From: Absidia repens
Lineage: Eukaryota; Mucoromycota; Mucoromycetes; Mucorales; Cunninghamellaceae
Direction of reading: 5' to 3'
Length of the DNA stretch: 64,000 nt
Assembly (NCBI GenBank): GCA_002105175.1
Contig: MCGE01000055.1
Coordinates: forward strand, 67,001 to 131,000
This document shows positions 1 through 64,000 of this stretch, piece after piece. The notes beneath the pieces were generated by a model. The model saw only the letters and a program-made list of their open reading frames with translations. It did not search any database and was not told where the DNA came from. A program made the translations under genes and the position numbers. Position 1 is the first letter of the stretch; each line of letters opens with the position of its first letter.

Positions 1-114
1 TGTTTATAGAGAGAGCACTAGATATGTGTCACACCAAATATGTATTTGATAACGAGAAGTGAGTTCCAGATATGAGTTTGGATAATAAGTAGTGAGCACC
101 AGAACTTTTGTAGA
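1..114. repeat. Left part of a dispersed repeat interrupted by the Ty3 element
   Basis: This sequence, together with 5813-5880, matches an uninterrupted copy at about 9633-9800 (shared text such as 'gagcaccagaacttttgtaga'). The Ty3 element inserted after GTAGA at 110-114. No coding potential is seen. The repeat may itself be an old LTR, since AT-rich polyadenylation-like tracts follow on the right side. Confidence 0.75.
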
Positions 115-413
115 TGTCGTATTTGTCATCTGTCACTAATCATTTCCCACACTATCACACTTGTCATTCCTATACAGGTATAAAACACAGCCTCGAGTAT
201 CCACTACTTAGGCATATATACTTATATCTACAGATAACCAACTTTCCATAGCCTCAAATTACCATTCTTCGACCATATCCACAGCCACAACTAGCACAGC
301 CTTCTTTTCCCCATTTTATTATAAAAACCCTTCCTCATTTTATTCAATAAAAACCATATCTGTTATATCACTTATTTTTATAACGTCTTCTTATTATTTT
401 ATCAAATATTACA
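115..413 (+). repeat. 5' LTR of chromovirus (LTR-A)
   Basis: Begins TGTCGTAT and ends ATTACA. A TATA-like box (TATAAAA) lies at 179-185 and a polyadenylation-like AATAAAAA at 346-353. Identical to 5514-5812. Confidence 0.95.
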
Positions 414-474
414 TTTTTTTAAGTGAATATTATTTTATTTTCATCTTTTTACAAAAATCTATTTTAAACTCAAT

Positions 475-3400
475 ATGCCTGCTACTACCCGTTCTACTGC
501 TCAACCTTCAAGCTCCGCTGATGCCATCAATGTTGATCCTACCGCCACTGTAATTGATGCCACTCCTTCATCTGCTGTAGCCATGGAAGTTGATGCCACC
601 TCTGCCACTACTGTTTCTCCTGATGTCATTCCTACCCCTACTGCTGGTACACCTGGTCTTTCTGCCTCCAAGCATGCCCCTAAGCCCACGTTGAAGGAAT
701 TACATGACACCTATGTGAAAGAAGCTCAAGAAAAAACAATGGCCTATGTCTTACATGCCGCCGCCAACTCTGATGATCCCTCTTTGGTCGATGAAAGAAA
801 GGTTTTGGATGAATTGGAATCCAAGATTGCCCTAATCAACCGTACTCTAGCACATGCTCCCTCTGTTGCTCCTCCTGCTGTCTCCTCTGCACCCCACTTC
901 AGGTTCATAAATGAAATCCCGGTATTCCAAGTGGAAGGGCAAACTATGATAAATGGTGAGCTCCCCTCTTTTACATCGGTCGATAAGTTTATCAGAGCTT
1001 TCGAAAAAGTGATGAATCTTGGTGAAGTCGATCTTGATCTCCATTGGTCCCGCTACCTTGATTATGCTATGCGTGGTGAAGACGTCGACGTTTGGTACGC
1101 TAACAATATGAAGAACGTCTCGATGCCCTGGTCTGCTGCCAAGAAAAAATTGGTGGAAAAATTCTCTTTCAAGAATGATGCCTCTGCTGCCATCCTCGCC
1201 CTTGCTGCGCTACGTATGAAGCACTCCGAATCATTGTCCAAGTTTGGTCTTCGTTTGCAAACACTTTCCCAACAAGCGAATTGGAATGATGGTCCTGTCT
1301 TAGCTGTTATCTGCTTCAAGGCACTCAATGAAAGACTTAGGGAACAAGTCATGGCCGCTCACTACAATAAAGCTCAAGCCCATGGTCTTCCTCAATCCGC
1401 CGAAGAAGTCATCAAGATTGCAACACAGCTACACGTTCAAAAACGTTCGTTCAACCATGTTGACTCTGATTCTGATTCCGACTCCTCTCATCGCCCTCGT
1501 CGCCGCCAACGCCACCAACGTGACAAATCCGTGCGTACTGGACTCTTCTGCTCTCACCATGGTGATAACGCCTCTCATGCCACCAAGGATTGTAGGGAAC
1601 TCCAACGCCTCAACCGCAACAAGAAGGGAAAAGGCCGTGCCATCGATCATGCCCCTAGATCTGCCTCTGCCATCTCTTCATCTGCTCCAACCGCATCTTC
1701 CTCTGCCTCTGTCGCTTCTTCCTCTGCCTTTGCTGCCTCTTCCTCCGCTCCACTTTGCAGGTATTGCAAGAAGGTCCCTTACACCATTGGCCACAAGTGT
1801 CAAGAAGGTCGTGAATACTTTGCGGCACGCAATGCTCGCCTCAATGCCCTAGATATCAGCCACCCTGCCGACACGGAGATGGACAACTACACTGCCTCTT
1901 TGAATGCACTGGCTATCGAAGCTCAGCTCGATAACATCGAAGGTAAAAATAAAAATAAAAATAAAAATAAAAAAGTCTATTGCCACAACATGATCACAAA
2001 CTTGCCCTCAACTAAAAAATACGTTTTTCCACTTCTTCTACAGAATAAGCAAGCGTTTGCCCTTTGTGATTCCGGAGCCAATGTTTCAGTTATAGATAAA
2101 AAGTTTATTGATATAAATAAAATAAAAATTGATTCAAACTATACTACTACTATATATCTACCAGGCAATAAGACTACAAAAAGCTACGGTAAAACTATTC
2201 CAATGTTGATCACTTTCAATAATGTCACTATATCGCATTCCTTCCAAGTCACTGATTTGTCGAAAGACTTTGATTGTTTGATTGCTGATGATTTGATGTC
2301 TACTTTTAATATCGAAGTCGTCAACCTTCCCGTCAGTTGGCCAAATAGTCATTTGAGATCACCAAAAGAAAATCATAACATTGACAATCCACCAACACCG
2401 AATGATTCACCCGCTGGTACTGCCACGGAGCGAAAAGACTTCCTAAACAAAATATTACCGTTAGCTGATGAAAATCAAAAAATACCAATCACATCTTTCT
2501 GTACCTTACCTACATCAATGGTCAGACTAGATACACCTGACATGCCAACCGATCGCACTAATCATCGTCAGTACCCAATCCCCGTCACGTTACAGCCACT
2601 CGTCGACGAAGCTGTAAAACAATGGCTTGCTGATGGCACGATCGTTGATGCTCCAATTGATACTACATGGAATAGTCCGTTAACACTAGCACCTAAAAAA
2701 GATGAAAAAGGTTTTGTTACTGGTCGGCGACCTTGCCTCGATCCACGTCACATCAATAAACACTTGAAGGACGATGTATATCCCTTACCTTTGATAAAAG
2801 ACATCTTTGAATCCATGCATGGAGCCGCTGTCTTCACCACACTGGATTTGAAAAGCGCATTCCACCGTTTCCAAATACATCCAGAAGACCAACATAAAAC
2901 TACGTTCACAAATAAAGGACGTCAGTACATGTTCCAAGGAGCACCATTTGGACTGAAAACACTTTCAGCTAAATTCCAACGAGTTATGAATGAAGTTTTC
3001 CAAGGCTTACCTTTTGTACACACCTTCATTGACGACGTTGTAGTGTTCTCAGATAACATGGAATCACACACCAAACATGTTGCCATCGCTATCACAAAGC
3101 TGACCGAAGTAAATCTGATCTTGAATCCCAAAAAATGCCATTGGGCCCAAACAGCTGTATTCCTACTTGGTTTCTGCGTTTCCAAAGACGGCTATGATCT
3201 TGATCCACGAAAGGTCTGCAATGTTCTTGAATGGAACAGACCTACCTCCGGCAAAGCAATGCAACAATTCCTCGGTATCGTAAACTATTTCCGTAACCAT
3301 CTTGCTGGCGTTGCCACGCTCACCAGTCCACTTGATGCATTACGCAACTATAATCAAATCACAGATAAAGATTGGACATCAGTACATCAAAAGCATTTCG

Positions 3401-5343
3401 AACTGATCAAAACACAACTAAAAAGGGATACCTTACTTCATTTTCCAGACTTGAATCAACCCTTTTACGTAGCCACAGATGCCTCCAACTACGGCATCGG
3501 TGCCGCCTTGTACCAAATCATCCACGGGAAAGAACGTTTCATAGGATACATGGCCAGATCATTGTCCACCTCTGAGCGTAACTATAGCACCAACAAAAGG
3601 GAACTGCTTGCAATTGTCTTTGCCCTAAAAAAGTTTCATAAGTATCTTTGGGGTAATCCATTCACATTGTACACTGACCATCGAGCCCTTACTTACATTC
3701 ATACACAAAAGATCGCTTCACCCATGATGATTAACTGGTTGGATACCATCCTGGACTATTCGTTCACCGTTATACACAAACCAGGAGCCTTGAATATTTT
3801 TCCTGATTTCTTGTCACGTCTTGCCACACCGCACAAAGAAATCCCAGGGGGTAATCAGACACCACACATTCAAGCCAATAAACACAAAGCACAACTGGAT
3901 CCATCCATAGAAAACAAAACCACAGAAGAAGACATTCACCTTCGCGCAATCCAATCCATGGATATGAATTTCATCACACCTCCGACCACAGAGCACAGTG
4001 CCATTCTACAAAGACTACATGAATACGGACACTTCGGAGCAGAAGCAATCGTAAAAGCTGCACATCATGAAGGATTACACTGGACCAACATGTACAAACA
4101 AGCACTTGACATTGTCCAAAAATGCCCACCTTGCCAAAAATACAATATAGGAAAAAGAGGCTACAATCCCTTGAGACCAGTACATGCATATCTACCAACC
4201 GACCATTGGGCTATCGATCTAGCTGGACCATTCAAAGTTTCTACACAAGGAAATACATGGTTATTAGTAATGGTTGACGTTTGCACACGATTCACAATTC
4301 TACGCGCATTACCTGACAAAAAGGCAGACACACTTATTCATACGTTGATCAAAGTATTTGGCGATTTCGGCTATCCAAGAATCATACAATCGGACAACGG
4401 CACCGAGTTCAAAAACAAGCTCGACACAGCATTACACAAGACTATGGGAATCGATCGTAGGTTTTCCACACCATATCACCCAAGAGGAAATGGTCTTGCT
4501 GAACGTTACGTCCAAGTAGCCAAAACAATAATAAACAAAGAAAGCCAAGGAACTAGACAAGACTGGGACTGGTACGTACCTAATGCACAATTGGTAATGA
4601 ATAACAAGATTTCAAAACGTCTTCAAACACCCCCATTCTCTTTGATGTTCGCACGACATATGAATAAACCCACGCTTACCGGTGATCCACAAACCAACAT
4701 TGCCACTCTAAAACCCATGAGCTATGAAGAATTGGTAAAACGACTCGAATATATGGCAGATGTTGTATTTCCGGCAATCAAAGAGCGTACACAACTAGTA
4801 ATAGATTCACAAAAGGAAGCATTCGATAAAACACACCGTATTGTTGACTTTCCCGTTGGTAGCTTCGTAGTCGCAAAAATCCCTACAAGAAAAAATAAAT
4901 CAGCTCCATTATACGACGGTCCATTTGAAGTCATGCAAAAAACAACAAACGGTACTTACGTCCTAAAAGACATGACAGGTGCACTAGCTTCTCGTAACTA
5001 CGTTCCATCAGAGTTGAAATCCGTTTCGCACGATGAACATAATGATGACGAGTATGAAATCGAAGCCATCCTAGACCACAAAGGAACACCTGGACAACGT
5101 CAATACAAAGTTCGTTGGAAAGGATATACATCCGAAGATGATCAATGGATAAAGGCACAAGACATGAATGCACAAGATGAGATTGACATATATTGGAAAA
5201 GACGACAAGACATCGATCAAAAGGAAAAAAATAACAAAGAAAGAAACAAAAATATAAATCGACCGACCCCAGCACTGAAAAGAAAGCGGACGGACATTGA
5301 AAAAGATAAAAATACCAGTAGAGGACAAAAAAGAGCCCGCTAG
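475..5343 (+). CDS. Gag-Pol polyprotein of Ty3 chromovirus with C-terminal chromodomain
   Basis: A single 1622-residue frame carries all retrotransposition functions. The N-terminal ~150 residues are Ala/Ser/Pro-rich. Gag capsid-like sequence spans roughly 150-330, followed by an Arg/Ser-rich stretch and one zinc-knuckle-like motif (CRYC...H.C, about 425-440) of non-standard spacing. The protease active site DSGA is near 529. Reverse transcriptase carries TLDL and the catalytic FIDD near 850, and RNase H starts with ATDAS near 1000. Integrase has an HHCC zinc-binding module (about 1180-1221) and a D,D,E triad (about 1246, 1306, 1342; 'QSDNGTEF' and 'HPRGNGLAER'). A chromodomain (about 1527-1576, 'YKVRWKGY') probably guides integration to marked chromatin, as known for chromoviruses. 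Gag and Pol share one frame with no frameshift signal, as in some other fungal Ty3 elements. The ATG at 475 is the first in frame, 62 nt after the LTR. Confidence 0.95.
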   Translation: MPATTRSTAQPSSSADAINVDPTATVIDATPSSAVAMEVDATSATTVSPDVIPTPTAGTPGLSASKHAPKPTLKELHDTYVKEAQEKTMAYVLHAAANSDDPSLVDERKVLDELESKIALINRTLAHAPSVAPPAVSSAPHFRFINEIPVFQVEGQTMINGELPSFTSVDKFIRAFEKVMNLGEVDLDLHWSRYLDYAMRGEDVDVWYANNMKNVSMPWSAAKKKLVEKFSFKNDASAAILALAALRMKHSESLSKFGLRLQTLSQQANWNDGPVLAVICFKALNERLREQVMAAHYNKAQAHGLPQSAEEVIKIATQLHVQKRSFNHVDSDSDSDSSHRPRRRQRHQRDKSVRTGLFCSHHGDNASHATKDCRELQRLNRNKKGKGRAIDHAPRSASAISSSAPTASSSASVASSSAFAASSSAPLCRYCKKVPYTIGHKCQEGREYFAARNARLNALDISHPADTEMDNYTASLNALAIEAQLDNIEGKNKNKNKNKKVYCHNMITNLPSTKKYVFPLLLQNKQAFALCDSGANVSVIDKKFIDINKIKIDSNYTTTIYLPGNKTTKSYGKTIPMLITFNNVTISHSFQVTDLSKDFDCLIADDLMSTFNIEVVNLPVSWPNSHLRSPKENHNIDNPPTPNDSPAGTATERKDFLNKILPLADENQKIPITSFCTLPTSMVRLDTPDMPTDRTNHRQYPIPVTLQPLVDEAVKQWLADGTIVDAPIDTTWNSPLTLAPKKDEKGFVTGRRPCLDPRHINKHLKDDVYPLPLIKDIFESMHGAAVFTTLDLKSAFHRFQIHPEDQHKTTFTNKGRQYMFQGAPFGLKTLSAKFQRVMNEVFQGLPFVHTFIDDVVVFSDNMESHTKHVAIAITKLTEVNLILNPKKCHWAQTAVFLLGFCVSKDGYDLDPRKVCNVLEWNRPTSGKAMQQFLGIVNYFRNHLAGVATLTSPLDALRNYNQITDKDWTSVHQKHFELIKTQLKRDTLLHFPDLNQPFYVATDASNYGIGAALYQIIHGKERFIGYMARSLSTSERNYSTNKRELLAIVFALKKFHKYLWGNPFTLYTDHRALTYIHTQKIASPMMINWLDTILDYSFTVIHKPGALNIFPDFLSRLATPHKEIPGGNQTPHIQANKHKAQLDPSIENKTTEEDIHLRAIQSMDMNFITPPTTEHSAILQRLHEYGHFGAEAIVKAAHHEGLHWTNMYKQALDIVQKCPPCQKYNIGKRGYNPLRPVHAYLPTDHWAIDLAGPFKVSTQGNTWLLVMVDVCTRFTILRALPDKKADTLIHTLIKVFGDFGYPRIIQSDNGTEFKNKLDTALHKTMGIDRRFSTPYHPRGNGLAERYVQVAKTIINKESQGTRQDWDWYVPNAQLVMNNKISKRLQTPPFSLMFARHMNKPTLTGDPQTNIATLKPMSYEELVKRLEYMADVVFPAIKERTQLVIDSQKEAFDKTHRIVDFPVGSFVVAKIPTRKNKSAPLYDGPFEVMQKTTNGTYVLKDMTGALASRNYVPSELKSVSHDEHNDDEYEIEAILDHKGTPGQRQYKVRWKGYTSEDDQWIKAQDMNAQDEIDIYWKRRQDIDQKEKNNKERNKNINRPTPALKRKRTDIEKDKNTSRGQKRAR

Positions 5344-5405
5344 GTAAAAATCAAAAACAATGCCGACGACTTGAAAATCAGGAGACTGAGAAGATCGGCA
5401 TAAAG

Positions 5406-5446
<41 letters not shown>
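5406..5446 (+). repeat. A41 homopolymer in the 3' untranslated part of the chromovirus
   Basis: An uninterrupted run of about 41 A lies between the gag-pol stop and the 3' LTR. An encoded A-tract inside an LTR element is unusual; its length may vary through slippage. Confidence 0.9.
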
Positions 5447-5448
<2 letters not shown>

Positions 5449-5500
5449 TTTCACACACGACTTCACAAATACATCCTTTTCAAAAAACGTTTATTCAAAC

Positions 5501-5513
5501 TGGAAGGGGATGA
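5501..5513 (+). promoter_or_regulatory. Polypurine tract for plus-strand DNA synthesis
   Basis: The purine-rich sequence GGAAGGGGA sits 3 nt upstream of the 3' LTR, the expected place for the plus-strand primer in LTR retrotransposons. Confidence 0.7.
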
Positions 5514-5812
5514 TGTCGTATTTGTCATCTGTCACTAATCATTTCCCACACTATCACACTTGTCATTCCTATACAGGTATAAAACACAGCCTCGAGTATC
5601 CACTACTTAGGCATATATACTTATATCTACAGATAACCAACTTTCCATAGCCTCAAATTACCATTCTTCGACCATATCCACAGCCACAACTAGCACAGCC
5701 TTCTTTTCCCCATTTTATTATAAAAACCCTTCCTCATTTTATTCAATAAAAACCATATCTGTTATATCACTTATTTTTATAACGTCTTCTTATTATTTTA
5801 TCAAATATTACA
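5514..5812 (+). repeat. 3' LTR of chromovirus (LTR-A)
   Basis: Identical by eye to 115-413. It is followed by the GTAGA target duplication at 5813-5817. Confidence 0.95.
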
Positions 5813-6221
5813 GTAGATAAAGTCCAACTTGAAATAAAAGAAGTTTTTAAAAGAAAACTTGATAAAATAAAATAAAGTAAAAGTATTGACCTTAGCTGGT
5901 TCAATAAAAATAAAAAGTGAGAGTATAACTGACTCTGAAATAAAATAAAGTGGATTTCTATAGCAAAATAGAAATAACTTGATAACTTGATAATTTGGTG
6001 GTTATAAAAAAAACCTTTGTACTAACTTTTATTTGATAATTGAGTAAAGTATATAAAAAACTGAAGAGAAAGAAAAGGATAATAATAAAAAGTGGGGTAT
6101 TTATACTATTTTTTGTTGGTTTCTTTTGTTGCTAATGCGTTTTATATTTTTTTTTCTTTTGTTGGTTTTGTCGCCTATGGCTTTTTATGTTGTTTTTGTT
6201 GTTTTTTGTTGATAAAAGGGG
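5813..6221. other. Right part of interrupted dispersed repeat, then AT-rich DNA
   Basis: 5813-5880 continues the repeat broken by the chromovirus. A stretch near 5990-6050 ('cctttgtactaa') resembles 10545-10580, where the same repeat is broken by another element. No gene is seen in the remaining AT-rich DNA. Confidence 0.6.
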
Positions 6222-6702
6222 TCATTCATCACTTTGACCCCATTCGAGCACTTGGTTGATATTAAATATATCAGCGGCAATGATATCGGCGGTGGTAAGC
6301 GGGAAGTTGGTGGTGGCGGTGTTGGCGGCATTGGTGGTTTCCACAACATGCCCCCCCCTCAGGCCAAGCTGATCCTTCGGCGAGTTTCTTGGTCCAGCTG
6401 TCGACCATTTCCAGCTTTTTAAGGATACAGGACACTTGTCGTCGGTCGGCCTTCAGGTGCAAGGTCACTCTTTCTTTCCTCTTGATGATGTAAAAATATT
6501 CTTCCAGTGTATTGGTTGGTCTTGTTTCGCCGAGGTGAGCCAGATCCAACAAAGTGGGGATGATTTGAGTGTCCACGATATGATTTTTTTTATGATAGAG
6601 TTGACGTTCTTTGAAGCTTTCTTCAGCATACTCTTTCATCATGCCAGCCAGCTGGCCCTCAAAGGTTTGCTTGTCGTGGGTGTATTTAGTCCAGGCGTCC
6701 AT
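6222..6702 (-). pseudogene. Unrecognised protein of a small local family, one frameshift
   Basis: The reading frame from the ATG at 6702 has about 115 convincing residues, rich in charged and helical sequence ('QIIPTLLDLAH', 'SWTKKLAEG'), and then loses frame at a C8 run (6351-6358). The neighbouring frame continues with a Thr/Ala/Asn-rich tail to a stop at 6222-6224. A homopolymer slip, or a sequencing error, would explain the break. The pattern 'IIP.L..LAH....RP' recurs in the protein encoded at 7925-8297, so the two are probably homologous. I recognise no known domain. The gene sits downstream, on the same strand, of a decayed Ty3 integrase, and could be an accessory element gene or a host paralogue. 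Confidence 0.5.
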
Positions 6703-6815
6703 GTTTGTTATAATTGATAATGAGTTAATTGTAAGATAAAGATTGTAAAAATTATAATTCTTTCGTTATGTATTTTTTTCTTGTCCCTATTTATATCAAT
6801 TTTTTTTTTTTTTCA

Positions 6816-7929
6816 TCAGTAAAGGTGTGTACTCCAAGATTTCATTAATTGATCATTATAGAATACATCAGGGATGTGATATAGCTTTAACCGGTTTCCA
6901 TGCATGACTTTTAATTGAGGATTGTCGGTTTTGTGTTCCTTTATGGTGTATACGCCTTTCTTGTGTACTTGATGAATAATATACAAACCTTCCCAGTTGT
7001 CTGATATCTTTCCAGACCATGAGTTAGGTTTAATGCCTGTAAATAATGTAACTACAGTATGTCACCCAAATTAAATGGTGGTTTCCATTGTCGTTGTACG
7101 GCCATTACTTTCTTGTCAACAGCTTTCTTTTGGTTTTCTTGTGATTTCTTAATCATTTCTGCAGCGTCTTCTCGTATCTTTTCCAAAATAAGCATTTCTT
7201 TTTTTGAACGCGAGATCCATTGATTTTGAAATGAAGCTGAATTTTTTTTTAACGATTTGTCGATCATGTTGTCGTAAGGTGTTCGTGCTTCTATGCCATA
7301 TGTAAGGTAAAACGGAGAGTATCCTGTTGATGACTGTTTTATCGTTCGGTATGCAAACAACGCAGCTGGTAAATATTCATCCCATACTGGTTTTTCTTTT
7401 GTTGTAATTTTCTTCAAAATCGATCCAAGTGTCGAATTTAGTCGTTCTATTAGTCCATTTGCTTGTGAATTTCCAACTGTAATGGTTTTATGGTGTATGT
7501 TGTAATGAAAACAAACTGATTTGATCAGTTTACTCACCATAGGTTTTCCATTATCGGTGATTAAAATGTGCATTGTACCAAATCGGGTTATCATGTCGTA
7601 AATACTGTAAATAATGCAATTTCCGCTGTCGTTTGATATTTTAATGCTTTTGCTTCCACCCATTTGGTGAGATAGTCGATTGCTGCGACAATGTATCTAT
7701 ATCCATTTTTAGATGTCGGTACATGTTTCACATCAATTGCCCATTGATGAAAAGGTTTAGATTTGACCGGAATAGGGTTTAGAAATTCATTCAGGGGCTT
7801 TGGACCAGTAGTTTGGCAACGTTGACATTTTTTGACATAATTTTGTACGTCCTTCGCCATTGATGGCCAATAATATTTGTTATAGGTTCTAGTTGTATCC
7901 AATCGTCCTTGCTGACGACATTCCGCCAA
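6816..7929 (-). pseudogene. Ty3/gypsy integrase relic broken by two 5-bp insertions
   Basis: Reading leftwards from 7929, the sequence shows the CC half of the integrase zinc module ('CQRC'), the catalytic core start ('WAIDVKHV'), 'ITDNGKPM', and 'NSQANGLIERL' with the expected D, D and E residues. It then runs to a C-terminal region with an integrase-like 'W.G.Y.I' pattern ending at a TGA at 6816-6818. The frame is broken at 7603-7609 and stopped at 7052-7054. Both breaks coincide with a TACTGTA/TACAGTA heptamer, and removing 5 bp at each makes the frame continuous. This integrase differs from the intact chromovirus at 475-5343 and lacks a visible chromodomain. RT and RNase H of the same element are missing. 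Confidence 0.85.
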
Positions 7930-8297
7930 ACTCCCCGAAAGGCATCAAATAGTCTGTGCTCTTGTAGGGTTGTTCGAGTGAGTTGGCGTAACAGTCCTTG
8001 ATAATTATTTGGTCGAGGGTTATACATGCTATGAGCCAATTGTATGATATGTGGCACCACCTGTTGCGTCAGTATATCAGACTTCAGCATACGGGCTCTG
8101 CGTTCTTGGTACCATGCTTCATAGTAATCCTTTAGACTTGTGTTCACCATGATATAGCTATGCGCCAGTGTTTCCAAGGTGGTTATAGGCCAGGTTGACA
8201 TCATAGTGACTGATTCAGGAGGGGCATCACTTTCCTCTGATGACACTTGAGCAGGGGAGTAGGGGGGTGTAAGGTACGCTTCACCTTGTTGTTGCAT
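7925..8297 (-). CDS. Unrecognised protein, partial, same family as 6222-6702
   Basis: From the ATG at 8297 the frame encodes about 124 plausible residues: a Pro/Ser/Glu-rich start and then a helical region ('YYEAWYQERRARM', 'QQVVPHIIQLAH', 'NPRPNNY'). Near 7925 it runs into the antisense of the integrase relic, so its true C-terminus is lost and the remaining codons to 7791 are fusion artefact. The 'VP.I.QLAH....RP' pattern matches the protein at 6222-6702. No catalytic motif is recognised. It starts just outside the MITE at 8320, which may have displaced its promoter. Confidence 0.45.
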
Positions 8298-8319
8298 GGT
8301 TTGTTAAGGAAAATCAATG

Positions 8320-8922
8320 GGTTGAAAGTCAAAATAGACACTCCATAGTAATTTGAATTCCAAATTAGTAGACGGAGAATGGGTTTATCCGGCCGAGAGT
8401 GGTACCGATCGACGCGCAATTGTTTAGAGTATGTTACACATAAGTTTAAAATTCATTGGCCGACATTTTTCGTAAATCGAAAAGTGGCTTCAAATGTCTA
8501 ACTTTATACGTACGTTACACCAATCGAAAGTGCTTGTAAAACTACATATTCTGATGTAGTTTCAAAGTTATTCGAGTTGAATTAACAAATTTATGACTTT
8601 ATTTCTGGAAAATGAGAAAATGACAATTCAGGTTTCATTATTTTTTTTTACTGATTTCAGATTTATTGAAAAATTAAAGATGTCGGAACGGGTTCCAAAT
8701 TTCAGGAACAAACGTCCGTGCGCAGATCGACACAGGGAACACAAATAGATCGTCATTTAAGCCACTTTTCGATTTACGAAAAATGTCGGCCGATGAATCT
8801 TAAACTTATGTGTAACATACTCTAAACAATTGCGCGTCGATCGGTACCACTCTCGGCCGGATAAACCCATTCTCCGTCTACTAATTTGGAATTCAAATTA
8901 CTATGGAGTGTCTATTTTAACC
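8320..8922. mobile_element. Non-autonomous DNA transposon (MITE) with ~170-bp terminal inverted repeats
   Basis: 8320-8490 and 8755-8922 are inverted copies starting GGTTGAAAGTCAAAATAGAC. The right tip has lost about 7 bp. The loop is non-coding. A second copy with the same tips lies at 61966-62614, and the left tip of the larger transposase-bearing element at 60675 is related. No clear target duplication is seen. Confidence 0.85.
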
Positions 8923-8936
8923 TTGATCCTTTACCA

Positions 8937-9060
8937 ATAATCCATTATCATCATAAAAATTTATTATTCCAATATTCGCTTCCCATACTTTTACTATAAA
9001 AACCCACTATCATTTTATTTAATAAAAACCATATCTGTTATATAGTACTCAAATTATTAC
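8937..9060 (+). repeat. LTR fragment (LTR-C type)
   Basis: Matches the 3' half of the LTR-C copies at 26739-27162 and 39062-39425 (TTATTATTCCAA..., 'actataaaaaccca', 'taataaaaaccata'). Both ends are degraded. Confidence 0.65.
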
Positions 9061-9104
9061 AAAGTGTTTGCTTGTCCTTGCTTGAATGGATTTGCAGTAG
9101 AGGG

Positions 9105-9559
9105 TGTCGTATCATGAATAAAAATGTTCTGCCTGAATAATCAGCAGAGCGGCATTTGAATAAATTCAGGTACCAATTAATCATTTATCCATTTCAAAAC
9201 CAAACCAATGATCTCTACATAAGATGTGAACATACACTTACAGTATCATGATTCTTTTTATTTGTAATCATTATATTTGTAATCATTATGATATGATTTA
9301 TAATCCTTATAAGAAAACCAATGAAAAAGTTTTCTTACTAGTTCCAATTGTATTAACACCAATCATGATCAAATAACCAACATCATAGATTACCCGGTCT
9401 CAAACATTATTTTATTTTTATTTTGTATAAATAGTCTCTAGTATTTTATTTTTATTTTTATCATTATTATCAATATAAATCTAAAATAAAGATAACAAAG
9501 AATCTCACTTATTTTCTTACGTCTTTATTTTTTTATTATCACAAACACTACATTCAACA
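9105..9559 (+). repeat. Solo LTR (LTR-D family)
   Basis: A 455-bp solo LTR starting TGTCGTATCATG and ending TTCAACA, flanked by a perfect GAGGG duplication (9100-9104, 9560-9564). It contains a 5-bp insertion at 9241-9245 that the D copies at 27916 and 29199 lack. Confidence 0.92.
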
Positions 9560-9632
9560 GAGGGTCAAAAAATGTTTTCCCCTGAATCGGATTTGAAATG
9601 TACTTTTTTGTTTACTTGACTTGTAGTCTTGA

Positions 9633-9800
9633 AAATAGAGAGCACCAAATATCGAAATAAATTATTTGATATAAGTAGAAAGTACTAGATATATTATTGG
9701 TAATAAGTAGTGAGCACCAGAACTTTTGTAGATAAATTTCAACTTGAAATAAAAGAAGTTTTGAAAAGAAAACTTGATAAAATAAAATAAAGTAGAAGGG
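9633..9800. repeat. Dispersed repeat, uninterrupted paralogue of the chromovirus target
   Basis: Matches 1-114 joined to 5818-5880, with only one GTAGA at the junction. It therefore represents the pre-insertion state of the chromovirus site. Confidence 0.8.
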
Positions 9801-9802
9801 CT

Positions 9803-10525
9803 AATGTGTAGTATACAGTATGTTCTCACCCGATTTTTTTTTTTTTTTTTTAAAAATAATATTTTCAGGTCACACATAATTTGTATTACATACCATTCAT
9901 CAATATAATAAAATAAAAACGTTTTATTTTTAAAATTCTGTATATGTACTATTTCTGACATTATCGTCATTATATTGCATAGATATGTTTTTTAGTGCTT
10001 CTATGAAACTGTTCCATTCGTTATTATTGTTTTTTCGTCTCCAAATCCAGTTGTAGTATTATAGAATACGTTTTGTTGAATTAGCCACCGAAGTGTTTCT
10101 TCTTTATTTCGACATATAGATGTTATTTCCCAAATATCTGGATTAGATGTCATTCTATCAATAATAATAAAAAATGTGTCAATAACCGGACAGGATATAT
10201 GTAGTATATACAGTATAACAAAGATAATCTTACATAGATTGAGTATTCAATTCAAGGAGATCAGAGATAGAGAGCAGAGATAGTTTATTGTTAAGATAAA
10301 TAACAGGATAACAGATATTGAAATAAAACTAGAGTTATTTATAATATTTGGAAAGTATGGCCGCCGAGAGGTCGGGTAACACAAATGGGCTTAGCTACCA
10401 AGATTTTCAGGGAGTACAAAAGATAGGGGAACTGAGAAGGACAACGGATATATGTTTCTCCTTGTATTTACTATTATATTTATAATCCAGAACTTATTTT
10501 TGAGGTGAGAACATATACTACACCT
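9803..10525. mobile_element. Small element with ~20-bp inverted ends, host to an LTR-E fragment
   Basis: GTGTAGTATATGTTCTCACC at the right end (inverted, about 10505-10525) also occurs at the left end (9804-9828), where 5 bp are inserted at 9816-9820. The ends interrupt the dispersed repeat that resumes near 10540. No ORF of note is present. Assignment to a transposon family is not possible. Confidence 0.5.
10177..10442 (-). repeat. Partial LTR (LTR-E family)
   Basis: Inverted match to the LTR at 63196-63514 ('gattgagtattcaattcaaggagatc', 'aacaggataacagat', 'ggggaactgagaagg'). It starts TGTCA at 10177, and its other end is truncated. A TACAGTA heptamer lies at 10209-10215. Confidence 0.7.
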
Positions 10526-10589
10526 GATCCATAAACTAAGACAGTGATTTGGTGATTAAAAACCTTTGTACTGAATTTTATAAAAAATA

Positions 10590-11195
10590 TTGAAAATGCT
10601 TTGTCTCCGTGCCCTACAAAAAAATGTCCTTGGCTCCTTCCACGGAAACTCTTCCCCTGGTGACCTTCCTGCTACAGCATCTGAAGTTTTGAAGATTGCC
10701 AACAAGGTCAGCCGCCAAAAGCGCTCCTTCGGTGATGATGATGTGGTCCCCCACAAGAAAAAGAACTCTTCGGGACGGCACAACAAAAATTTATATTGCA
10801 GCCACCACGGCTCTGGCTCCAACCATTCGTCTGCCAACACCATCCGCAACCCTTGCTATCATTGAAAGAATGTCACTTGGCTCCCTCAGCATGACAAGGA
10901 ATGCCCGGTAAAGCAAGGAAGCCTTTTGTCCATTCACTCGGTCTACCTTTGGCTAACCATCCTGCTGACTCTGCTATTATGGATTTGAATGAATCTACGG
11001 AAGCTATACGAGTGCAAGCTCACGATGACTCTATGACAGGTAACACACCTAAAAAATACTGTACATCAATGCAATCACACAATCATCTAATACAAACTAT
11101 GTTTTTCCTCTTTTACTACAGAGTAAACAAGCCATGGCTCTACTAGACACCGGCGCAGATATATCAGTGATTAGCATAGATTTTTTTAACGAAAA
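10590..11195 (+). pseudogene. Decayed Gag-protease of a chromovirus related to the intact element
   Basis: The translation aligns with the intact Gag at 475-5343 from the capsid C-terminus (LQKNVLGS... ~ LREQVMAA..., 'VLKIA', 'QKRSF', 'YCSHHG') through a degraded zinc knuckle ('CYH') to the protease ('LLLQSKQAMALLDTGAD'). Frames change at least twice. One change coincides with a TACTGTA at 11057-11063; deleting 5 bp there joins 'TPKKY' to the protease-proximal part in one frame. The protease site is DTGA rather than DSGA. RT onwards is missing, because sequence after 11195 is unrelated AT-rich DNA followed by the Helitron relic. Confidence 0.85.
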
Positions 11196-11269
11196 AATAA
11201 TATTTTATTCAAATAAAACAAACAAATCATGATTCTACCCCCTAAAATTACTCTACATCTAGTGGGGAA

Positions 11270-13101
11270 AAAAAAAAAACTATACGAAGCTACGACAAAA
11301 CACATTTGTTACTTGACTGCCCGTGAAGATGTTGATATTTCTACATTGATATGCGAGTCGTATCGTTGGCTAAGATAAGGATTGTATGGAACGACATGTC
11401 GATTATCTGCCCGGAAACGTGTCGAAGTCAAAAAAATGAGAGCGCAGCCATTTTGTCGACGTTCTGTAAATAGGATATCCGTCAGAGTTCAGCTTGGTTT
11501 CGGAATTGAAGGCGCTTGGGGTACCCATTCTTGCATTTTCCATCCCTCATACACGTTGCATCTGGTGACAGTACTGTAGAGTTGAGGATGATGCAATTGA
11601 TCAGGGATTTCGCAAGTATACACACTGGTCGTTATTCGTCAGGCGTGCTGGGTCCGATCGAGGAAATCCAGGATGAGAGAATGATGTGAATATGTGGTAG
11701 ACCCCATTTTTGGAATTCGACCGTTCCAATATATCCAGAGACTTGGCCAAAGCATTCTTTTTCCCTCGATGACATTTGATGATGAAGTCCCGCCCCTTTT
11801 ACCCGAGAGGCAAAATGTCCGGTCGATCGTATTACAAGTTTGGCGCCCTCCGGAAGTGTCACGCCATCATTTTTGGCCATTTCGGGTTGCACGTCATTGT
11901 GATGAATAATGTTGGCTTTCTGTTGTAACCAAATAAAATTATATATATATACTAAAAACCTGTTTATTGCATAATAAAAGATAAGATAAATAAAGAGAGG
12001 GGAGGAGACAAAAAGTGCTTACCGTTATATTGACAACCGGTTTCGAGTAAGAGTAAAATAATAATATAAGGCAGAGAAAAAGGGAAAATATAAATAAAGT
12101 CTAAATTCTAAAAATGGGAGTCGGAGTAAAAGAGGATCGCTTATCACAACACTTTCCCCTTTTGCCGAATCATAACCAAGTCATTCCTGAAGCATTTGCC
12201 GCATATATCGTGCGCCCCTTCCCAATGTGTCGTGGATTTGAATCATCGCCCATGCTGTTGTCCATTTCCGCACGAAGCTGCTTTTTTTGGTTGTCGGAGA
12301 GATATTTCAGTCGGTGGCTTTCGATTCGAACATAATGGTCCACTAAATAGTGTTGAAATAACCGTCCAAAATGGTGTATATAATAACCTTCACGTGTCAT
12401 CATCATGTACGCACAGTAAGCACGAAGTGTCGCATTCGATTCGTCGTCTGTATCTGAAGTCATGCCTGTAAACCAACCTTCAGCACATAGTGAAGCGGCA
12501 TGTACGATGGATGCAAGGAGTGGATCAATTGGAGTCCTGAGGTTCTATCACGAATGACTATGTCGAATGGAGTGGCAATACCGTCAGTGCTATCTTCAAC
12601 AACCATAGCCGCAATTTCAGGGTAGCATCATCGTATTGTTCAAAGGCAGTCATAAGGTTCCGAGCAAAGGGATTCTAATGATGGGATTCAAATGGGAAAC
12701 CAAAGATGTCCGAGCCAGAAGCTGATCTTTCCGCATCCGCAAAAGTATACTTGGGTGAATTCCGTTCGGTCGTTGATGGGTGTTCGAAGAGAGCCGAATT
12801 TGTGATATATTGTCCCATTGATACAAAATGCTGGATTTGGGGAACGGTCATTGTTGTTGTTGCGGATAGGGATAGGGTCATCGGCTTTGGTATTGACCAT
12901 GGAGGCAAAGGCAAACAAAGTGTTGTATGGTCTAATATACTTGTGGAAGTCGGCATTTGTTGAGCTAGTACTGTATGGTCCAAAAGCATTTCCAGAAAAG
13001 GGTAAAAGGCAACTTGATCTTGCCACTGGTGCAACATAAGCCGAATTTGCGGGGGTTCCTTTCAGAATGATTGCTGTTAACCGCGCGTTTGGCCACATCA
13101 A
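11270..13101 (-). pseudogene. Helitron Rep/helicase-like N-terminal region, heavily decayed
   Basis: Reading leftwards from 13101, three regions typical of Helitron proteins occur in the expected order. First, an N-terminal block 'IRPYNTLFAFAS ... GTIYHKFGSL ... FTQVYF' (about 12700-12960). Second, 'GRLFQHYLVDHYVRIE...NQKKQLRAE' (about 12250-12400). Third, the Rep endonuclease with its two-histidine motif 'GLPHIHII' (about 11680-11700), then 'CMRDGKCKNGYPKR' and 'YDSHINVEI' near 11300-11540. Multiple frameshifts and stops break the frame, and an LTR-F copy is inserted at 11921. TACTGTA heptamers occur at 11572 and 12969. The Rep tyrosines and the SF1 helicase part are not seen, so the copy is inactive. 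Confidence 0.85.
11921..12151 (-). repeat. Solo LTR (short LTR-F variant) inside the Helitron relic
   Basis: A 231-bp sequence starting TGTTGTAACC and ending ACAACA, flanked by a perfect CTTTC duplication (11916-11920, 12152-12156). It resembles 27422-27608 and more distantly 34230-34511. Confidence 0.82.
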
Positions 13102-13299
13102 AGCTTCACAGAATGGCCATTGGACATTTTTTTTTTTTGCAGGTAAGATGGACCTTCATCATAACATACAGTAGACATGCTGGAGACATAATTGAACAAT
13201 AAAAAAAAAGCACGAGGAAAAAATCAGGTACGCAACGACTTTCACGCTCGAATTCAATTCCCGTTGTGCTCATAATAGATTGTCAGAAAAAATAGTGAT
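13102..13299. other. Unassigned AT-rich DNA
   Basis: No gene or repeat is recognised. A TACAGTA heptamer lies at 13167-13173. Confidence 0.5.
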
Positions 13300-13595
13300 T
13301 GTAATATTTGATGAAATAGAAGACGTTATAAAAAATAAGTGATATAACAGATATGGTTTTTATTGAATAAAATGAGGAAGGGTTTTTATAATAAAATGGG
13401 AAAAAGAAGGCTGTGCTAGTGGTGGCTGTGGATATGGTCGAAGAATGGTAATTTGAGGCTATGGGAAGTTGGTTATCTGTAGATATAAGTATATATGTCT
13501 AAGTAGTGGATACTCGAGGCTGTGTCTTATACCCGTATAGGAATGACAAGTGTGATAGTGTGGGAAATGATTAGTGACAGATGACAAATACGACA
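13300..13595 (-). repeat. Solo LTR (LTR-A family) with perfect target duplication
   Basis: Inverted copy of the chromovirus LTR with a few substitutions, 296 bp, flanked by GTGAT on both sides (13295-13299, 13596-13600). It records an older insertion of the same family and loss of the interior by LTR-LTR recombination. Confidence 0.95.
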
Positions 13596-13599
13596 GTGA

Positions 13600-14230
13600 T
13601 CACTTGCGAGTAAAAAAAAAACCAACAACATTGTAACAGGGATAAGGTGAAGTGATTGGAGGAAAGGTAGGAAATTTTAAAATCATAGATGGCTACCTTA
13701 TGTAATGTTTGGTAGTAGAGTCAAAGTTATATTTTTATTTCAATAAAATGATGGAAGGCTTTTAAGGTCTCTCTCCTCTTTCATTTTGGGACCACAATCA
13801 ACCACCCTCTTCATCTCACCGCACATGGATCTTTTCCGTCATTCTACTAATCCCAACCATACAGACAACTTCAGACCCATTATTTCGTGGTTACAGGTCA
13901 CACCGCCCAACGTTGGAACCCTATCCTTTTTTATATCGCACAGTCAGAATAGTTTATAGAATAGCTTTACCACCCCATTGTATAGTGAAAATAAAAAACT
14001 TTTTATTGAATCATGACTTGATCATAACAGTCAACACTATACTAATGGGAATGAAATGTGAATAAGGGAAACTAATCTAAAAGAATGGTGTAAAAAGTGT
14101 CTGAAAAAGGAGTGAAGTATAGAAAAGGGGGAACTACTGTAAAAGAATGGTGTAAAAAAGGTCTGAAGAAGAAACAAAGTGTAAAAAAAAAGTGATCTCT
14201 AAAAGGGATCTGCAAATTTCTAATTAAACA
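13600..14230. other. Non-coding DNA with an imperfect ~75-bp tandem duplication
   Basis: Near 14045-14190 the text 'ctaaaagaatggtgtaaaaa..gtctgaa' occurs twice in similar form. No coding region is recognised. Confidence 0.5.
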
Positions 14231-14234
14231 AAGA

Positions 14235-14455
14235 CAAGTTTTATTGAAGCATATACTGTATATGTTTTATTGAAAAAAAAAGAGACAAACTAAGCTAATC
14301 ACGACATTCCCCAAGTTAGATTCAAAATGAAAGGGTTTCCCCATGCATCTTGTAATCCCTTTTCTGAAAACCCTTCTAAACTAGTCCTAACAGAAAGCCA
14401 AGACCACCAGGTCTACAACGAGCCAAAAACCGTGACGAAAAAATAATTTTTCATT

Positions 14456-14491
<36 letters not shown>

Positions 14492-14560
14492 GAAAATGGG
14501 GAGATGCCGCTTAAAAATAATTCAGGCTGGGCGGGGTTTTATTTCAAATCCCATCAAAAA
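14235..14560. repeat. Dispersed repeat H, copy 1
   Basis: Closely matches 19190-19560 ('gagacaaactaagctaatcac', 'ggtttccccatgcatcttgtaat', 'aacagaaagccaagaccaccagg', an AGAG tract, 'gatgccgcttaaaa') and more weakly 35805-36130. It has no ORF. A TACTGTA at 14254-14260 is absent from copy 2. Confidence 0.8.
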
Positions 14561-14691
14561 AACAATCTGAAGGCCAGGTCTTTTTTGCAATGGTTGAACA
14601 CTTGAAAGATAGATAGATCCTTTTATAAGAGTGCTTGATTAGAATGATAGTAGTTGAACGGAGATAATTGAATGGTCTTTGCAATGTTTGC

Positions 14692-14936
14692 TGTAATAGA
14701 GAATAAGTGAGACAAAGTTATATTTTTTTATTAAATAAAATGACAGTGGGTTTTTATAGTAAAAGTATGGGAAGCGGATGTTGGAATAATAAATTTCTAT
14801 GATAATAGATGATTGTAGATGATAATGGATTATTGGTAGAGTTCGAGTTGAGGGAAGAAAATAATGTGTTATAGAATAGGTAGATGATTCATCTTTGATA
14901 TTGATTGCAGACCAAATAAAACATAGCCAGTGGTTC
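14692..14936 (-). repeat. Partial LTR (LTR-C family)
   Basis: Inverted match to 39062-39425, from TGTAATAGAG through 'gggaagcggatgttggaataataaa' to 'catagccagtg', then truncated. A short forward LTR-C 5' piece follows (14937-14967), into which LTR-B appears to have inserted. Confidence 0.7.
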
Positions 14937-14967
14937 GTATTTGTCATCCTCTATATTTTATTATAAA

Positions 14968-15285
14968 TGTCGTATTCCTGGTTCCTGCTTAGCAATATTT
15001 ACATCAAAAGCATCTATACCATCATCATTTGTCTATCCGCCTTATCTCTTCATTCTATTTTTTACGCCTGAATTCCCCACTTATTCTCACACTTGTCACT
15101 CAACACATCATATAGCACACAGCCTTCAATTATTCGTAGTCTCAAATACACCGTTATCATGCTCCCATCCACAGCCACAAATATCTTCATTTTCTTATAA
15201 AAAGATTTGACATTTTATCAATTAAATAAACCCATATCAATTGTATCACTTGTTTTTTACTCTTGTCTTTTTATTACAACCATTT
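14968..15285 (+). repeat. LTR-B family copy
   Basis: Begins TGTCGTATTCCTGG and ends near ACAACCATTTGA. It matches solo LTRs at 34893, 41441 and 58614. No clear target duplication is seen, so the flanks are rearranged or decayed. Confidence 0.8.
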
Positions 15286-15413
15286 GAACATCAATCGAAA
15301 TAAAATATATGTCAATTATCATTTTTATTCGTATGTGCAATACATTTCGCTATAGACTAAAATATAAACTATCTACAATGCAATAAAGGTAACTAATTAT
15401 ATACATGGAATAA

Positions 15414-17146
15414 CTACAATAACTTCGTAAAACGTTTCTTCTTGGAGGATGAGCGTGTGGTCCTAAATAAAAATAAAAATAGAAAAAGAGTCAATATACA
15501 GTTTTCATATGGAAGTGAAACTTACCTAGTTGCTTTCCTGCTATTATTTGGCTATAAAAAGTAAAATATATGTTAGTATTAGTCGATGCGCGGTAGGACT
15601 GTATTTTTTATTTCTTTTATTTTTGGCTTACCTCGTAGTCATTGATTGCACGTCGCTTCAAGGGAGTCGGTTTCCTATGGGGAAACGTTTGCAAAAAAAA
15701 AAAAAAAAAAAAAGCCAGAAAACGACACAGATCATACATGTTTATCTTCGAACAAAATACAAACCTGACCTGATCTTGAGGACCATCAATAACCTGTGCA
15801 AATAAAAAAGGACAACATGGCGTCAGAGTAAAAAAAAAAAAAAACACAAATACTATCAACTTACATAGCCCGCGTCCTCATCACTTGAGTGTGTGGTGAC
15901 ACTAGGTAACTTGATTTTTTGACTTGCTTGCTGTTCATAGATTTCTTCTTTTTGGTTGCACTAATGGAGGTCTAGGGATTATTGCTTATGTGTATAATGA
16001 AACGATGAGTTAAAGATTAGAGACGGTTTATATTCATAGAAGGGTCACACATTTACCTTGAATTTTCTTCAGATGGTAGTTGTATGTTAATCTATAGGCA
16101 ATGTCAGTAATATTAGCATCAAAGTTAAGAATTACTCCACACGACTTACAGAACGGAATGAATCAGCAAAAGAATCATCGGTCAGACTGCTGTTAAAGTT
16201 GTCGACGCTGCTGTCACTGATGCTGGTGTTGCCGTCGCTGTGTGTTGTGTTTTCTAAAAAAAAATAAAAAAAAAGGATTAGTAAACTATTCGAACCACAT
16301 ATTCATATTAGAGTACCATAACTCACCTTCGATTTTCTTGAATGCTTTTGACCTATAAGAATAAAATAAAGGTAGTGTTTAGAGTGGTAAAGTACAATAT
16401 ATATTAGTAAACATACATTTTTAATTATTTGTTCAGTTGTTGTAGGTGCCTTGTTGCTCGCAGCATCGGTGGAGGAAGAGGAGACGGGATCGTTAATGCT
16501 ACATATATATGAAAGTATTAATAAAACGTCCAAAGCGTACATATTCATAGCAAAGTATTATCCTGACCTTGCCTTTGTTCTACACAATTAAAAAACATAA
16601 GACATAATACCATATCAGACACTTCGGTTTTCTCAGTCGTATGTAATGCTGGTTTCTTACCTTCTTCTGCCCCTCAAATGACTGGCTTAAACCCCGCACT
16701 TTTTAATCCAATGGTTGAATGCTCGGTCGATGTTTATTCCATGAGGTTTCAATAGTTTATATAATTCGTAAAATAATCCAAGTTTCTGTTCCTTTGTGAA
16801 TTGTCCATATGTTGTATGATAACTGGCGTCGTCACGGTGATCAATCAATACTTTGGACGCATTAGCAGCGATGAAGGTAAATAGTTTCTCCCCCATTTTC
16901 CCACTTTTTGTTGTCAATTCCGTCCTTCGCCAGTAACTTGTCATCAGCTTCGTTGTTAGCGTTTCGGTGATCTCTGCGTCGTCTTTGCGGCTTGATATCA
17001 GCTAATTCGAATTTCACATCTTCGAGAAGTGGTATAAGGGAACGCACAACCCAGTCATTCGTAAGCGGTTGGACTGCTCCATCTTTTCGCTTGGGTCGTT
17101 GTACAGTATATCTTGTGGTGGGTTGAGGCAATCATTGATGCATGGT
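15414..17146 (-). CDS. Multi-intron gene of unknown function, possibly decaying
   Basis: The gene is read on the minus strand. Its last five exons (15960-15865, 15793-15765, 15674-15632, 15551-15526, 15462-15414) are separated by short AT-rich introns with GTAAG- or GTTTG-type donors and TAG/CAG acceptors. They join in one frame of 81 codons including the stop. The encoded tail has an acidic patch (SSDED), basic KRR and a KKKR near the end, suggesting a nuclear protein. More exons with similar signals lie at about 16000-16680. The 5' part (16690-17131) encodes 'RPKRKDG', 'WVVRSLIPLLEDVKFEL' and 'EQKLGLFYELYKLLKPHGINIDRAF' but changes frame near 16900, so an indel or unrecognised intron is present. 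A TACAGTA lies at 17102-17108 near the presumed start. I recognise no domain. Exon structure upstream of 15960 is uncertain. Confidence 0.55.
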
Positions 17147-17152
17147 TCTGGT

Positions 17153-17380
17153 TGTCGTATTTGTCATCCTCTATATTTACATTATAAATCAATTTATCAG
17201 ATATAGCAAATGTCAGACTCAGATCAGGCACTAACTGTCATATTCAATCCCTCATCTCTATCTTATCCGATAATACATTAGTAGTAGAAATTTATTATTC
17301 CAATAACCGCGTCCCCAATTTTATTATAAAAGCCTTCCATCATTTTACTAAAATAAAAAGAGAACTTTGTCTCACTTATT
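17153..17380 (+). repeat. Partial LTR (LTR-C family)
   Basis: Starts TGTCGTATTTGTCATCC and ends near CTCACTTATT, with 'attattccaataaccgcg' and 'ttataaaagccttccatcatttta' inside. It abuts the truncated nuclease gene. Confidence 0.7.
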
Positions 17381-18207
17381 TGACTATCTCTCTACTACCG
17401 GACAGTGATCCACCGATTGTGATTGAAATCCAAAATACAGTGAATGAAGAATTTCTTTGCCGTTTAGTTCGCTACGCGACTTCGCTTTATATAATGTACA
17501 AAAAATGGCCCCTTTTTGTTACTATTGCAATAAACGAGCCTGGATACCCCATGGTCAGAAAAATGGAACCTACGTCCCTCTTAAAAGATGCGTTAGAAAT
17601 TAAACATCAATGTTGGTGCGAAGCCGCGCTATTTTTAATTCCATCCGCTCTGAATGGTGGAATAGTAAGTGCCACCCTTGCCTCTGTTGCATTATTTCTA
17701 CAAGACCAACGACGATTGGATAACCCAGTGATCAAATGTTGTTACAAAATTAGCTTTCAGTACTTATCTCAACATGGAATTCCCTATCAACAACAAGGAG
17801 CACTAGACGCGGCGATTGTCTTTCTCCATAACTACACAGAACTGAAAAACTCTGTTCCGAACAATACAGTTGCTAAAAAATTAATTACCCATGGCATATA
17901 TGTTGCGAAAGACATAATAATCGCAGACATGCGTACATCCCCAACATCAACAATGACAACACTGATGGAGAAAACACGCTCGTCTTTCAATGAAGACGAA
18001 AAAAGATATATTTTGAACAAAGGAAAAAAGACTTGGAAAAACGTTTATGAATCTGGTAGACTGATGGGCTATTATGTAAATTATAGCAGCGGAAAATCAT
18101 TATGCACGGCTTGGCATAAACAATGGCTCAAAGACAAGAATACCGCCCCCTCCGCGTCCAACGATCTTACATCTATCAATGCCGCTGCCACCTTTTCCTC
18201 CACATGA
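17380..18207 (+). pseudogene. PD-(D/E)XK nuclease family protein (Rpn-like), 5'-truncated
   Basis: An open frame of about 275 codons begins directly at the edge of an LTR without a convincing ATG; 17380 is a TTG. The first residues contain 'DSDPPIVIEIQ', matching the E-x-Q active-site core of the PD-(D/E)XK superfamily, followed by the 'RLVRYA..LY..Y..WPLFVTIAI' strand-helix pattern typical of the Rpn/YhgA-like proteins common in Mucoromycota genomes (family knowledge). The C-terminal half is helical and ends in a low-complexity Ala/Ser/Thr tail. The upstream part, with the first catalytic acidic residue, is missing and replaced by LTR-C, so the copy is probably inactive. A polyadenylation-like AATAAA lies near 18287. 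The family assignment is inferred from motif pattern, without alignment. Confidence 0.65.
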
Positions 18208-18375
18208 TCCTTCGTCTTTTTATCTTTTTTTATCCATAGCGACTTTTATCTTCTTTTTTTATTGTATATACCTTCTTTTTAACTGAAAATAAAATATATC
18301 TTCATGCCTCTCCTAATACTTTGATGCGCTAACAAGCAAGAATAATTATTATCTTATATTATGATTTGGAGATGG

Positions 18376-18471
18376 TTCATAACCTCGATGGGTGATCTAA
18401 GGTACCATAACCTCGATGAGTGATCTATAGCAGGTACCAAAACCTCGATGTGTGATCTGTAGCAGGTACCA
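18376..18471. repeat. Short tandem repeat, three ~33-bp units
   Basis: Units share 'aacctcgatg.gtgatct' and 'ggtacca', occurring at about 18382, 18410 and 18441. No coding role is seen. Confidence 0.8.
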
Positions 18472-18486
18472 CCAACTATTACAGTA

Positions 18487-19185
18487 TCACTTATTTACTT
18501 TTGTTTCTTATTTTACAACCATTTCAAATACCTTATCTTTTTTTTTTTTTTTTGCTAACTCAACAGTTTTATAGCTGCATCGTCCACACCGGGGGAAATT
18601 TCTTGCGACCATCTCCAATGGCCTCTGGATACTTTTAGTTTTTTCTTTTTTAACGGGCTTCCAATTTTGTAGCCATGAAATATGCTCTGAAAATGGTCTA
18701 AATAAAATTTTATATCGATAAAATGATAGACAATACTCTCAAGACCATTTCTACCAATGAAGTTTTTCTCTCTCCTTTTTGCTTCCCTCCTCAGCACAAC
18801 AATTCTCACCATTCAGCTTTGGATCTGTAGAATAGTACATATTAGAATACCTTATTCTTCATTCATGAATAAAACCTTTTTTATTAAATCGCTAGACTTA
18901 AGCATCACTAAACTAAAGGGAGGGGAATGAAGGGGTCTGGGGAGAAGTCGAGGGGTCTTGAGGGATGTCGTGAAAAAAAAAAAAAAAAAAAACTACCTCC
19001 CCCCAAAAAACAACCGCCCAAAAAAGTCTAGTTTATTTGAGCCAAAACCAAAATCGGTTGCGTTCAGCTAAAACAAATGGCCTGAAGAAGGAATGTATAA
19101 AAAAGGGATCTCTACGATGGATCTCTAAGAGGATTTCTAAGAGGGATCTCTAAGAGGAATCTGCAACTTTTAATGACGCTTAAAC
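18487..19185. other. Unassigned DNA between repeats
   Basis: A minus-strand frame at 18812-18555 has plausible composition ('HWRWSQEISPGVDDAA') but no recognisable family. The remainder is AT-rich with A- and T-runs. Confidence 0.4.
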
Positions 19186-19189
19186 ACAC

Positions 19190-19560
19190 ATCATTGAAGT
19201 AAAGACAAGTTTTATTGAGGCAAAGACAAATTTTATTGAGGCAAAGACAAATTTTATTGAAGCAGAGATATGTTTTATTGAAGAAAAGAGACAAACTAAG
19301 CTAATCACAACACCCCCCAAAATCCTAGAATCAAAATGAAAGGGTTTCCCCATGCATCTTGTAATCGCTATTCTCAAAACCCTTCTAAACTAGTCCTAAC
19401 AGAAAGCCAAGACCACCAGGTCCACAACGAGCCAAAAACCGTGACGAAAAAATAATTTTTCATTAAAAAAAAAAGGAAAGAAAGAGAAAGAGAGAGAGAA
19501 AATGGGGGATGCCGCTTAAAAAATAATTCACGCCGAGCGGAATTTTACTTTCAATCCTGT
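19190..19560. repeat. Dispersed repeat H, copy 2, with internal 24-bp tandem units
   Basis: Matches 14235-14560. Within it (about 19195-19287) a unit of roughly 23-24 bp, 'aaagacaa.ttttattgagg', is repeated about four times; copy 1 has fewer units. Confidence 0.8.
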
Positions 19561-19664
19561 CACAAAAAAATCTGGAGGCCCGTCAACAAAAAAAAAAATC
19601 TGGAAAACCTACAGCTATAATAACCCGCCCCTACACTTCAGTATAGCTTACAACAGTAAAATTG

Positions 19665-19780
19665 CCTGTAGATATTTATTATTCCAACATCCGCTTCCCC
19701 TAAATTTTACTACAATAACCCACTGTCATTTTATTCAATAAAAAAACCATATCAATTGTATCACTTATTTATTTTTTTGA
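19665..19780 (+). repeat. LTR fragment (LTR-C/B type)
   Basis: 'tttattattccaacatccgcttccc' and 'caataaaaaaaccatatcaattgtatcac' match the 3' halves of LTR-C and LTR-B copies elsewhere. The left end is degraded. Confidence 0.6.
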
Positions 19781-19897
19781 TGCTGGGCGTTTGAATCTTC
19801 AGTGAAAAAAGGTGGCCTTGTCAGTCTGTTGGGCGTCTCTGTCAAAGGGGCCAGAATAAACTTTCCCATAAAAGATTCATTTGAAAGTGCCAAAGGC

Positions 19898-20885
19898 ACA
19901 AATCAAGGACAAGAGCTTAATCTCAGCAACTCGCAGCAACAAGGCCACTCGACTGCTTACAATACTCCGTCAGTTTCATATCGTCTGTATGTGATTTATA
20001 TACCGGGAAAATAATACTGCAATAGCAAAGATAAGTCTTACCTGAGGTTTTTCTCAAGCAAAAGCAAAATCCTATGGTTTACCACTTCCCCACCTCCTAT
20101 GAGAAAGTGTATTTATACACATCTAAATGCTCCCGATCTAAAATGACACCGTTTTCAGCATGGCTTCTGGCTTAGAGGCGTTCAGCCATTATCCAGCAGA
20201 TGGTAGCTTCGCAGCTTTGGTCGGTCAACCAACCGCAAATACCAATTATCTGAATGAAGGGTTCCTCTCGTACTGACTTCAATTACTGTTACAGCGTCGA
20301 ATATCATCAGTAGGTTAATACCGACCTGTCTCACGACGGTCTCCATCCGGCACACGTTCCCTGTTAGTGGGTGAACAATCCAACACTTTATGACTTCTGC
20401 ATCATAATGATAGGAAGAGCCGATATCAAAAAATAATTCAAACAGCCAGCGTCGTTATTACACTCGGCGGCCACAGCCAGTTGTCCCTGTGGTAACTTTT
20501 CTGACACCTCTAGGCGGAAACATCTACCGCACATAAAGGATCGATAGGCCACACTTTCATGGTTTGCATTCACACTGAAAATCAAAATCAAGGGGACTTT
20601 TGCCCTTTTACTCTACGTGAGATTTCTGTTCTCACTGAGTCCCCCTTAGGACATCTGCTATAGTATTTCACAGATGCGCCGCCCCAGCAAAACTTCCCAC
20701 CTAGCACTGTCAATAACATAGGTCACCCCAAGTACATAAAAAAAAAGTACCTCGAGGCTTAACTTCACAAAAAAGATCCCACTTAATTATTTAAGCAAAT
20801 GAACAAAGGAGGTAGTGGTATTTCACTGGCGCCGGAGCTCCCACTTATTCTACACCCTCCTTGCCGGTTTGCAATACTAGGCTAA

Positions 20886-20917
<32 letters not shown>

Positions 20918-20924
20918 GATTCTG

Positions 20925-20974
<50 letters not shown>

Positions 20975-23155
20975 TGGGAATCTCGTTAATCCACTGCACC
21001 AGAAAACTTTTCTAGTGGTGGCTACCTTAAAGAGAGGTCGAATTTACTCCCGCCGTTTACCCGCGCTTCGTTGAATTTCTTCACGTTGACATTCTGAGCA
21101 CTGGGCAGAAATCACATTGCGTCAACACCAATTTCCGGCCATCGCAATGCTATGTTTTTATTAAACAGTCGGATTCCCATGATCTGTACCAGTTCCAATG
21201 GACTATTCACTAGTAAGCCGCCTAGATAACTGCCCGAAATTTGATCACCAGTGGCCCAACTGACAATCCCGTTCCTGAGCAATTACCTCGCATCTCCCAC
21301 CTAATCCCTGGAGCCAATCCTTATCCCGAAGTTACGGATCCATTTTGCCTGCTTCCCTTATCTACATTATTCTATCAACTAGAGGCTTCTCACCTTGGAG
21401 ACCTGTTTCGGTTATGAGTACGCCTAGGCGAGAAAATTATTTTTTCCCTTGGGTTTTCAAGGATTGTCATGAAGGCACCGGACAGATCAAAAAAGACCTA
21501 CTTTACCAGCCAATGTCCCTTTGCTCCAGCTAAGCCGTTTTGAAGGGCCAATAAACTGTTAAAAAGAAAAGAAAACTCTTTCCCAGGCTTCATACCAATG
21601 TCCCCAAGTTCATTTAGCGTTGCCACCTAAATTCCTCGTCCTAGTGCTGGAATTTTAACCAGCTTCCCTTTCGACTAGAGAGTTTAAAAAACCCCTTTAA
21701 AACAGAGCTACCCTATGTCTTAGGAGCGACTTACCCTGGACCAACGGTTGTTTTACCAGGAACCTTTCTCCACTTCAGTCTTCAAAGTTCTCATTTGAAT
21801 ATTTGCTACTACCACCAAGATCTGCACTAGAGGCTGTTTCACCAGAGCTCACGCCCAGGCTTCTATACAAAACCTCCACGCCTGCCTACTCGTCAAAGCA
21901 TAACTATTACAATGACGGTAGAGTATCGGTACTACGCTTCAGCGCCATCCATTTTCAGGGCGAGTTCATTCGGCCGGTGAGTTATTACACACTCCTTAGC
22001 GAATGCCGACTTCCATGGCCATCGCCCAGCTGTCTAGACAAACCAACACCTTTAATGATATTCCATGAGCGTAGATTTGGGCACCTTAACTCTACGTTCG
22101 GTTCATCCCGCATAGCCAATTCTGCTTACCAAAAATGGCCCACTAAAAACTCTTGCATTCGAAACCCAACTTCATTCAAGTAAGAAGGGTTACCTTACAT
22201 ATTAAAGGATTGAGAAAAGATTGACGGTCATTTCACCATCAAGTCTCTAATCTTTCACTTTACCCCGTAAAAATGCTTTGTGAGCTTTTGCTATCCTGAG
22301 GGAAACTTCGGCAGGAACCAGCTATCAGATGGTTCGATTGGTCTTTCGCCCCTATACTCAGATTTGACGATCGATTTGCACGTCAGAATCGCTACGAGCC
22401 TCCACCAAAGTTTTCTCTGGCTTCACCCTATCCAAGTATAGTTCACCATCTTTCGGGTCCCATCATGGTTGCTTTCTCTTGACGACTCCATGGTGTAAAG
22501 AATGAGGGGGGGAAGTATGGAGGGGGATTTTATTAGGGGTGTGAGTGGGTCGTGGTAAAAAAGCTATTTCGTTCGTCAGAGGATATTGCCAGCCATAACA
22601 GCCTTTATATCTTTGATTCAGTTTCCTTTCGCCTATGGGTTTCTTCACCCAAAGACTTGCAACCATGGTGGACTCCTTGGCCCGTGTTTCAAGACGGTTC
22701 ATATAAAATCATTATGCCTACAACCTAAGCAATATTGGATCATCAAATTAAAAGGCAAGTTTATTCCCATCAACTGATCACTACCGACAGTCGACACCTT
22801 CCCAAACAAAGATCTTGCAATTGAAAGAAATAAAAAAGCCTCTGTAAACTTTCCCCTACACTGCTGCGTTCCTCAATCTAGCCCGGGGTATTTTTCATAG
22901 GGCTATAAGGCCTCACTTTCCGAAAAAGATCATGGCGACATTCCCAAAACATAGAAGTGAGTCTCCCCCAGACAGAATCCCCACCCCATGCTGATTTTTT
23001 GCCCCAGGCCAAATTGTTGTAGACTGTCCCCTTAGTCAGTGCCCACTAGGATCCGAAGACCGAAATAGGATTACCAAAAGTACATACTGATTTTATATGG
23101 TTCCCTTTTAGCAATTTCACGTACTTTTTCACTCTCTTTCCAGAGTGCTTTTCAT

Positions 23156-23188
<33 letters not shown>

Positions 23189-23464
23189 TTCGTTAATATT
23201 TAGCTTTAGGAGAGATCTACCTCCTGTTTAGGCTGCATTCCCAAACAACCCGACTCATAGCTCAAAGGCAAACGTTTGGACTATGCTCTGGCCAAAGACG
23301 GGGATTTCACCCTCTATGTCGTCCCTTTCCAGAGAACTTTTTTACCAGGCTAGCCGAACTACCCAAGAGCTTCAGTTTACAATCCGCCAGGCCTAAGACA
23401 CTGGAGGTTCCAACTTTTGAGCTTTTCCCTGTTCACTCGCCGTTACTAGGGGAATCATTGTTAT

Positions 23465-23495
<31 letters not shown>

Positions 23496-23530
23496 GTTCA
23501 GCGGGTAATCCCACCTGATTTCAGATCGAA
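19898..23530 (-). rRNA. 28S (LSU) rRNA, full-length but probably a pseudogene
   Basis: The 5' end is marked by the complement of 'TCAGGTGGGATTACCCGCTGAA' near 23500-23525, and the 3' end by the fungal terminus TTGATTTGT at 19906-19898. About 3.63 kb lies between, as expected for a fungal LSU. Many core segments are readable, including the sarcin-ricin loop AGTACGAGAGGAACC. Several nearly invariant positions differ from what I know of LSU rRNAs. The helix 69 region reads ACCTCTCTTTAAGG instead of ACTCTCTTAAGG (about 21025-21045). The peptidyl-transferase-proximal GGGATAAC reads GGGACAAC with an indel after it (about 20480-20490). I interpret this as a decaying or divergent rDNA copy, since such changes should disable a ribosome. 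Short protein frames in this interval are ignored. Confidence 0.85.
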
Positions 23531-23746
23531 ATTTTTGAGAAGTCTTCGAAAAGACGGTATGGTTTCTAGACTGGCTTCAATTTTTTTTTATTTTTTTTGT
23601 AAAAAATAAATTCTACCAAAGGATAATTGTCCCCAGTCATAAGGGAAACCATCAGATTATTTCAGCCGAGAAGCTACCGACGAATCAGTGACTCAATGGC
23701 CAGTAGTAATTTTTTCAAAACCCTCTAGAGGGAAAGAAGTAAAAAA
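23531..23746 (-). other. ITS2 spacer
   Basis: Lies between the 5.8S 3' end and the 28S 5' end on the minus strand. It contains A/T runs. Confidence 0.75.
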
Positions 23747-23899
23747 AGGATACTGAAACAGGCGTACCCCCAGGAATAACCCAAGGGTGCAAGATGCGTT
23801 CAAAGATTGGATGATTCACTATAGGCAGATCACACTACATATCGAGATTTGCTACGTTCTTCATCGGTACGAAAGCCTAGAGATCCATTGCTAAAAGTT
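23747..23899 (-). rRNA. 5.8S rRNA, divergent copy
   Basis: On the minus strand it starts AACTTTTAGCAATGGATCTC, includes GATGAAGAACGTAGC and CTTTGAACGCATCTTGCAC, and ends near CCTGTTTCAGTATCC, as in Mucorales-type 5.8S. The central part (GTGATCTGCCTATAGTGAATC) departs from the usual GTGAATTGCAGAATTCAGTGAATC pattern. This agrees with the decay seen in the adjoining 28S. Confidence 0.85.
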
Positions 23900-24130
23900 A
23901 TTTGCTTATAATTTTTTTTGTTTAAAAATTTCAGTCAAAATAGTATGTTTAAGAATTCGACCCACGTTACATGGGCCAATCTCTGGACTGACCATCTCTT
24001 CCCAAAGGAAAAGGGATCATGCCCAGGGCAGGTTAACCCCTTCCTTATGCCAGTCAGCTGGATGGTCTGTCCAAACTAAACCAGTAAACTTTTTTCTTCG
24101 CCCCTTCGGTTTACCACGCCGAAAATGCGG
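23900..24130 (-). other. ITS1-like spacer
   Basis: Lies upstream of 5.8S on the minus strand. The expected 18S 3' end is not found beyond it, so the outer border is arbitrary. Confidence 0.5.
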
Positions 24131-24580
24131 TAGAGAAAAAAAAAAAAAAAAAAAAGAGGGAAAACCAATAATACGGTGCACATAAGATAGAGAAAAGTCC
24201 TATTCCCTTACAGCTCCCTTGTTAACAGCAGGGGACAGGAGTTGCTTCTCATCCGATGGTAAAATCCCAGCAGTGGCTACAAAATAACCACTGTAGCGCA
24301 TATACTGTAAGTGTGGTTGTTACCACGAAATTTTTATATGATAGTCATTGTAGTTTTCAAAATGACCCCTATCTTACAGGGAGGGATGGGAGTGTGCTCT
24401 CTCCTAACAGCAGCACATGTTATTTGGATTATACTGTCTCCCACTAATGGCGGCATTGCTTCTTTTCCTTACTATCGGGGGATCAACCCGATAGCTTTAA
24501 TACACTAACCTAATTTTTCTATACGGGAGCCCGCACCGAAGTGCTATGACCACCAGGCTCCTTCCTGTCTCCCCTGTTTG

Positions 24581-24620
24581 CTGGAATTACCGCTTTATGC
24601 TGGCACCAGACTTGCCCTGC
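24581..24620 (-). pseudogene. 18S rRNA 530-loop remnant
   Basis: The minus strand reads GGGCAAGTCTGGTGCCAGCA and then TAAAGCGGTAATTCCAG. Functional 18S has GCCAGCAGCCGCGGTAATTCC, so the universal decoding loop is broken. I find no other convincing 18S segment between 24130 and 25900, so only an island survives. Confidence 0.7.
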
Positions 24621-26440
24621 CTTCCTCGGTTCTCCCTCACCGAGAGAGCTCCGAAGGGGTAGGAATAGACCCGTCGCGGGATCCAAGGACCCCCACCGGG
24701 ATTTCTTTGATTAAAAAGAACATACTATGCCTCATATAACCCAAAGCCAGTTACCCAAGACCTATCATAGGTACTTCGGACGAACCCTAAGTTCCCCGGA
24801 CCTTATTGTCCCCCAGACCTTTCTTTTATTTGCCAGGGCTTGTCTTCGTTTCCCCAAGGTAAATCTTAGGTCCCCTCAACCCCCATCCCATCATGGTATG
24901 CAGAGTTAAGGGAGGCTAGTTCCCAATCGCGGGATTCTTGAGAACCCCCACTAGAACTTCTTTTTCAATCAAACAAACATCCCCCAGACCCGGTTTCCCA
25001 GATTTCCAACGAACGGGGCAATATCACCCATATCCGAAGGAATTCCAGTGGACGCCCAAGATTTGGCAAGCGCGCTTTGCGGTCATCTAAAAAACCCGCC
25101 TCCCAACCCCGGCCCCCCGAATTTCCCTGGAAAAGGATGTATGGGTCACCACCCACAGTACCCGCCGCATACCGCCACCCAAGGGTGGGGGGAACGATAT
25201 GGATGACGAACCCTGAGAACTACCCCAGGAAAGACCAAAATGGCGCTGGGATGCCATCTTGGCCCTTTGAACTGCAGGCTAAAGTGCCATGTCACGCCTC
25301 GTCCGGCCAGCTAGTCAGGCCCGGCAAGAGGAGAGTGTCATTTTATTTCTCTCCTCTTATTATTTCTGGAGACCTAAATTGCCAAAGGTATGTTTGGAGA
25401 CCAAAAATTGGACCTCAGCATCCTTATTTGTATTTTTCGTTCAAAGTCCGTGCCCCATCGGTCAAAACGTTCACACCGTCCTCCCGCGTTGTTTGAAATA
25501 CATATATTCCATTACATTCGAGTCCCAGACTGATTGAAAGAGGACCATGCTTTACGAAATAGAGACCCTGGTTCCAGCGGGGTTTCAATCACTTTACAAA
25601 ATTTTTCTTTACAAAAAAAAATTTATCTCCTCAAATACAAGCCTTCCATCAAAAAAAAAAATTTCACTTGGTACAATATCCCGGTGTCGAAGTCTTTAGT
25701 GTTTGAACTGTAAGCATACCGTGGTTATTTTATTTTTTTTACTCTGGAATGGGTTGGTCTCAAGACATCTCAATGACGAAGTAGTTTGGATTGCGTTGGG
25801 TATGGCGAAGAGATCTCTATTGCAATTCGCTTTGGATCATTTCACTAGAAAAGTCTCGTAAACAAGGTGGGTAGTCTTTTTTTTTTTTTTAGCGGTTGAC
25901 CGAACTCAATAGAAAGTTTGTTTGTTTGTTTGTTTTTGAATAGTGAAATAGGGTGTCTAGACAAGGTCTTTACTCATGGTGCACTGTACAGCTTTTGTTC
26001 TGTATTTTTTTTTTTTTTTTTACCTAATGGACACGACATCGCGATGAACAGTTTGAAGATTCCAAGTGGACAAGACGTCTGAAAGTGGTTGGGAATCCAG
26101 GGGTCAGTTTCTTACAAAGGTAACTTCCGCTATTGGTTTGGCTCTTCTATTGTAAAATGTCAAGTAACCTTAATGACAAGCTTCTGTAGGCGGATTGTAT
26201 AGAACAGTATCTTCCAGATGATTAGGTGGAGCGCCGTAGTGCCGTTAGATCCTTCTTCAAGTGCTTTGGATATTGTCTGGCAAAATGATCCTATAGTGGT
26301 GCTACTGTAGTAAGTAAGTTAAAGTAGAATAGGGGGCAAGCTTGGTGAGGGGTGCGTATAGTAGGTGTCTGACAGCACAGTATGAACAATTTAGATTTTC
26401 CATATGGTGAATCCATGGCGATGGAACAACTAGGTCTTCT
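24621..26440. other. Unassigned DNA beyond the rDNA block
   Basis: 24621-25560 is comparatively GC-rich with C- and G-runs, and could be strongly decayed rDNA. 25560-26440 has T- and A-runs and no recognised gene. TACTGTA occurs at 24303-24309 and 26303-26309. Confidence 0.45.
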
Positions 26441-26447
26441 TACATAT

Positions 26448-26738
26448 TGCAATATTTGATATAAAATTAGTGATAGTACATAACAGATGCGGTTTTTATT
26501 GAATAAAATGGGGAAGTATTTTTATAGTAAAATGGGGAAAAAGAAGGCTATGTTATTGGGGGCTGTGGATGTGATCGAAGAATGGTAATATGGGTGTAAC
26601 TTGGGGTTTGGCTCTCTGTAGATATAAGTGTATACAATATGCCTGAGTAGTGGATACTTGAGGCTGTGTGTTATACCCGTATAGGAATGACAAGTGTGAT
26701 AGTGTGGGAAATGATTAGTAACAAGTGACAAATAAGGC
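26448..26738 (-). repeat. Decayed solo LTR (LTR-A family)
   Basis: Inverted LTR-A starting TGCAATATTTGATA and ending near 'gtgacaaata', with the last bases lost. It abuts another LTR. Confidence 0.8.
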
Positions 26739-27162
26739 TGAAATGGTTGTTATAAATAGGGCAAGAGTAAAAATAAGTGATACAATTGATATGGTCTTTA
26801 TTGAATAAAGTGGCAGTGGTTTTTATAGTAATAATAGGGGAAGCGGATGTTGGAATAATAAATTTCTATGATGATAGTGGATTATTGGTAGAGTTCGAGA
26901 TGAGGGAATAAAATAGTGTATTATGGAATAGATAGATGATTAACCTTTGATCTTGATTGTAGACCAAGTGAAACATAGCCAGTGTAAGGATATGCTGGAT
27001 AGTGAGATGTTGGGGAAGTAATTTAGCGGGTGATGAAGTATGAATAAAACAAGGTATAGGGTAGTATCTGTCAAAATGTCAAAGTGAAGAAATATGGAGC
27101 GGGGTATAAATAAATAAAGATGTGGAAGATGGGGAATAGGTTTGGGTATCACAAATACAACA
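26739..27162 (-). repeat. LTR of LTR-C type directly abutting LTR-A
   Basis: Starts TGAAATGGTTGT and ends AATACAACA. It contains the C-family core 'gggaagcggatgttggaataataaa' and 'catagccagtgt'. Flanks do not match, so the pair probably results from recombination or nested insertion. Confidence 0.75.
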
Positions 27163-27421
27163 GTTACTGCGTTATTTTTATTATTACTTCAAATATTTTT
27201 GCTACAATAAAAACACTTTTTTATTTCCATTCACACTTACAAGATACGAACGGATGAACTTGGGTTTTTGATAATATGGATGGATGTTTTTTCAGATCAA
27301 CAGCTCTTATTTCACTGGCAACAAATATTATTACAGTAGGTGGTATTTTTTATTGCTCATCAATGGAAATAGAGATGGGAACAAAATGTCCAGTCTAGGA
27401 TAAATAGGGCTTGTTGTAACC
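27163..27421. other. Unassigned AT-rich DNA
   Basis: No gene is recognised. A TACAGTA lies at 27332-27338. Confidence 0.4.
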
Positions 27422-27608
27422 AAATAAAATAATAAATAAGAATACGATAGAATGAAGAGAGGGGAGGAGACAAAAAGTACTTACCGTCATGTTGGCAATG
27501 GTTTCGAGTATGAATAAAAGAATAATATAAGGTCGAGAGAAATATAAATGGCAAAAATAAATAAAAGTCTAGTCTAAATTCTAAAAAAAGAGAGTCGCTA
27601 TCGCAACA
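27422..27608 (-). repeat. Short LTR-F variant
   Basis: Starts TGTTGTAACCAAATAAAA and ends ATCGCAACA. It resembles 11921-12151. GGCT occurs at both flanks, but a clean 5-bp duplication is not seen. Confidence 0.7.
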
Positions 27609-27915
27609 GGCTCTTGGTTTGGTCTTGATGAGTATCGGGATTAAACAGATCTTTGTTTACGAAAAGTAGCAATTATTAGGCATTAGAGGCTCGGTACTAT
27701 CGTGTCTGGGACCTCCATTAGATTGCTAGCTTTATCTTAGTATTACTGAATCGTCAATAGCTAGTTGAATGTTAGTTTGTATCTACAGTACATACAAATA
27801 AATGCTTTGACGCCCCGCACACATGATTTTCCTTTTTTGGTTGTTGTTCCTTTCTTTTTTCATGAACTTCTGAATGATATGATGGGCAAGTGTAAAATGA
27901 ATGAGAGACAGGTGG
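27609..27915. other. Unassigned DNA
   Basis: No recognisable gene. A TACAGTA lies at 27784-27790. Confidence 0.4.
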
Positions 27916-28343
27916 TGTCGTATCATGAATAAAAATGTTCTGCCTGAATAATAAGCAGGGCGGCATTTAAATAAATTCAGGTACCAATTAATCATTGATC
28001 TATTTCAAAAACCAAACCAATGATCTCTATATAAGATATGAACATACACTTATCATGATTATTTTTATTTGTAATCATTACGATATGATTTATAATCCTT
28101 ATAAGAAAACCAATGAAAAAGTTTTCTTACTAGTTCCAATTGTATTAACACCAATCATGATCAAATAACCAACATCATAGATTACCCGGTCTTAAACGTT
28201 ATTTTATTTTTATTTTGTATAAATAGTCTCTAGTATTTCATTGTTATTTTTATTATCAAGATAAATATCAAAATAAAGATATCAAAGAATCTCACTTATT
28301 TCTTACGTCTTTATTTTCTTACACAAAAACACTATATTCAACA
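27916..28343 (+). repeat. LTR-D copy with unmatched flanks
   Basis: Starts TGTCGTATCATG and ends ATTCAACA. Left flank GGTGG and right flank CTCAG differ. It joins the LINE at 28344. Confidence 0.88.
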
Positions 28344-28379
28344 CTCAGCCTTCTTTTTTTTTCTGACCCACGATAGGAA

Positions 28380-29198
28380 AATGGTTACTTTTCAAGAAAG
28401 GTGACCGTGATCTCCTGGCTAATTGGCGGCCACTCTCGATGATTAACTGTGACGCTAAACTCTTCACCAAAATTACCGCCAACCGTATGCACAAGGTTCT
28501 GCCTCAAATTATCAATCCGTTCCAGACGGGCTTTATGCATAAACGACTCATCTCGGACAATGGATGGATAACCCAAGCTCTGACACACAGCTCCTGATGA
28601 CCAATCTGTGGCCGTCCTGTTGGATCAAGAGAAAGCATACGACAGGGTCCACCCACAGTACCTATCACAAGTCATGCTCCACCTAGGCTTCCCGCAAGAG
28701 TTTGTCCATATGCTGATCAACATGTTCTTCTCAACAAATGTACACATCTCCATCAATGGTTGGATTGCGTCCCCCTTCACACAAGCCCACGGACTCAGGC
28801 AAGGCGACCCTCTCTCTCCCTTGCTCTTCAATGTGGCTTTTGAACCCATGCTAAGATCGATTTTGGCTAACAGCACCCTACGAGGCATCAACATCCCCAA
28901 CACCATTCAGTGGTCATCAAGCACAAACCTAGCCACAGATAAGGACGTCAATATCAAACTACTCGCATACGCGGACGATTTGATTGTCTTTATACGAAAC
29001 TCACAAGAATGGATAGTACTACAAAACCTACTCGCCAGATATGGATGCGCCTCTAATGCCAAGATCAACCTAGCGAAAACAACTATGCTATCATTGACTG
29101 GTAATCCACACCCCCAATGGCAAACATTAATACAAGATGACGGCATCACTTGGCACGACAAAACCTCCTCCACCCCAGCAATATACTTAGGCTACCCC
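28380..29198 (+). pseudogene. LINE reverse transcriptase fragment
   Basis: Encodes RT motifs nearly identical to the intact ORF2 at 51861-55760: 'KKGDRDLLANWRPL', 'QTGFMHKRLISDNGW', 'LDQEKAYDRVHPQYL', 'GLRQGDPLSPLLF' and the catalytic 'AYADDL' (about 28968-28985). A deletion of about 14 bp near 28590 shifts the frame, so the open part starts at 28608. An LTR-D insertion at 29199 cuts the frame after 'IYLGYP'. Endonuclease and ORF1 are absent on the left, where another LTR-D adjoins. Confidence 0.92.
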
Positions 29199-29629
29199 TG
29201 TCGTATCATGAATAAAAATGTTCTGTCTGAATAATAAGCAGAGCGGCATTTAAATAAATTCAGGTACCAATAAATCATTTATCCATTTCAAAACCAAACC
29301 AATGATCTCTATATAAGATATGAACACACACTTATCATGATTATTTTATTTGTAATCATTATGATATGATTTAAAATCCTTATAAGAAAACCAATGAAAA
29401 AGTTTTCTTACTAGTCCCAATTGTATTAACACCAATCATGATCAAATAACCAATATCATAGATTACCCGGTCTTACAGTAAACGTTTTTTTATTTTTATT
29501 TTGTATAAATAGTCTCTAGTATATTATTTTTATTTTTATTATCAACATCAATATTAAATAAAGATAACAAAGAATCTCACTTATTTTCTTACGTCTTTAT
29601 TTTTTATCATACAAACACTATATTCAACA
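29199..29629 (+). repeat. LTR-D copy at a deletion within the LINE
   Basis: A 431-bp D-type LTR. Left flank ACCCC and right flank ACTAC are different LINE positions about 640 bp apart in the intact copy. A 5-bp insertion at 29476-29480 is absent from the D copy at 27916. Confidence 0.9.
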
Positions 29630-29677
29630 ACTACCATATAAGGAGCTGACTCAAACTTTTGCGCCAAATTACACCGC

Positions 29678-30167
29678 TGTCAGGAATTGACTGGCTGGAC
29701 AGATATAAGTTATACTTCACAAGGCAGGGGCAAAATAGTAGAATAGAAGACCTTACTAGACGTAGTATAGATCAAGCATAAATAAAGATGTCGATGTTTG
29801 AAATCAATTTAGAAATCAAGACGAAGACGGGGAAAGAGTTGTATATGAATTGGGCTGGGGGAATGAGGAATGTAACTATTGTGGAGTGAATAGATTGCAA
29901 GGCAAGAATAAGGGCAATAGAGATATTTATTGATAGATAAAGGCGAGAAGAAAACAAGAGAAGAGGCAGGATAATAACAGGATAACAGATAAAGGAAAAC
30001 TAAACTAGAGTGGGGGAGATGGGGACTATTTATAATAAACTAAGACTATGCTAAATACGCCAAGAGGTGGGACAAGAAGGACAAGGGATGCGGGAACTGA
30101 GAAGGACAAGGGATGTGGGTACTGAGAAGGTCGGGTAGCACAATGTTATTCATGTTGATTCATGACA
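29678..30167 (-). repeat. Solo LTR (LTR-E family) in the LINE
   Basis: 490 bp starting TGTCA and ending TGACA, flanked by ACCGC (29673-29677) and ACCGT (30168-30172), a duplication with one change. It is an inverted, longer relative of 63196-63514. Confidence 0.85.
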
Positions 30168-30314
30168 ACCGTCTCGGACTCCAAGTACAAAGCGTTATGG
30201 CACGCATAGATGAAGGCCGATTATGAATGGGACCCTCTCATCTCCGACCAAATTAATAACATTCATATCAACGACGTCCACACAGCACCACCCTACTTCA
30301 CCATAGTGTCATTG
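30168..30314 (+). pseudogene. LINE ORF2 fragment
   Basis: Corresponds to about 54938-55072 of the intact LINE ('SKYKALWHA', 'ADYEWDPLISDQI'). It carries an in-frame stop (tag) in place of the Trp codon of WMKA. Confidence 0.85.
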
Positions 30315-30622
30315 TGTTGAATGTAGGGTTTGTAATAATAGAAAAATAAAGACGTAAGAAAATAAGTGAGATTCTTTGTTATCTTTATTTTAGATTTTGA
30401 TGTTGATAATAATAATAAAAATAAAATACTAGAGACTATTTATACAAAATAAAAATGAAATAACGTTTAAGACCAGGTAATCTATGATGTTGGTTATTTG
30501 ATCATGATTGGTGTTAATACAATTGGAACTAGTAAGAAAACTTTTTCATTGGTTTTCTTATAAGGATTATAAATCATATCATAATGATTACAAATAAAAA
30601 TAATCATGATAAGTGTACAGTA
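30315..30622 (-). repeat. Truncated LTR-D, inverted
   Basis: Starts TGTTGAATGTAG (the D 3' end) and runs to 'atcatgataagtgta'. There it stops at a TACAGTA (30616-30622) and switches to Ty3 pol sequence. Confidence 0.88.
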
Positions 30623-33600
30623 GATTCAAGTTCAAGTTCGTACAAAGCTGGAATTGTAAGCAGCCCATGATATAAAAATTCCACATCATCCAATCCATTT
30701 TCAATTTCTTCAGTCGCAGGAGGATATCTTGATAACACATCAGCCACCACATTTTGTTTGCCAGGTAAATGTTTGACCACAAAGTTGAAGTCTATGAGAC
30801 GCATCACTTTTTGAGTAAAGGTAAGTCACGGCAGTGTTGTCAGTAAATAGAGTAAATTGTTTGTCCAGCAAAAACTTTCGGAATGATTTGAAAGCATATA
30901 TAACAGCAAGAAGTTCCTTTTCCACAGTTGGATATCTGATTTCAGCAGCTTGTAATTTTCGAGATAAAAAGGCGACAGGTACATAAGAGTCATCAATCAT
31001 ATGGCACAAGGCAGCACCAATACCAATATCAGAAGCATCAGTGAACAAAAAGAATTCCTTGGTGTGATCCGGATAATACAATAGACAGTTGGATTCCAAT
31101 AATTTTCTTGCGCCAACAAAACAAGCTTCCATTTCTTGAGTCCATTCAAATTTTATGCCTTTTTTCAGACAAGCAGTGAATTCAGTATAGAGATGGACAT
31201 GACGGCGATAGAAGCCCAGAACACCCAAAAAAGCATGCACATCTTTTTCACAGACTGGCCGAGGGAAGATCGAGATGGCAGCCACATGAGCGGGATCAGG
31301 TTGATAGCCTTGCTTGTTTGCAATAAATCCAACAAAATTGACTTGTCTTTCGAATAGAGAGCACTTGTTTGAGTTCAATACCATATTTACCTTTTTGATT
31401 TGTATGAAGAAAGCTTCCAGATCCGCCACATGTTGTCGAGGAGTAGAGGAGTGTACAATAATGTCATCAATATATGCAACTACAGAAGTGTTCATCAATG
31501 TGTTCAAAGCAAGATATATAGCGCGACAAAAAGTACTTGGACCATTCTGGATTCCAAAAGGCATGCAAACATATGAGTAATTCCCAAAAGGTGTGGAGAT
31601 GGTAAGTTTGTTGATCGACTGCTCGTTTACTGCAATTTGATGGAAGCCCTTGAGAAGAAACTTGATCCCCCTAATTGCTCAAGCAATTCGGTCATGATGG
31701 GCAATGGCCAGGTGTCCCGGACAGTAATCTTGTTTAGATCCATAAAATTCGTCACTAGCCGCTTGTCACCGGTTTTCTTGGAAATCAATCGACACGGAAA
31801 AGACCAACCAGAATTCTTGGAATTGCCAGGTACATACTGTATGTAGTTGGAATAATGATGCCATTGTCGCCCATATCATTGATTTCTTTACGTAAAAATT
31901 CCTTTTCATAGTGGGATAGGTTTCCGTACGGTCGCCTATAGATCGGAGGGTGTTCACCAGTTTCAATGTGCAATTCAGTAAGCTTCGTTTGTCGCAAATG
32001 TTCGTAGGAGGTACCAAAACAATCGGCATATTTTTCGATACAGTCAACCACTTCTTCCATAATTCCCAAAGCTTCAATCACTTCATTATTCTTGACATTT
32101 GCCACCAAAGAGCCCAATCTTGGATCGCCATTGTCTTTGTTGTCCATCGGGTTTTCCGCTAATCCAGCAAACATGACCAAATATGCCGAAGCATCTGAAG
32201 AATCATCATCGTTTTTTGGAGGGAAGGAACCAGTCATGCGGTCATGTTGATAAGATACGTTCAGAGTTTGCGGTTTGTTTTGCTCATCCATGGTAGACCA
32301 ATTGTGACTAGTCCAATCAGTTCGCACACCCAAATCATGTAAAGCCATGCGTCCAACCAAGAAATCATAGTCCAGCACATCAAGACGCACCGCATCTACT
32401 TCAATAGACTTGGAGGCACCCACAGTGATCACCAAATTTTTGAGCACACCTAGCGGAGAGACAGATTCACCGTTTGCAACCTTCAAAGTAGTATTCGTAG
32501 CATCCAATTCTGTAAAGCCCAAGTATAGAACCAGACTTCTACTAATAATGCAAGGAGTGCATCCACCATCCTGTACCATGGGACATTCCACACCAGCAAC
32601 AGTACCAATAGTATGGGGAGCAGCTAAACCAGAAGGCGGACGAGGAACTTCCTCCGAATGGAACGCATTTTGGGCCTTTTGACGATGATGTTTTGTGAGA
32701 CCATCCTTCAGAGAAGTGCGCATCGTTTGACTCCAGTCAGCCATTTGGGCAATGGACACTGGAAACACAGGAGCATTGAGAATATCAGTGGGGACCAAGG
32801 GAACGCGAGCGATTGGATTTGCCTTGAATTTTCACTTTTTTGCTTTTGGGAGTGATCGATTCTTGTTCCATTTCGTGAGCCTTTCTTGTTAACACAAAAG
32901 CATCCAAAGATTTTTGATCATTCACTTGACATAAGTTTGCACTGACGGCAGGACCTTGATTTTGTTTTTTCCTTTCAACATTTGGCGAATGGACGTCACA
33001 TACATAGTGAGGATGATCTTTCCCACAGTACTTGCAGTTTTCAGGGCATTGGCCAGCTCGGTGTCCACGAGTGTTGCAGTTGTAACAGAAGTAACGATAC
33101 GGGGTTATTGGGATCATGTACATCAGGCGCAGGTGGTTGGGTAGGTTTATTCATAAACTGAGATTGTTGAAACTGTTGAGGTCCAGGTTCCATTTTCATC
33201 ATATTGCCCATAAGTGCGTCATTTCCTTGATAGTATCCGTGAGCATGCTGATTTCCGATGTGGTTCCAGTAGAATGAGTTTTTGTTCGCTTTTTCGTGTC
33301 AACCGATGTGTAACTTGCTACAGAAGAATCAGAATTGGAATCATCACCGGGATCAAAATCAGAGCCATCAATATCGTCCATATCCTTGAATCCTTGTATG
33401 AATTCGGTAACACAAGTATATGATTGCACCCGAAGTGCACGACGAAGAGATTTTGACTTAATACCCTTTACCAGAGACTTGACCACAACAGGTTCAAAGG
33501 AGGTTGATAAATCCGACAGATCTGACGCCAGAGATTGATATGATATCCACAACTTTTCGATACGTTTCAAATATCTTCTATTAGATTCACCCGAGCGCTG

Positions 33601-33857
33601 TTTGACCTTCATCAGTTTGGTGGTGTAACCAAATACGTTTTCCTTTTTGACGTAACGGTCCTTGAATTCCTTCACGAAAGATTTCCATTTTTCATGATGA
33701 GAATGTAATGCCCAAGATTGAGTTGATCCAGTAAGACACAAAAGAGCCCTTGTAAGTTTTTCTTCATCCTTCCAGCCATTGATGGTGGAAACTTTTTCAA
33801 ACATGGCCAGCCAGTCCTTGTACTTCTTGTCAACCAGTTTGGGAGGTTTGATTGACA
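30623..33857 (-). pseudogene. Gag-Pol of second Ty3 element, several frameshifts
   Basis: Gag starts at the ATG at 33857 ('MSIKPPKLVDKKYKDW') with a capsid-like region. The frame then slips near 33205. The knuckle 'CYNCNTRGHRAGQC' plus a second Cys/His cluster lies near 33050-33090. The frame slips again near 32800 before a protease-like domain whose active site reads QDGGC rather than D-[ST]-G (about 32575). RT begins 'PIYRRPYGNLSHYEKEFLRKEI', breaks near 31835, and resumes with 'KKTGDKRLVTNF', 'MPFGIQNGPSTF' and the catalytic 'YIDD' (near 31460). The 'LDL' motif region is shortened. RNase H has 'FTDASDIGIGAAL' and 'FTDNTAVTYL' and ends with 'HLPGKQNVVADVLSR'. Integrase is missing. This element belongs to a different lineage from the intact chromovirus. 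Confidence 0.9.
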
Positions 33858-34211
33858 TTTTCGGGTTTGGATAGTGCCACACGGACAAATGAGGTGATTT
33901 GAGCGATGGAGGTAAGGTAGGTAGCACGATGATAAATAGAGTTTGATGTGCAGGAGTATGTGACACCAGATAAATTGACAGGTTATGAAGATCCAAAAAA
34001 AGACACACAGATAAGTTGACAGTAATAAGGATCCAAAAGTACACAGATAAGTTGACAGTAGTAAGGATTCAAAAACACACAGATAGATTGACAGTATTAA
34101 GAATCCAAAACAAACAGATAAATTGACAGTAATGAGGATCCAATAAACGCACAGACACGAGCAACGACTACGTTAATCGCTTGTTGAGGGACGTGGATTG
34201 AAGATAGTTCC

Positions 34212-34227
34212 CCTGTATTGAGCACCA
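34212..34227 (-). promoter_or_regulatory. tRNA-type primer-binding site
   Basis: The minus strand reads TGGTGCTCAATACAGG, 2 nt downstream of the 5' LTR-F. It begins with the TGG expected to pair with the CCA end of a tRNA. The tRNA cannot be named from the window. Confidence 0.65.
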
Positions 34228-34229
34228 AT

Positions 34230-34511
34230 TGAAATGTACAACAAATATAATACCCAATAAAAACCTGATTTATTAAAAGAAAAAATATGAATAAAAAAAA
34301 ACAGAAAATAAAATAAGGGGAAGAGAGGGGAGGATAAAGAAGTACTTACCGTTATATCAAAACGGTTAGGATGAGTAATATAAGTGAGAGAGAGGGTGAA
34401 GAAAGAAAAAGGGAAAAATAAAGAATTGAATAAATATATAAAAAATAATAAAAGCTAAAATTTAAGTTTTGGCTCCGACAACGAAAGCACCTTATTTCCA
34501 GTAACACATCA
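34230..34511 (-). repeat. 5' LTR of decayed Ty3 element (LTR-F family)
   Basis: On the plus strand it starts TGAAATGTAC and ends ACACATCA. It closely matches the solo LTR at 42803-43085. Confidence 0.88.
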
Positions 34512-34892
34512 GTCTCCCTATTCAACATGCCGCACGTACGGTCTGGTGGCGCCTCCTCATCAACAAGCTACCAAGTCAGGAAGCCCTCCGACACATACGA
34601 ACGCAGGAAGAAAATCAAGGTTGGTGCCGCATATGCGACACAGAAATAGAAAATGCGTGTCATATGATCGCTGACTGCCCCTTGAAACGATCCTTTTGGG
34701 CATCAGCAAAATTCATACTGACCATAAAATCCATTGACCATTGGCAAGCGATGACCTTCACATCACCAGTATCGAGCTGCACTCTGATTAATTTAACAGA
34801 CATTTTACTCACACTGTGGCGTTATCACTGGCGATGTACCATGACGCAAGAAACTGGAACAACACGCAAGCCATCCGTGCGCTACGTTCCCT
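34512..34892 (+). pseudogene. LINE ORF2 C-terminal fragment
   Basis: Matches about 55285-55670 of the intact LINE, including the zinc-binding motif (C-x2-C...H...C, 'WCRICDTEIENACHMIADCP'). It is interrupted by LTR-B. Confidence 0.88.
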
Positions 34893-35215
34893 CTGAAATG
34901 GATGTGAGATAAAAAGACAAGAGTAAAAATAAGTGATACAATTGATATGGTTTTTTATTTAATTGATAAAATGTCAAGTCTTTTTATAATAAAATGAAGA
35001 TATTTGTGGCTGTGGATGGGAGCATGATAACGGTGTATTTGTGACTACGGATAATTGCGGCTGTGTGCTATCTGATGTGTTGAATGACAAGTGTGAGAAT
35101 AAATGGGGAATTCAGGCGTAAAAAATAGAATGAAGAAATAAGTCGGATATACAAATGATGATGGCATAGATGCTTTTGATGTAAATATTGCTAAGCAGGA
35201 ACCAGGAATACGACA
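34893..35215 (-). repeat. Solo LTR (LTR-B family)
   Basis: 323 bp, starting TGAAATGGATGTGAG and ending AATACGACA, with a perfect CCCTC duplication (34888-34892, 35216-35220). It lacks the 5-bp insertion found in the B copy at 58614. Confidence 0.95.
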
Positions 35216-35420
35216 CCCTCAAATGGATGAAAGGTGAACACTTTCCAAATGACGCTTATGTTGCTAGTTGGGAAGCAATGATAGCCTCTAGATCGGAATT
35301 ATTAGAAGATAATGCTTAGAATAGGATGTCCCCTCCCCAAACTATAGTATAGCAACTATTTTGCAAATCAAATAATGAAGCCCGTACACGGGCCTCCAAT
35401 TAAATAAATTTATTTTAAAA
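35216..35420 (+). pseudogene. LINE ORF2 end and 3' tail
   Basis: Continues the LINE after LTR-B to the stop near 35318, followed by the hairpin 'GAAGCCCGTACACGGGCCTC' and an A-run near 35418. Confidence 0.88.
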
Positions 35421-35804
35421 AAAAAAAAATTGCCCACCATAGGAGCCGTCCATCCTTTTTTTTTTTTGATCGCTGCCCACTCATAGTGCCAAATAGCCCA
35501 TCCCATTCTTCCAAAACCTTCAGAACCCCCCCCCTGCCACCTAGTGACTACATAATTAATACTATTCTCAACATTGCTCTTCAATATACCCCACCACAAC
35601 AAAATACACTGTCATAGCTGTTTTTTCACACAAACACATCCCTGAATTCTTTTCTACGCACACACTTATAGAGTTGGTAGAAGAAGTCTCCATAATCCCC
35701 AATCCGTTCCTTTTTCATATATATAATAGACACACCTTTTTTTTCTATGCATATGTAATACACATTCGATGAAGCTCATAATGTAAACGTATAACAGAGA
35801 AACT
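35421..35804. other. Unassigned DNA
   Basis: No gene is recognised. It shares a short 'tgcccaccata/aaa' context with about 37480-37500. Confidence 0.4.
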
Positions 35805-36130
35805 AATTATAATAAAAAGAACATATTTATTCAGACGTAGATACAAATGATGACAAACTATTACTAAACTATTGAGTGCTAATCTACTGTCGTTCCCAAA
35901 TCCTTCATCCAAAATGAAAGCGTTTCCCCATGATGTTTGTTTTGCGTTTTTCAAAACGCCCCTAATTCAAGTTCTAACACTAATCCTAGATCACCAGTAC
36001 CCCAATGAGCCTTGCCATCATATCATTCAGACTATCATGAAAGAAAAAAATGAAAAAGAATGAAAAAGAGGGAAAAAAAAAATGGGGGCCAAAAAAAAAA
36101 ATAGAAAGCAAAATGCGGAGCCTGAATCAT
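35805..36130. repeat. Dispersed repeat H, divergent copy 3
   Basis: Shares 'aaaatgaaagcgtttccccatg', 'aaaacgcccctaattcaagttctaacactaatcctagatcaccag' and the following A-rich tract with copies 1 and 2, with many changes. Confidence 0.6.
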
Positions 36131-36144
36131 CCAGCTTTTTTTTT

Positions 36145-37251
36145 GGGAATTGCTCCATTTCAGAGGATTTTTCAGAGACCGTCCCGTACCACCTGTATTG
36201 TATCGCCGATAACTACCAGATTAAACAAGCTTTGTGACATTAGCGATATAAAAAATTGGCATTGTTTATTCAATAGAGTAATGCTTTAAAAAAATAAAAA
36301 TAAAAATCATGATAATCATTTTCGTTTTGGAATGAAATTTGTTTGGAATATATTTTCCTTATGACGAACTTCTTGGTAATAGTGCTTGATCATCGTTTTT
36401 GTCTTGGTGGTTGTTAGTGATGGTGTTGCTTTTTGATAAAGATGGGTTACTAGTAAAGGTGTAGGTGGTGATGGTGCTATATTCGAAACTGAAGGAGGAG
36501 GCGGTGGAACCGATGGCAAAGTTTATTTTTCAATTGGTGATTCCAATGTAGACGGTGGTGACTATAATAATTTTTTTGACAGATCTTTCAATAGACGTTT
36601 TGAGGGTCCTGATAATTGGTACTGCTCAGGTGAGTCAATCTGCTGAAAAAATGGAAGTATATATGCTGTTTGTCATTTTCCCATCCAAACTGAAAAATTA
36701 CAAGTCGACCATCCTTTTATGCCTATCATCTACTTTGTAAATTTTGTCGCCAATTTACATGATCGTTTAAAAATGCCAACTAGCAGGTTCCATAGCCATG
36801 ATCCGACCATAAATCATGTAATCTTATTCTATAATACTGTCCTTACTTATAATTTCTAGAAAATAATTGCGTTGATCATTGTTGTCGTTGCTGCTCAGAT
36901 TATCGGATACAGTCAGAAGTAGTGTTGTATTGCAATACGTTTATTCGGTAGAATAAATCTGCAACGAGAGGGTCAATGCTTGACATCCTCGACCATACTC
37001 CTTGATAAGTATAGATTTCTCCAATTGGAAAATGACTAGTCATAACAAATAGAAACAATAGCGCACCAAACAATATGTTAAAAAGAGGTAAAGAAGTAAG
37101 TGTCAATTTTTTTTTATTGCTAATGTCACAAAGCTTGTTTAAATTGCTAATTACCGGCGATACAATACAAGTGGTACGGGACGGTCTCTGAAAAATCCTC
37201 TGAAATTCCTCTGAAAACCCTCTGAAAATCCTCTGAAATGGAGCAATTCCC
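36145..37251. mobile_element. ~1.1-kb TIR element (non-autonomous DNA transposon)
   Basis: Inverted repeats start GGGAATTGCTCCATTTCAGAGG at both ends and extend about 110 bp ('gagaccgtcccgtaccac', 'attgtatcgccg', 'aaacaagctttgtgacattagc'). The right arm contains extra tandem CCTCTGAAA units. Both flanks are T8 runs, so a TTTTTTTT duplication is possible but not provable. Internal short frames (for example 36519-36316 minus, Pro-rich) are not recognised. Confidence 0.8.
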
Positions 37252-38155
37252 TTTTTTTTATCTCAAAAAATGAACGAAATGCAAATAAAAATTAAATGAA
37301 GGGCCAATCGCCATAATTACCATAGTGCATAATTCGTTTTATCTTCCAGTGGAAAGGCAGTTGCAATCCCTACATAATCAAGCTCTAATCTCTCTGACGC
37401 TTTCAAGTAAGCTATTATTTCAGCACACAAAAAAAACCCACTGACGACGCGCTGAGCACGACGATCGGGTCCCAAGGGGCTGCCCACCAAAATGCGAAAT
37501 GGCGGAGGTCTTCATCCTTTTTTTTTTTTATATCTCTATACATAAAAAAAAAAAAAACTCTGACGCCCAATAAATCATAAGATTTCCAATAGCTCCAGCG
37601 GAGCGCCAGAGCGTTTATTAGTAAAGTAAAAAGTTGAAAATGTCGTAGATAGAATTCAATATATATGTCCCAAAAATTACTTTGGGCCAAAGTAGACATT
37701 AGTGCACAATAAGGTAGTGTGTCTGGAGGATCCTGAATTTTTTTTTATTTTTTTTTATTTTTTTTTTGCAAGACAATCTGATAATTGAAACTCCAGACAC
37801 ACTATATATAGACAAAATTAAAATATTCAAAAACCTTTATTTACAACCAATAAATGCGAGAATATTGATTGTAGTGATTCTGTCCATCAGCATTTTTCTT
37901 TTGATTTGGATAAAATATCGAGGTTTGAAAAGCCATGAAAAACAAAAGAGGGATAGGCAGTTCATTTCATAATCGGGGTTACTTACGTTCTTGGGATCGA
38001 AGCCTATTACCGACATGTTGTTCATGCTCAGAATGCTCCTAAACGCTTCCCCATATTCACCATAAACCTACCTTATTTTGGAAGAGGTAGTGAATATCTC
38101 GCATTCAGTGAGTATTGATCTCCAGGAACCAATTTTTTTTTTATCACGAGCTCTT
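37252..38155. other. Unassigned DNA with a 14-bp inverted repeat
   Basis: TAGTGTGTCTGGAG near 37719 and its complement CTCCAGACACACTA near 37790 flank T-runs. GTAAGT- and GTAGGT-type donors on the minus strand around 37980-38070 hint at exon remnants ('MSVIGFDPKN'), but the evidence is weak. Confidence 0.4.
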
Positions 38156-38159
38156 CGGT

Positions 38160-38470
38160 CTATTTGTTTATAGAGTTTGTTTTAGTTTTCGTTTCGGTGT
38201 TATTGGCGTTGATGTATCTTTGCACCTCTAGGTTGTTTATATGGCTTTCTATTTTAGATACGGAGAGCTTGTGTGATATTATCTCTGCTACGAGTGCGGC
38301 TAGGTGACTGATTGTCGTTGGGAGCGGCTTGATATCTGCATTTAGTTTAGATATAGTTTGTGGTTGGGTACTCTTATTGGGCAGGATTGTCGACGCAGTC
38401 GGACTAGGTATATTTTGGCGTTGACATTTGCGATAATGCACAAAATCGTCAGCAGGTCATTGTGGTGGGA
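38160..38470 (-). pseudogene. Fragment of an unrecognised LINE-associated ORF
   Basis: The minus-strand frame contains 'RQNIPSPTAST', resembling 'RENIPSPSPST' in the frame at 46034-46396, which lies just upstream of a LINE ORF1. The rest is Asn/Thr/Lys-rich with a helical 'LAALVAEIISHKLSVSKIESHI'. No known domain is recognised. Confidence 0.4.
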
Positions 38471-38565
38471 ATAGTAAGCCTTTTTTGTCTAAAAGGTGGG
38501 GAGAGTAATTTTTTGCATTCAGGCATATTGGGGGAGGTAATGGACAAGGCTTTTACAACTGTCAC

Positions 38566-39567
38566 TTTTTTTTTGTATAAATTGACTCAGATTCCGTTAC
38601 AAATCTAAATCAGCAAAAATTGATACTATTGATGTATCACATATTTCTATAGTACACTGCTAAAACTCTGCGCGATCGCCAGATTTTCTTCCAGTCTTCG
38701 GTGTCAAAAATACGCATCCAATGGTAGGTCCAGTTTGCTTCTATAGCATGCCCATCCATGTCAATATATTTATGTCTTTTGTTGTGGGTCGCAGGAGATA
38801 TGAATGGAGGACTTGTTGTGGGGGAGGGAAAGAAGGGCCAAGGCAAGTGGTCTTTAACGGGACATTCCAAAAAGAAGTGGACTTCGTCTTCAACCGCAGC
38901 GTGGCAAAAATGGCATATTGAACCAGGGGCATTGCGTACGGTGAATCGGGATAGTCTTTCATTGGTGGAGAGGAAGCCATGGAGGAGACGCCACCAAATG
39001 GTTGTGCTTCTGTGGGACATTGGTATTTTCCAGAAGGATTTCCAAACGGCTATCGAGAGGCTGTAATATTTGCTAGTATAGAAGACGTTATAAGAGTAAG
39101 TGATATAACAGATATGGTTTTTATTGAATAGAATGACAGTGGGTTTTTATAGTAAAAGTTAGGGGAAGCGGATGTTGGAATAATAAATTTCTATGATGAT
39201 AGATGATTGTAGATGATAATGGATTATTGGTAGAGTTCGAGATGAAGGAATAAAATAGTGTATTATGGAATAGATGGATGATTGATCTTTGATATTAATT
39301 ATAGACCAAGTGAAACATAGCCAGTGTGAGGATATGCTGGTGAGTGACAAGGTACAATTGTTGGGACGCGATAGGTAATCGGTGTATCTGATATATGTGG
39401 ATGATGACAAATGACAAATACGACAGAGGCGCCAGTTCAACGGAATCATAAGAGGTGGCATGGGTGGGTGGATGTGCCTGAGATACTGGGAATGAAGCCA
39501 TATCCGTAAGTTCCTTGGTTTTGCATAGAGTACATTGTACACATCTGTTGGCGATGCTTGAATCTTC
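38566..39567 (-). mobile_element. 5'-truncated LINE, interrupted by an LTR
   Basis: A T-run at 38566-38574 marks the poly(A) end of a minus-strand LINE. The ORF2 C-terminus (39020-38637) has 'TTIWWRLLHG' and the zinc motif 'CHFCHAAVEDEVHFFLECP'. The LINE resumes after the LTR at 39426. It is about 85% similar by eye to the LINE at 47048-48084. Confidence 0.85.
39062..39425 (-). repeat. Solo LTR (LTR-C family)
   Basis: 364 bp, starting TGTAATATTTGC and ending AATACGACA, with a perfect GAGGC duplication (39057-39061, 39426-39430). Confidence 0.93.
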
Positions 39568-39940
39568 TTTTTTTTTATATAGATATATAGAGTTGAGACT
39601 TTATTAATTAGGATTAACAGCATATATAATTGTGGCATAGTTATAATATTTAGCACGCGGTATCTTGGGCATATTGTGTATTATCCAACGTAAGTGACTA
39701 TTCTACATTGGTGTGTTTATCTGGAAGCATACCAGCTTGCCATGCCGATTTGTATAGGATAGCAAGAGCTTGTTTGTTGGTTCACTGCCTTTGCTCCATT
39801 ATACTTTGCCAGTGTAGTTGCCATATTACTTTCAGAATTTTCCCCAGAAGTTTCAGTTTGTATTGCTTGGTGTCGTTCTGGAAGTTCAAAACTGCCCATA
39901 GTTCATCTAGTTTGAGGGCAGTGGTCCATATCGCTTTTTC
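39567..39940 (-). mobile_element. 5'-truncated LINE tail
   Basis: A T-run at 39567-39576 then 'tatatagatatatagagttgagactttatt' (poly(A) end, minus strand). A short C-terminal frame resembles that of the LINE at 40184. It is cut by the next LINE. Confidence 0.7.
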
Positions 39941-40183
39941 TTTTTTTTTTTTTTTTTTTTTTTTTTTGTATAGAAAGAGATTATATTGAGGTTTGTGGCT
40001 CTTGAGCCACGACCAGCAAATTAAGATTAAATAAAAAAAAAACTTTAAACTACGATGTACTTGCTATAAACTATGGGGCGTTGTGAAAGTCTTCGAAATG
40101 TATTCCTTTGTTCCATCGTAAACAGCGGAGCCGGTCGATCGGGTGGGTCGTGTTCCATGGTATTTTATTGATCGTGCACATCC
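39941..40183 (-). mobile_element. 5'-truncated LINE tail with GTGGCTC hairpin
   Basis: A T27 run then 'gtatagaaagagatta'. The minus strand has the hairpin GTGGCTCAAGAGCCAC. It is nearly the same 3' end as the LINE at 46397. Confidence 0.8.
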
Positions 40184-41440
40184 TTTTTTTTTTTTTTTTG
40201 TATAGAGTATGAATTTTATTAATTGACTTTAGACTTGTATGTATAAGGCTTATTAATATAACATAAATCTAGCATAATATCCATAGAAACTGGTAATAAA
40301 CATAGGGAGTAATGCGGCACAAAATATACAGGAAAATTGCCACTAAACAAGGTGTGGGTAGGGATGAGGTGTCTCTCCCTATCATCTTGCTGATACAACA
40401 TGCCTGCTTGCCATAGTACTTTGTATAGTATGGCTAAGGCGTGGTTGTTGTGCCAAGGATATTTTTTGTAAATGCATTGCCAGTGCATCCGCCACACTGT
40501 CAGTAGAATCTTGCCATACGCTTCCAGAATTGCTTGATCAGTGGGTCAGCGATATGTCAGGCTTGCCCAATCTTCACACTGTGGTTTGAGCTTTATACCC
40601 ATTATGTATTGTGCTGCGCTCCATAGGGATGCTTCATGGGGGAGCCAAGTACAAAATGATGGTCATCTTCAATCGCTTTACAACAAAATTGACATTGACC
40701 GGGATTCATCTGGTCGAGGCTGACGTGACGAAGGGCTTCCTTCGTTAGTAGCTTGTCACTGAGGAGGCGCCAACAGACCGTTCTTGATCCATGTGGTATT
40801 TTCAATTTCCAGAAGCCGGACCATTGTTTGTTTGTCATCATTATGGCTGGTGCAGGAGCATATGGTAGTCGTGGGCTAGGTAGGCTGCGCTGGTCCATAT
40901 ATTGTTTCTTCCAATGGGCGCGTAGATAACCACTAGGTGCCGTGTAGGCTAGTATCGACATTTCTTGGTGTATACCTTTGTTGTATACCGTGAGGGTCCA
41001 ATGTTCTAGTGATTTGACGTTGAATCATAGGGGAGAGGGACTGTCGTCACTGTTGGAGCCACCCTTTAGTTGGTTTTCAATCAATGGATGACAGTGGATA
41101 TCACCATTCGATAGTGCTTGTTTAATTGCTGTAAATCTTTTGATCAATGTATCTTCGATGGGTTCGAATGAGTCCGAGTCATAATTGTACAGTGTCATAT
41201 TTTGGACTAGGGTCTGGTGATTGATTTTATTAAGCGTTGTATTAGCTGCAGGGCAAGTGGGTTGGAGTGCTTGATTGAGAGGGACGTATCAGGTGATCAT
41301 TGGTGTCCATTCAGGGGAAATCGTTATTGGAGGCAACTTGGACATCAACTTTACTAAGTGGTGTAGGTGTGGAACTGGCTTACAAGCATTGATGTAACGG
41401 TGTGGTTGAATGAAGAGGGGAACCAGTGATTGTTGCTGTG

Positions 41441-41760
41441 TGAAATGGTTGTAATAATAAGGGACAAAAGTAAATAAGTGATACAATTGATATGGTTTTT
41501 ATTTAAATGATAAAATGTAAAGACTTTTTTATAAGAAAATGAAGATATTTGAGGCTGTGAGTGAGAGCTTGAAAACGGTATATTTGAGACTACGGATAAT
41601 TGAGGCTGTGTGCTATCTGATGTGTTGAATGACAAGTGTGAGAATAAGTGGGGAACTTAGGGGTAAAAAATAGAATGAAGAGATAAGTCGGATATACAAA
41701 TGATGATGGCATAGGTGCTTTTGATGTAGATATTGCTAAGCAGGAACCAGGAATACGACA
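41441..41760 (-). repeat. Solo LTR (LTR-B family)
   Basis: 320 bp, TGAAATGG...AATACGACA, with a perfect CTGTG duplication (41436-41440, 41761-41765). Confidence 0.95.
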
Positions 41761-41857
41761 CTGTGTATACAGACGCATCAGAACTTGTATGACGCCAATA
41801 GCGGGGTTTTCATGTTCTGGGTCAATCATCCGTCTTAAGTGAATATTATGTAAGGCG

Positions 41858-41877
41858 TTTATACAAAAAAAAAAAAA
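41858..41877 (+). mobile_element. Ultra-short LINE insertion (tail only)
   Basis: 'tttatac' plus an A-run, flanked by a 16-bp duplication AATATTATGTAAGGCG (41842-41857, 41878-41893). The insert matches only the last few bases of the LINE 3' ends (..TTTATACAAAA) in this window. Confidence 0.88.
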
Positions 41878-42409
41878 AATATTATGTAAGGCGAGGCATT
41901 GGTTGTCTGTATGGACTATCCCTAGTCCCCCTTCCGACCTTGGGTTTGTACAAAAGTCATATGATGGTCGCGGGCACATGATAGAAGGTATTGGTGGATA
42001 GTTGGATTGATTTCCATGATCCAAGCTTCGGGAAGGACAGTTAATCTCGCTATGTGCCATAAACGAGAGAGCAGTAATGAGTTCACGACTATAGATTTAC
42101 CTTGATTGAGAGAGCGCGACATTTAATCATGTTGATGTGGTTGCTAATTTTGGACTTAATCTTGGCTAGGAGGGACATCAGTTGGTTGTCACTTGTATAT
42201 AAGGGATATCCTAAATATATGGCGGGGTCGGGGTGCTGCTTGTCATGTCATTTGATGCCTGCATTCCCAGTGATGTTGATCCACTTTGGGTGTGGTTGGC
42301 CAGTCAAGGAGAGCATAAACGTTTTTGAGAGATTTACCTTAGCATTCGACGCCATACCGTATATATATAAATGATCCTGGAATATGTTCCATTCCGCGGA
42401 AGAGTTAGC

Positions 42410-42548
42410 TTTTTTTTTTTTTTAATAGGATTTTATTAGATTGAAGGCCATGAGTGGGCTTCAATCTTGATTTGTCAAGGGCATAATTCTAAAAGGGAAA
42501 AGTACAATCAATTTCTATCCTATAATTATTCTATCATATTGGGGTTCA
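42410..42548 (-). mobile_element. 139-bp 5'-truncated LINE tail
   Basis: A T-run and then the hairpin-bearing 3' end of the LINE type at 57538-59875 (GAAGCCCACTCATGGCCTTC), flanked by a 13-bp duplication CGGAAGAGTTAGC (42397-42409, 42549-42561). Confidence 0.9.
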
Positions 42549-42598
42549 CGGAAGAGTTAGCAAACAGTATTAGGTCATCTGCATAAGCCAGCAACTTG

Positions 42599-43115
42599 TT
42601 TTTTTTATTGAATTGAAGGCCCGAGATCGAGCTTCGATTATATTAAATTTAAAATAATCTAAATGGGAAAACTGGGGAAAACTGTAGTATCTATTCTATA
42701 CTAATTGATCTATCGGTAGACCATTCTTCTTCTTGTTGTGCTGCTATGCGAGAGTATTCGGCTTCATAGTTCAATACGTACGTTTCGCTGGCATGATGTT
42801 CCTGATATGTACGAACAAAGATATAACCCAATAAAAACCTGATTTATTAAAAGAAAAAAATATAAATAAAAAAACAGAAAATAAAATAAGGAAGGAGAGG
42901 GGAGGATAAAAGAAATACTTACAGTTATATCAAAACGGTTAAAATGAGTAATATATTTGAAGAGAGGGTAAAGAAAGAAAAAGGGAAAAATAAAGAATTG
43001 AATAAAATATATAAAAAATAATAAAAGCTAAAAAATCTAAATTTGGCTCCGACTGAGAATACACTTTATTTTCAGTAACACATCAGTTCCCCCTTATCCC
43101 ACAGACCTTTCCTGA
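42599..43115 (-). mobile_element. 5'-truncated LINE with LTR-F inside
   Basis: A T-run, 'gaaggcccgagatcgagcttc' hairpin remnant and the C-terminal tail of ORF2, flanked by AGCAACTTG (42590-42598, 43116-43124). It carries the LTR at 42803. Confidence 0.8.
42803..43085 (-). repeat. Solo LTR (LTR-F family)
   Basis: 283 bp, TGATATGTACGAAC...CACATCA, with a perfect GTTCC duplication (42798-42802, 43086-43090). Confidence 0.93.
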
Positions 43116-43124
43116 AGCAACTTG

Positions 43125-43910
43125 ATCTTTGATCTGATTAGAATCTGCCAGATTTGGGGTGCCGCGCCATTTAGGGGTATCCATAATAGGCATCCCTTTG
43201 ATGAGCGCATTGGACAAAATTGATCGAAGTAGCGGTTCGAAAGCTATGTTGAATAGCAGTGGCGATAATGGGTCCCCTTGGCGTAGTTCTCTAGATTGAG
43301 TGAAAGGTGATGCCAGCCAACCGTTGATGGATATGTGAACTTTGGACGAGAAGAAAAGTTTGGTGAGCGTGTTGATTAGAGTCGGGGGAAATCCGAATCT
43401 AGTCATGACTTTTCGTAGGTACTCCAGGTGGACGCGATCATATGCCTTCCCTTGATCAATGAGTATTGCTACAGCTTCGTTTTCGGGGCTGATATGTTGG
43501 AGGTGTTTCATAAGGGCTTGGGCAATCCATCCATTGTCTGAGATCAGTCTATCGGGCAGGAATCCAGTTTGGAAGGGATTGATCAAATCTTTCATTGGTT
43601 TCTGTAATCGATTAGTGATCAGTTTGGTGAATAACTTGGCGTCACAATTGATCATCGACAGGGGGCGCCAGTTAGCCAGTAGTTGTCTATTACCTTTTTT
43701 AAGTAACAGTACCGTTTTCGTTTCGACCCATGATGGGGGGAAGATACCTTCTTGTGCTTCATTGAGAATGTCTAACAGTAGATTGAAAGTTTGAGAATGA
43801 TAGTTTTCCACAAATCGATAGAAGTTGAACCCGATACCATCCAGACCAGGGCTTCTGCGTAGCGGTGAATGAGTTATGAGTTACTGTAGGGTCCAATGTG
43901 TCAACGGTTC
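43125..43910 (-). pseudogene. LINE reverse transcriptase fragment
   Basis: Encodes 'RRSPGLDGIGFNFYRF', 'LKKGNRQLLANWRPLSMINC', 'QTGFLPDRLISDNGW', 'LIDQGKAYDRVHLEYL' and 'LRQGDPLSPLLFNIAFEP'. Its YADD segment lies beyond the insertion at 42599. A stop codon (TAA in TACAGTAA) lies at 43882-43888, just upstream of the conserved SPGLDG. Confidence 0.85.
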
Positions 43911-43912
43911 TG

Positions 43913-44896
43913 TCATTTCGTTGTATTCCGCCTCTGAGGATCTTGCGCATCCAGCCCCAGCGCTTTTTGACCTGCAATCCAAAGGGAAGTTTTCATCGAA
44001 CAGACCATGATAAGGTGGAAATCATCCTCGATGTCCTTTTGCAGATTGTGCATTGACCCGGGCTCTCTTGATCTTGGGTGCTTGAATCTTCCAATTATCC
44101 CTGAGAGGGTCTGTTCTTGGGGGATTAGGAGTTTGCCAGCCAATACACATAAGGTCATCATACAGGGAATGGTTTTCAGGGTGCATTTGATGGTGTCTGT
44201 GTGTTTGAGTAGGTCTATCCATGATTCCAGGAACAGCGCCAACTGATTAGGATGTGGAGTCAGAGGGTATCCAAGATACGTAATGGCCTGTGTATTGTTT
44301 TGATCGTGGCAATGAATACTGTCGCTATTGCAAATATCGATCCATTCTTGGTAAGGATGGCCCGATAGAGATACAAGGTATGTATTTTGGGGATTCACTT
44401 TTGAGTTGGAAGCCAGGCTGTAAAGACGGAAAACCGAGAGGACATCTTGCCATTCTTGTTCCTTTGTAAGGAAAAGGAGTAGGTCATACGCGTATGCCAA
44501 TAACTCGATATTGTAGGATGTACCTTGAGCCAAGGAAAGGTCCGAACCCATGTTGCTTGTCATTCGTTTAGTTACCTTTCGTGGGTGGTCCAGGCCAATA
44601 CCTTTTAGTTGGGGACATGCCAGCAGGGATCGTAAAAAGGGTTCAAAGGCCAGATTGAAAAATATCGAGAGGGAGTCTTCTTGTCGTAAGCCTCTTCTTT
44701 GCCGGAACGGGATACCGAGCCATCCATTGATTGAGAGAGAAATTTGTGTGTCAAAGAAAAGGTGATGTAGTGTCTTGACCAGAGGGACTGGGAGACAGAA
44801 ATGCAGCAGTGACCTTGTCAAGTATTCGGGATGCACCCGATCGTATGCCTTTTCCTGATCAAAACATGCTGCAATCGCCGGGAAAATGGCTTGTGT
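43913..44896 (-). pseudogene. LINE RT fragment with mutated catalytic motif and internal deletion
   Basis: Reading leftwards: 'MHPEYLTRSLL', 'GLRQEDSLS' (normally GLRQGDPLS) and 'LLAYAYDLLLF', where the second catalytic Asp of YADD is displaced (YAYD). Then 'LGYPLTPHPNQ', after which the sequence jumps from the thumb-proximal 'LESWIDLLKHTDTIKCTLKTIPCM' to a degraded zinc motif ('DIEDDFHLIMVCSMKTSLW'). The copy is catalytically dead. It joins the RT fragment at 43910 without an intervening poly(A), so the junction is a rearrangement. Confidence 0.8.
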
Positions 44897-45235
44897 ACTG
44901 TTTTGATCGTCCCAATGTTTTTTTGTTTTTTTTTTTTTTTGTGATGTTTAAGCGAATGAGCTCGTGTCATCCTTCAGGGAAAGATGTTGTATAAAATGGC
45001 TGTTTTATTGAAAATCCGGGTGTGGACAAGGTCCGCTACAATCCTAAATTGGGAGACTATGACAACAGTACAAAAAACCAATTCTATTGTTGTACAGTAT
45101 CACATGTTTTTGTAGTATAATATCTTCTCGTTGGCGAAAAATTATATCCTCAGAAATTATCTTCTAATAGATTTTTTGTGGGTGGACCCAAACAAATATA
45201 GTATTATTATATTTTTTTTTAAAAATAAAAACTTT
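44897..45235 (-). mobile_element. LINE 3' tail with GGACCTTGTCC hairpin, and a 5'-module scrap
   Basis: 44925-44960 holds a T-run next to the LINE 5' module (complement CGCTTAAACATCAC). From 44985 the sequence 'tgtataaaatggctgttttattgaaaatccgggtgtggacaaggtcc' matches the 3' end of the LINE at 47048. A TACAGTA at 45093-45099 is absent there. Truncated near 45135. Confidence 0.65.
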
Positions 45236-45631
45236 CTATACAAAAAAAAAAAAAAAAAAAAAATACCATATTAGGAACTAACTAAGGGCTGGACATTAGC
45301 TTTTTTCTTTCAAAGGGATTTTCTTGCTTTTTTGTTCTTTTTCACTTTGGTTTTGCCACTATAAGTCTGATCTTCAATGGCTTTTTATCTTTAGCTGGTG
45401 ACAGCGCGTTCCATGCCATCTCTATCAGTGTACTTTTGTCCAAGAAATATCTGGCTGATCATGTTGTTGCTATTGAAAATTGTTGTTGAAGAAGATTTTT
45501 TGATAAAAGAAAGATTTTTTTTATTTAACAGATGTCATTTATCAAGTTTGCTCCTGGAGCGCAATAACGCCGAGCAGTTTTATTTCCCTAAAAGTACAGT
45601 CAATCTAATATTTATTGTCAGAGAAGATAAT
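45236..45631. other. Plus-strand A-run and unassigned DNA
   Basis: 'actttctatac' followed by about 22 A at 45241-45264 looks like another plus-strand LINE tail. 45270-45630 shows no recognised gene. Confidence 0.45.
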
Positions 45632-45644
45632 TTATTGCCGCTGG

Positions 45645-45664
45645 TTTCTATACAAAAAAAAAAC
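45645..45664 (+). mobile_element. Ultra-short LINE insertion (tail only)
   Basis: 'tttctatac' plus an A-run, flanked by a 13-bp duplication TTATTGCCGCTGG (45632-45644, 45665-45677). It is the second such minimal insertion in the window. Confidence 0.85.
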
Positions 45665-45689
45665 TTATTGCCGCTGGAGCAATTCTGTA

Positions 45690-45996
45690 TTTTTTTAGAT
45701 GGCTTCATAAGCCCCGAGATAGCTATGGTAGGCATTACGGGGGAGTCCAAATAACATCGCTGCGTCATGAAGTGCTTGTTGCAGGATAGTTTCGCCACGA
45801 TGGATTTTCATCTGATCTGCCAAGTCCGGGTGTACATACCCTTCTTCCATTGAGAGTATCTTATTTTCGTTTGTGGATACATTGCGTCGTGTCGCGTTGT
45901 GGGGACCATCAGCTGACTACCCGTGGCTACTGTCTGACTCCAGGGGATTTTTACTGTGTCAGGTTGAGATTGAGATGGGGTTTGGGAAGTTGACAT
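45690..45996 (-). pseudogene. LINE ORF1 (Gag-like) N-terminus, decayed
   Basis: From the ATG at 45996 the frame reads 'MSTSQTPSQSQPDTVKIPWSQTV'. After a frameshift near 45810 it continues 'ADQMKIHRGETILQQALHDAAMLF', which aligns with 'MKIHRAESVLEMALHSNTVIF' of the intact ORF1 at 50475. The zinc-knuckle part is missing. Confidence 0.7.
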
Positions 45997-46033
45997 TCCT
46001 AATTATTGGTCAAACTTAGTGTGCTTGGTACCT

Positions 46034-46391
46034 TTAAGTTATAATGTGAAACCTATCTGATATACCAGAAAGGTGATTTGCGTTGGTTTGGTTTTGTTTG
46101 TTTGTGGTGTCAGTTGATGCTGTGTGTCGGGAGTTAAATCTGAAGTAATCTTGCTGGATAGTCTTTTCGTCACTGGCTATATCCACTAGTGGTGTAGATG
46201 GTGATGGGCTGGGTATGTTCTCACGTTCTCGTTTAGGATGCTTTCTTAATTCAGGTGGAGGCCACTCTCCTGGTGTATATGACTGTAAATACTTCTCACA
46301 CTTGAATTGAGGTCGATTGCTGATATGGTTTAGTCGTTCGGCATAGTGTAGATCAACAGTTAATCCACATTTGCAGTTGAAGTCTTGGAGA

Positions 46392-46396
<5 letters not shown>
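46034..46396 (-). CDS. Unrecognised Cys-containing ORF upstream of a LINE ORF1
   Basis: Read leftwards, the frame contains 'CLQDFNCKCGLTVDLHYAERLNH', 'QFKCEKYLQSY', 'GEWPPPELRKHPKRERENIPSP' and an Asn/Thr-rich tail with a stop at about 46034. It ends 38 nt before the ORF1-like ATG at 45996. Its 5' part continues beyond the LINE inserted at 46397 (about 46903-47034, 'HRKDCIFF'), giving a Cys-rich module that could bind a metal. A related fragment is at 38160. It could be an extra LINE ORF or host sequence; I cannot assign a family. Confidence 0.4.
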
Positions 46397-46425
<29 letters not shown>

Positions 46426-46902
46426 TATAAAAAAGAGATTTTATTGAGGTTTGTGACTCTTGAGCCACGACCTGCAAATTAAGAAAAAAAATACTTTAAA
46501 CTACGATGATCGTGCTATAAGCTATGGGGCGTTGTGGAAGTCTTCGAAGTGTATTCCTTTATTCCATCGTACCCGGCGGAGTCGACGGATCGTGTGGGTC
46601 GTGTTCCATGGTATTTTGTTTATCGTGCACATCCAGTGGTGTTGCCAGATGACTAGGATGATATCACCTAGTAGAGTGAGTTGATCTTGGGTAGCCTTAC
46701 TTTGAAAAGTGATGGTATCCCATACGTCTTCAAGCTTGATATCCACTTTGGTGATTTTAAGGGCCACTCGCCAGAAATGGGTTTTATGTATACATTGTAA
46801 GATAAGGTGGGCTGGATCTTCAATGGCTTGATTGCATAGTAGGCAGTATCCAGGGTTGTCTATATCCAGATCTTTTAGATGTCGCAGGGATTCTTGGTCA
46901 GA
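46397..46902 (-). mobile_element. 5'-truncated LINE with target duplication
   Basis: A T-run, GTGGCTCAAGAGTCAC hairpin and ORF2 C-terminus ('DQESLRHLKDL', zinc motif 'CLLCNQAIEDPAHLILQC', 'WQHHWMCTI') ending at a stop near 46522. Flanked by GGAGACATTTTT (about 46385-46396 and 46903-46914). Confidence 0.85.
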
Positions 46903-47047
46903 GGGAGACATTTTTCGAAAAATATACAATCCTTTCGATGAACGCCGGGAGCTGTAGTATTTGCATCACCGATTGATTCATCCCCTGACGGGGGGTCCTC
47001 TCTCGACGATGCTATCATTGACTGACGTGATATACGGGCTCTTGTAG

Positions 47048-48084
47048 TTTTTTTTTTTTTTTTTTTTTTTTTGTATGAAATGACTGTTTTATTGAAAATC
47101 CGGGTGTGGACAAGGTCCGCTACAACCCTAAAATTAGGACACTATTACTACAATGCAAAAAAAAATAAAAATATATCTATTGTGTATCACATGTTTTTGT
47201 AGTACATGGATAGGGCTGTGTGCGGGCGCCAGATTTTCCTCCAGTCTTCAGTGTCAAAACTACATATCCAATGATAGGTCCAAATTGTTTCCATAACTCT
47301 GCTCATCCACGTCAAAATATCTGTGTCTTTTGTTGATGGTCGAAGAAGATGAGATTGGAGGACTTGTTGCGAGGGAGGGAAGGAAGGGCCAGGCCAAGTG
47401 TCCAACCACAAGTGGTCTTTCACGGGACATCCCAGAAAGAAGTGGACTTCGTCTTCAACCGCAGCGTGGCAGAAATTGCATATTGGATCAGGGGCATTGC
47501 GTACGGCGAAGCGGAATAGTCTTTCATTCGTGGATAGGGAGCCATGGAGGAGCCGCCACCAAATGGTCGTGCGTTTGTGGGACATGGGTAGTTTCCAAAA
47601 GGATTTCCATACTGCGGTTGAAAGGCGCCAGTTCAAAGGAATCGATTGTGGTATCATAGGAGGATCGATGTGCCAGAGATACTGGGGATGTAGCCATATT
47701 CGTAAGGTCCTTGGTTTCGCGGAGAGTACGTTGCACATATCGGTTGGCGATGTTTGAAGCTTCCAATTATCTTTGAGAGGATCTGTTCTTGGCGGGATTG
47801 GCAGTTTGCCAGCCAATACACACAGGGTCATCATGCATGGAATGGTTTTCAGAGTACACTTGATGATGTCAGTACGTTTGAGCAGTTCCATCCATGATTC
47901 CAGTCCAGTGTAATATTTGGTCAAGTCTTCGATCATGGGGGTACATATGTCTGAGGTCTTTCTGGTTCGAAAAATGCGTTGGATGTAGATCAGCTGGAGG
48001 GCAAGCTGCTGATGGTGAATGTTGACGACATTTAGACCACCAAACTGTTTCTTCAAACACGCCGTGTCCCATGATGGGAAGGGC
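47048..48084 (-). mobile_element. 1.04-kb 5'-truncated LINE with 13-bp target duplication
   Basis: A T-run at 47048 and later, hairpin region 'gggtgtggacaaggtcc', and an open ORF2 C-terminal frame 48056-47187. Flanked by CGGGCTCTTGTAG (47035-47047, 48085-48097). Confidence 0.92.
47187..48056 (-). CDS. LINE ORF2 C-terminal part, open but truncated
   Basis: About 289 codons covering the region after the RT: 'FGGLNVVNIHHQQLALQLIYIQRIF', 'IPCMMTLCVLAGKLPIP', 'TTIWWRLLHGSLSTNERL', the zinc-binding 'CNFCHAAVEDEVHFFLGCP', and a C-terminal 'WTYHWICSFDTEDWRKIW'. RT catalytic residues are absent because of 5' truncation at insertion, so no activity is expected. The lack of frame breaks suggests a fairly recent insertion. 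Confidence 0.85.
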   Translation of the reverse strand: MKKQFGGLNVVNIHHQQLALQLIYIQRIFRTRKTSDICTPMIEDLTKYYTGLESWMELLKRTDIIKCTLKTIPCMMTLCVLAGKLPIPPRTDPLKDNWKLQTSPTDMCNVLSAKPRTLRIWLHPQYLWHIDPPMIPQSIPLNWRLSTAVWKSFWKLPMSHKRTTIWWRLLHGSLSTNERLFRFAVRNAPDPICNFCHAAVEDEVHFFLGCPVKDHLWLDTWPGPSFPPSQQVLQSHLLRPSTKDTDILTWMSRVMETIWTYHWICSFDTEDWRKIWRPHTALSMYYKNM

Positions 48085-48097
48085 CGGGCTCTTGTAG

Positions 48098-48168
48098 TTG
48101 GCTGGGTGTATTGAAGTTATGAGATGGCTATACTGATGTTAGTGTAACGTTAGTATAGCAGAAGAACC

Positions 48169-48174
<6 letters not shown>
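48098..48174. other. Target DNA between two LINE insertions
   Basis: Short non-coding stretch ending in AGAAGAACCTTAAAA (48160-48174), the first of three copies of this 15-mer. Confidence 0.6.
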
Positions 48175-48208
<34 letters not shown>

Positions 48209-49382
48209 CTTTATTTGTTGAAGTTTTTTTTTTTTTTTGTTTTTAAAAAAGGCTTTATTTGTTGAAGGCCCGCGAGCGGGCTTCAACATATTGTTATATA
48301 TATATCAAACTGTGGGGAACAAATATTCTATTCTATAACAGCATCGGAGTACACTTCATTAGCTTTGGCAGTTTCATATTGGGAAATCATGGCATCGGAG
48401 TGGTGATTTTCCCCTTTCTGCCATAGTTGATTCCTTAATTGTCGCATAGCATGAGTGTTGTTCCATGGATATTTTTCTATAATACCGCGCCAGTGGTGAA
48501 GCCAGAGAGCTCGTAGGGTATCTCCCAGGTGAATTAGTACTTGGTCGTCCGCTTGTTTTTCGAAGGTCAACGCTTGACAGATCTCAGGACCCGTCAGTTC
48601 CATCCCAAGGAGGTGATTGGCGGCCTTCCAGAAGGAGGATTTCAGTGAGCAGTCGTAGATCATGTGGTAGTCGTCTTCTATGAATTTTTTGCAGATCTTG
48701 CACATACCCGGATTTTCCGTTGCTGTACGTATATGTCTGAGGGCTTCTTGTGTCGATAGCTTTTGCGTAAGCAAACGCCACCAGACAGTGCGTACCCCGT
48801 GGGCCATTGGTACTCGCCAGAACAGTTTCCATTGTTTCGTGGTCATTTTAGTAGCAGGGGAAAAATCGTATGGCGGTCGAGGTGTTGGCAGGCTTCTTGC
48901 TTCCTTATCATTTCGCATCCATATTAGCCGTAGGTAACTTGTCTTGGCCAGGTATGGTTCCATGTCAAAAGGTTTCTTAATCCATTTGTGTATCGGGATT
49001 GTGATTTTCCACTGGGCTAATGAATTGATGTTAAACCATGCTGGTGATGTAGCGTCTTGTCTGTTGTAATTGCCCAGAATTTGGCTTTGTACTATTGGAT
49101 CCCATTCGAAACGGTATTCGCTGATATCTTGCCAGAGCGCTTTATACTTGGTATGGTCTGCATTAAGTGGCCAAGTATATGTCCCCGTCAATTCATCGTA
49201 TGGTTGGATGTCCTTTACTACCGCCCAGGGCGCCCTGTGTTTGATGGACTGGGAGACATCTGGAGATGTAGGGTGTAAGGCTTTCCAAAGGGGTATGTAT
49301 CTAGTCGTTCGAGGAGGCCATGTGGGATGTGTTACAATCGGTGGGAGACGTTGGAGTAGACGGGCCAGATGGCTTAGGTGGG
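48175..49382 (-). mobile_element. 5'-truncated LINE with doubled tail
   Basis: Two successive T-runs (about 48175-48199 and 48223-48242) are each followed by the same tail 'aaaggctttatttgttgaag'. Only the second continues into the hairpin 'GCCCGCGAGCGGGC' and ORF2. The 15-mer AGAAGAACCTTAAAA occurs on the left (48160-48174) and twice on the right (49383-49397, 49417-49431). Confidence 0.85.
48328..49191 (-). CDS. LINE ORF2 C-terminal part, open but truncated
   Basis: About 287 open codons equivalent to the C-terminal third of the intact ORF2: 'TKYKALWQDISEYRFEWDP', 'WKITIPIHKWIKKPF', 'MTTKQWKLFW', 'TVWWRLLTQKLSTQEALRHI', the zinc motif 'CKICKKFIEDDYHMIYDC', 'ALWLHHWRG' and 'NNTHAMRQLRNQLWQKGE'. 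The frame is open upstream of 49191 but without RT. It is inactive because of truncation. Confidence 0.85.
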   Translation of the reverse strand: MTGTYTWPLNADHTKYKALWQDISEYRFEWDPIVQSQILGNYNRQDATSPAWFNINSLAQWKITIPIHKWIKKPFDMEPYLAKTSYLRLIWMRNDKEARSLPTPRPPYDFSPATKMTTKQWKLFWRVPMAHGVRTVWWRLLTQKLSTQEALRHIRTATENPGMCKICKKFIEDDYHMIYDCSLKSSFWKAANHLLGMELTGPEICQALTFEKQADDQVLIHLGDTLRALWLHHWRGIIEKYPWNNTHAMRQLRNQLWQKGENHHSDAMISQYETAKANEVYSDAVIE

Positions 49383-49431
49383 AGAAGAACCTTAAAAGAG
49401 AAAACAGAGGGATATGAGAAGAACCTTAAAA

Positions 49432-49606
49432 GAACACTGCGTTCATTTGGTTTGTTTTCGTAGAAGTATATAGATGTCTGTTTCGGTTAAATGTTTATCC
49501 CGAGTTTTTTTGGAAAAAAGAATTGAACACGCGTGGGTACTTTTGCAATAGTCACTAATCTCGCTTAAATGTTGATCCATTAATAGACTTTAGGAAGGTA
49601 ATTTAA
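49432..49606. other. LINE 5'-module fragments
   Basis: 'ttcggttaaatgtttatcccgag' (about 49478-49500, inverted) and 'tcgcttaaatgttgatcc' (about 49561) resemble the 5' ends of the LINEs at 50081, 50351 and 59876. No ORF is present. Confidence 0.5.
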
Positions 49607-49962
49607 GCAAAAGCTCGACCGCAGTTGGTTAAAAAGTCACATGACACTTAAATAATTGAAGCTAACAATAATTTTAGGTAGATATTTACTTTTTTTGGGA
49701 CATACAATAAGTACAATATTAGTTAGCATTACCATTTCGGGACATATTACGTCATAGGTCACATACTATATTAAGTACTAACGCCTCTACTTACCATATG
49801 TGATTTGTTACCTATGACGTAATATGTCCCGAAATGGTAATGCTAACTAATATTGTACTTATTGTATGTCCCAAAAAAAGTAAATATCTACCTAAAATTA
49901 TTGTTAGCTTCAATTATTTAAGTGTCATGTGACCTTTTAACCAACTGCGGTCAAACTTTTGC
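49607..49962. mobile_element. Palindromic MITE (~150-bp inverted arms)
   Basis: Arms from GCAAAAGCTCGACCGCAG (49607) and GCTGCGGTC..TTTTGC (ends 49962) pair almost perfectly over about 150 bp ('acatacaataagtacaatattagttagcatt', 'gacatattacgtcat'), with a spacer of about 50 bp. Non-coding. It sits exactly where the LINE orientation in the window changes. Confidence 0.88.
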
Positions 49963-50080
49963 TCTTTTTTTGGTATACGCTTACACATTACTCAAAAACA
50001 AAAAGAAATTCAATACTCAATACAAAAAAATTCAAAAAAAAATTTTGTGGATAAACATTTACGCATTACTGCTAACTAAA

Positions 50081-50350
50081 GAGCTCTTTCGCTTAAACAT
50101 CACTTTTTAAGCCGGATAAACGTTTAAGCACAAGCATAACCAATACAAACACACTCTACGAATATACAACCCTACAAGTTACTCTCCCAGGCACCTATTA
50201 CGCTCAGAAGACACCCAGAACCTCGAAGCACTTATTATTAAGTAACCACTTCTTCCCATGACCACGACATGGAGCGAAATTGCAGCGAGGGGAAATGCAA
50301 TGAAAATCCCATCAAGCAATTACAAACGAAATGACTATGCGACGACGGAA
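50081..50350 (+). pseudogene. 5' end and ORF1 start of an older LINE, split by the intact LINE
   Basis: Starts with the 5' module 'ctctttcgcttaaacatcac'. An ATG at about 50259 opens a frame 'MTTTWSEIAARGNAMKIP' like the intact ORF1 start. The frame is cut after 'DYATTE' by the LINE at 50351 and resumes at 55882 or later. Confidence 0.85.
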
Positions 50351-50474
50351 AAACTCTTTCGCTTAAACATCACTTTTTGAGCGGATAAACATTTAAGCGA
50401 ATACAACACATCGATTAGCAACTACTTCTCCAGCAAAGAAGAACTATCTATCCAGAATAGCAACGGTCTATAGA

Positions 50475-51857
50475 ATGACTACGACTTGGAGCGACATTGT
50501 GGCTCGAGGACAGATGATGAAGGTCCCATCTCAGACACCACATCGGGATGGGCAAATGTCACAAGAATACCTGAAACTCTACGAAATTGAAGAATATGCA
50601 GACCTAATGAAAATACACAGGGCTGAAAGTGTACTGGAAATGGCTCTCCATAGCAACACTGTCATTTTTGAATTCCTCTCAAGCGATTTCGAAAATCCTC
50701 GAGATGTGTATAGCAAACTGTCGAAAGACTTGGGAACCCTGACAGGGGCTCGAATTATCAAACCAAACATTGGACGAAACACAGGCACCTTTATGGTGGA
50801 AGCTCGTTTCGAAACGCAACAAATTGTGAACAGCGCGATCAGCAAGGGTATTGAAGTAAACGAAAAACAATATAAAGCGATACCATCAAGAAACGAAGAC
50901 CGGCTCCCCAAAATGGTAAAAGTTCACGTGGTCGGAGTACCTTTCGAAGACACCAAGGAACTGACGGCCTCACTAAAATCATCACTGGCCCTATATGGCA
51001 AGGTATGCAGAATTATGGCAATCAAACAAGCAGGCGTGTTTGAAGGTGCGATCACCGCCCTGTTGGACACGGATCCGTCACAAGGCCAGTTTGAACCTCT
51101 TCAAAGGATGCTTTACATGAAAACGTGGGACATCTTCGTTCCAGCCAACTATCGAGGGCAACCCCCAGTTTGCTACCATTGTCGCAAAGCAGGACACCTA
51201 AAGAAGGATTGTCCTATTCTGGCAGCCCTTAAATGCTACCGGTGTCAAGGACACGGCCACATAGCGCGACACTGCCCCAATGACGGATTGACACCTCGCA
51301 AGAGCACTGCCAACCAAGATGACACACCTGTTGTTAAGAAACAAAAAACTGAAGAAAATACAAAAAAAGAAAAAAACATTGAAAATTCCGAAAAAAATGA
51401 AACAAAAGAGGAAAAAAAGGAAAGTGCCAGTGTACAATCAAAAGATGGCTATGACGCCCACCAAACAGGAGGGGGACGGTCCCCTAAGTTGTCAAGTAGC
51501 ATTAGTAACAGTAATATAGCAACCAAAAGTGCCGAAAAAGTTGTTGCAGAGGACAAGCAACATACTCTACATAAAGAGGAAGATACTCCCATGCCTTTGG
51601 CAGATAAACAAGTGGATCAGGACTCTGAGGCCAACAACAACGAACATCAAGGTACCCTGGCTTCAAAACATGCACCAATCACCATCAGAACCACTATGCC
51701 GGTTGACAGCCAGGCGGAAATGGTACAGACAGAGGAAAACCAGGAAACATTTATCACCTCCAGCAAAGAGGCGATGGAAATCAGTAAACGACATAAGAAA
51801 TCATCCAGCATCCCCAAGAGGACAGATAAATCGTCCTCCATCTCGAAACGATCATAA
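50475..51857 (+). CDS. LINE ORF1: Gag-like RNA-binding protein with two CCHC zinc knuckles
   Basis: 460 residues. The N-terminal half has a fold shared by all ORF1 copies in the window ('MKIHRAESVLEMALHSNTVIFEF', 'GARIIKPN.GR.TGTFMVEA', 'LPKMVKVHVVGVPFED'), compatible with an RNA-binding domain. Two knuckles follow: 'CYHCRKAGHLKKDC' (about 234-247) and 'CYRCQGHGHIARHC' (about 255-268), both C-x2-C-x4-H-x4-C. The C-terminal 190 residues are charged and low in complexity (Lys/Glu/Ser-rich). By analogy with LINE ORF1 proteins it should coat LINE RNA and help nuclear entry or target priming. The stop TAA is 3 nt from the ORF2 ATG, suggesting coupled or re-initiated translation. Confidence 0.93.
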   Translation: MTTTWSDIVARGQMMKVPSQTPHRDGQMSQEYLKLYEIEEYADLMKIHRAESVLEMALHSNTVIFEFLSSDFENPRDVYSKLSKDLGTLTGARIIKPNIGRNTGTFMVEARFETQQIVNSAISKGIEVNEKQYKAIPSRNEDRLPKMVKVHVVGVPFEDTKELTASLKSSLALYGKVCRIMAIKQAGVFEGAITALLDTDPSQGQFEPLQRMLYMKTWDIFVPANYRGQPPVCYHCRKAGHLKKDCPILAALKCYRCQGHGHIARHCPNDGLTPRKSTANQDDTPVVKKQKTEENTKKEKNIENSEKNETKEEKKESASVQSKDGYDAHQTGGGRSPKLSSSISNSNIATKSAEKVVAEDKQHTLHKEEDTPMPLADKQVDQDSEANNNEHQGTLASKHAPITIRTTMPVDSQAEMVQTEENQETFITSSKEAMEISKRHKKSSSIPKRTDKSSSISKRS

Positions 51858-51860
51858 ATT

Positions 51861-54800
51861 ATGACAGTACAACCACTACGCATATCAACCCTGAATGCCC
51901 GCAGCATTCTCAAAATCAATAACTCTCACAACCAACGAATGTACACGAAATTCTTACGATCCCCCTCAACCAACCCATGCGACATACTATGTCTTCAAGA
52001 TATCCACCCTACCCACGAAACATACCTTACAGACTCCACTATCCTCACCCTAGAACGCCTCTTCCCGAACACAACATCCATTTTCACTAAATATACTGCC
52101 ATTATCATTTTTAACCCCCTCTATAAGATTGACAATGCCAGCATCACCATTGACCAACGAATCATTACCGCCGATATTATCGATATCTCAACTTCCACCA
52201 TGGTATGCAGTATCGCCTCAATATACGCCCCAGCTCAAAAATCCGCCAGACCTCAATTCTATCAAGAAATGCAAACCCATCCCCTCCTCAATGACCTCTC
52301 AAGACAATGGATCCTTATGGGTGATTTTAATATACACTACTACCGTTCTCCACTCCCAGCATACCTGCACGATTGGTCTGTATGGCTCAAGTCACTTTTC
52401 ATCGATCCTGTCAAAGCACACAATCAAACCACATCCTCTGTATATCGTCCCCAAATTACCTATAGACAAGGCAAACAAGGTACCACGGTAGATTATATCT
52501 TCTGTCACCCAAGTCTCATGCCTGCCATAGGCAATACAACACAACGCTTTCTACTCCCATCCTTTACTGATCATGCTCAACTGAGTTTTGTGCTGCACAT
52601 TGACAAACCACATATAGGCCCTGGTGTATGGCGCTTTAACAATCAATTACTACAACAAGATGAGTTTCGAGAACTTCTTTTAAATACTTTGGACCGTTTC
52701 TTTGCGATGGAAACAGAAACAAAGTCCAAACAAAGCCAATGGGATACGCTCAAAGTCACTATCAAACGTCTTGCTATAGGATATAGTGCCGGAAGTACAC
52801 AGAAACGTCAAAATCGCCTGGCATCATTACACAAACAACAGATGGATCTTGTCCAACAACCTCAGATGCGCATGTCCGACAATCTGAAAGCAGTGGAAAA
52901 GGAAATCGAACGAATCACAAATGAGGAACTCGAAAAAATGATCGTGCGCACCAACACTACATGGACAGAAGCAGGGGAAAATAGCACCAAATACTTTTAC
53001 CGCACACTTAAAGCACGAACACAGCAAGTTACCATCAACCGGCTACGAGACCCGACTAATGACACCTACCACACTACTCCAACAGGCATCCTTCAACAAG
53101 CACGACGATTCTACCAGCACCTGTACTCTCCGGATCAGCAAGACCCCCATGCGGTACAGACTCTACTTTCAACTACTCCAAACAACATGGTTAACCAGAC
53201 CCAACAAGAGGAGCTACTTGCAAAAATACAGATTTTTACCGTAGAACAAGCGATCCGCACGTCCCCAACACACCGTAGCCCTGGTTTAGATGGACTCAGT
53301 TTTGAACTTTACCGGTTTCTACTTAGTCACCATCATCAGACCATCAATCTACTACGAGATATTCTCCAAGATGCACAAAATGGTATATTCCCTCCCTCAT
53401 GGCTGGAAACCCGTACAGTGTTACTTTTTAAGAAAGGGGATCGTGATCTCCTGGCGAATTGGCGACCACTCTCGATGATCAACTGTGATGCTAAACTATT
53501 CACCAAAATCATAGCTAACCGTATGCACGATGTCCTGCCTAAAATTATTAATCCATTCCAGACCGGATTTATGCATAAACGTCTCATCTCGGACAATGGA
53601 TGGGTAACTCAAGCTCTAACACACCATCTCCAACACACAGCTCCTGATGATCAATCTGTGGCCGTCCTGTTGGATCAAGAGAAAGCCTATGACAGGGTTC
53701 ACCCACAGTACTTAACACAAGTCATGCTCCACCTCGGTTTCCCGCAAGAGTTTGTCCATATGCTGATTAACATGTTTTTCTCGACAAATATACACATTTC
53801 CATCAACGGTTGGGTTGCGTCCCCCTTCACACAAGCCCGAGGACTCAGACAAGGCGACCCTCTCTCTCCCTTGCTCTTTAATGTGGCTTTTGAACCCATG
53901 CTAAGATCGATTTTGGCCAATAGTACCCTACGAGGCATCAACATCCCCAACACTATTCAATGGTCATCAAGCACAAACCTAGCCACAGATAAGGACGTCA
54001 ATATCAAACTACTCGCATACGCGGACGATTTGATTGTCTTTATACGAAACTCGCAAGAATGGATAGTACTCCAAAACCTACTCGCCAGATATGGACACGC
54101 CTCTAATGCCAAGATTAACCTAGCGAAAACAACTATGCTATCATTGACTGGTAATCCACACCCCCAATGGCAATCATTAATCCAAGATGACGGCATCACT
54201 TGGCACGACAAAACCACCTCCACCCCAGCAATATACTTAGGCTACCCCTTATACAGTACACCGGTACAACTATCCAATTTCCTAGAGGGAGTTACTAACA
54301 AGATACAGAACCACATCAACATGGTCAAAGCAAGAAACCTCTCGGTAAAAGGACGCTCACTGATAGTTAACTCATTATTACTGTCGAGACTATGGCACAT
54401 ACTTAGAGTAACAATTGTTCCTAAGGAATGGCTGAAGAAAATCAACTCCTTGATTAGATCGTATGTTTTCCCCTTCTACCCTCGCCCATCTTTGGATTAT
54501 GCAACCCGACCAAGGGAACAAGGTGGCCTAGGACTAATACATCTTCAAGACCAATATATTGCCTTACATAATGTCTACATCAAGAAAATATTGACAGACC
54601 GTCGGCCTAATCCACTGACAGGGGTTATAAACGTTCTCATACGCCTTTATACTGGCCATACTTCGGTGATCCCTTTCCTAATGGCGCCAAAACAATACTC
54701 GAAAAAGGTTAAGGCAGTCCCTCATCTGTACCACTTAACCCGACTCCTAGAACGACTCCCGCCGATCCTCCCGCCTAAAACGTGGACTCCGAGAATCACG

Positions 54801-55760
54801 CGGTACATTCCCCTACATTTGGTGTTCATCCCAGTAACGAACAGTCAAAGTCTCAAAATCGACTCAAAAGCCATTGTCCAGGACCTACTACCATATAATG
54901 AGCGGACTCAAACTTTTGCGCCAAACTACACCGCCTCGGACACCAAGTACAAAGCATTATGGCATGCATGGATGAAGGCCGATTATGAATGGGACCCTCT
55001 CATCTCCGACCAAATTAATAACATTCATGCCGACGTCGTCCACACAACACCACCCTACTTCACCATAGTGTCACTGAATCACTGGCAAATCACGATCCCG
55101 GTTCATAAATGGATCAAGAAACCTTTTGAAAGACTCGCCTACACGACCCCTACTGGCCAATTGCGAAGGGTATGGTTGGACATGGAATTGAACTCCCGGG
55201 ACCTGCCACCACCACCAATCCCGTATGCTCCTCCTCCTGCCTCCACTATGACAACAAAACAATGGAAAACTTTCTGGGGCCTCCCCATTCAGCACGCCGC
55301 ACGTACGGTATGGTGGCGCCTACTCATCAACAAGCTACCAAGTCAGGAAACGCTTAGACACATACGAACGCAAGACGAAAATCCAGGTTGGTGCCGCATA
55401 TGCGACAAAGAAACAGAAAGTGCGTACCATATGATCGCTGACTGCCCCTTGAAACGATCCTTTTGGGCATCAGCAAAATTCATACTGACCATAAAATCCA
55501 TTGACCATTGGCAAGCGCTGACCTTCAGATCACCGGTATCAAGCTGCACTCTGATTGCTTTAACAGACATTTTACTCACACTGTGGCGCTATCACTGGCG
55601 ATGTACCATTGACGAAAGAAACTGGAACAACACGCGAGCCATCCGTGCTCTACGTTCCCTCAAGTGGCTGAAAGGGGAACATTTTCCAAGTGACGCTTAT
55701 GTTGCTAGTAGGGAAGCAAAGATAGCCTCTCGATCGGAATCATTAGAAGATAATGCTTAG
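51861..55760 (+). CDS. LINE ORF2: APE endonuclease, reverse transcriptase and C-terminal zinc motif
   Basis: 1299 open codons. The N-terminal AP-endonuclease-like domain (about 1-240) shows 'LNARSI', 'CLQDIH', 'IASIYAP', 'LMGDFNIH', 'TTVDYIFCHPSL' and a final 'FTDHAQLSF' (the catalytic D-H pair). The RT spans about 450-850 with 'SPGLDGLSFELYRF', 'KKGDRDLLANWRPLSMINC', 'QTGFMHKRLISDN', 'LLDQEKAYDRV', 'GLRQGDPLSPLLF' and the catalytic 'YADD' near 720. The thumb and a long C-terminal region end with a Cys/His motif 'CRICDKETESAYHMIADC' (about 1178-1195) like the zinc-binding region of other LINE RTs. No RNase H is seen. The protein should nick target DNA and reverse-transcribe LINE RNA there. 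All key residues appear present. Confidence 0.95.
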   Translation: MTVQPLRISTLNARSILKINNSHNQRMYTKFLRSPSTNPCDILCLQDIHPTHETYLTDSTILTLERLFPNTTSIFTKYTAIIIFNPLYKIDNASITIDQRIITADIIDISTSTMVCSIASIYAPAQKSARPQFYQEMQTHPLLNDLSRQWILMGDFNIHYYRSPLPAYLHDWSVWLKSLFIDPVKAHNQTTSSVYRPQITYRQGKQGTTVDYIFCHPSLMPAIGNTTQRFLLPSFTDHAQLSFVLHIDKPHIGPGVWRFNNQLLQQDEFRELLLNTLDRFFAMETETKSKQSQWDTLKVTIKRLAIGYSAGSTQKRQNRLASLHKQQMDLVQQPQMRMSDNLKAVEKEIERITNEELEKMIVRTNTTWTEAGENSTKYFYRTLKARTQQVTINRLRDPTNDTYHTTPTGILQQARRFYQHLYSPDQQDPHAVQTLLSTTPNNMVNQTQQEELLAKIQIFTVEQAIRTSPTHRSPGLDGLSFELYRFLLSHHHQTINLLRDILQDAQNGIFPPSWLETRTVLLFKKGDRDLLANWRPLSMINCDAKLFTKIIANRMHDVLPKIINPFQTGFMHKRLISDNGWVTQALTHHLQHTAPDDQSVAVLLDQEKAYDRVHPQYLTQVMLHLGFPQEFVHMLINMFFSTNIHISINGWVASPFTQARGLRQGDPLSPLLFNVAFEPMLRSILANSTLRGINIPNTIQWSSSTNLATDKDVNIKLLAYADDLIVFIRNSQEWIVLQNLLARYGHASNAKINLAKTTMLSLTGNPHPQWQSLIQDDGITWHDKTTSTPAIYLGYPLYSTPVQLSNFLEGVTNKIQNHINMVKARNLSVKGRSLIVNSLLLSRLWHILRVTIVPKEWLKKINSLIRSYVFPFYPRPSLDYATRPREQGGLGLIHLQDQYIALHNVYIKKILTDRRPNPLTGVINVLIRLYTGHTSVIPFLMAPKQYSKKVKAVPHLYHLTRLLERLPPILPPKTWTPRITRYIPLHLVFIPVTNSQSLKIDSKAIVQDLLPYNERTQTFAPNYTASDTKYKALWHAWMKADYEWDPLISDQINNIHADVVHTTPPYFTIVSLNHWQITIPVHKWIKKPFERLAYTTPTGQLRRVWLDMELNSRDLPPPPIPYAPPPASTMTTKQWKTFWGLPIQHAARTVWWRLLINKLPSQETLRHIRTQDENPGWCRICDKETESAYHMIADCPLKRSFWASAKFILTIKSIDHWQALTFRSPVSSCTLIALTDILLTLWRYHWRCTIDERNWNNTRAIRALRSLKWLKGEHFPSDAYVASREAKIASRSESLEDNA

Positions 55761-55809
55761 AATAGGATGTCCCCTCCCCCAAACTCTAGCATAGCAACTA
55801 TTTTGCAAA

Positions 55810-55881
55810 TCAAATAATTGAAGCCCGTGCACGGGCCTTCAATTAAAATAAATTTATTTTAAAAACAAAAAAAAAAAAAAA
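55810..55881 (+). promoter_or_regulatory. LINE 3' hairpin and poly(A) tail
   Basis: ATTGAAGCCCGTGCACGGGC plus CTTCAAT forms a stem of about 13 bp with one bulge, then 'aaataaatttatttt' and an A-run. Equivalent hairpins precede the A-run in the other LINE copies, which suggests a template-recognition structure for the RT. Confidence 0.7.
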
Positions 55882-56403
55882 GACTATGCGACGACGGAAA
55901 TCACTGACCTTTTTGTGGTAGACGAACTCGCGGACCTCTTAAAGGTGCACAGAGCTGAAAGTATTCTGGAGATGGCACTCCACAATGACACGATTCTATT
56001 TGAATTTTTGACAAAAGACTTCTCGGACCCCACAGAAGTATATGGTCCAATGACTGCAAAGCTAGGAAAAATGGTAGGAGCCCGGATCATTAAACCAAAT
56101 AATGGTCGGAGCACAGGCACCTTCATGGTAGAAGCAAAATTCGAAAAAAAGGAAGCCAGCACGAAGGCAATCTCTGAAGGTATTCCCATTGGCAACCACC
56201 AATACAAGGGTATTCCAACAAGAGCTGACAACGGAGCACTACCAAAAATGGTCAAGATTCACGTGGCCGGAATACCATTTGAAGACTCCAAGGATTTGAA
56301 AGAAAAAATTATTGACTCCCTCAGCCCATATGGCAAAATTTGCAAAATCCCAACTTTGAAACAATGCGGGGTATTTGAAGGGGCAATTACTGCGCTCATT
56401 GAT
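55882..56403 (+). pseudogene. ORF1 of the older LINE, continued and truncated
   Basis: After the target duplication the frame continues 'ITDLFVVDELADLLKVHRAESILEMALHNDTILFEF' to 'QCGVFEGAITALID'. It is homologous to the intact ORF1 but clearly diverged. It is cut at 56403 by the palindrome-rich element; the residues after 'ALID' belong to that element. The zinc knuckles are lost. Confidence 0.9.
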
Positions 56404-57334
56404 AGGGCTCTTAATTTGGTCCCGTCCCGATTATGGTATTGAGAAAAAGTCCTCAATACCTGGTACCGATCAATACCAATACCTACTGGCGGTATTGTCT
56501 CGCTAAGGTTTTGGTATTGCTAATCCCGCTAAGGAGTATTGATCAATGCCAACTTTTATTAGTGGTACCGTCCCGCTAAGGCTTTGGTGTTGCTAATCCC
56601 GCTAAGAGGTATTGATCAATACCAATACCTATTAGTGGTATCGTCTCGCTAAGGTTTTGGTATTGCTAATCCCGATAAGAGGTATTGATCAATACCAATA
56701 CCTACTCATGGTACTGTCCCGGTAAGGAATTAATATTGCTAATCACGCTAACATGGTATTTTTCAATACCTATACTCCTCATTTAGGTATTGTTAAGAGT
56801 CCTACTGATGATGAACATTCGTTTACATAGCTTTATTATTCCTCCTACGCGTATCTCACTTGAAACAACCCCCTCTTTAGGTTTTAGATTGTTTTATTTT
56901 TTTTTTACTCGAAATAAATTAGACATTATTATTTATACAACATATCAACAACGTCGCTTTTTTTTTTTTTTATTGTTTGTCACAGCAACATGTATTGCTC
57001 AATACTAATAGTTATTAGTGGTACCATCCCGCTAAAGTTTTGGTATTGCTAATCCCGCTAAGAGGTATTGATCAATACCAATACTTAGAAGTGGTACCGT
57101 CCCGCTAAGGTTTTGGTATTGCTAATCCCGCTAAGAGGTATTGATCAATACCAATACTTATAAGCGGTACCGTCCCGCTAAGGTATTGGTATTGCTAATC
57201 CCGCTAAGAGGTATTGATCAATACCAATACTTATAAGTGGTACCGTCCCGCTAAGGTATTGGTATTGCTAATCCCGCTAACATGGTATTGTTCAATACCA
57301 ATACTCCTCATTTAGGTATTGTTAAGAGCCCTAA
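56404..57334. mobile_element. Element with inverted ends and two arrays of 73-bp palindromic repeats
   Basis: The left end GGGCTCTTAA and the right end TTAAGAGCCC are inverted, and an internal TTAAGAGTCC lies near 56786-56795. Between them, eight units of about 73 bp lie in two clusters (about 56470-56770 and 57010-57310), most containing the perfect palindrome GGTATTGATCAATACC. The 56796-57005 spacer is AT-rich. The flanks are ORF1 of a LINE on the left and a truncated LTR-D on the right, so target duplication cannot be read. No coding capacity. Confidence 0.8.
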
Positions 57335-57335
57335 T

Positions 57336-57537
57336 TAACACCAATCATGATCAAATAACCAATATCATGGATTACCCGGTCTTAAACGTTATTTCATTTT
57401 TATTTTGTATAAATAGTCTCTAGTATTTTATTTTTATTTTTATTATCAACATAAATTTAAAAAATAAAGATAACAAAGAATCTCACTTATTTTCTTACGT
57501 CTTTATTTTTTTATTATTACAAACACTACGTTCAACA
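57336..57537 (+). repeat. 5'-truncated LTR-D
   Basis: Matches the last ~200 bp of LTR-D ('ttaacaccaatcatgatcaaataac' to TTCAACA). It is followed directly by LINE RT sequence. Confidence 0.85.
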
Positions 57538-57540
57538 CCC

Positions 57541-58613
57541 ATGCTACGATCAATATTAGCTAACCAGACACTACAGGGTACCAACGTTCCAGACACAAAA
57601 CACTGGCAGTCAACAACTGACCTGGCACAGTCATCTAATGTGGGAGTCAAATTACCGGCATATGCGGACGATCTAGTGGTTTTCCTACGGACACCACAAG
57701 AATGGGATCTCCTGCAGCATTTACTCCAGCAATATGGGAAAGCCTCCAATGCGAAAATCAACTTGTCAAAAACCACTATGCTATCTCTAACGGGAAACAC
57801 TCATAAACACTGGACTGATATTACGACAGCGAAAGGTATCACTTGGCACAACTCGAAACATAACATGCCAGCCATATACCTCGGCTACCCAATATACACT
57901 TCCCAAAGCCAATTGGATAAGTTCTTAGACACCATATCCAACAAGATCCAAAACCACATAAATATGATAAAAGCACGAAATTTATCAGTCAAAGGTCGAT
58001 CGATTATATGCAACTCACTCCTCCTATCCCGACTATGGCATATCCTACGGGTCACCATAGTACCGAAACAATGGCTGCAGCACATCAACTCACAAATACG
58101 ATCATATGTATTACCGTTCTATCCTCGACCATCCCTGGCTTATGCAAGCAAACCAAGAGAAAAAGGAGGACTAGGTTTGGTCCACCTTGACGACCAACAC
58201 TTGGCACTCCACAACGTATACCTTAAAAAAATACTATCCGATAAACGTCCAAATCCACTCACAGGTGTGATAAATATACTCATCCGTCTACATACTGGAC
58301 ACAACTCAATTGTTCCCTTCCTACTAGCACCAAAGCAATACATCCAAAAGGTCAAAAATATTTCTCACCTCAAACACATTGCACTCCTACTACAACAGTT
58401 GCCATCGATTCCTATCTCGTCCACATGGTCAGCCCGAATAATACGATATATTCCCCTGAGCCGAGCCATCAAGGCTACTCCTGAATCGTACAACACGAAA
58501 TCCCTGAAAGTCGACCCACATCAACGGTCAAGGATATACACCCTTTTGAGGAAATCACCAACAGCTTTACCAAGACATATGATGATAGCCACACCAGATA
58601 CAAAAGACTGTGG
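57541..58613 (+). pseudogene. LINE ORF2 fragment: RT palm to thumb
   Basis: About 355 codons, moderately diverged from the intact ORF2. It contains the catalytic 'PAYADDLVVFLRTPQEW' (about 57656-57700), 'KINLSKTTMLSLTGN', 'AIYLGYPIYTS', 'KARNLSVKGRSIICNSLLLSRLWHI' and 'RPSLAYASKPREKGGLGLVH'. The endonuclease and early RT motifs are missing at the LTR-D junction. A solo LTR-B after 'TKDCG' territory (58614) interrupts it; the last residues before the stop belong to the LTR. Confidence 0.9.
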
Positions 58614-58944
58614 CGAAATGGATGTGAGATAATAAAAAGACAAGAGTAAAATAAGTGATACAATTGATATGGTTTTTTTTATTTAATTGATAAAATGTCA
58701 AGTCTTTTTATAATAAAATGAAGATATTTGTGGCTGTGGATGGGAGCATGATAACGGTGTATTTGAGACTACGGATAATTGAGGCTGTGTGCTATCTGAT
58801 GTGTTGAATGACAAGTGTGAGAATAAGTGGGGAATTCAGGGGTAAAAAATAGAGTGAAGAGATAAGTCGGATATACAAATGATGATGGCATACAGTAGAT
58901 GCTTTTGATGTAAATATTGCTAAGCAGGAACCAGGAATACGACA
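58614..58944 (-). repeat. Solo LTR (LTR-B family) inside the LINE
   Basis: 331 bp, flanked by TGTGG (58609-58613, 58945-58949). The first base of the TG end is mutated (CGAAATGG). It carries a 5-bp insertion at 58893-58897 absent from the B copies at 34893 and 41441. Confidence 0.95.
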
Positions 58945-59764
58945 TGTGGAAAGAAATAGCTAACGATGAATTTGAATGGGACCCGCACATACTAGCACAA
59001 ATAAATGGTACAGCCGCAACAAAGGATATCGCACAACCGCCATGGTTTAACATTGACTCTCTGAAACACTGGACAATTACAATACCACCAAATAAATGGC
59101 AAACAGCACCTGTAGACATGCTTCCATATCGAGCATCAACTGGACAGCTAAGACTAAATTGGCTGGAAACAAAGATAACAACACGACATTTACCTAATCC
59201 GAGAATCCCGAAAGCTCCCCCCCACCGGCGAATCTCATGACAACGAAACAATGGCGGCTATTTTGGCGAACACCAATCAGTCATGGTGCAAGAAACTGTT
59301 GGTGGCGCCTCTTGATTCAGAAGCTTCCCACACAAGAAGCACTCCGACATGTCAACTCAGATAGTATGAATCCCGGATGGTGCAAAATATGCAACAAACA
59401 AGTGGAAGATGCACAACATATGATCATCGAATGCCCCCTCAAAAAATCATATTGGAACGCAGCCAAGACAATCGTAAAACTTGATTTCAACATAACAGAC
59501 CTCTGGGATATCCTCACATTCCGAAAAACCATTGAAAAAGAAGCCATGATACATGTTAGTGACATCCTATTAGTCCTATGGATACATCACTGGCATTGCG
59601 ATATTAAAGAAGAACTATGGAACACGACACATGCCATCAGTCGTTTCCGTAAACAATTATGGAACAAAGGCGAAAATTTTCATGGACAGGAAATAACAAC
59701 AATGTACGAGGAATATCTTGCCAAACACACGGATCAAGATCAAGACCCCAATTTGGTAGAATAA
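58945..59764 (+). pseudogene. LINE ORF2 C-terminal fragment with one frameshift
   Basis: Continues the LINE frame after the LTR: 'KEIANDEFEWDPHILAQI', 'PWFNIDSLKHWTITIPPNKW' and 'STGQLRLNW'. It slips at a C-run (about 59216-59222), so a stop appears at 59238. The next frame continues 'MTTKQWRLFWRTPISHG', the zinc motif 'CKICNKQVEDAQHMIIEC', 'LWIHHWHC' and 'NTTHAISRFRKQLWNKGE' to the stop at 59762-59764. Confidence 0.9.
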
Positions 59765-59875
59765 ATATAGGTTAGAAATTATTTATAGTTAACTATTTTA
59801 GTTGACAAATCAAGATTGAAGCTCACTCACGGGCCTTCAATCTAATAAAATCCTATAAAAACAAAAAAAAAAAAA

Positions 59876-60674
59876 GCTTAAACATCACTTTTTGAGCGGA
59901 TAAACTATTAAGCGTTACTATTGATCTTAAACAACAACTCAAAGACAGTAAAGTCCATAAAACCGATAACAAAGTCTACCAACGAACGTCCTCCAACAAC
60001 GGTTATGACATCTTGGAGTGATATCGTGTCCAAGGGGAAATCTCTGAAAGTACCTATAAGCAGTCGACGCATTCCTGATCGTCAACAAACGGAATCGACA
60101 CAAATCTTCGCGATTCCCAAATTGGCCAACAGAATGAGAGTACATCGAGCAGAAGCCCTCCTACAGCTACCTCTTCACAATGATACTGTTCTCTTTGAAT
60201 TACCAGCAATGCCTTTCGAGGAAAAAGAAGAAGTGTTCTCCTTACTATCAACTCAAATCGGACCAACACTAGGCGCTAGAATAATTACAGCCCCGCCAAA
60301 CAGAATGAATGGGATGTTTATGGTGGAAGCCAGATTCAACAAGGAAGACCATACTGAAAAGGCTCTGACCGAAGGATTGACCATTGACGAAGGAAAGTAC
60401 CAAGCCATTGTTACAAGAACTGAAAATGAAGCCCTACCTAAAATGGTTAGGGTCCATATGTTTGGTATCCCCTTTGAAGAAGTGGAAGAATTAAAAGAAA
60501 AGATCAAATCGTCTATGGAAACTTATGGAACGGTGTGCCAAATCAATCTTTTACGCTAACGCAATACCTTCATAGGGGCAGCGACGGTACTATTAGACAT
60601 TGATGATAGCATGTATGAAGAAAAATTTGAACCACTCCAACGTATGCTGTACTTAAATGCCTGGAAGATCTATG
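59876..60674 (+). pseudogene. LINE 5' end and ORF1 (third subfamily), frameshifted and truncated
   Basis: Begins with the 5' module 'gcttaaacatcactttttgagcggataaac' immediately after the A-run of the preceding LINE. ORF1 starts at the ATG at 59921 or, closer to other ORF1 starts, at 60007 ('MTSWSDIVSKGKSLKVP'). It contains 'MRVHRAEALLQLPLHNDTVLFEL', 'MNGMFMVEARFN' and 'LPKMVRVHMFGIPFEE'. A stop at 60557-60559 follows a frameshift. The next frame continues to 'FEPLQRMLYLNAWKIY', where a DNA transposon begins at 60675. The zinc knuckles are absent. Confidence 0.88.
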
Positions 60675-61965
60675 GGTTGAAGGTCAAGATAGACACTCAT
60701 GCGTAACTTCAACGTGGATTTACTATACCAAAAATAGGTCTATTTGAGCCGAAAATAGTATAGATCGACTCAGAATGAAACGCAGTTTATGATCTGCATA
60801 ATTTTAAATTGATTCGCCGACATTTTTTGAAAAACTTATATTGCTATTTATGCAACAGTTATCAATATTTTCGGCGATTTTTTTGTGTTCCCCGACCTTA
60901 TATACATCCTATTATGGGTCCATGATAGTTATAGAACATTATGACAACTTTAAATTAATTTAAAATATCAAGGTTTACGTAAAAATATACCATGAAATTG
61001 AAGTTGACATTTTTTACATTTTATTTTATAAAGCTTTCAATTTACATTTGATTTTAATATAACTGCTACACATAATGTGGTTTTTGTTGCTCTTTTGAAT
61101 GGTGGTATTTACGAGCTTGTATCCTTATTTGCTGCAGAGTAATTGCTGAAAATGTGTTCTACTTTCCGAAAATGGTAAGTATTGAAAGCGTCTATATGAG
61201 ACTTAAAACAAATATGCTGCATCAATGCTACTAATGGCCTTAGACTTGTGCGCGCTACAGGAGAAGTAGGGACTCTGCCAAATGTAATAGGACTTATCAC
61301 GATTGTTAAATTTCATGATTGTACCGCAATGGCTACAATAAAACAATCCTGCACCAGTTTCTGCGGTGCGTACCAAGTTATTCTGGCAGAGGAACTCGGC
61401 GGCAACATGGGGAGACGCAAGGGCATGAGAGACTTGGACAGTTAGAGGTACGGCAGGCATGTTTTGATCAAAATAATCAAAAAAATACCACTCTTTATAT
61501 ATTTTTTCGCTTATATGCACCATAAATTACCGCACCACGCTAAAACTTACTCCGTAATGAGCTAATATAACTTGCATGAAGCTGTCCTACCGCTTTCCAT
61601 ACTTACCATTTTCGGTAAGCAAAACACATTTTCAGCAATAACTCTGCAGCGAATAAAGATACAAACTTGTAAATACCACCATTCGAAAGAGAAACAAAAA
61701 CCACATTACGTGTATCAGTTTTATTAAAATCAAATATAAATTGAAAGCTTTATAAAATAAAATGTAAAAAATGTCAACTTCAATTTCATGGTATATTTTT
61801 ACATAAACTTTGATATTTTAAATTAAGTTAAAGTTGCCATAATGTTCTATAACTATCAGGAACCAATAACGGGATGTATATAACCTCGGGGAACACAAAA
61901 AAATCGCCGAAAATATTGATAACTGTTGCATAAATAGCAATATAAGTTTTTCAAAAAATGTCGGC
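60675..61965. mobile_element. Merlin-like DNA transposon with very long inverted repeats, right end lost
   Basis: The left tip GGTTGAAGGTCAAGATAGAC resembles the MITE tips at 8320 and 61966. Inverted arms of about 370 bp (about 60810-61185 and 61600-61965) flank a central part with a transposase-like frame on the minus strand. The right outer ~140 bp is replaced by the MITE at 61966, joined at GTCGGCGG. Confidence 0.75.
61203..61523 (-). pseudogene. Transposase N-terminal fragment, ISXO2/Merlin-like
   Basis: About 106 codons from 61523 leftwards: 'HVAAEFLCQNNLV', a zinc-binding 'YCSHCGTIMKF' and then 'IWQSPYFSCSAHKSKAISSIDAA'. The layout (helix with 'FL...g', C-x2-C, W, C) is that of the N-terminal domain of ISXO2/IS1016-type transposases used by Merlin elements (family knowledge). 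The catalytic DDE part is absent, so the element is non-autonomous. The identification is by pattern only. Confidence 0.55.
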
Positions 61966-62614
61966 GGTTGAAAGTCAAAATAGACACTCCATAGTAATTT
62001 GAATTCCAAATTAGTAGACGGAGAATGGGTTTATCCGGCCGAGAGTGGTACCGATCGACGCGCAATTGTTTAGAATATGTTGCACATAAGTTTAAGATTC
62101 ATCCGCCGACATTTTTCGTAAATCGAAAAGTGGCTTTAAATGTCTAACTTTATACGTAGTTTAGATACAGAGACGTACGTTACACCAATCGAAAGTGCTT
62201 GTAAAACTACATATTCTGATATAGTTTCAAAGTTATTCGAGTTGAATTAACAAATTTATGACTTTATTTCTGGAAAATGAGAAAATGACAATTCAGGTTT
62301 CATTATTTTTTTTTTACTGATTTCAGATTTATTGAAAAATAAAAGATGTCGGAACGGGTTCCAAATTTCAGGAACAAACGTCCGTGCGCAGATCGACACA
62401 GGGAACACAAATAGATCGTCATCAGGGTGTGCAATCGTCATTTAAGCCATTTTTCGATTTACGAAAAATGTCGGCGGATGAATCTTAAACTTATGTGCAA
62501 CATATTCTAAACAATTGCGCGTCGATCGGTACCACTCTCGGCCGGATAAACCCATTCTCCGTCTACTAATTTGGAATTCAAATTACTATGGAGTGTCTAT
62601 TTTGACTTTCAACC
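61966..62614. mobile_element. MITE with ~170-bp inverted repeats, second copy
   Basis: 649 bp. Both tips read GGTTGAAAGTCAAAATAGAC and the arms match those of 8320-8922. Better preserved at the right tip than the first copy. No clear target duplication is seen. Confidence 0.9.
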
Positions 62615-63195
62615 TTTCAATTTCTTCAGGAACAGGTTTTATTTTTATGCCATCATTTTTCATGATGCGACAGCGACCGCCATAGCCTGGCATGATGTCA
62701 CATCCAACTCCCCAGCCATCTACCTTGGATACCCCCCTATACAGCTCGACCACGCATTTAAGTGACTATCTCGATGGAATCTACAACAAGATCCAATGGC
62801 CCATAAACATTGTGAAATCGCGCAATTTGTCAGTCAAAGCCGTTCTCTCAGATGTAACTCGTTGTTATTATCCCATCTATGGCATATACTCCGTGTCACC
62901 ATAGTTCCACCGAAATGGCTCACAAGTATTACTCAATGATCCGTGGATATGTCCTTGCTTTCTATCCTCGTCCCTCAATAGGATATGCAAATCGCCCCAG
63001 AGAACAAGGAAGTTTAGGATTAGTCTATCTTCAAGACCAATAACTAGCACTCCATAATATCTACACAAAAGAATACTCACAGATCGCCGACCCAATCCGC
63101 TAACAGGAGCTGCAAACATCTTTATACGTTTATACATTGGTCATCAATCTATCGTCCCTTTCTTGTTGGCGCCTCCTCACCAACAAGTTACCAAC
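62615..63195 (+). pseudogene. LINE ORF2 fragment, decayed
   Basis: Encodes in broken frames 'AIAWHDVTSNSPAIYLGYP', 'IYNKIQWPINIVKSRNLSVK', 'YPRPSIGYANRPREQGSLGL' and 'VGAPPHQQVTN', matching the RT-thumb to mid-C-terminal region of the intact ORF2 with several indels and a stop. Confidence 0.85.
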
Positions 63196-63514
63196 TGTCA
63201 TGAATAACATTTTTGTGTTACCCTTGTCTTCGCAGTTCCTACATCTCTTGTCTTCTCAGTTCCCGCACCTCTCGAAGTGCTCAGCACTTATTAGTTTTAG
63301 TATAAATAACCCCCATCTCCCCACTCTAGTTTATTATCTTTATCTGATATCCTGTTATATTTTATCAATAAACTGTCTCTGCTCTTCTCTCCCAATTACT
63401 CTCTACTTGATCTCCTTGAATTGAAAACTCAATCTAGGTAAGATTACTTTATTATATCAAACTTATATTCTGCCTGGAAGTATAACTCATCTCCGTCCTG
63501 TCTGGTTCTTGACA
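63196..63514 (+). repeat. Solo LTR (LTR-E family)
   Basis: 319 bp, TGTCATGAATAAC...TTCTTGACA, with a perfect CCAAC duplication (63191-63195, 63515-63519). Confidence 0.95.
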
Positions 63515-64000
63515 CCAACGATGGAAGCCCACCGTCACGTCAACCACCAAATTAATCCAGCTCAATGTCAATTTTGTACTTGGCCGCCCCATGAAGGCAT
63601 CCCTATGGAGGGCAGCACAATACATAATGGGTATGGAAGTCAACCAACAAGGTGAAATTTGGGCAAGTCTGACATATCGCAGACCCACTGATCAAGCAAT
63701 CCTGGAAGCATCGCACAACCGCCATGGTTTAACATCGATTCCCTGAAACACTGGACCATCGTAATACCACCAAATAAATGGCAAACAGAACCAATAGATA
63801 TACTCCCATATCGAGCATCAACTGGACAACTGCGATTAAATTGGCTGGACGCACAAGCAACAACATGACAATTGCCTATACCGAGAATACCGAAAGCCCC
63901 TCCACCGGCGAATCTCATGACAACGATACAATGGCGACAATTTTGGCGAACACCATTCAGCCATGGCGGAAGAAACTGTTGGTGGCGCCTGTTGATTCAG
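63515..64000 (+). pseudogene. LINE ORF2 C-terminal fragments, mosaic and decayed
   Basis: 63530-63705 matches (inverted) the LINE near 40550-40690, including 'CQFC'. From about 63706 it matches the other subfamily at 59030-59330 ('PWFNIDSLKHWTI', 'PPNKWQTEPIDILPYRASTGQLRLNW') with stops. The piece runs off the window. Confidence 0.8.

Follow-up and report, generated by a model that had tools for sequence, protein, structure and literature searches.

The window analysed here, a 64,000-nucleotide stretch of Absidia repens contig MCGE01000055.1, carries LTR-like repeats, a LINE and a retroelement pol-like reading frame, among which the heptamers TACAGTA and TACTGTA (TACWGTA) recur (Table 1). An earlier note had named seven of these heptamers, all of which lie where it placed them, and had compared six of them with paralogous copies lacking five bases. 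A clean 5-bp TA-CWG-TA gap is present in four of the six pairs; the flank is altered at 14254, where the partners differ in sequence at the position of the left TA, and the pair at 45093, already flagged for one further base of difference, is weak. Clean 5-bp gaps were seen against several copies each at 9239, 29474 and 58891, and at 9814 all other aligned bases are identical to those of the inverted copy. The heptamer at 54252, which the note took as coding, is in frame in the LINE ORF. Two window sites beyond those named, 7603 and 12969, also have a plain-TA paralogue.

Table 1. TACWGTA heptamers in the window and the comparisons that bear on each
Feature	Position	Strand	Evidence
TACAGTA, probably chance, from 3' LTR end and flank	5809..5815	+	LTR pair 113-413 / 5512-5812 ends within the heptamer
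TACTGTA, probable scar in retroelement pol-like reading frame (7052-7663)	7603..7609	+	one plain-TA paralogue, 74% identity
TACAGTA scar in LTR-like repeat, common to subfamily	9239..9245	+	sample: 5-bp gap against 4 copies, same form in 2
TACAGTA scar	9814..9820	+	perfect 5-bp gap against inverted copy near 10505; gap against C51:133661-133868
TACTGTA, possible scar	12969..12975	+	one plain-TA paralogue, 78% identity, more mismatches alongside
TACTGTA, probable scar	14254..14260	+	copies including 19227-19580 lack 5 bp
TACAGTA scar, derived	29474..29480	+	in 1 of 31 flank-matching copies
TACAGTA, doubtful scar	45093..45099	+	6-bp rather than 5-bp gap against copy near 47178
TACAGTA, reading as ordinary LINE coding sequence	54252..54258	+	in frame, ORF 51861-55760
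TACAGTA scar, derived	58891..58897	+	in 1 of 50 flank-matching copies

The polarity of the 5-bp form, which the earlier note had recognized as critical to its reading, differs between sites. At 29474 and 58891 the form is derived, since a single flank-matching copy carries it in each case; the remaining copies at 29474 have plain TA (19) or CA (11). At 9239, counter to the note's reading, it is the majority form, with CAGTA exact in 20 of 37 copies genome-wide, decayed in 3 and replaced by plain TA in 14, and when copies were paired by eye, the scar and plain forms each occurred on both neighbouring backgrounds. On these alignments the 5-bp form at 9239 is read as the state of a subfamily, and a derived state is claimed for 29474 and 58891 only.

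The window contains 25 TACWGTA heptamers, clearly above the 6.3 +/- 2.5 (maximum 14) of 100 dinucleotide shuffles, a comparison that the note had proposed. Under a fifth-order Markov model the excess of bare counts is small (1.4-fold for CTG, with CAG outside the top 15), and the genome holds 14011 bare heptamers versus 10593 in a reversed control that differs in composition (1.3x). The paired comparisons carry the evidence, as had been anticipated. In a 349 kb sample of the genome, TACWGTA accounts for 14 of 60 distinct 5-bp insertion places, and the next form for 3. A plain-TA paralogue, by which a heptamer is recognized as a footprint, exists for 14 of 37 alignable TACWGTA and for 3 of 936 of the remaining TANNNTA heptamers (p = 5e-19 by Fisher's test, with all 14 counted; 12 sites are independent, as the site at 9239 recurs by inheritance in its copies within L003 and L029). 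The large excess of TA-flanked CAG and CTG among 5-bp indels that the excision reading called for is thus present. Elements with CACTG ends (L010, L011) predict TACACTA or TAGTGTA scars, and a plain-TA partner was found for 0 of 27 alignable heptamers of these forms. In the flanks of single scars, T adjoins the TA in 18 of 28 and C in 2 of 28.

Tc1/mariner elements with CAG or CTG ends after TA, also predicted by the note, occur in the genome. There are 41 DDE_3 matches (0 of 41 on contig C51), and inverted repeats starting CAGT next to TA are found in several families, giving ends of the form CAGT...ACTG. The transposases P0001 and P0002 have the domains of the Tc1 family, Pfam HTH_Tnp_Tc3_2 and DDE_3, above curated cut-offs. 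All 12 aligned proteins share the catalytic residues D145, D242 and E277, and the 34 residues between D242 and E277 give the DD34E spacing of that family. The best solved relative is Sleeping Beauty SB100X (E 3.6e-26), and the 120 protein relatives listed of 1397 include one from Parasitella parasitica, at 44% identity, and one from Circinella minor, at 41%. L018, L019 and L020 have identical ends and diverge past the TA, which places their terminal repeats at TA; for the other elements, a TA next to the ends was a search requirement, and the L004 end and the ends of the C46:42095 element are imprecise. For a Pogo/Fot1 source, the PF03184 profile had no match in the genome and none in the control genomes, so its absence is uninformative.

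The larger result is located outside the window, and consists of tandem stacks of the form TA(CWGTA)n. Genome-wide, three-unit windows number 233 versus 1 in the reversed control and two-unit windows 855 versus 26, and the difference (855-233) gives 622 stacks of at least two units. Stack length reaches at least five units. The order of units is mixed: in 38 stacks built from 50 forward windows listed of the 233, the CAG:CTG ratio is 62:64, neighbouring units are alike in 44 of 88 cases, and 9 stacks are homogeneous where 8.1 are expected; homogeneous triples make up 66 of 233 genome-wide (58 expected). Paralogues at C46:96791 and C46:102296 (81% identity) differ by exactly two units. At the stack edges, G precedes the TA in 339 of 622 and C follows it in 343 of 622, where the background rates, taken over the TAs of C51 and C46, are 21% and 19%. 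Some units double as element termini (L009, L013, L018, L028 and C46:42080), so n is inflated where an element is present. A prokaryote-wide scan for the stack pattern gave at least 120 stretches, a lower bound that serves neither as a density nor as a control. Stacked footprints are not mentioned in the titles or abstract openings of the open-licence PMC papers listed.

One clade of elements, designated clade A, encodes relatives of the P0001 transposase and occupies G-TA-C targets, most of them with CWG next to the TA. A CWG flank is found on 11 of 16 sides in clade A versus 1 of 18 sides of nine other elements (p = 2e-4), with 5% of background TAs having CWG on a side, and G before or C after the TA on 16 of 16 versus 4 of 18 (p = 2e-6). 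Since the single scars have targets other than these GTAC sites, a single family does not account for the two groups; the probable sources of the single footprints, whose targets are YATATR-like, are CAG-ended families that do not belong to clade A.

We consider it very likely that the 5-bp differences arose as footprints when Tc1-type (DD34E) elements with CAGT...ACTG ends excised, and we infer that the stacks were built by re-insertion of clade A in or beside footprints. Insertion of an element at TA would duplicate the TA, and excision with a 3-nt stagger, itself presumed, would leave three bases between the two TAs, CAG or CTG according to the element end from which they derive. Clade A may then land again on TAs that lie within or next to older footprints, each round of insertion and excision adding one random CWGTA unit, which would yield mixed TA(CWGTA)n stacks; any assignment of families to particular scars is likewise provisional. 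The proposal of the earlier note that a Tc1-like family has repeatedly inserted and excised here is supported by the two derived scars, the 5-bp excess and the CAGT-ended elements. We also lean, with less assurance, towards a preference of the Tc1 clade for its own excision footprints as targets, such that each visit restores the landing site in a larger form and the mix of units serves as a tally of successive excisions. If clade A re-targets its own footprints, excision would rebuild and extend the landing site in a cycle.

The alternative that fares best, although we regard it as unlikely, holds that a host protein binds the CWGTAC stacks as clusters of sites, with W degenerate, and that these attract clade A. 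It would suit the palindrome class of the core, the fact that 12 of the 22 CWGTACWG cores counted across C51 and C46 are without an outer TA on one or both sides (several being edges of longer stacks), and the mild excess of the core itself (22 versus 5-16 for eight rearranged cores); neither the presence or absence of 5 bp among repeat copies nor the paralogue pair differing by two whole units is explained by it. Less probable again is that the stacks are pieces of transposon or MITE terminal repeats rather than scars. A fixed unit order would be expected from such pieces, and the observed order is mixed. Elements of CAGTA-ended families do bring a terminal TACAGTA of their own, and of the 11 sample stacks with at least two units 8 touch or adjoin a Tc1-type element end, but the C46 stacks at 79094, 96791 and 108165, which have no adjoining element end, have unrelated flanks, and a search with one terminus of one clade, clade A (28 bases, <=3 mismatches), gave 7 matches genome-wide. 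We give little credence to an ordinary pentanucleotide microsatellite grown by slippage, since slippage would copy the neighbouring unit and the near-random mixing of CAG and CTG makes the stacks unlike its products, despite their exact period of 5. All three five-unit runs that are homogeneous (C27:55704, C34:1306599 and C45:993872) are CTG, which is above the random-mixing expectation and suggests that slippage adds some units. The least credible reading, in which the longer form came first and plain TA arose in copies through deletion between the TA repeats, gains from the majority at 9239 and is opposed by the singletons at 29474 and 58891, by the rarity of loss in other TANNNTA with the same TA repeats (the 3 of 936 above) and by loss in 0 of 60 TAAACTA/TAGTTTA, itself over-represented.

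Cut-and-paste transposons leave scant record once they are gone, and scars in repeats can be counted, which opens the history of excision across the whole genome to study. If repeated visits did produce the stacks, the target site is self-renewing, target choice and excision frequency are legible from sequence, and a new route to a short tandem repeat is provided. Re-targeting of footprints by clade A would predict that insertion at TACWGTACWGTA is favoured over a scrambled site.

Impala and mimp are fungal Tc1-type elements with CAGT ends, and as generally described they resemble the A. repens elements in both respects. Sleeping Beauty, of the Tc1 family, has TACAGTA and TACTGTA as its consensus excision footprints (PMC4378557, in excerpt), and uses a TA target and a mechanism with a 3-nt overhang (PMC7827188, in excerpt). 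The footprints and the TA target are thus shared with A. repens, where they form a natural historical record in the genome, whereas the mixed-unit stacks are a feature of A. repens that is absent from these excerpts of PMC4378557 and PMC7827188. A parallel is a Stowaway MITE that re-inserted beside a footprint in intron 4 of the Triticeae beta-amylase gene (PMC1925063), where an element of Tc1/mariner type landed at a TA belonging to the footprint of a previous excision, as proposed here for clade A. The Stowaway case, as excerpted, concerns one locus and another footprint sequence, in contrast to the several hundred loci of A. repens, where stacks reach a length of at least five units.

The scars of the window, where one copy reads TACAGTA or TACTGTA (TACWGTA, W being A or T) and a paralogue has plain TA, are supported as excision footprints of Tc1-type elements, as the earlier note had inferred. 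Support comes from element families with CAGT ends, from the domains and DD34E spacing of a reference Tc1-type transposase (P0001), from its kinship with Sleeping Beauty and from the footprints reported for the latter. The 47.37-Mb genome (79 contigs) has 41 DDE_3 matches, none of which lies on C51, the contig holding the window. The predicted ends do occur: several families have inverted repeats starting CAGT directly after TA. P0001 carries a Tc1 helix-turn-helix and DDE_3, with a DD34E spacing that is invariant in 12/12 aligned proteins; its closest solved relative is Sleeping Beauty SB100X, and proteins of Parasitella and Circinella are among the protein relatives listed (120 of 1397). Sleeping Beauty is reported to produce 3-nt overhangs, followed by end joining repair (PMC7827188), and its reported footprints, TACAGTA or TACTGTA (PMC4378557), are the same heptamers as the scars seen here. 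Two sampled Tc1-like elements (L010, L011) have ends of CACTGG rather than CAGT; scars matching these ends were found in 0 of 27 cases.

All seven heptamers listed in the earlier note are present at the positions it gave, and the paired differences it described are set out with the other features in the table. Polarity was counted only in copies whose flanks matched the search pattern. Because the scar is found in a single copy at 29474 (1 of 31; plain TA in 19, CA in 11) and at 58891 (1 of 50), both are derived, and here the earlier view that the 5-bp form is not ancestral stands; at 9239 either form may be the older, the scar being the majority state (20 of 37 copies, with decayed forms in 3 and no scar in 14) and therefore carried by a subfamily.

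Features of the window and of sampled loci (bare positions are those of the window; C46 is another contig of the genome, and L010 and L029 are sampled loci around DDE_3 matches)
Position	Feature	Observation
5809	Heptamer	LTR end and its flank
8320-8932; 61966-62617	Two copies of one element	Inverted ends of ~175 bp, starting GGTTGAAAG rather than CAGT
9239; 29474; 58891	Scars	TA-CAG-TA/TA-CTG-TA gaps of 5 bp in window self-alignment
9814	Scar	Perfect 5-bp gap against the inverted copy near 10505
14254	Probable scar	Same 5-bp gap in window self-alignment; partner copies differ from TA on the left side
26633-26639	TACAATA	Scar-like 5-bp insertion carrying CAA; plain TA in nine alignments; perhaps a decayed CAG scar
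45093	Heptamer	Gap present, but weak and of 6 bp, not 5 bp; extra base already flagged
54252	Heptamer	Ordinary LINE coding sequence, as already recognized
56390-57364	Tandem array	Step of 73 bp
60788-61190; 61591-61993	Inverted repeat arms	403 bp, 91% complementary; extend into the copy at 61966
C46:18393; L029:612	5-bp insertions	CAGTG/CACTG beside TA, second TA absent; possibly decayed or aberrant scars
C46:42080-43463	Stack of CWG units	Between two clade A elements; another stack after the second element
L010:3104	Scar	Weaker plain-TA partner, as at 14254

TACWGTA exceeds shuffled expectation, with 25 copies in the window against a mean of 6.3 and a maximum of 14 in 100 dinucleotide shuffles. 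A wider sample of 349,464 bases comprised C51 1-151000 (window included), C46 1-110000 and 27 further DDE_3 loci (30 around DDE_3 matches minus 3 inside C46); it is non-random, C46 and the loci having been picked for their Tc1-type matches. The expected excess among 5-bp indels was borne out, TACWGTA accounting for 14 of 60 distinct insertion places in this sample and the next commonest form for 3; one additional place includes TACWGTA with a longer overlap. The sample holds 168 such heptamers. Paralogues could be aligned for 37, and a plain-TA partner exists for 14 of the 37, against 3 of 936 alignable cases (2079 total) for the other 31 trinucleotide classes pooled (Fisher p = 5e-19; the 14 count one inherited site three times, leaving 12 independent). 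TAAACTA/TAGTTTA, a likewise over-represented class, has such a partner in 0 of 60. Counting against an excess of the bare heptamer, its 4.3 to 4.6-fold enrichment under a second-order Markov model becomes small under a fifth-order model, and across the genome it occurs 14011 times, the reversed pattern, whose composition differs, occurring 10593 times.

Because neighbouring CWG units showed in element flanks, the whole genome was searched for TA(CWGTA)3. Three-unit windows numbered 233, against 1 for the reversed control, and two-unit windows 855, against 26. Two-unit windows fit n-1 times into a run of n units and three-unit windows n-2 times, and the difference (855-233) therefore corresponds to 622 stacks of at least two units. 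Unit order was sampled from 50 forward three-unit windows listed of the 233, merging to 38 stacks, in which CAG:CTG was 62:64, neighbouring units were alike in 44 of 88 cases and 9 stacks were homogeneous (8.1 expected); genome-wide, 66 of 233 triples were homogeneous (58 expected). Such mixed order is the pattern expected of independent excisions and not of slippage, although three five-unit runs, all CTG, hint that slippage contributes a few units. One C46 paralogous pair differs by two whole units. Among 11 stacks of at least two units in the wider sample, 8 touch or adjoin the end of a Tc1-type element and the remaining 3 lack such a neighbour, element termini forming some of the units and inflating n.

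Transposases with at least 50% identity to P0001 across the main aligned stretch were designated clade A (loci L009, L012, L013, L016, L017, L018-L020, L021, L022, L024 and L028). Secondary matches in L016 and L022 have 46% identity. The clade is set off from the remaining transposases, whose identity does not exceed 43% and covers partial lengths. Flanks were compared between eight clade A elements whose two termini had both been placed (L009, L013, L018, L019, L020, L024, L028 and C46:42095) and nine other elements. CWG adjoined TA on 11 of 16 clade A sides versus 1 of 18 others (p = 2e-4). TA was preceded by G or followed by C on 16 of 16 versus 4 of 18 (p = 2e-6). All eight clade A elements had CWG on at least one side; the background is 5% of all TAs. 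At the edges of the 622 stacks, G preceded TA in 339 and C followed it in 343 (55%), the background in C51 and C46 being 21% and 19% of TAs, respectively. One C46 stack is flanked by two clade A elements. In the model proposed, clade A would pass through a cycle of re-insertion into its own footprints. The single scars in repeats have YATATR-like targets (14 sites, 12 with an exact plain-TA partner), and because these differ from the targets of clade A, such scars probably come from other CAG-ended families.

No description of stacked mixed footprints was found in the titles and abstract starts of the open-licence PMC papers listed. For ZB, a zebrafish Tc1/mariner element, the reported footprints are zero to three bases long and the reported target preference is for palindromic, AT-rich sites (PMC7913693). 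In Australopyrum, a Stowaway element is reported to have used the TA of an older footprint as its site of re-insertion (PMC1925063), which provides a precedent for re-insertion, but at one locus.
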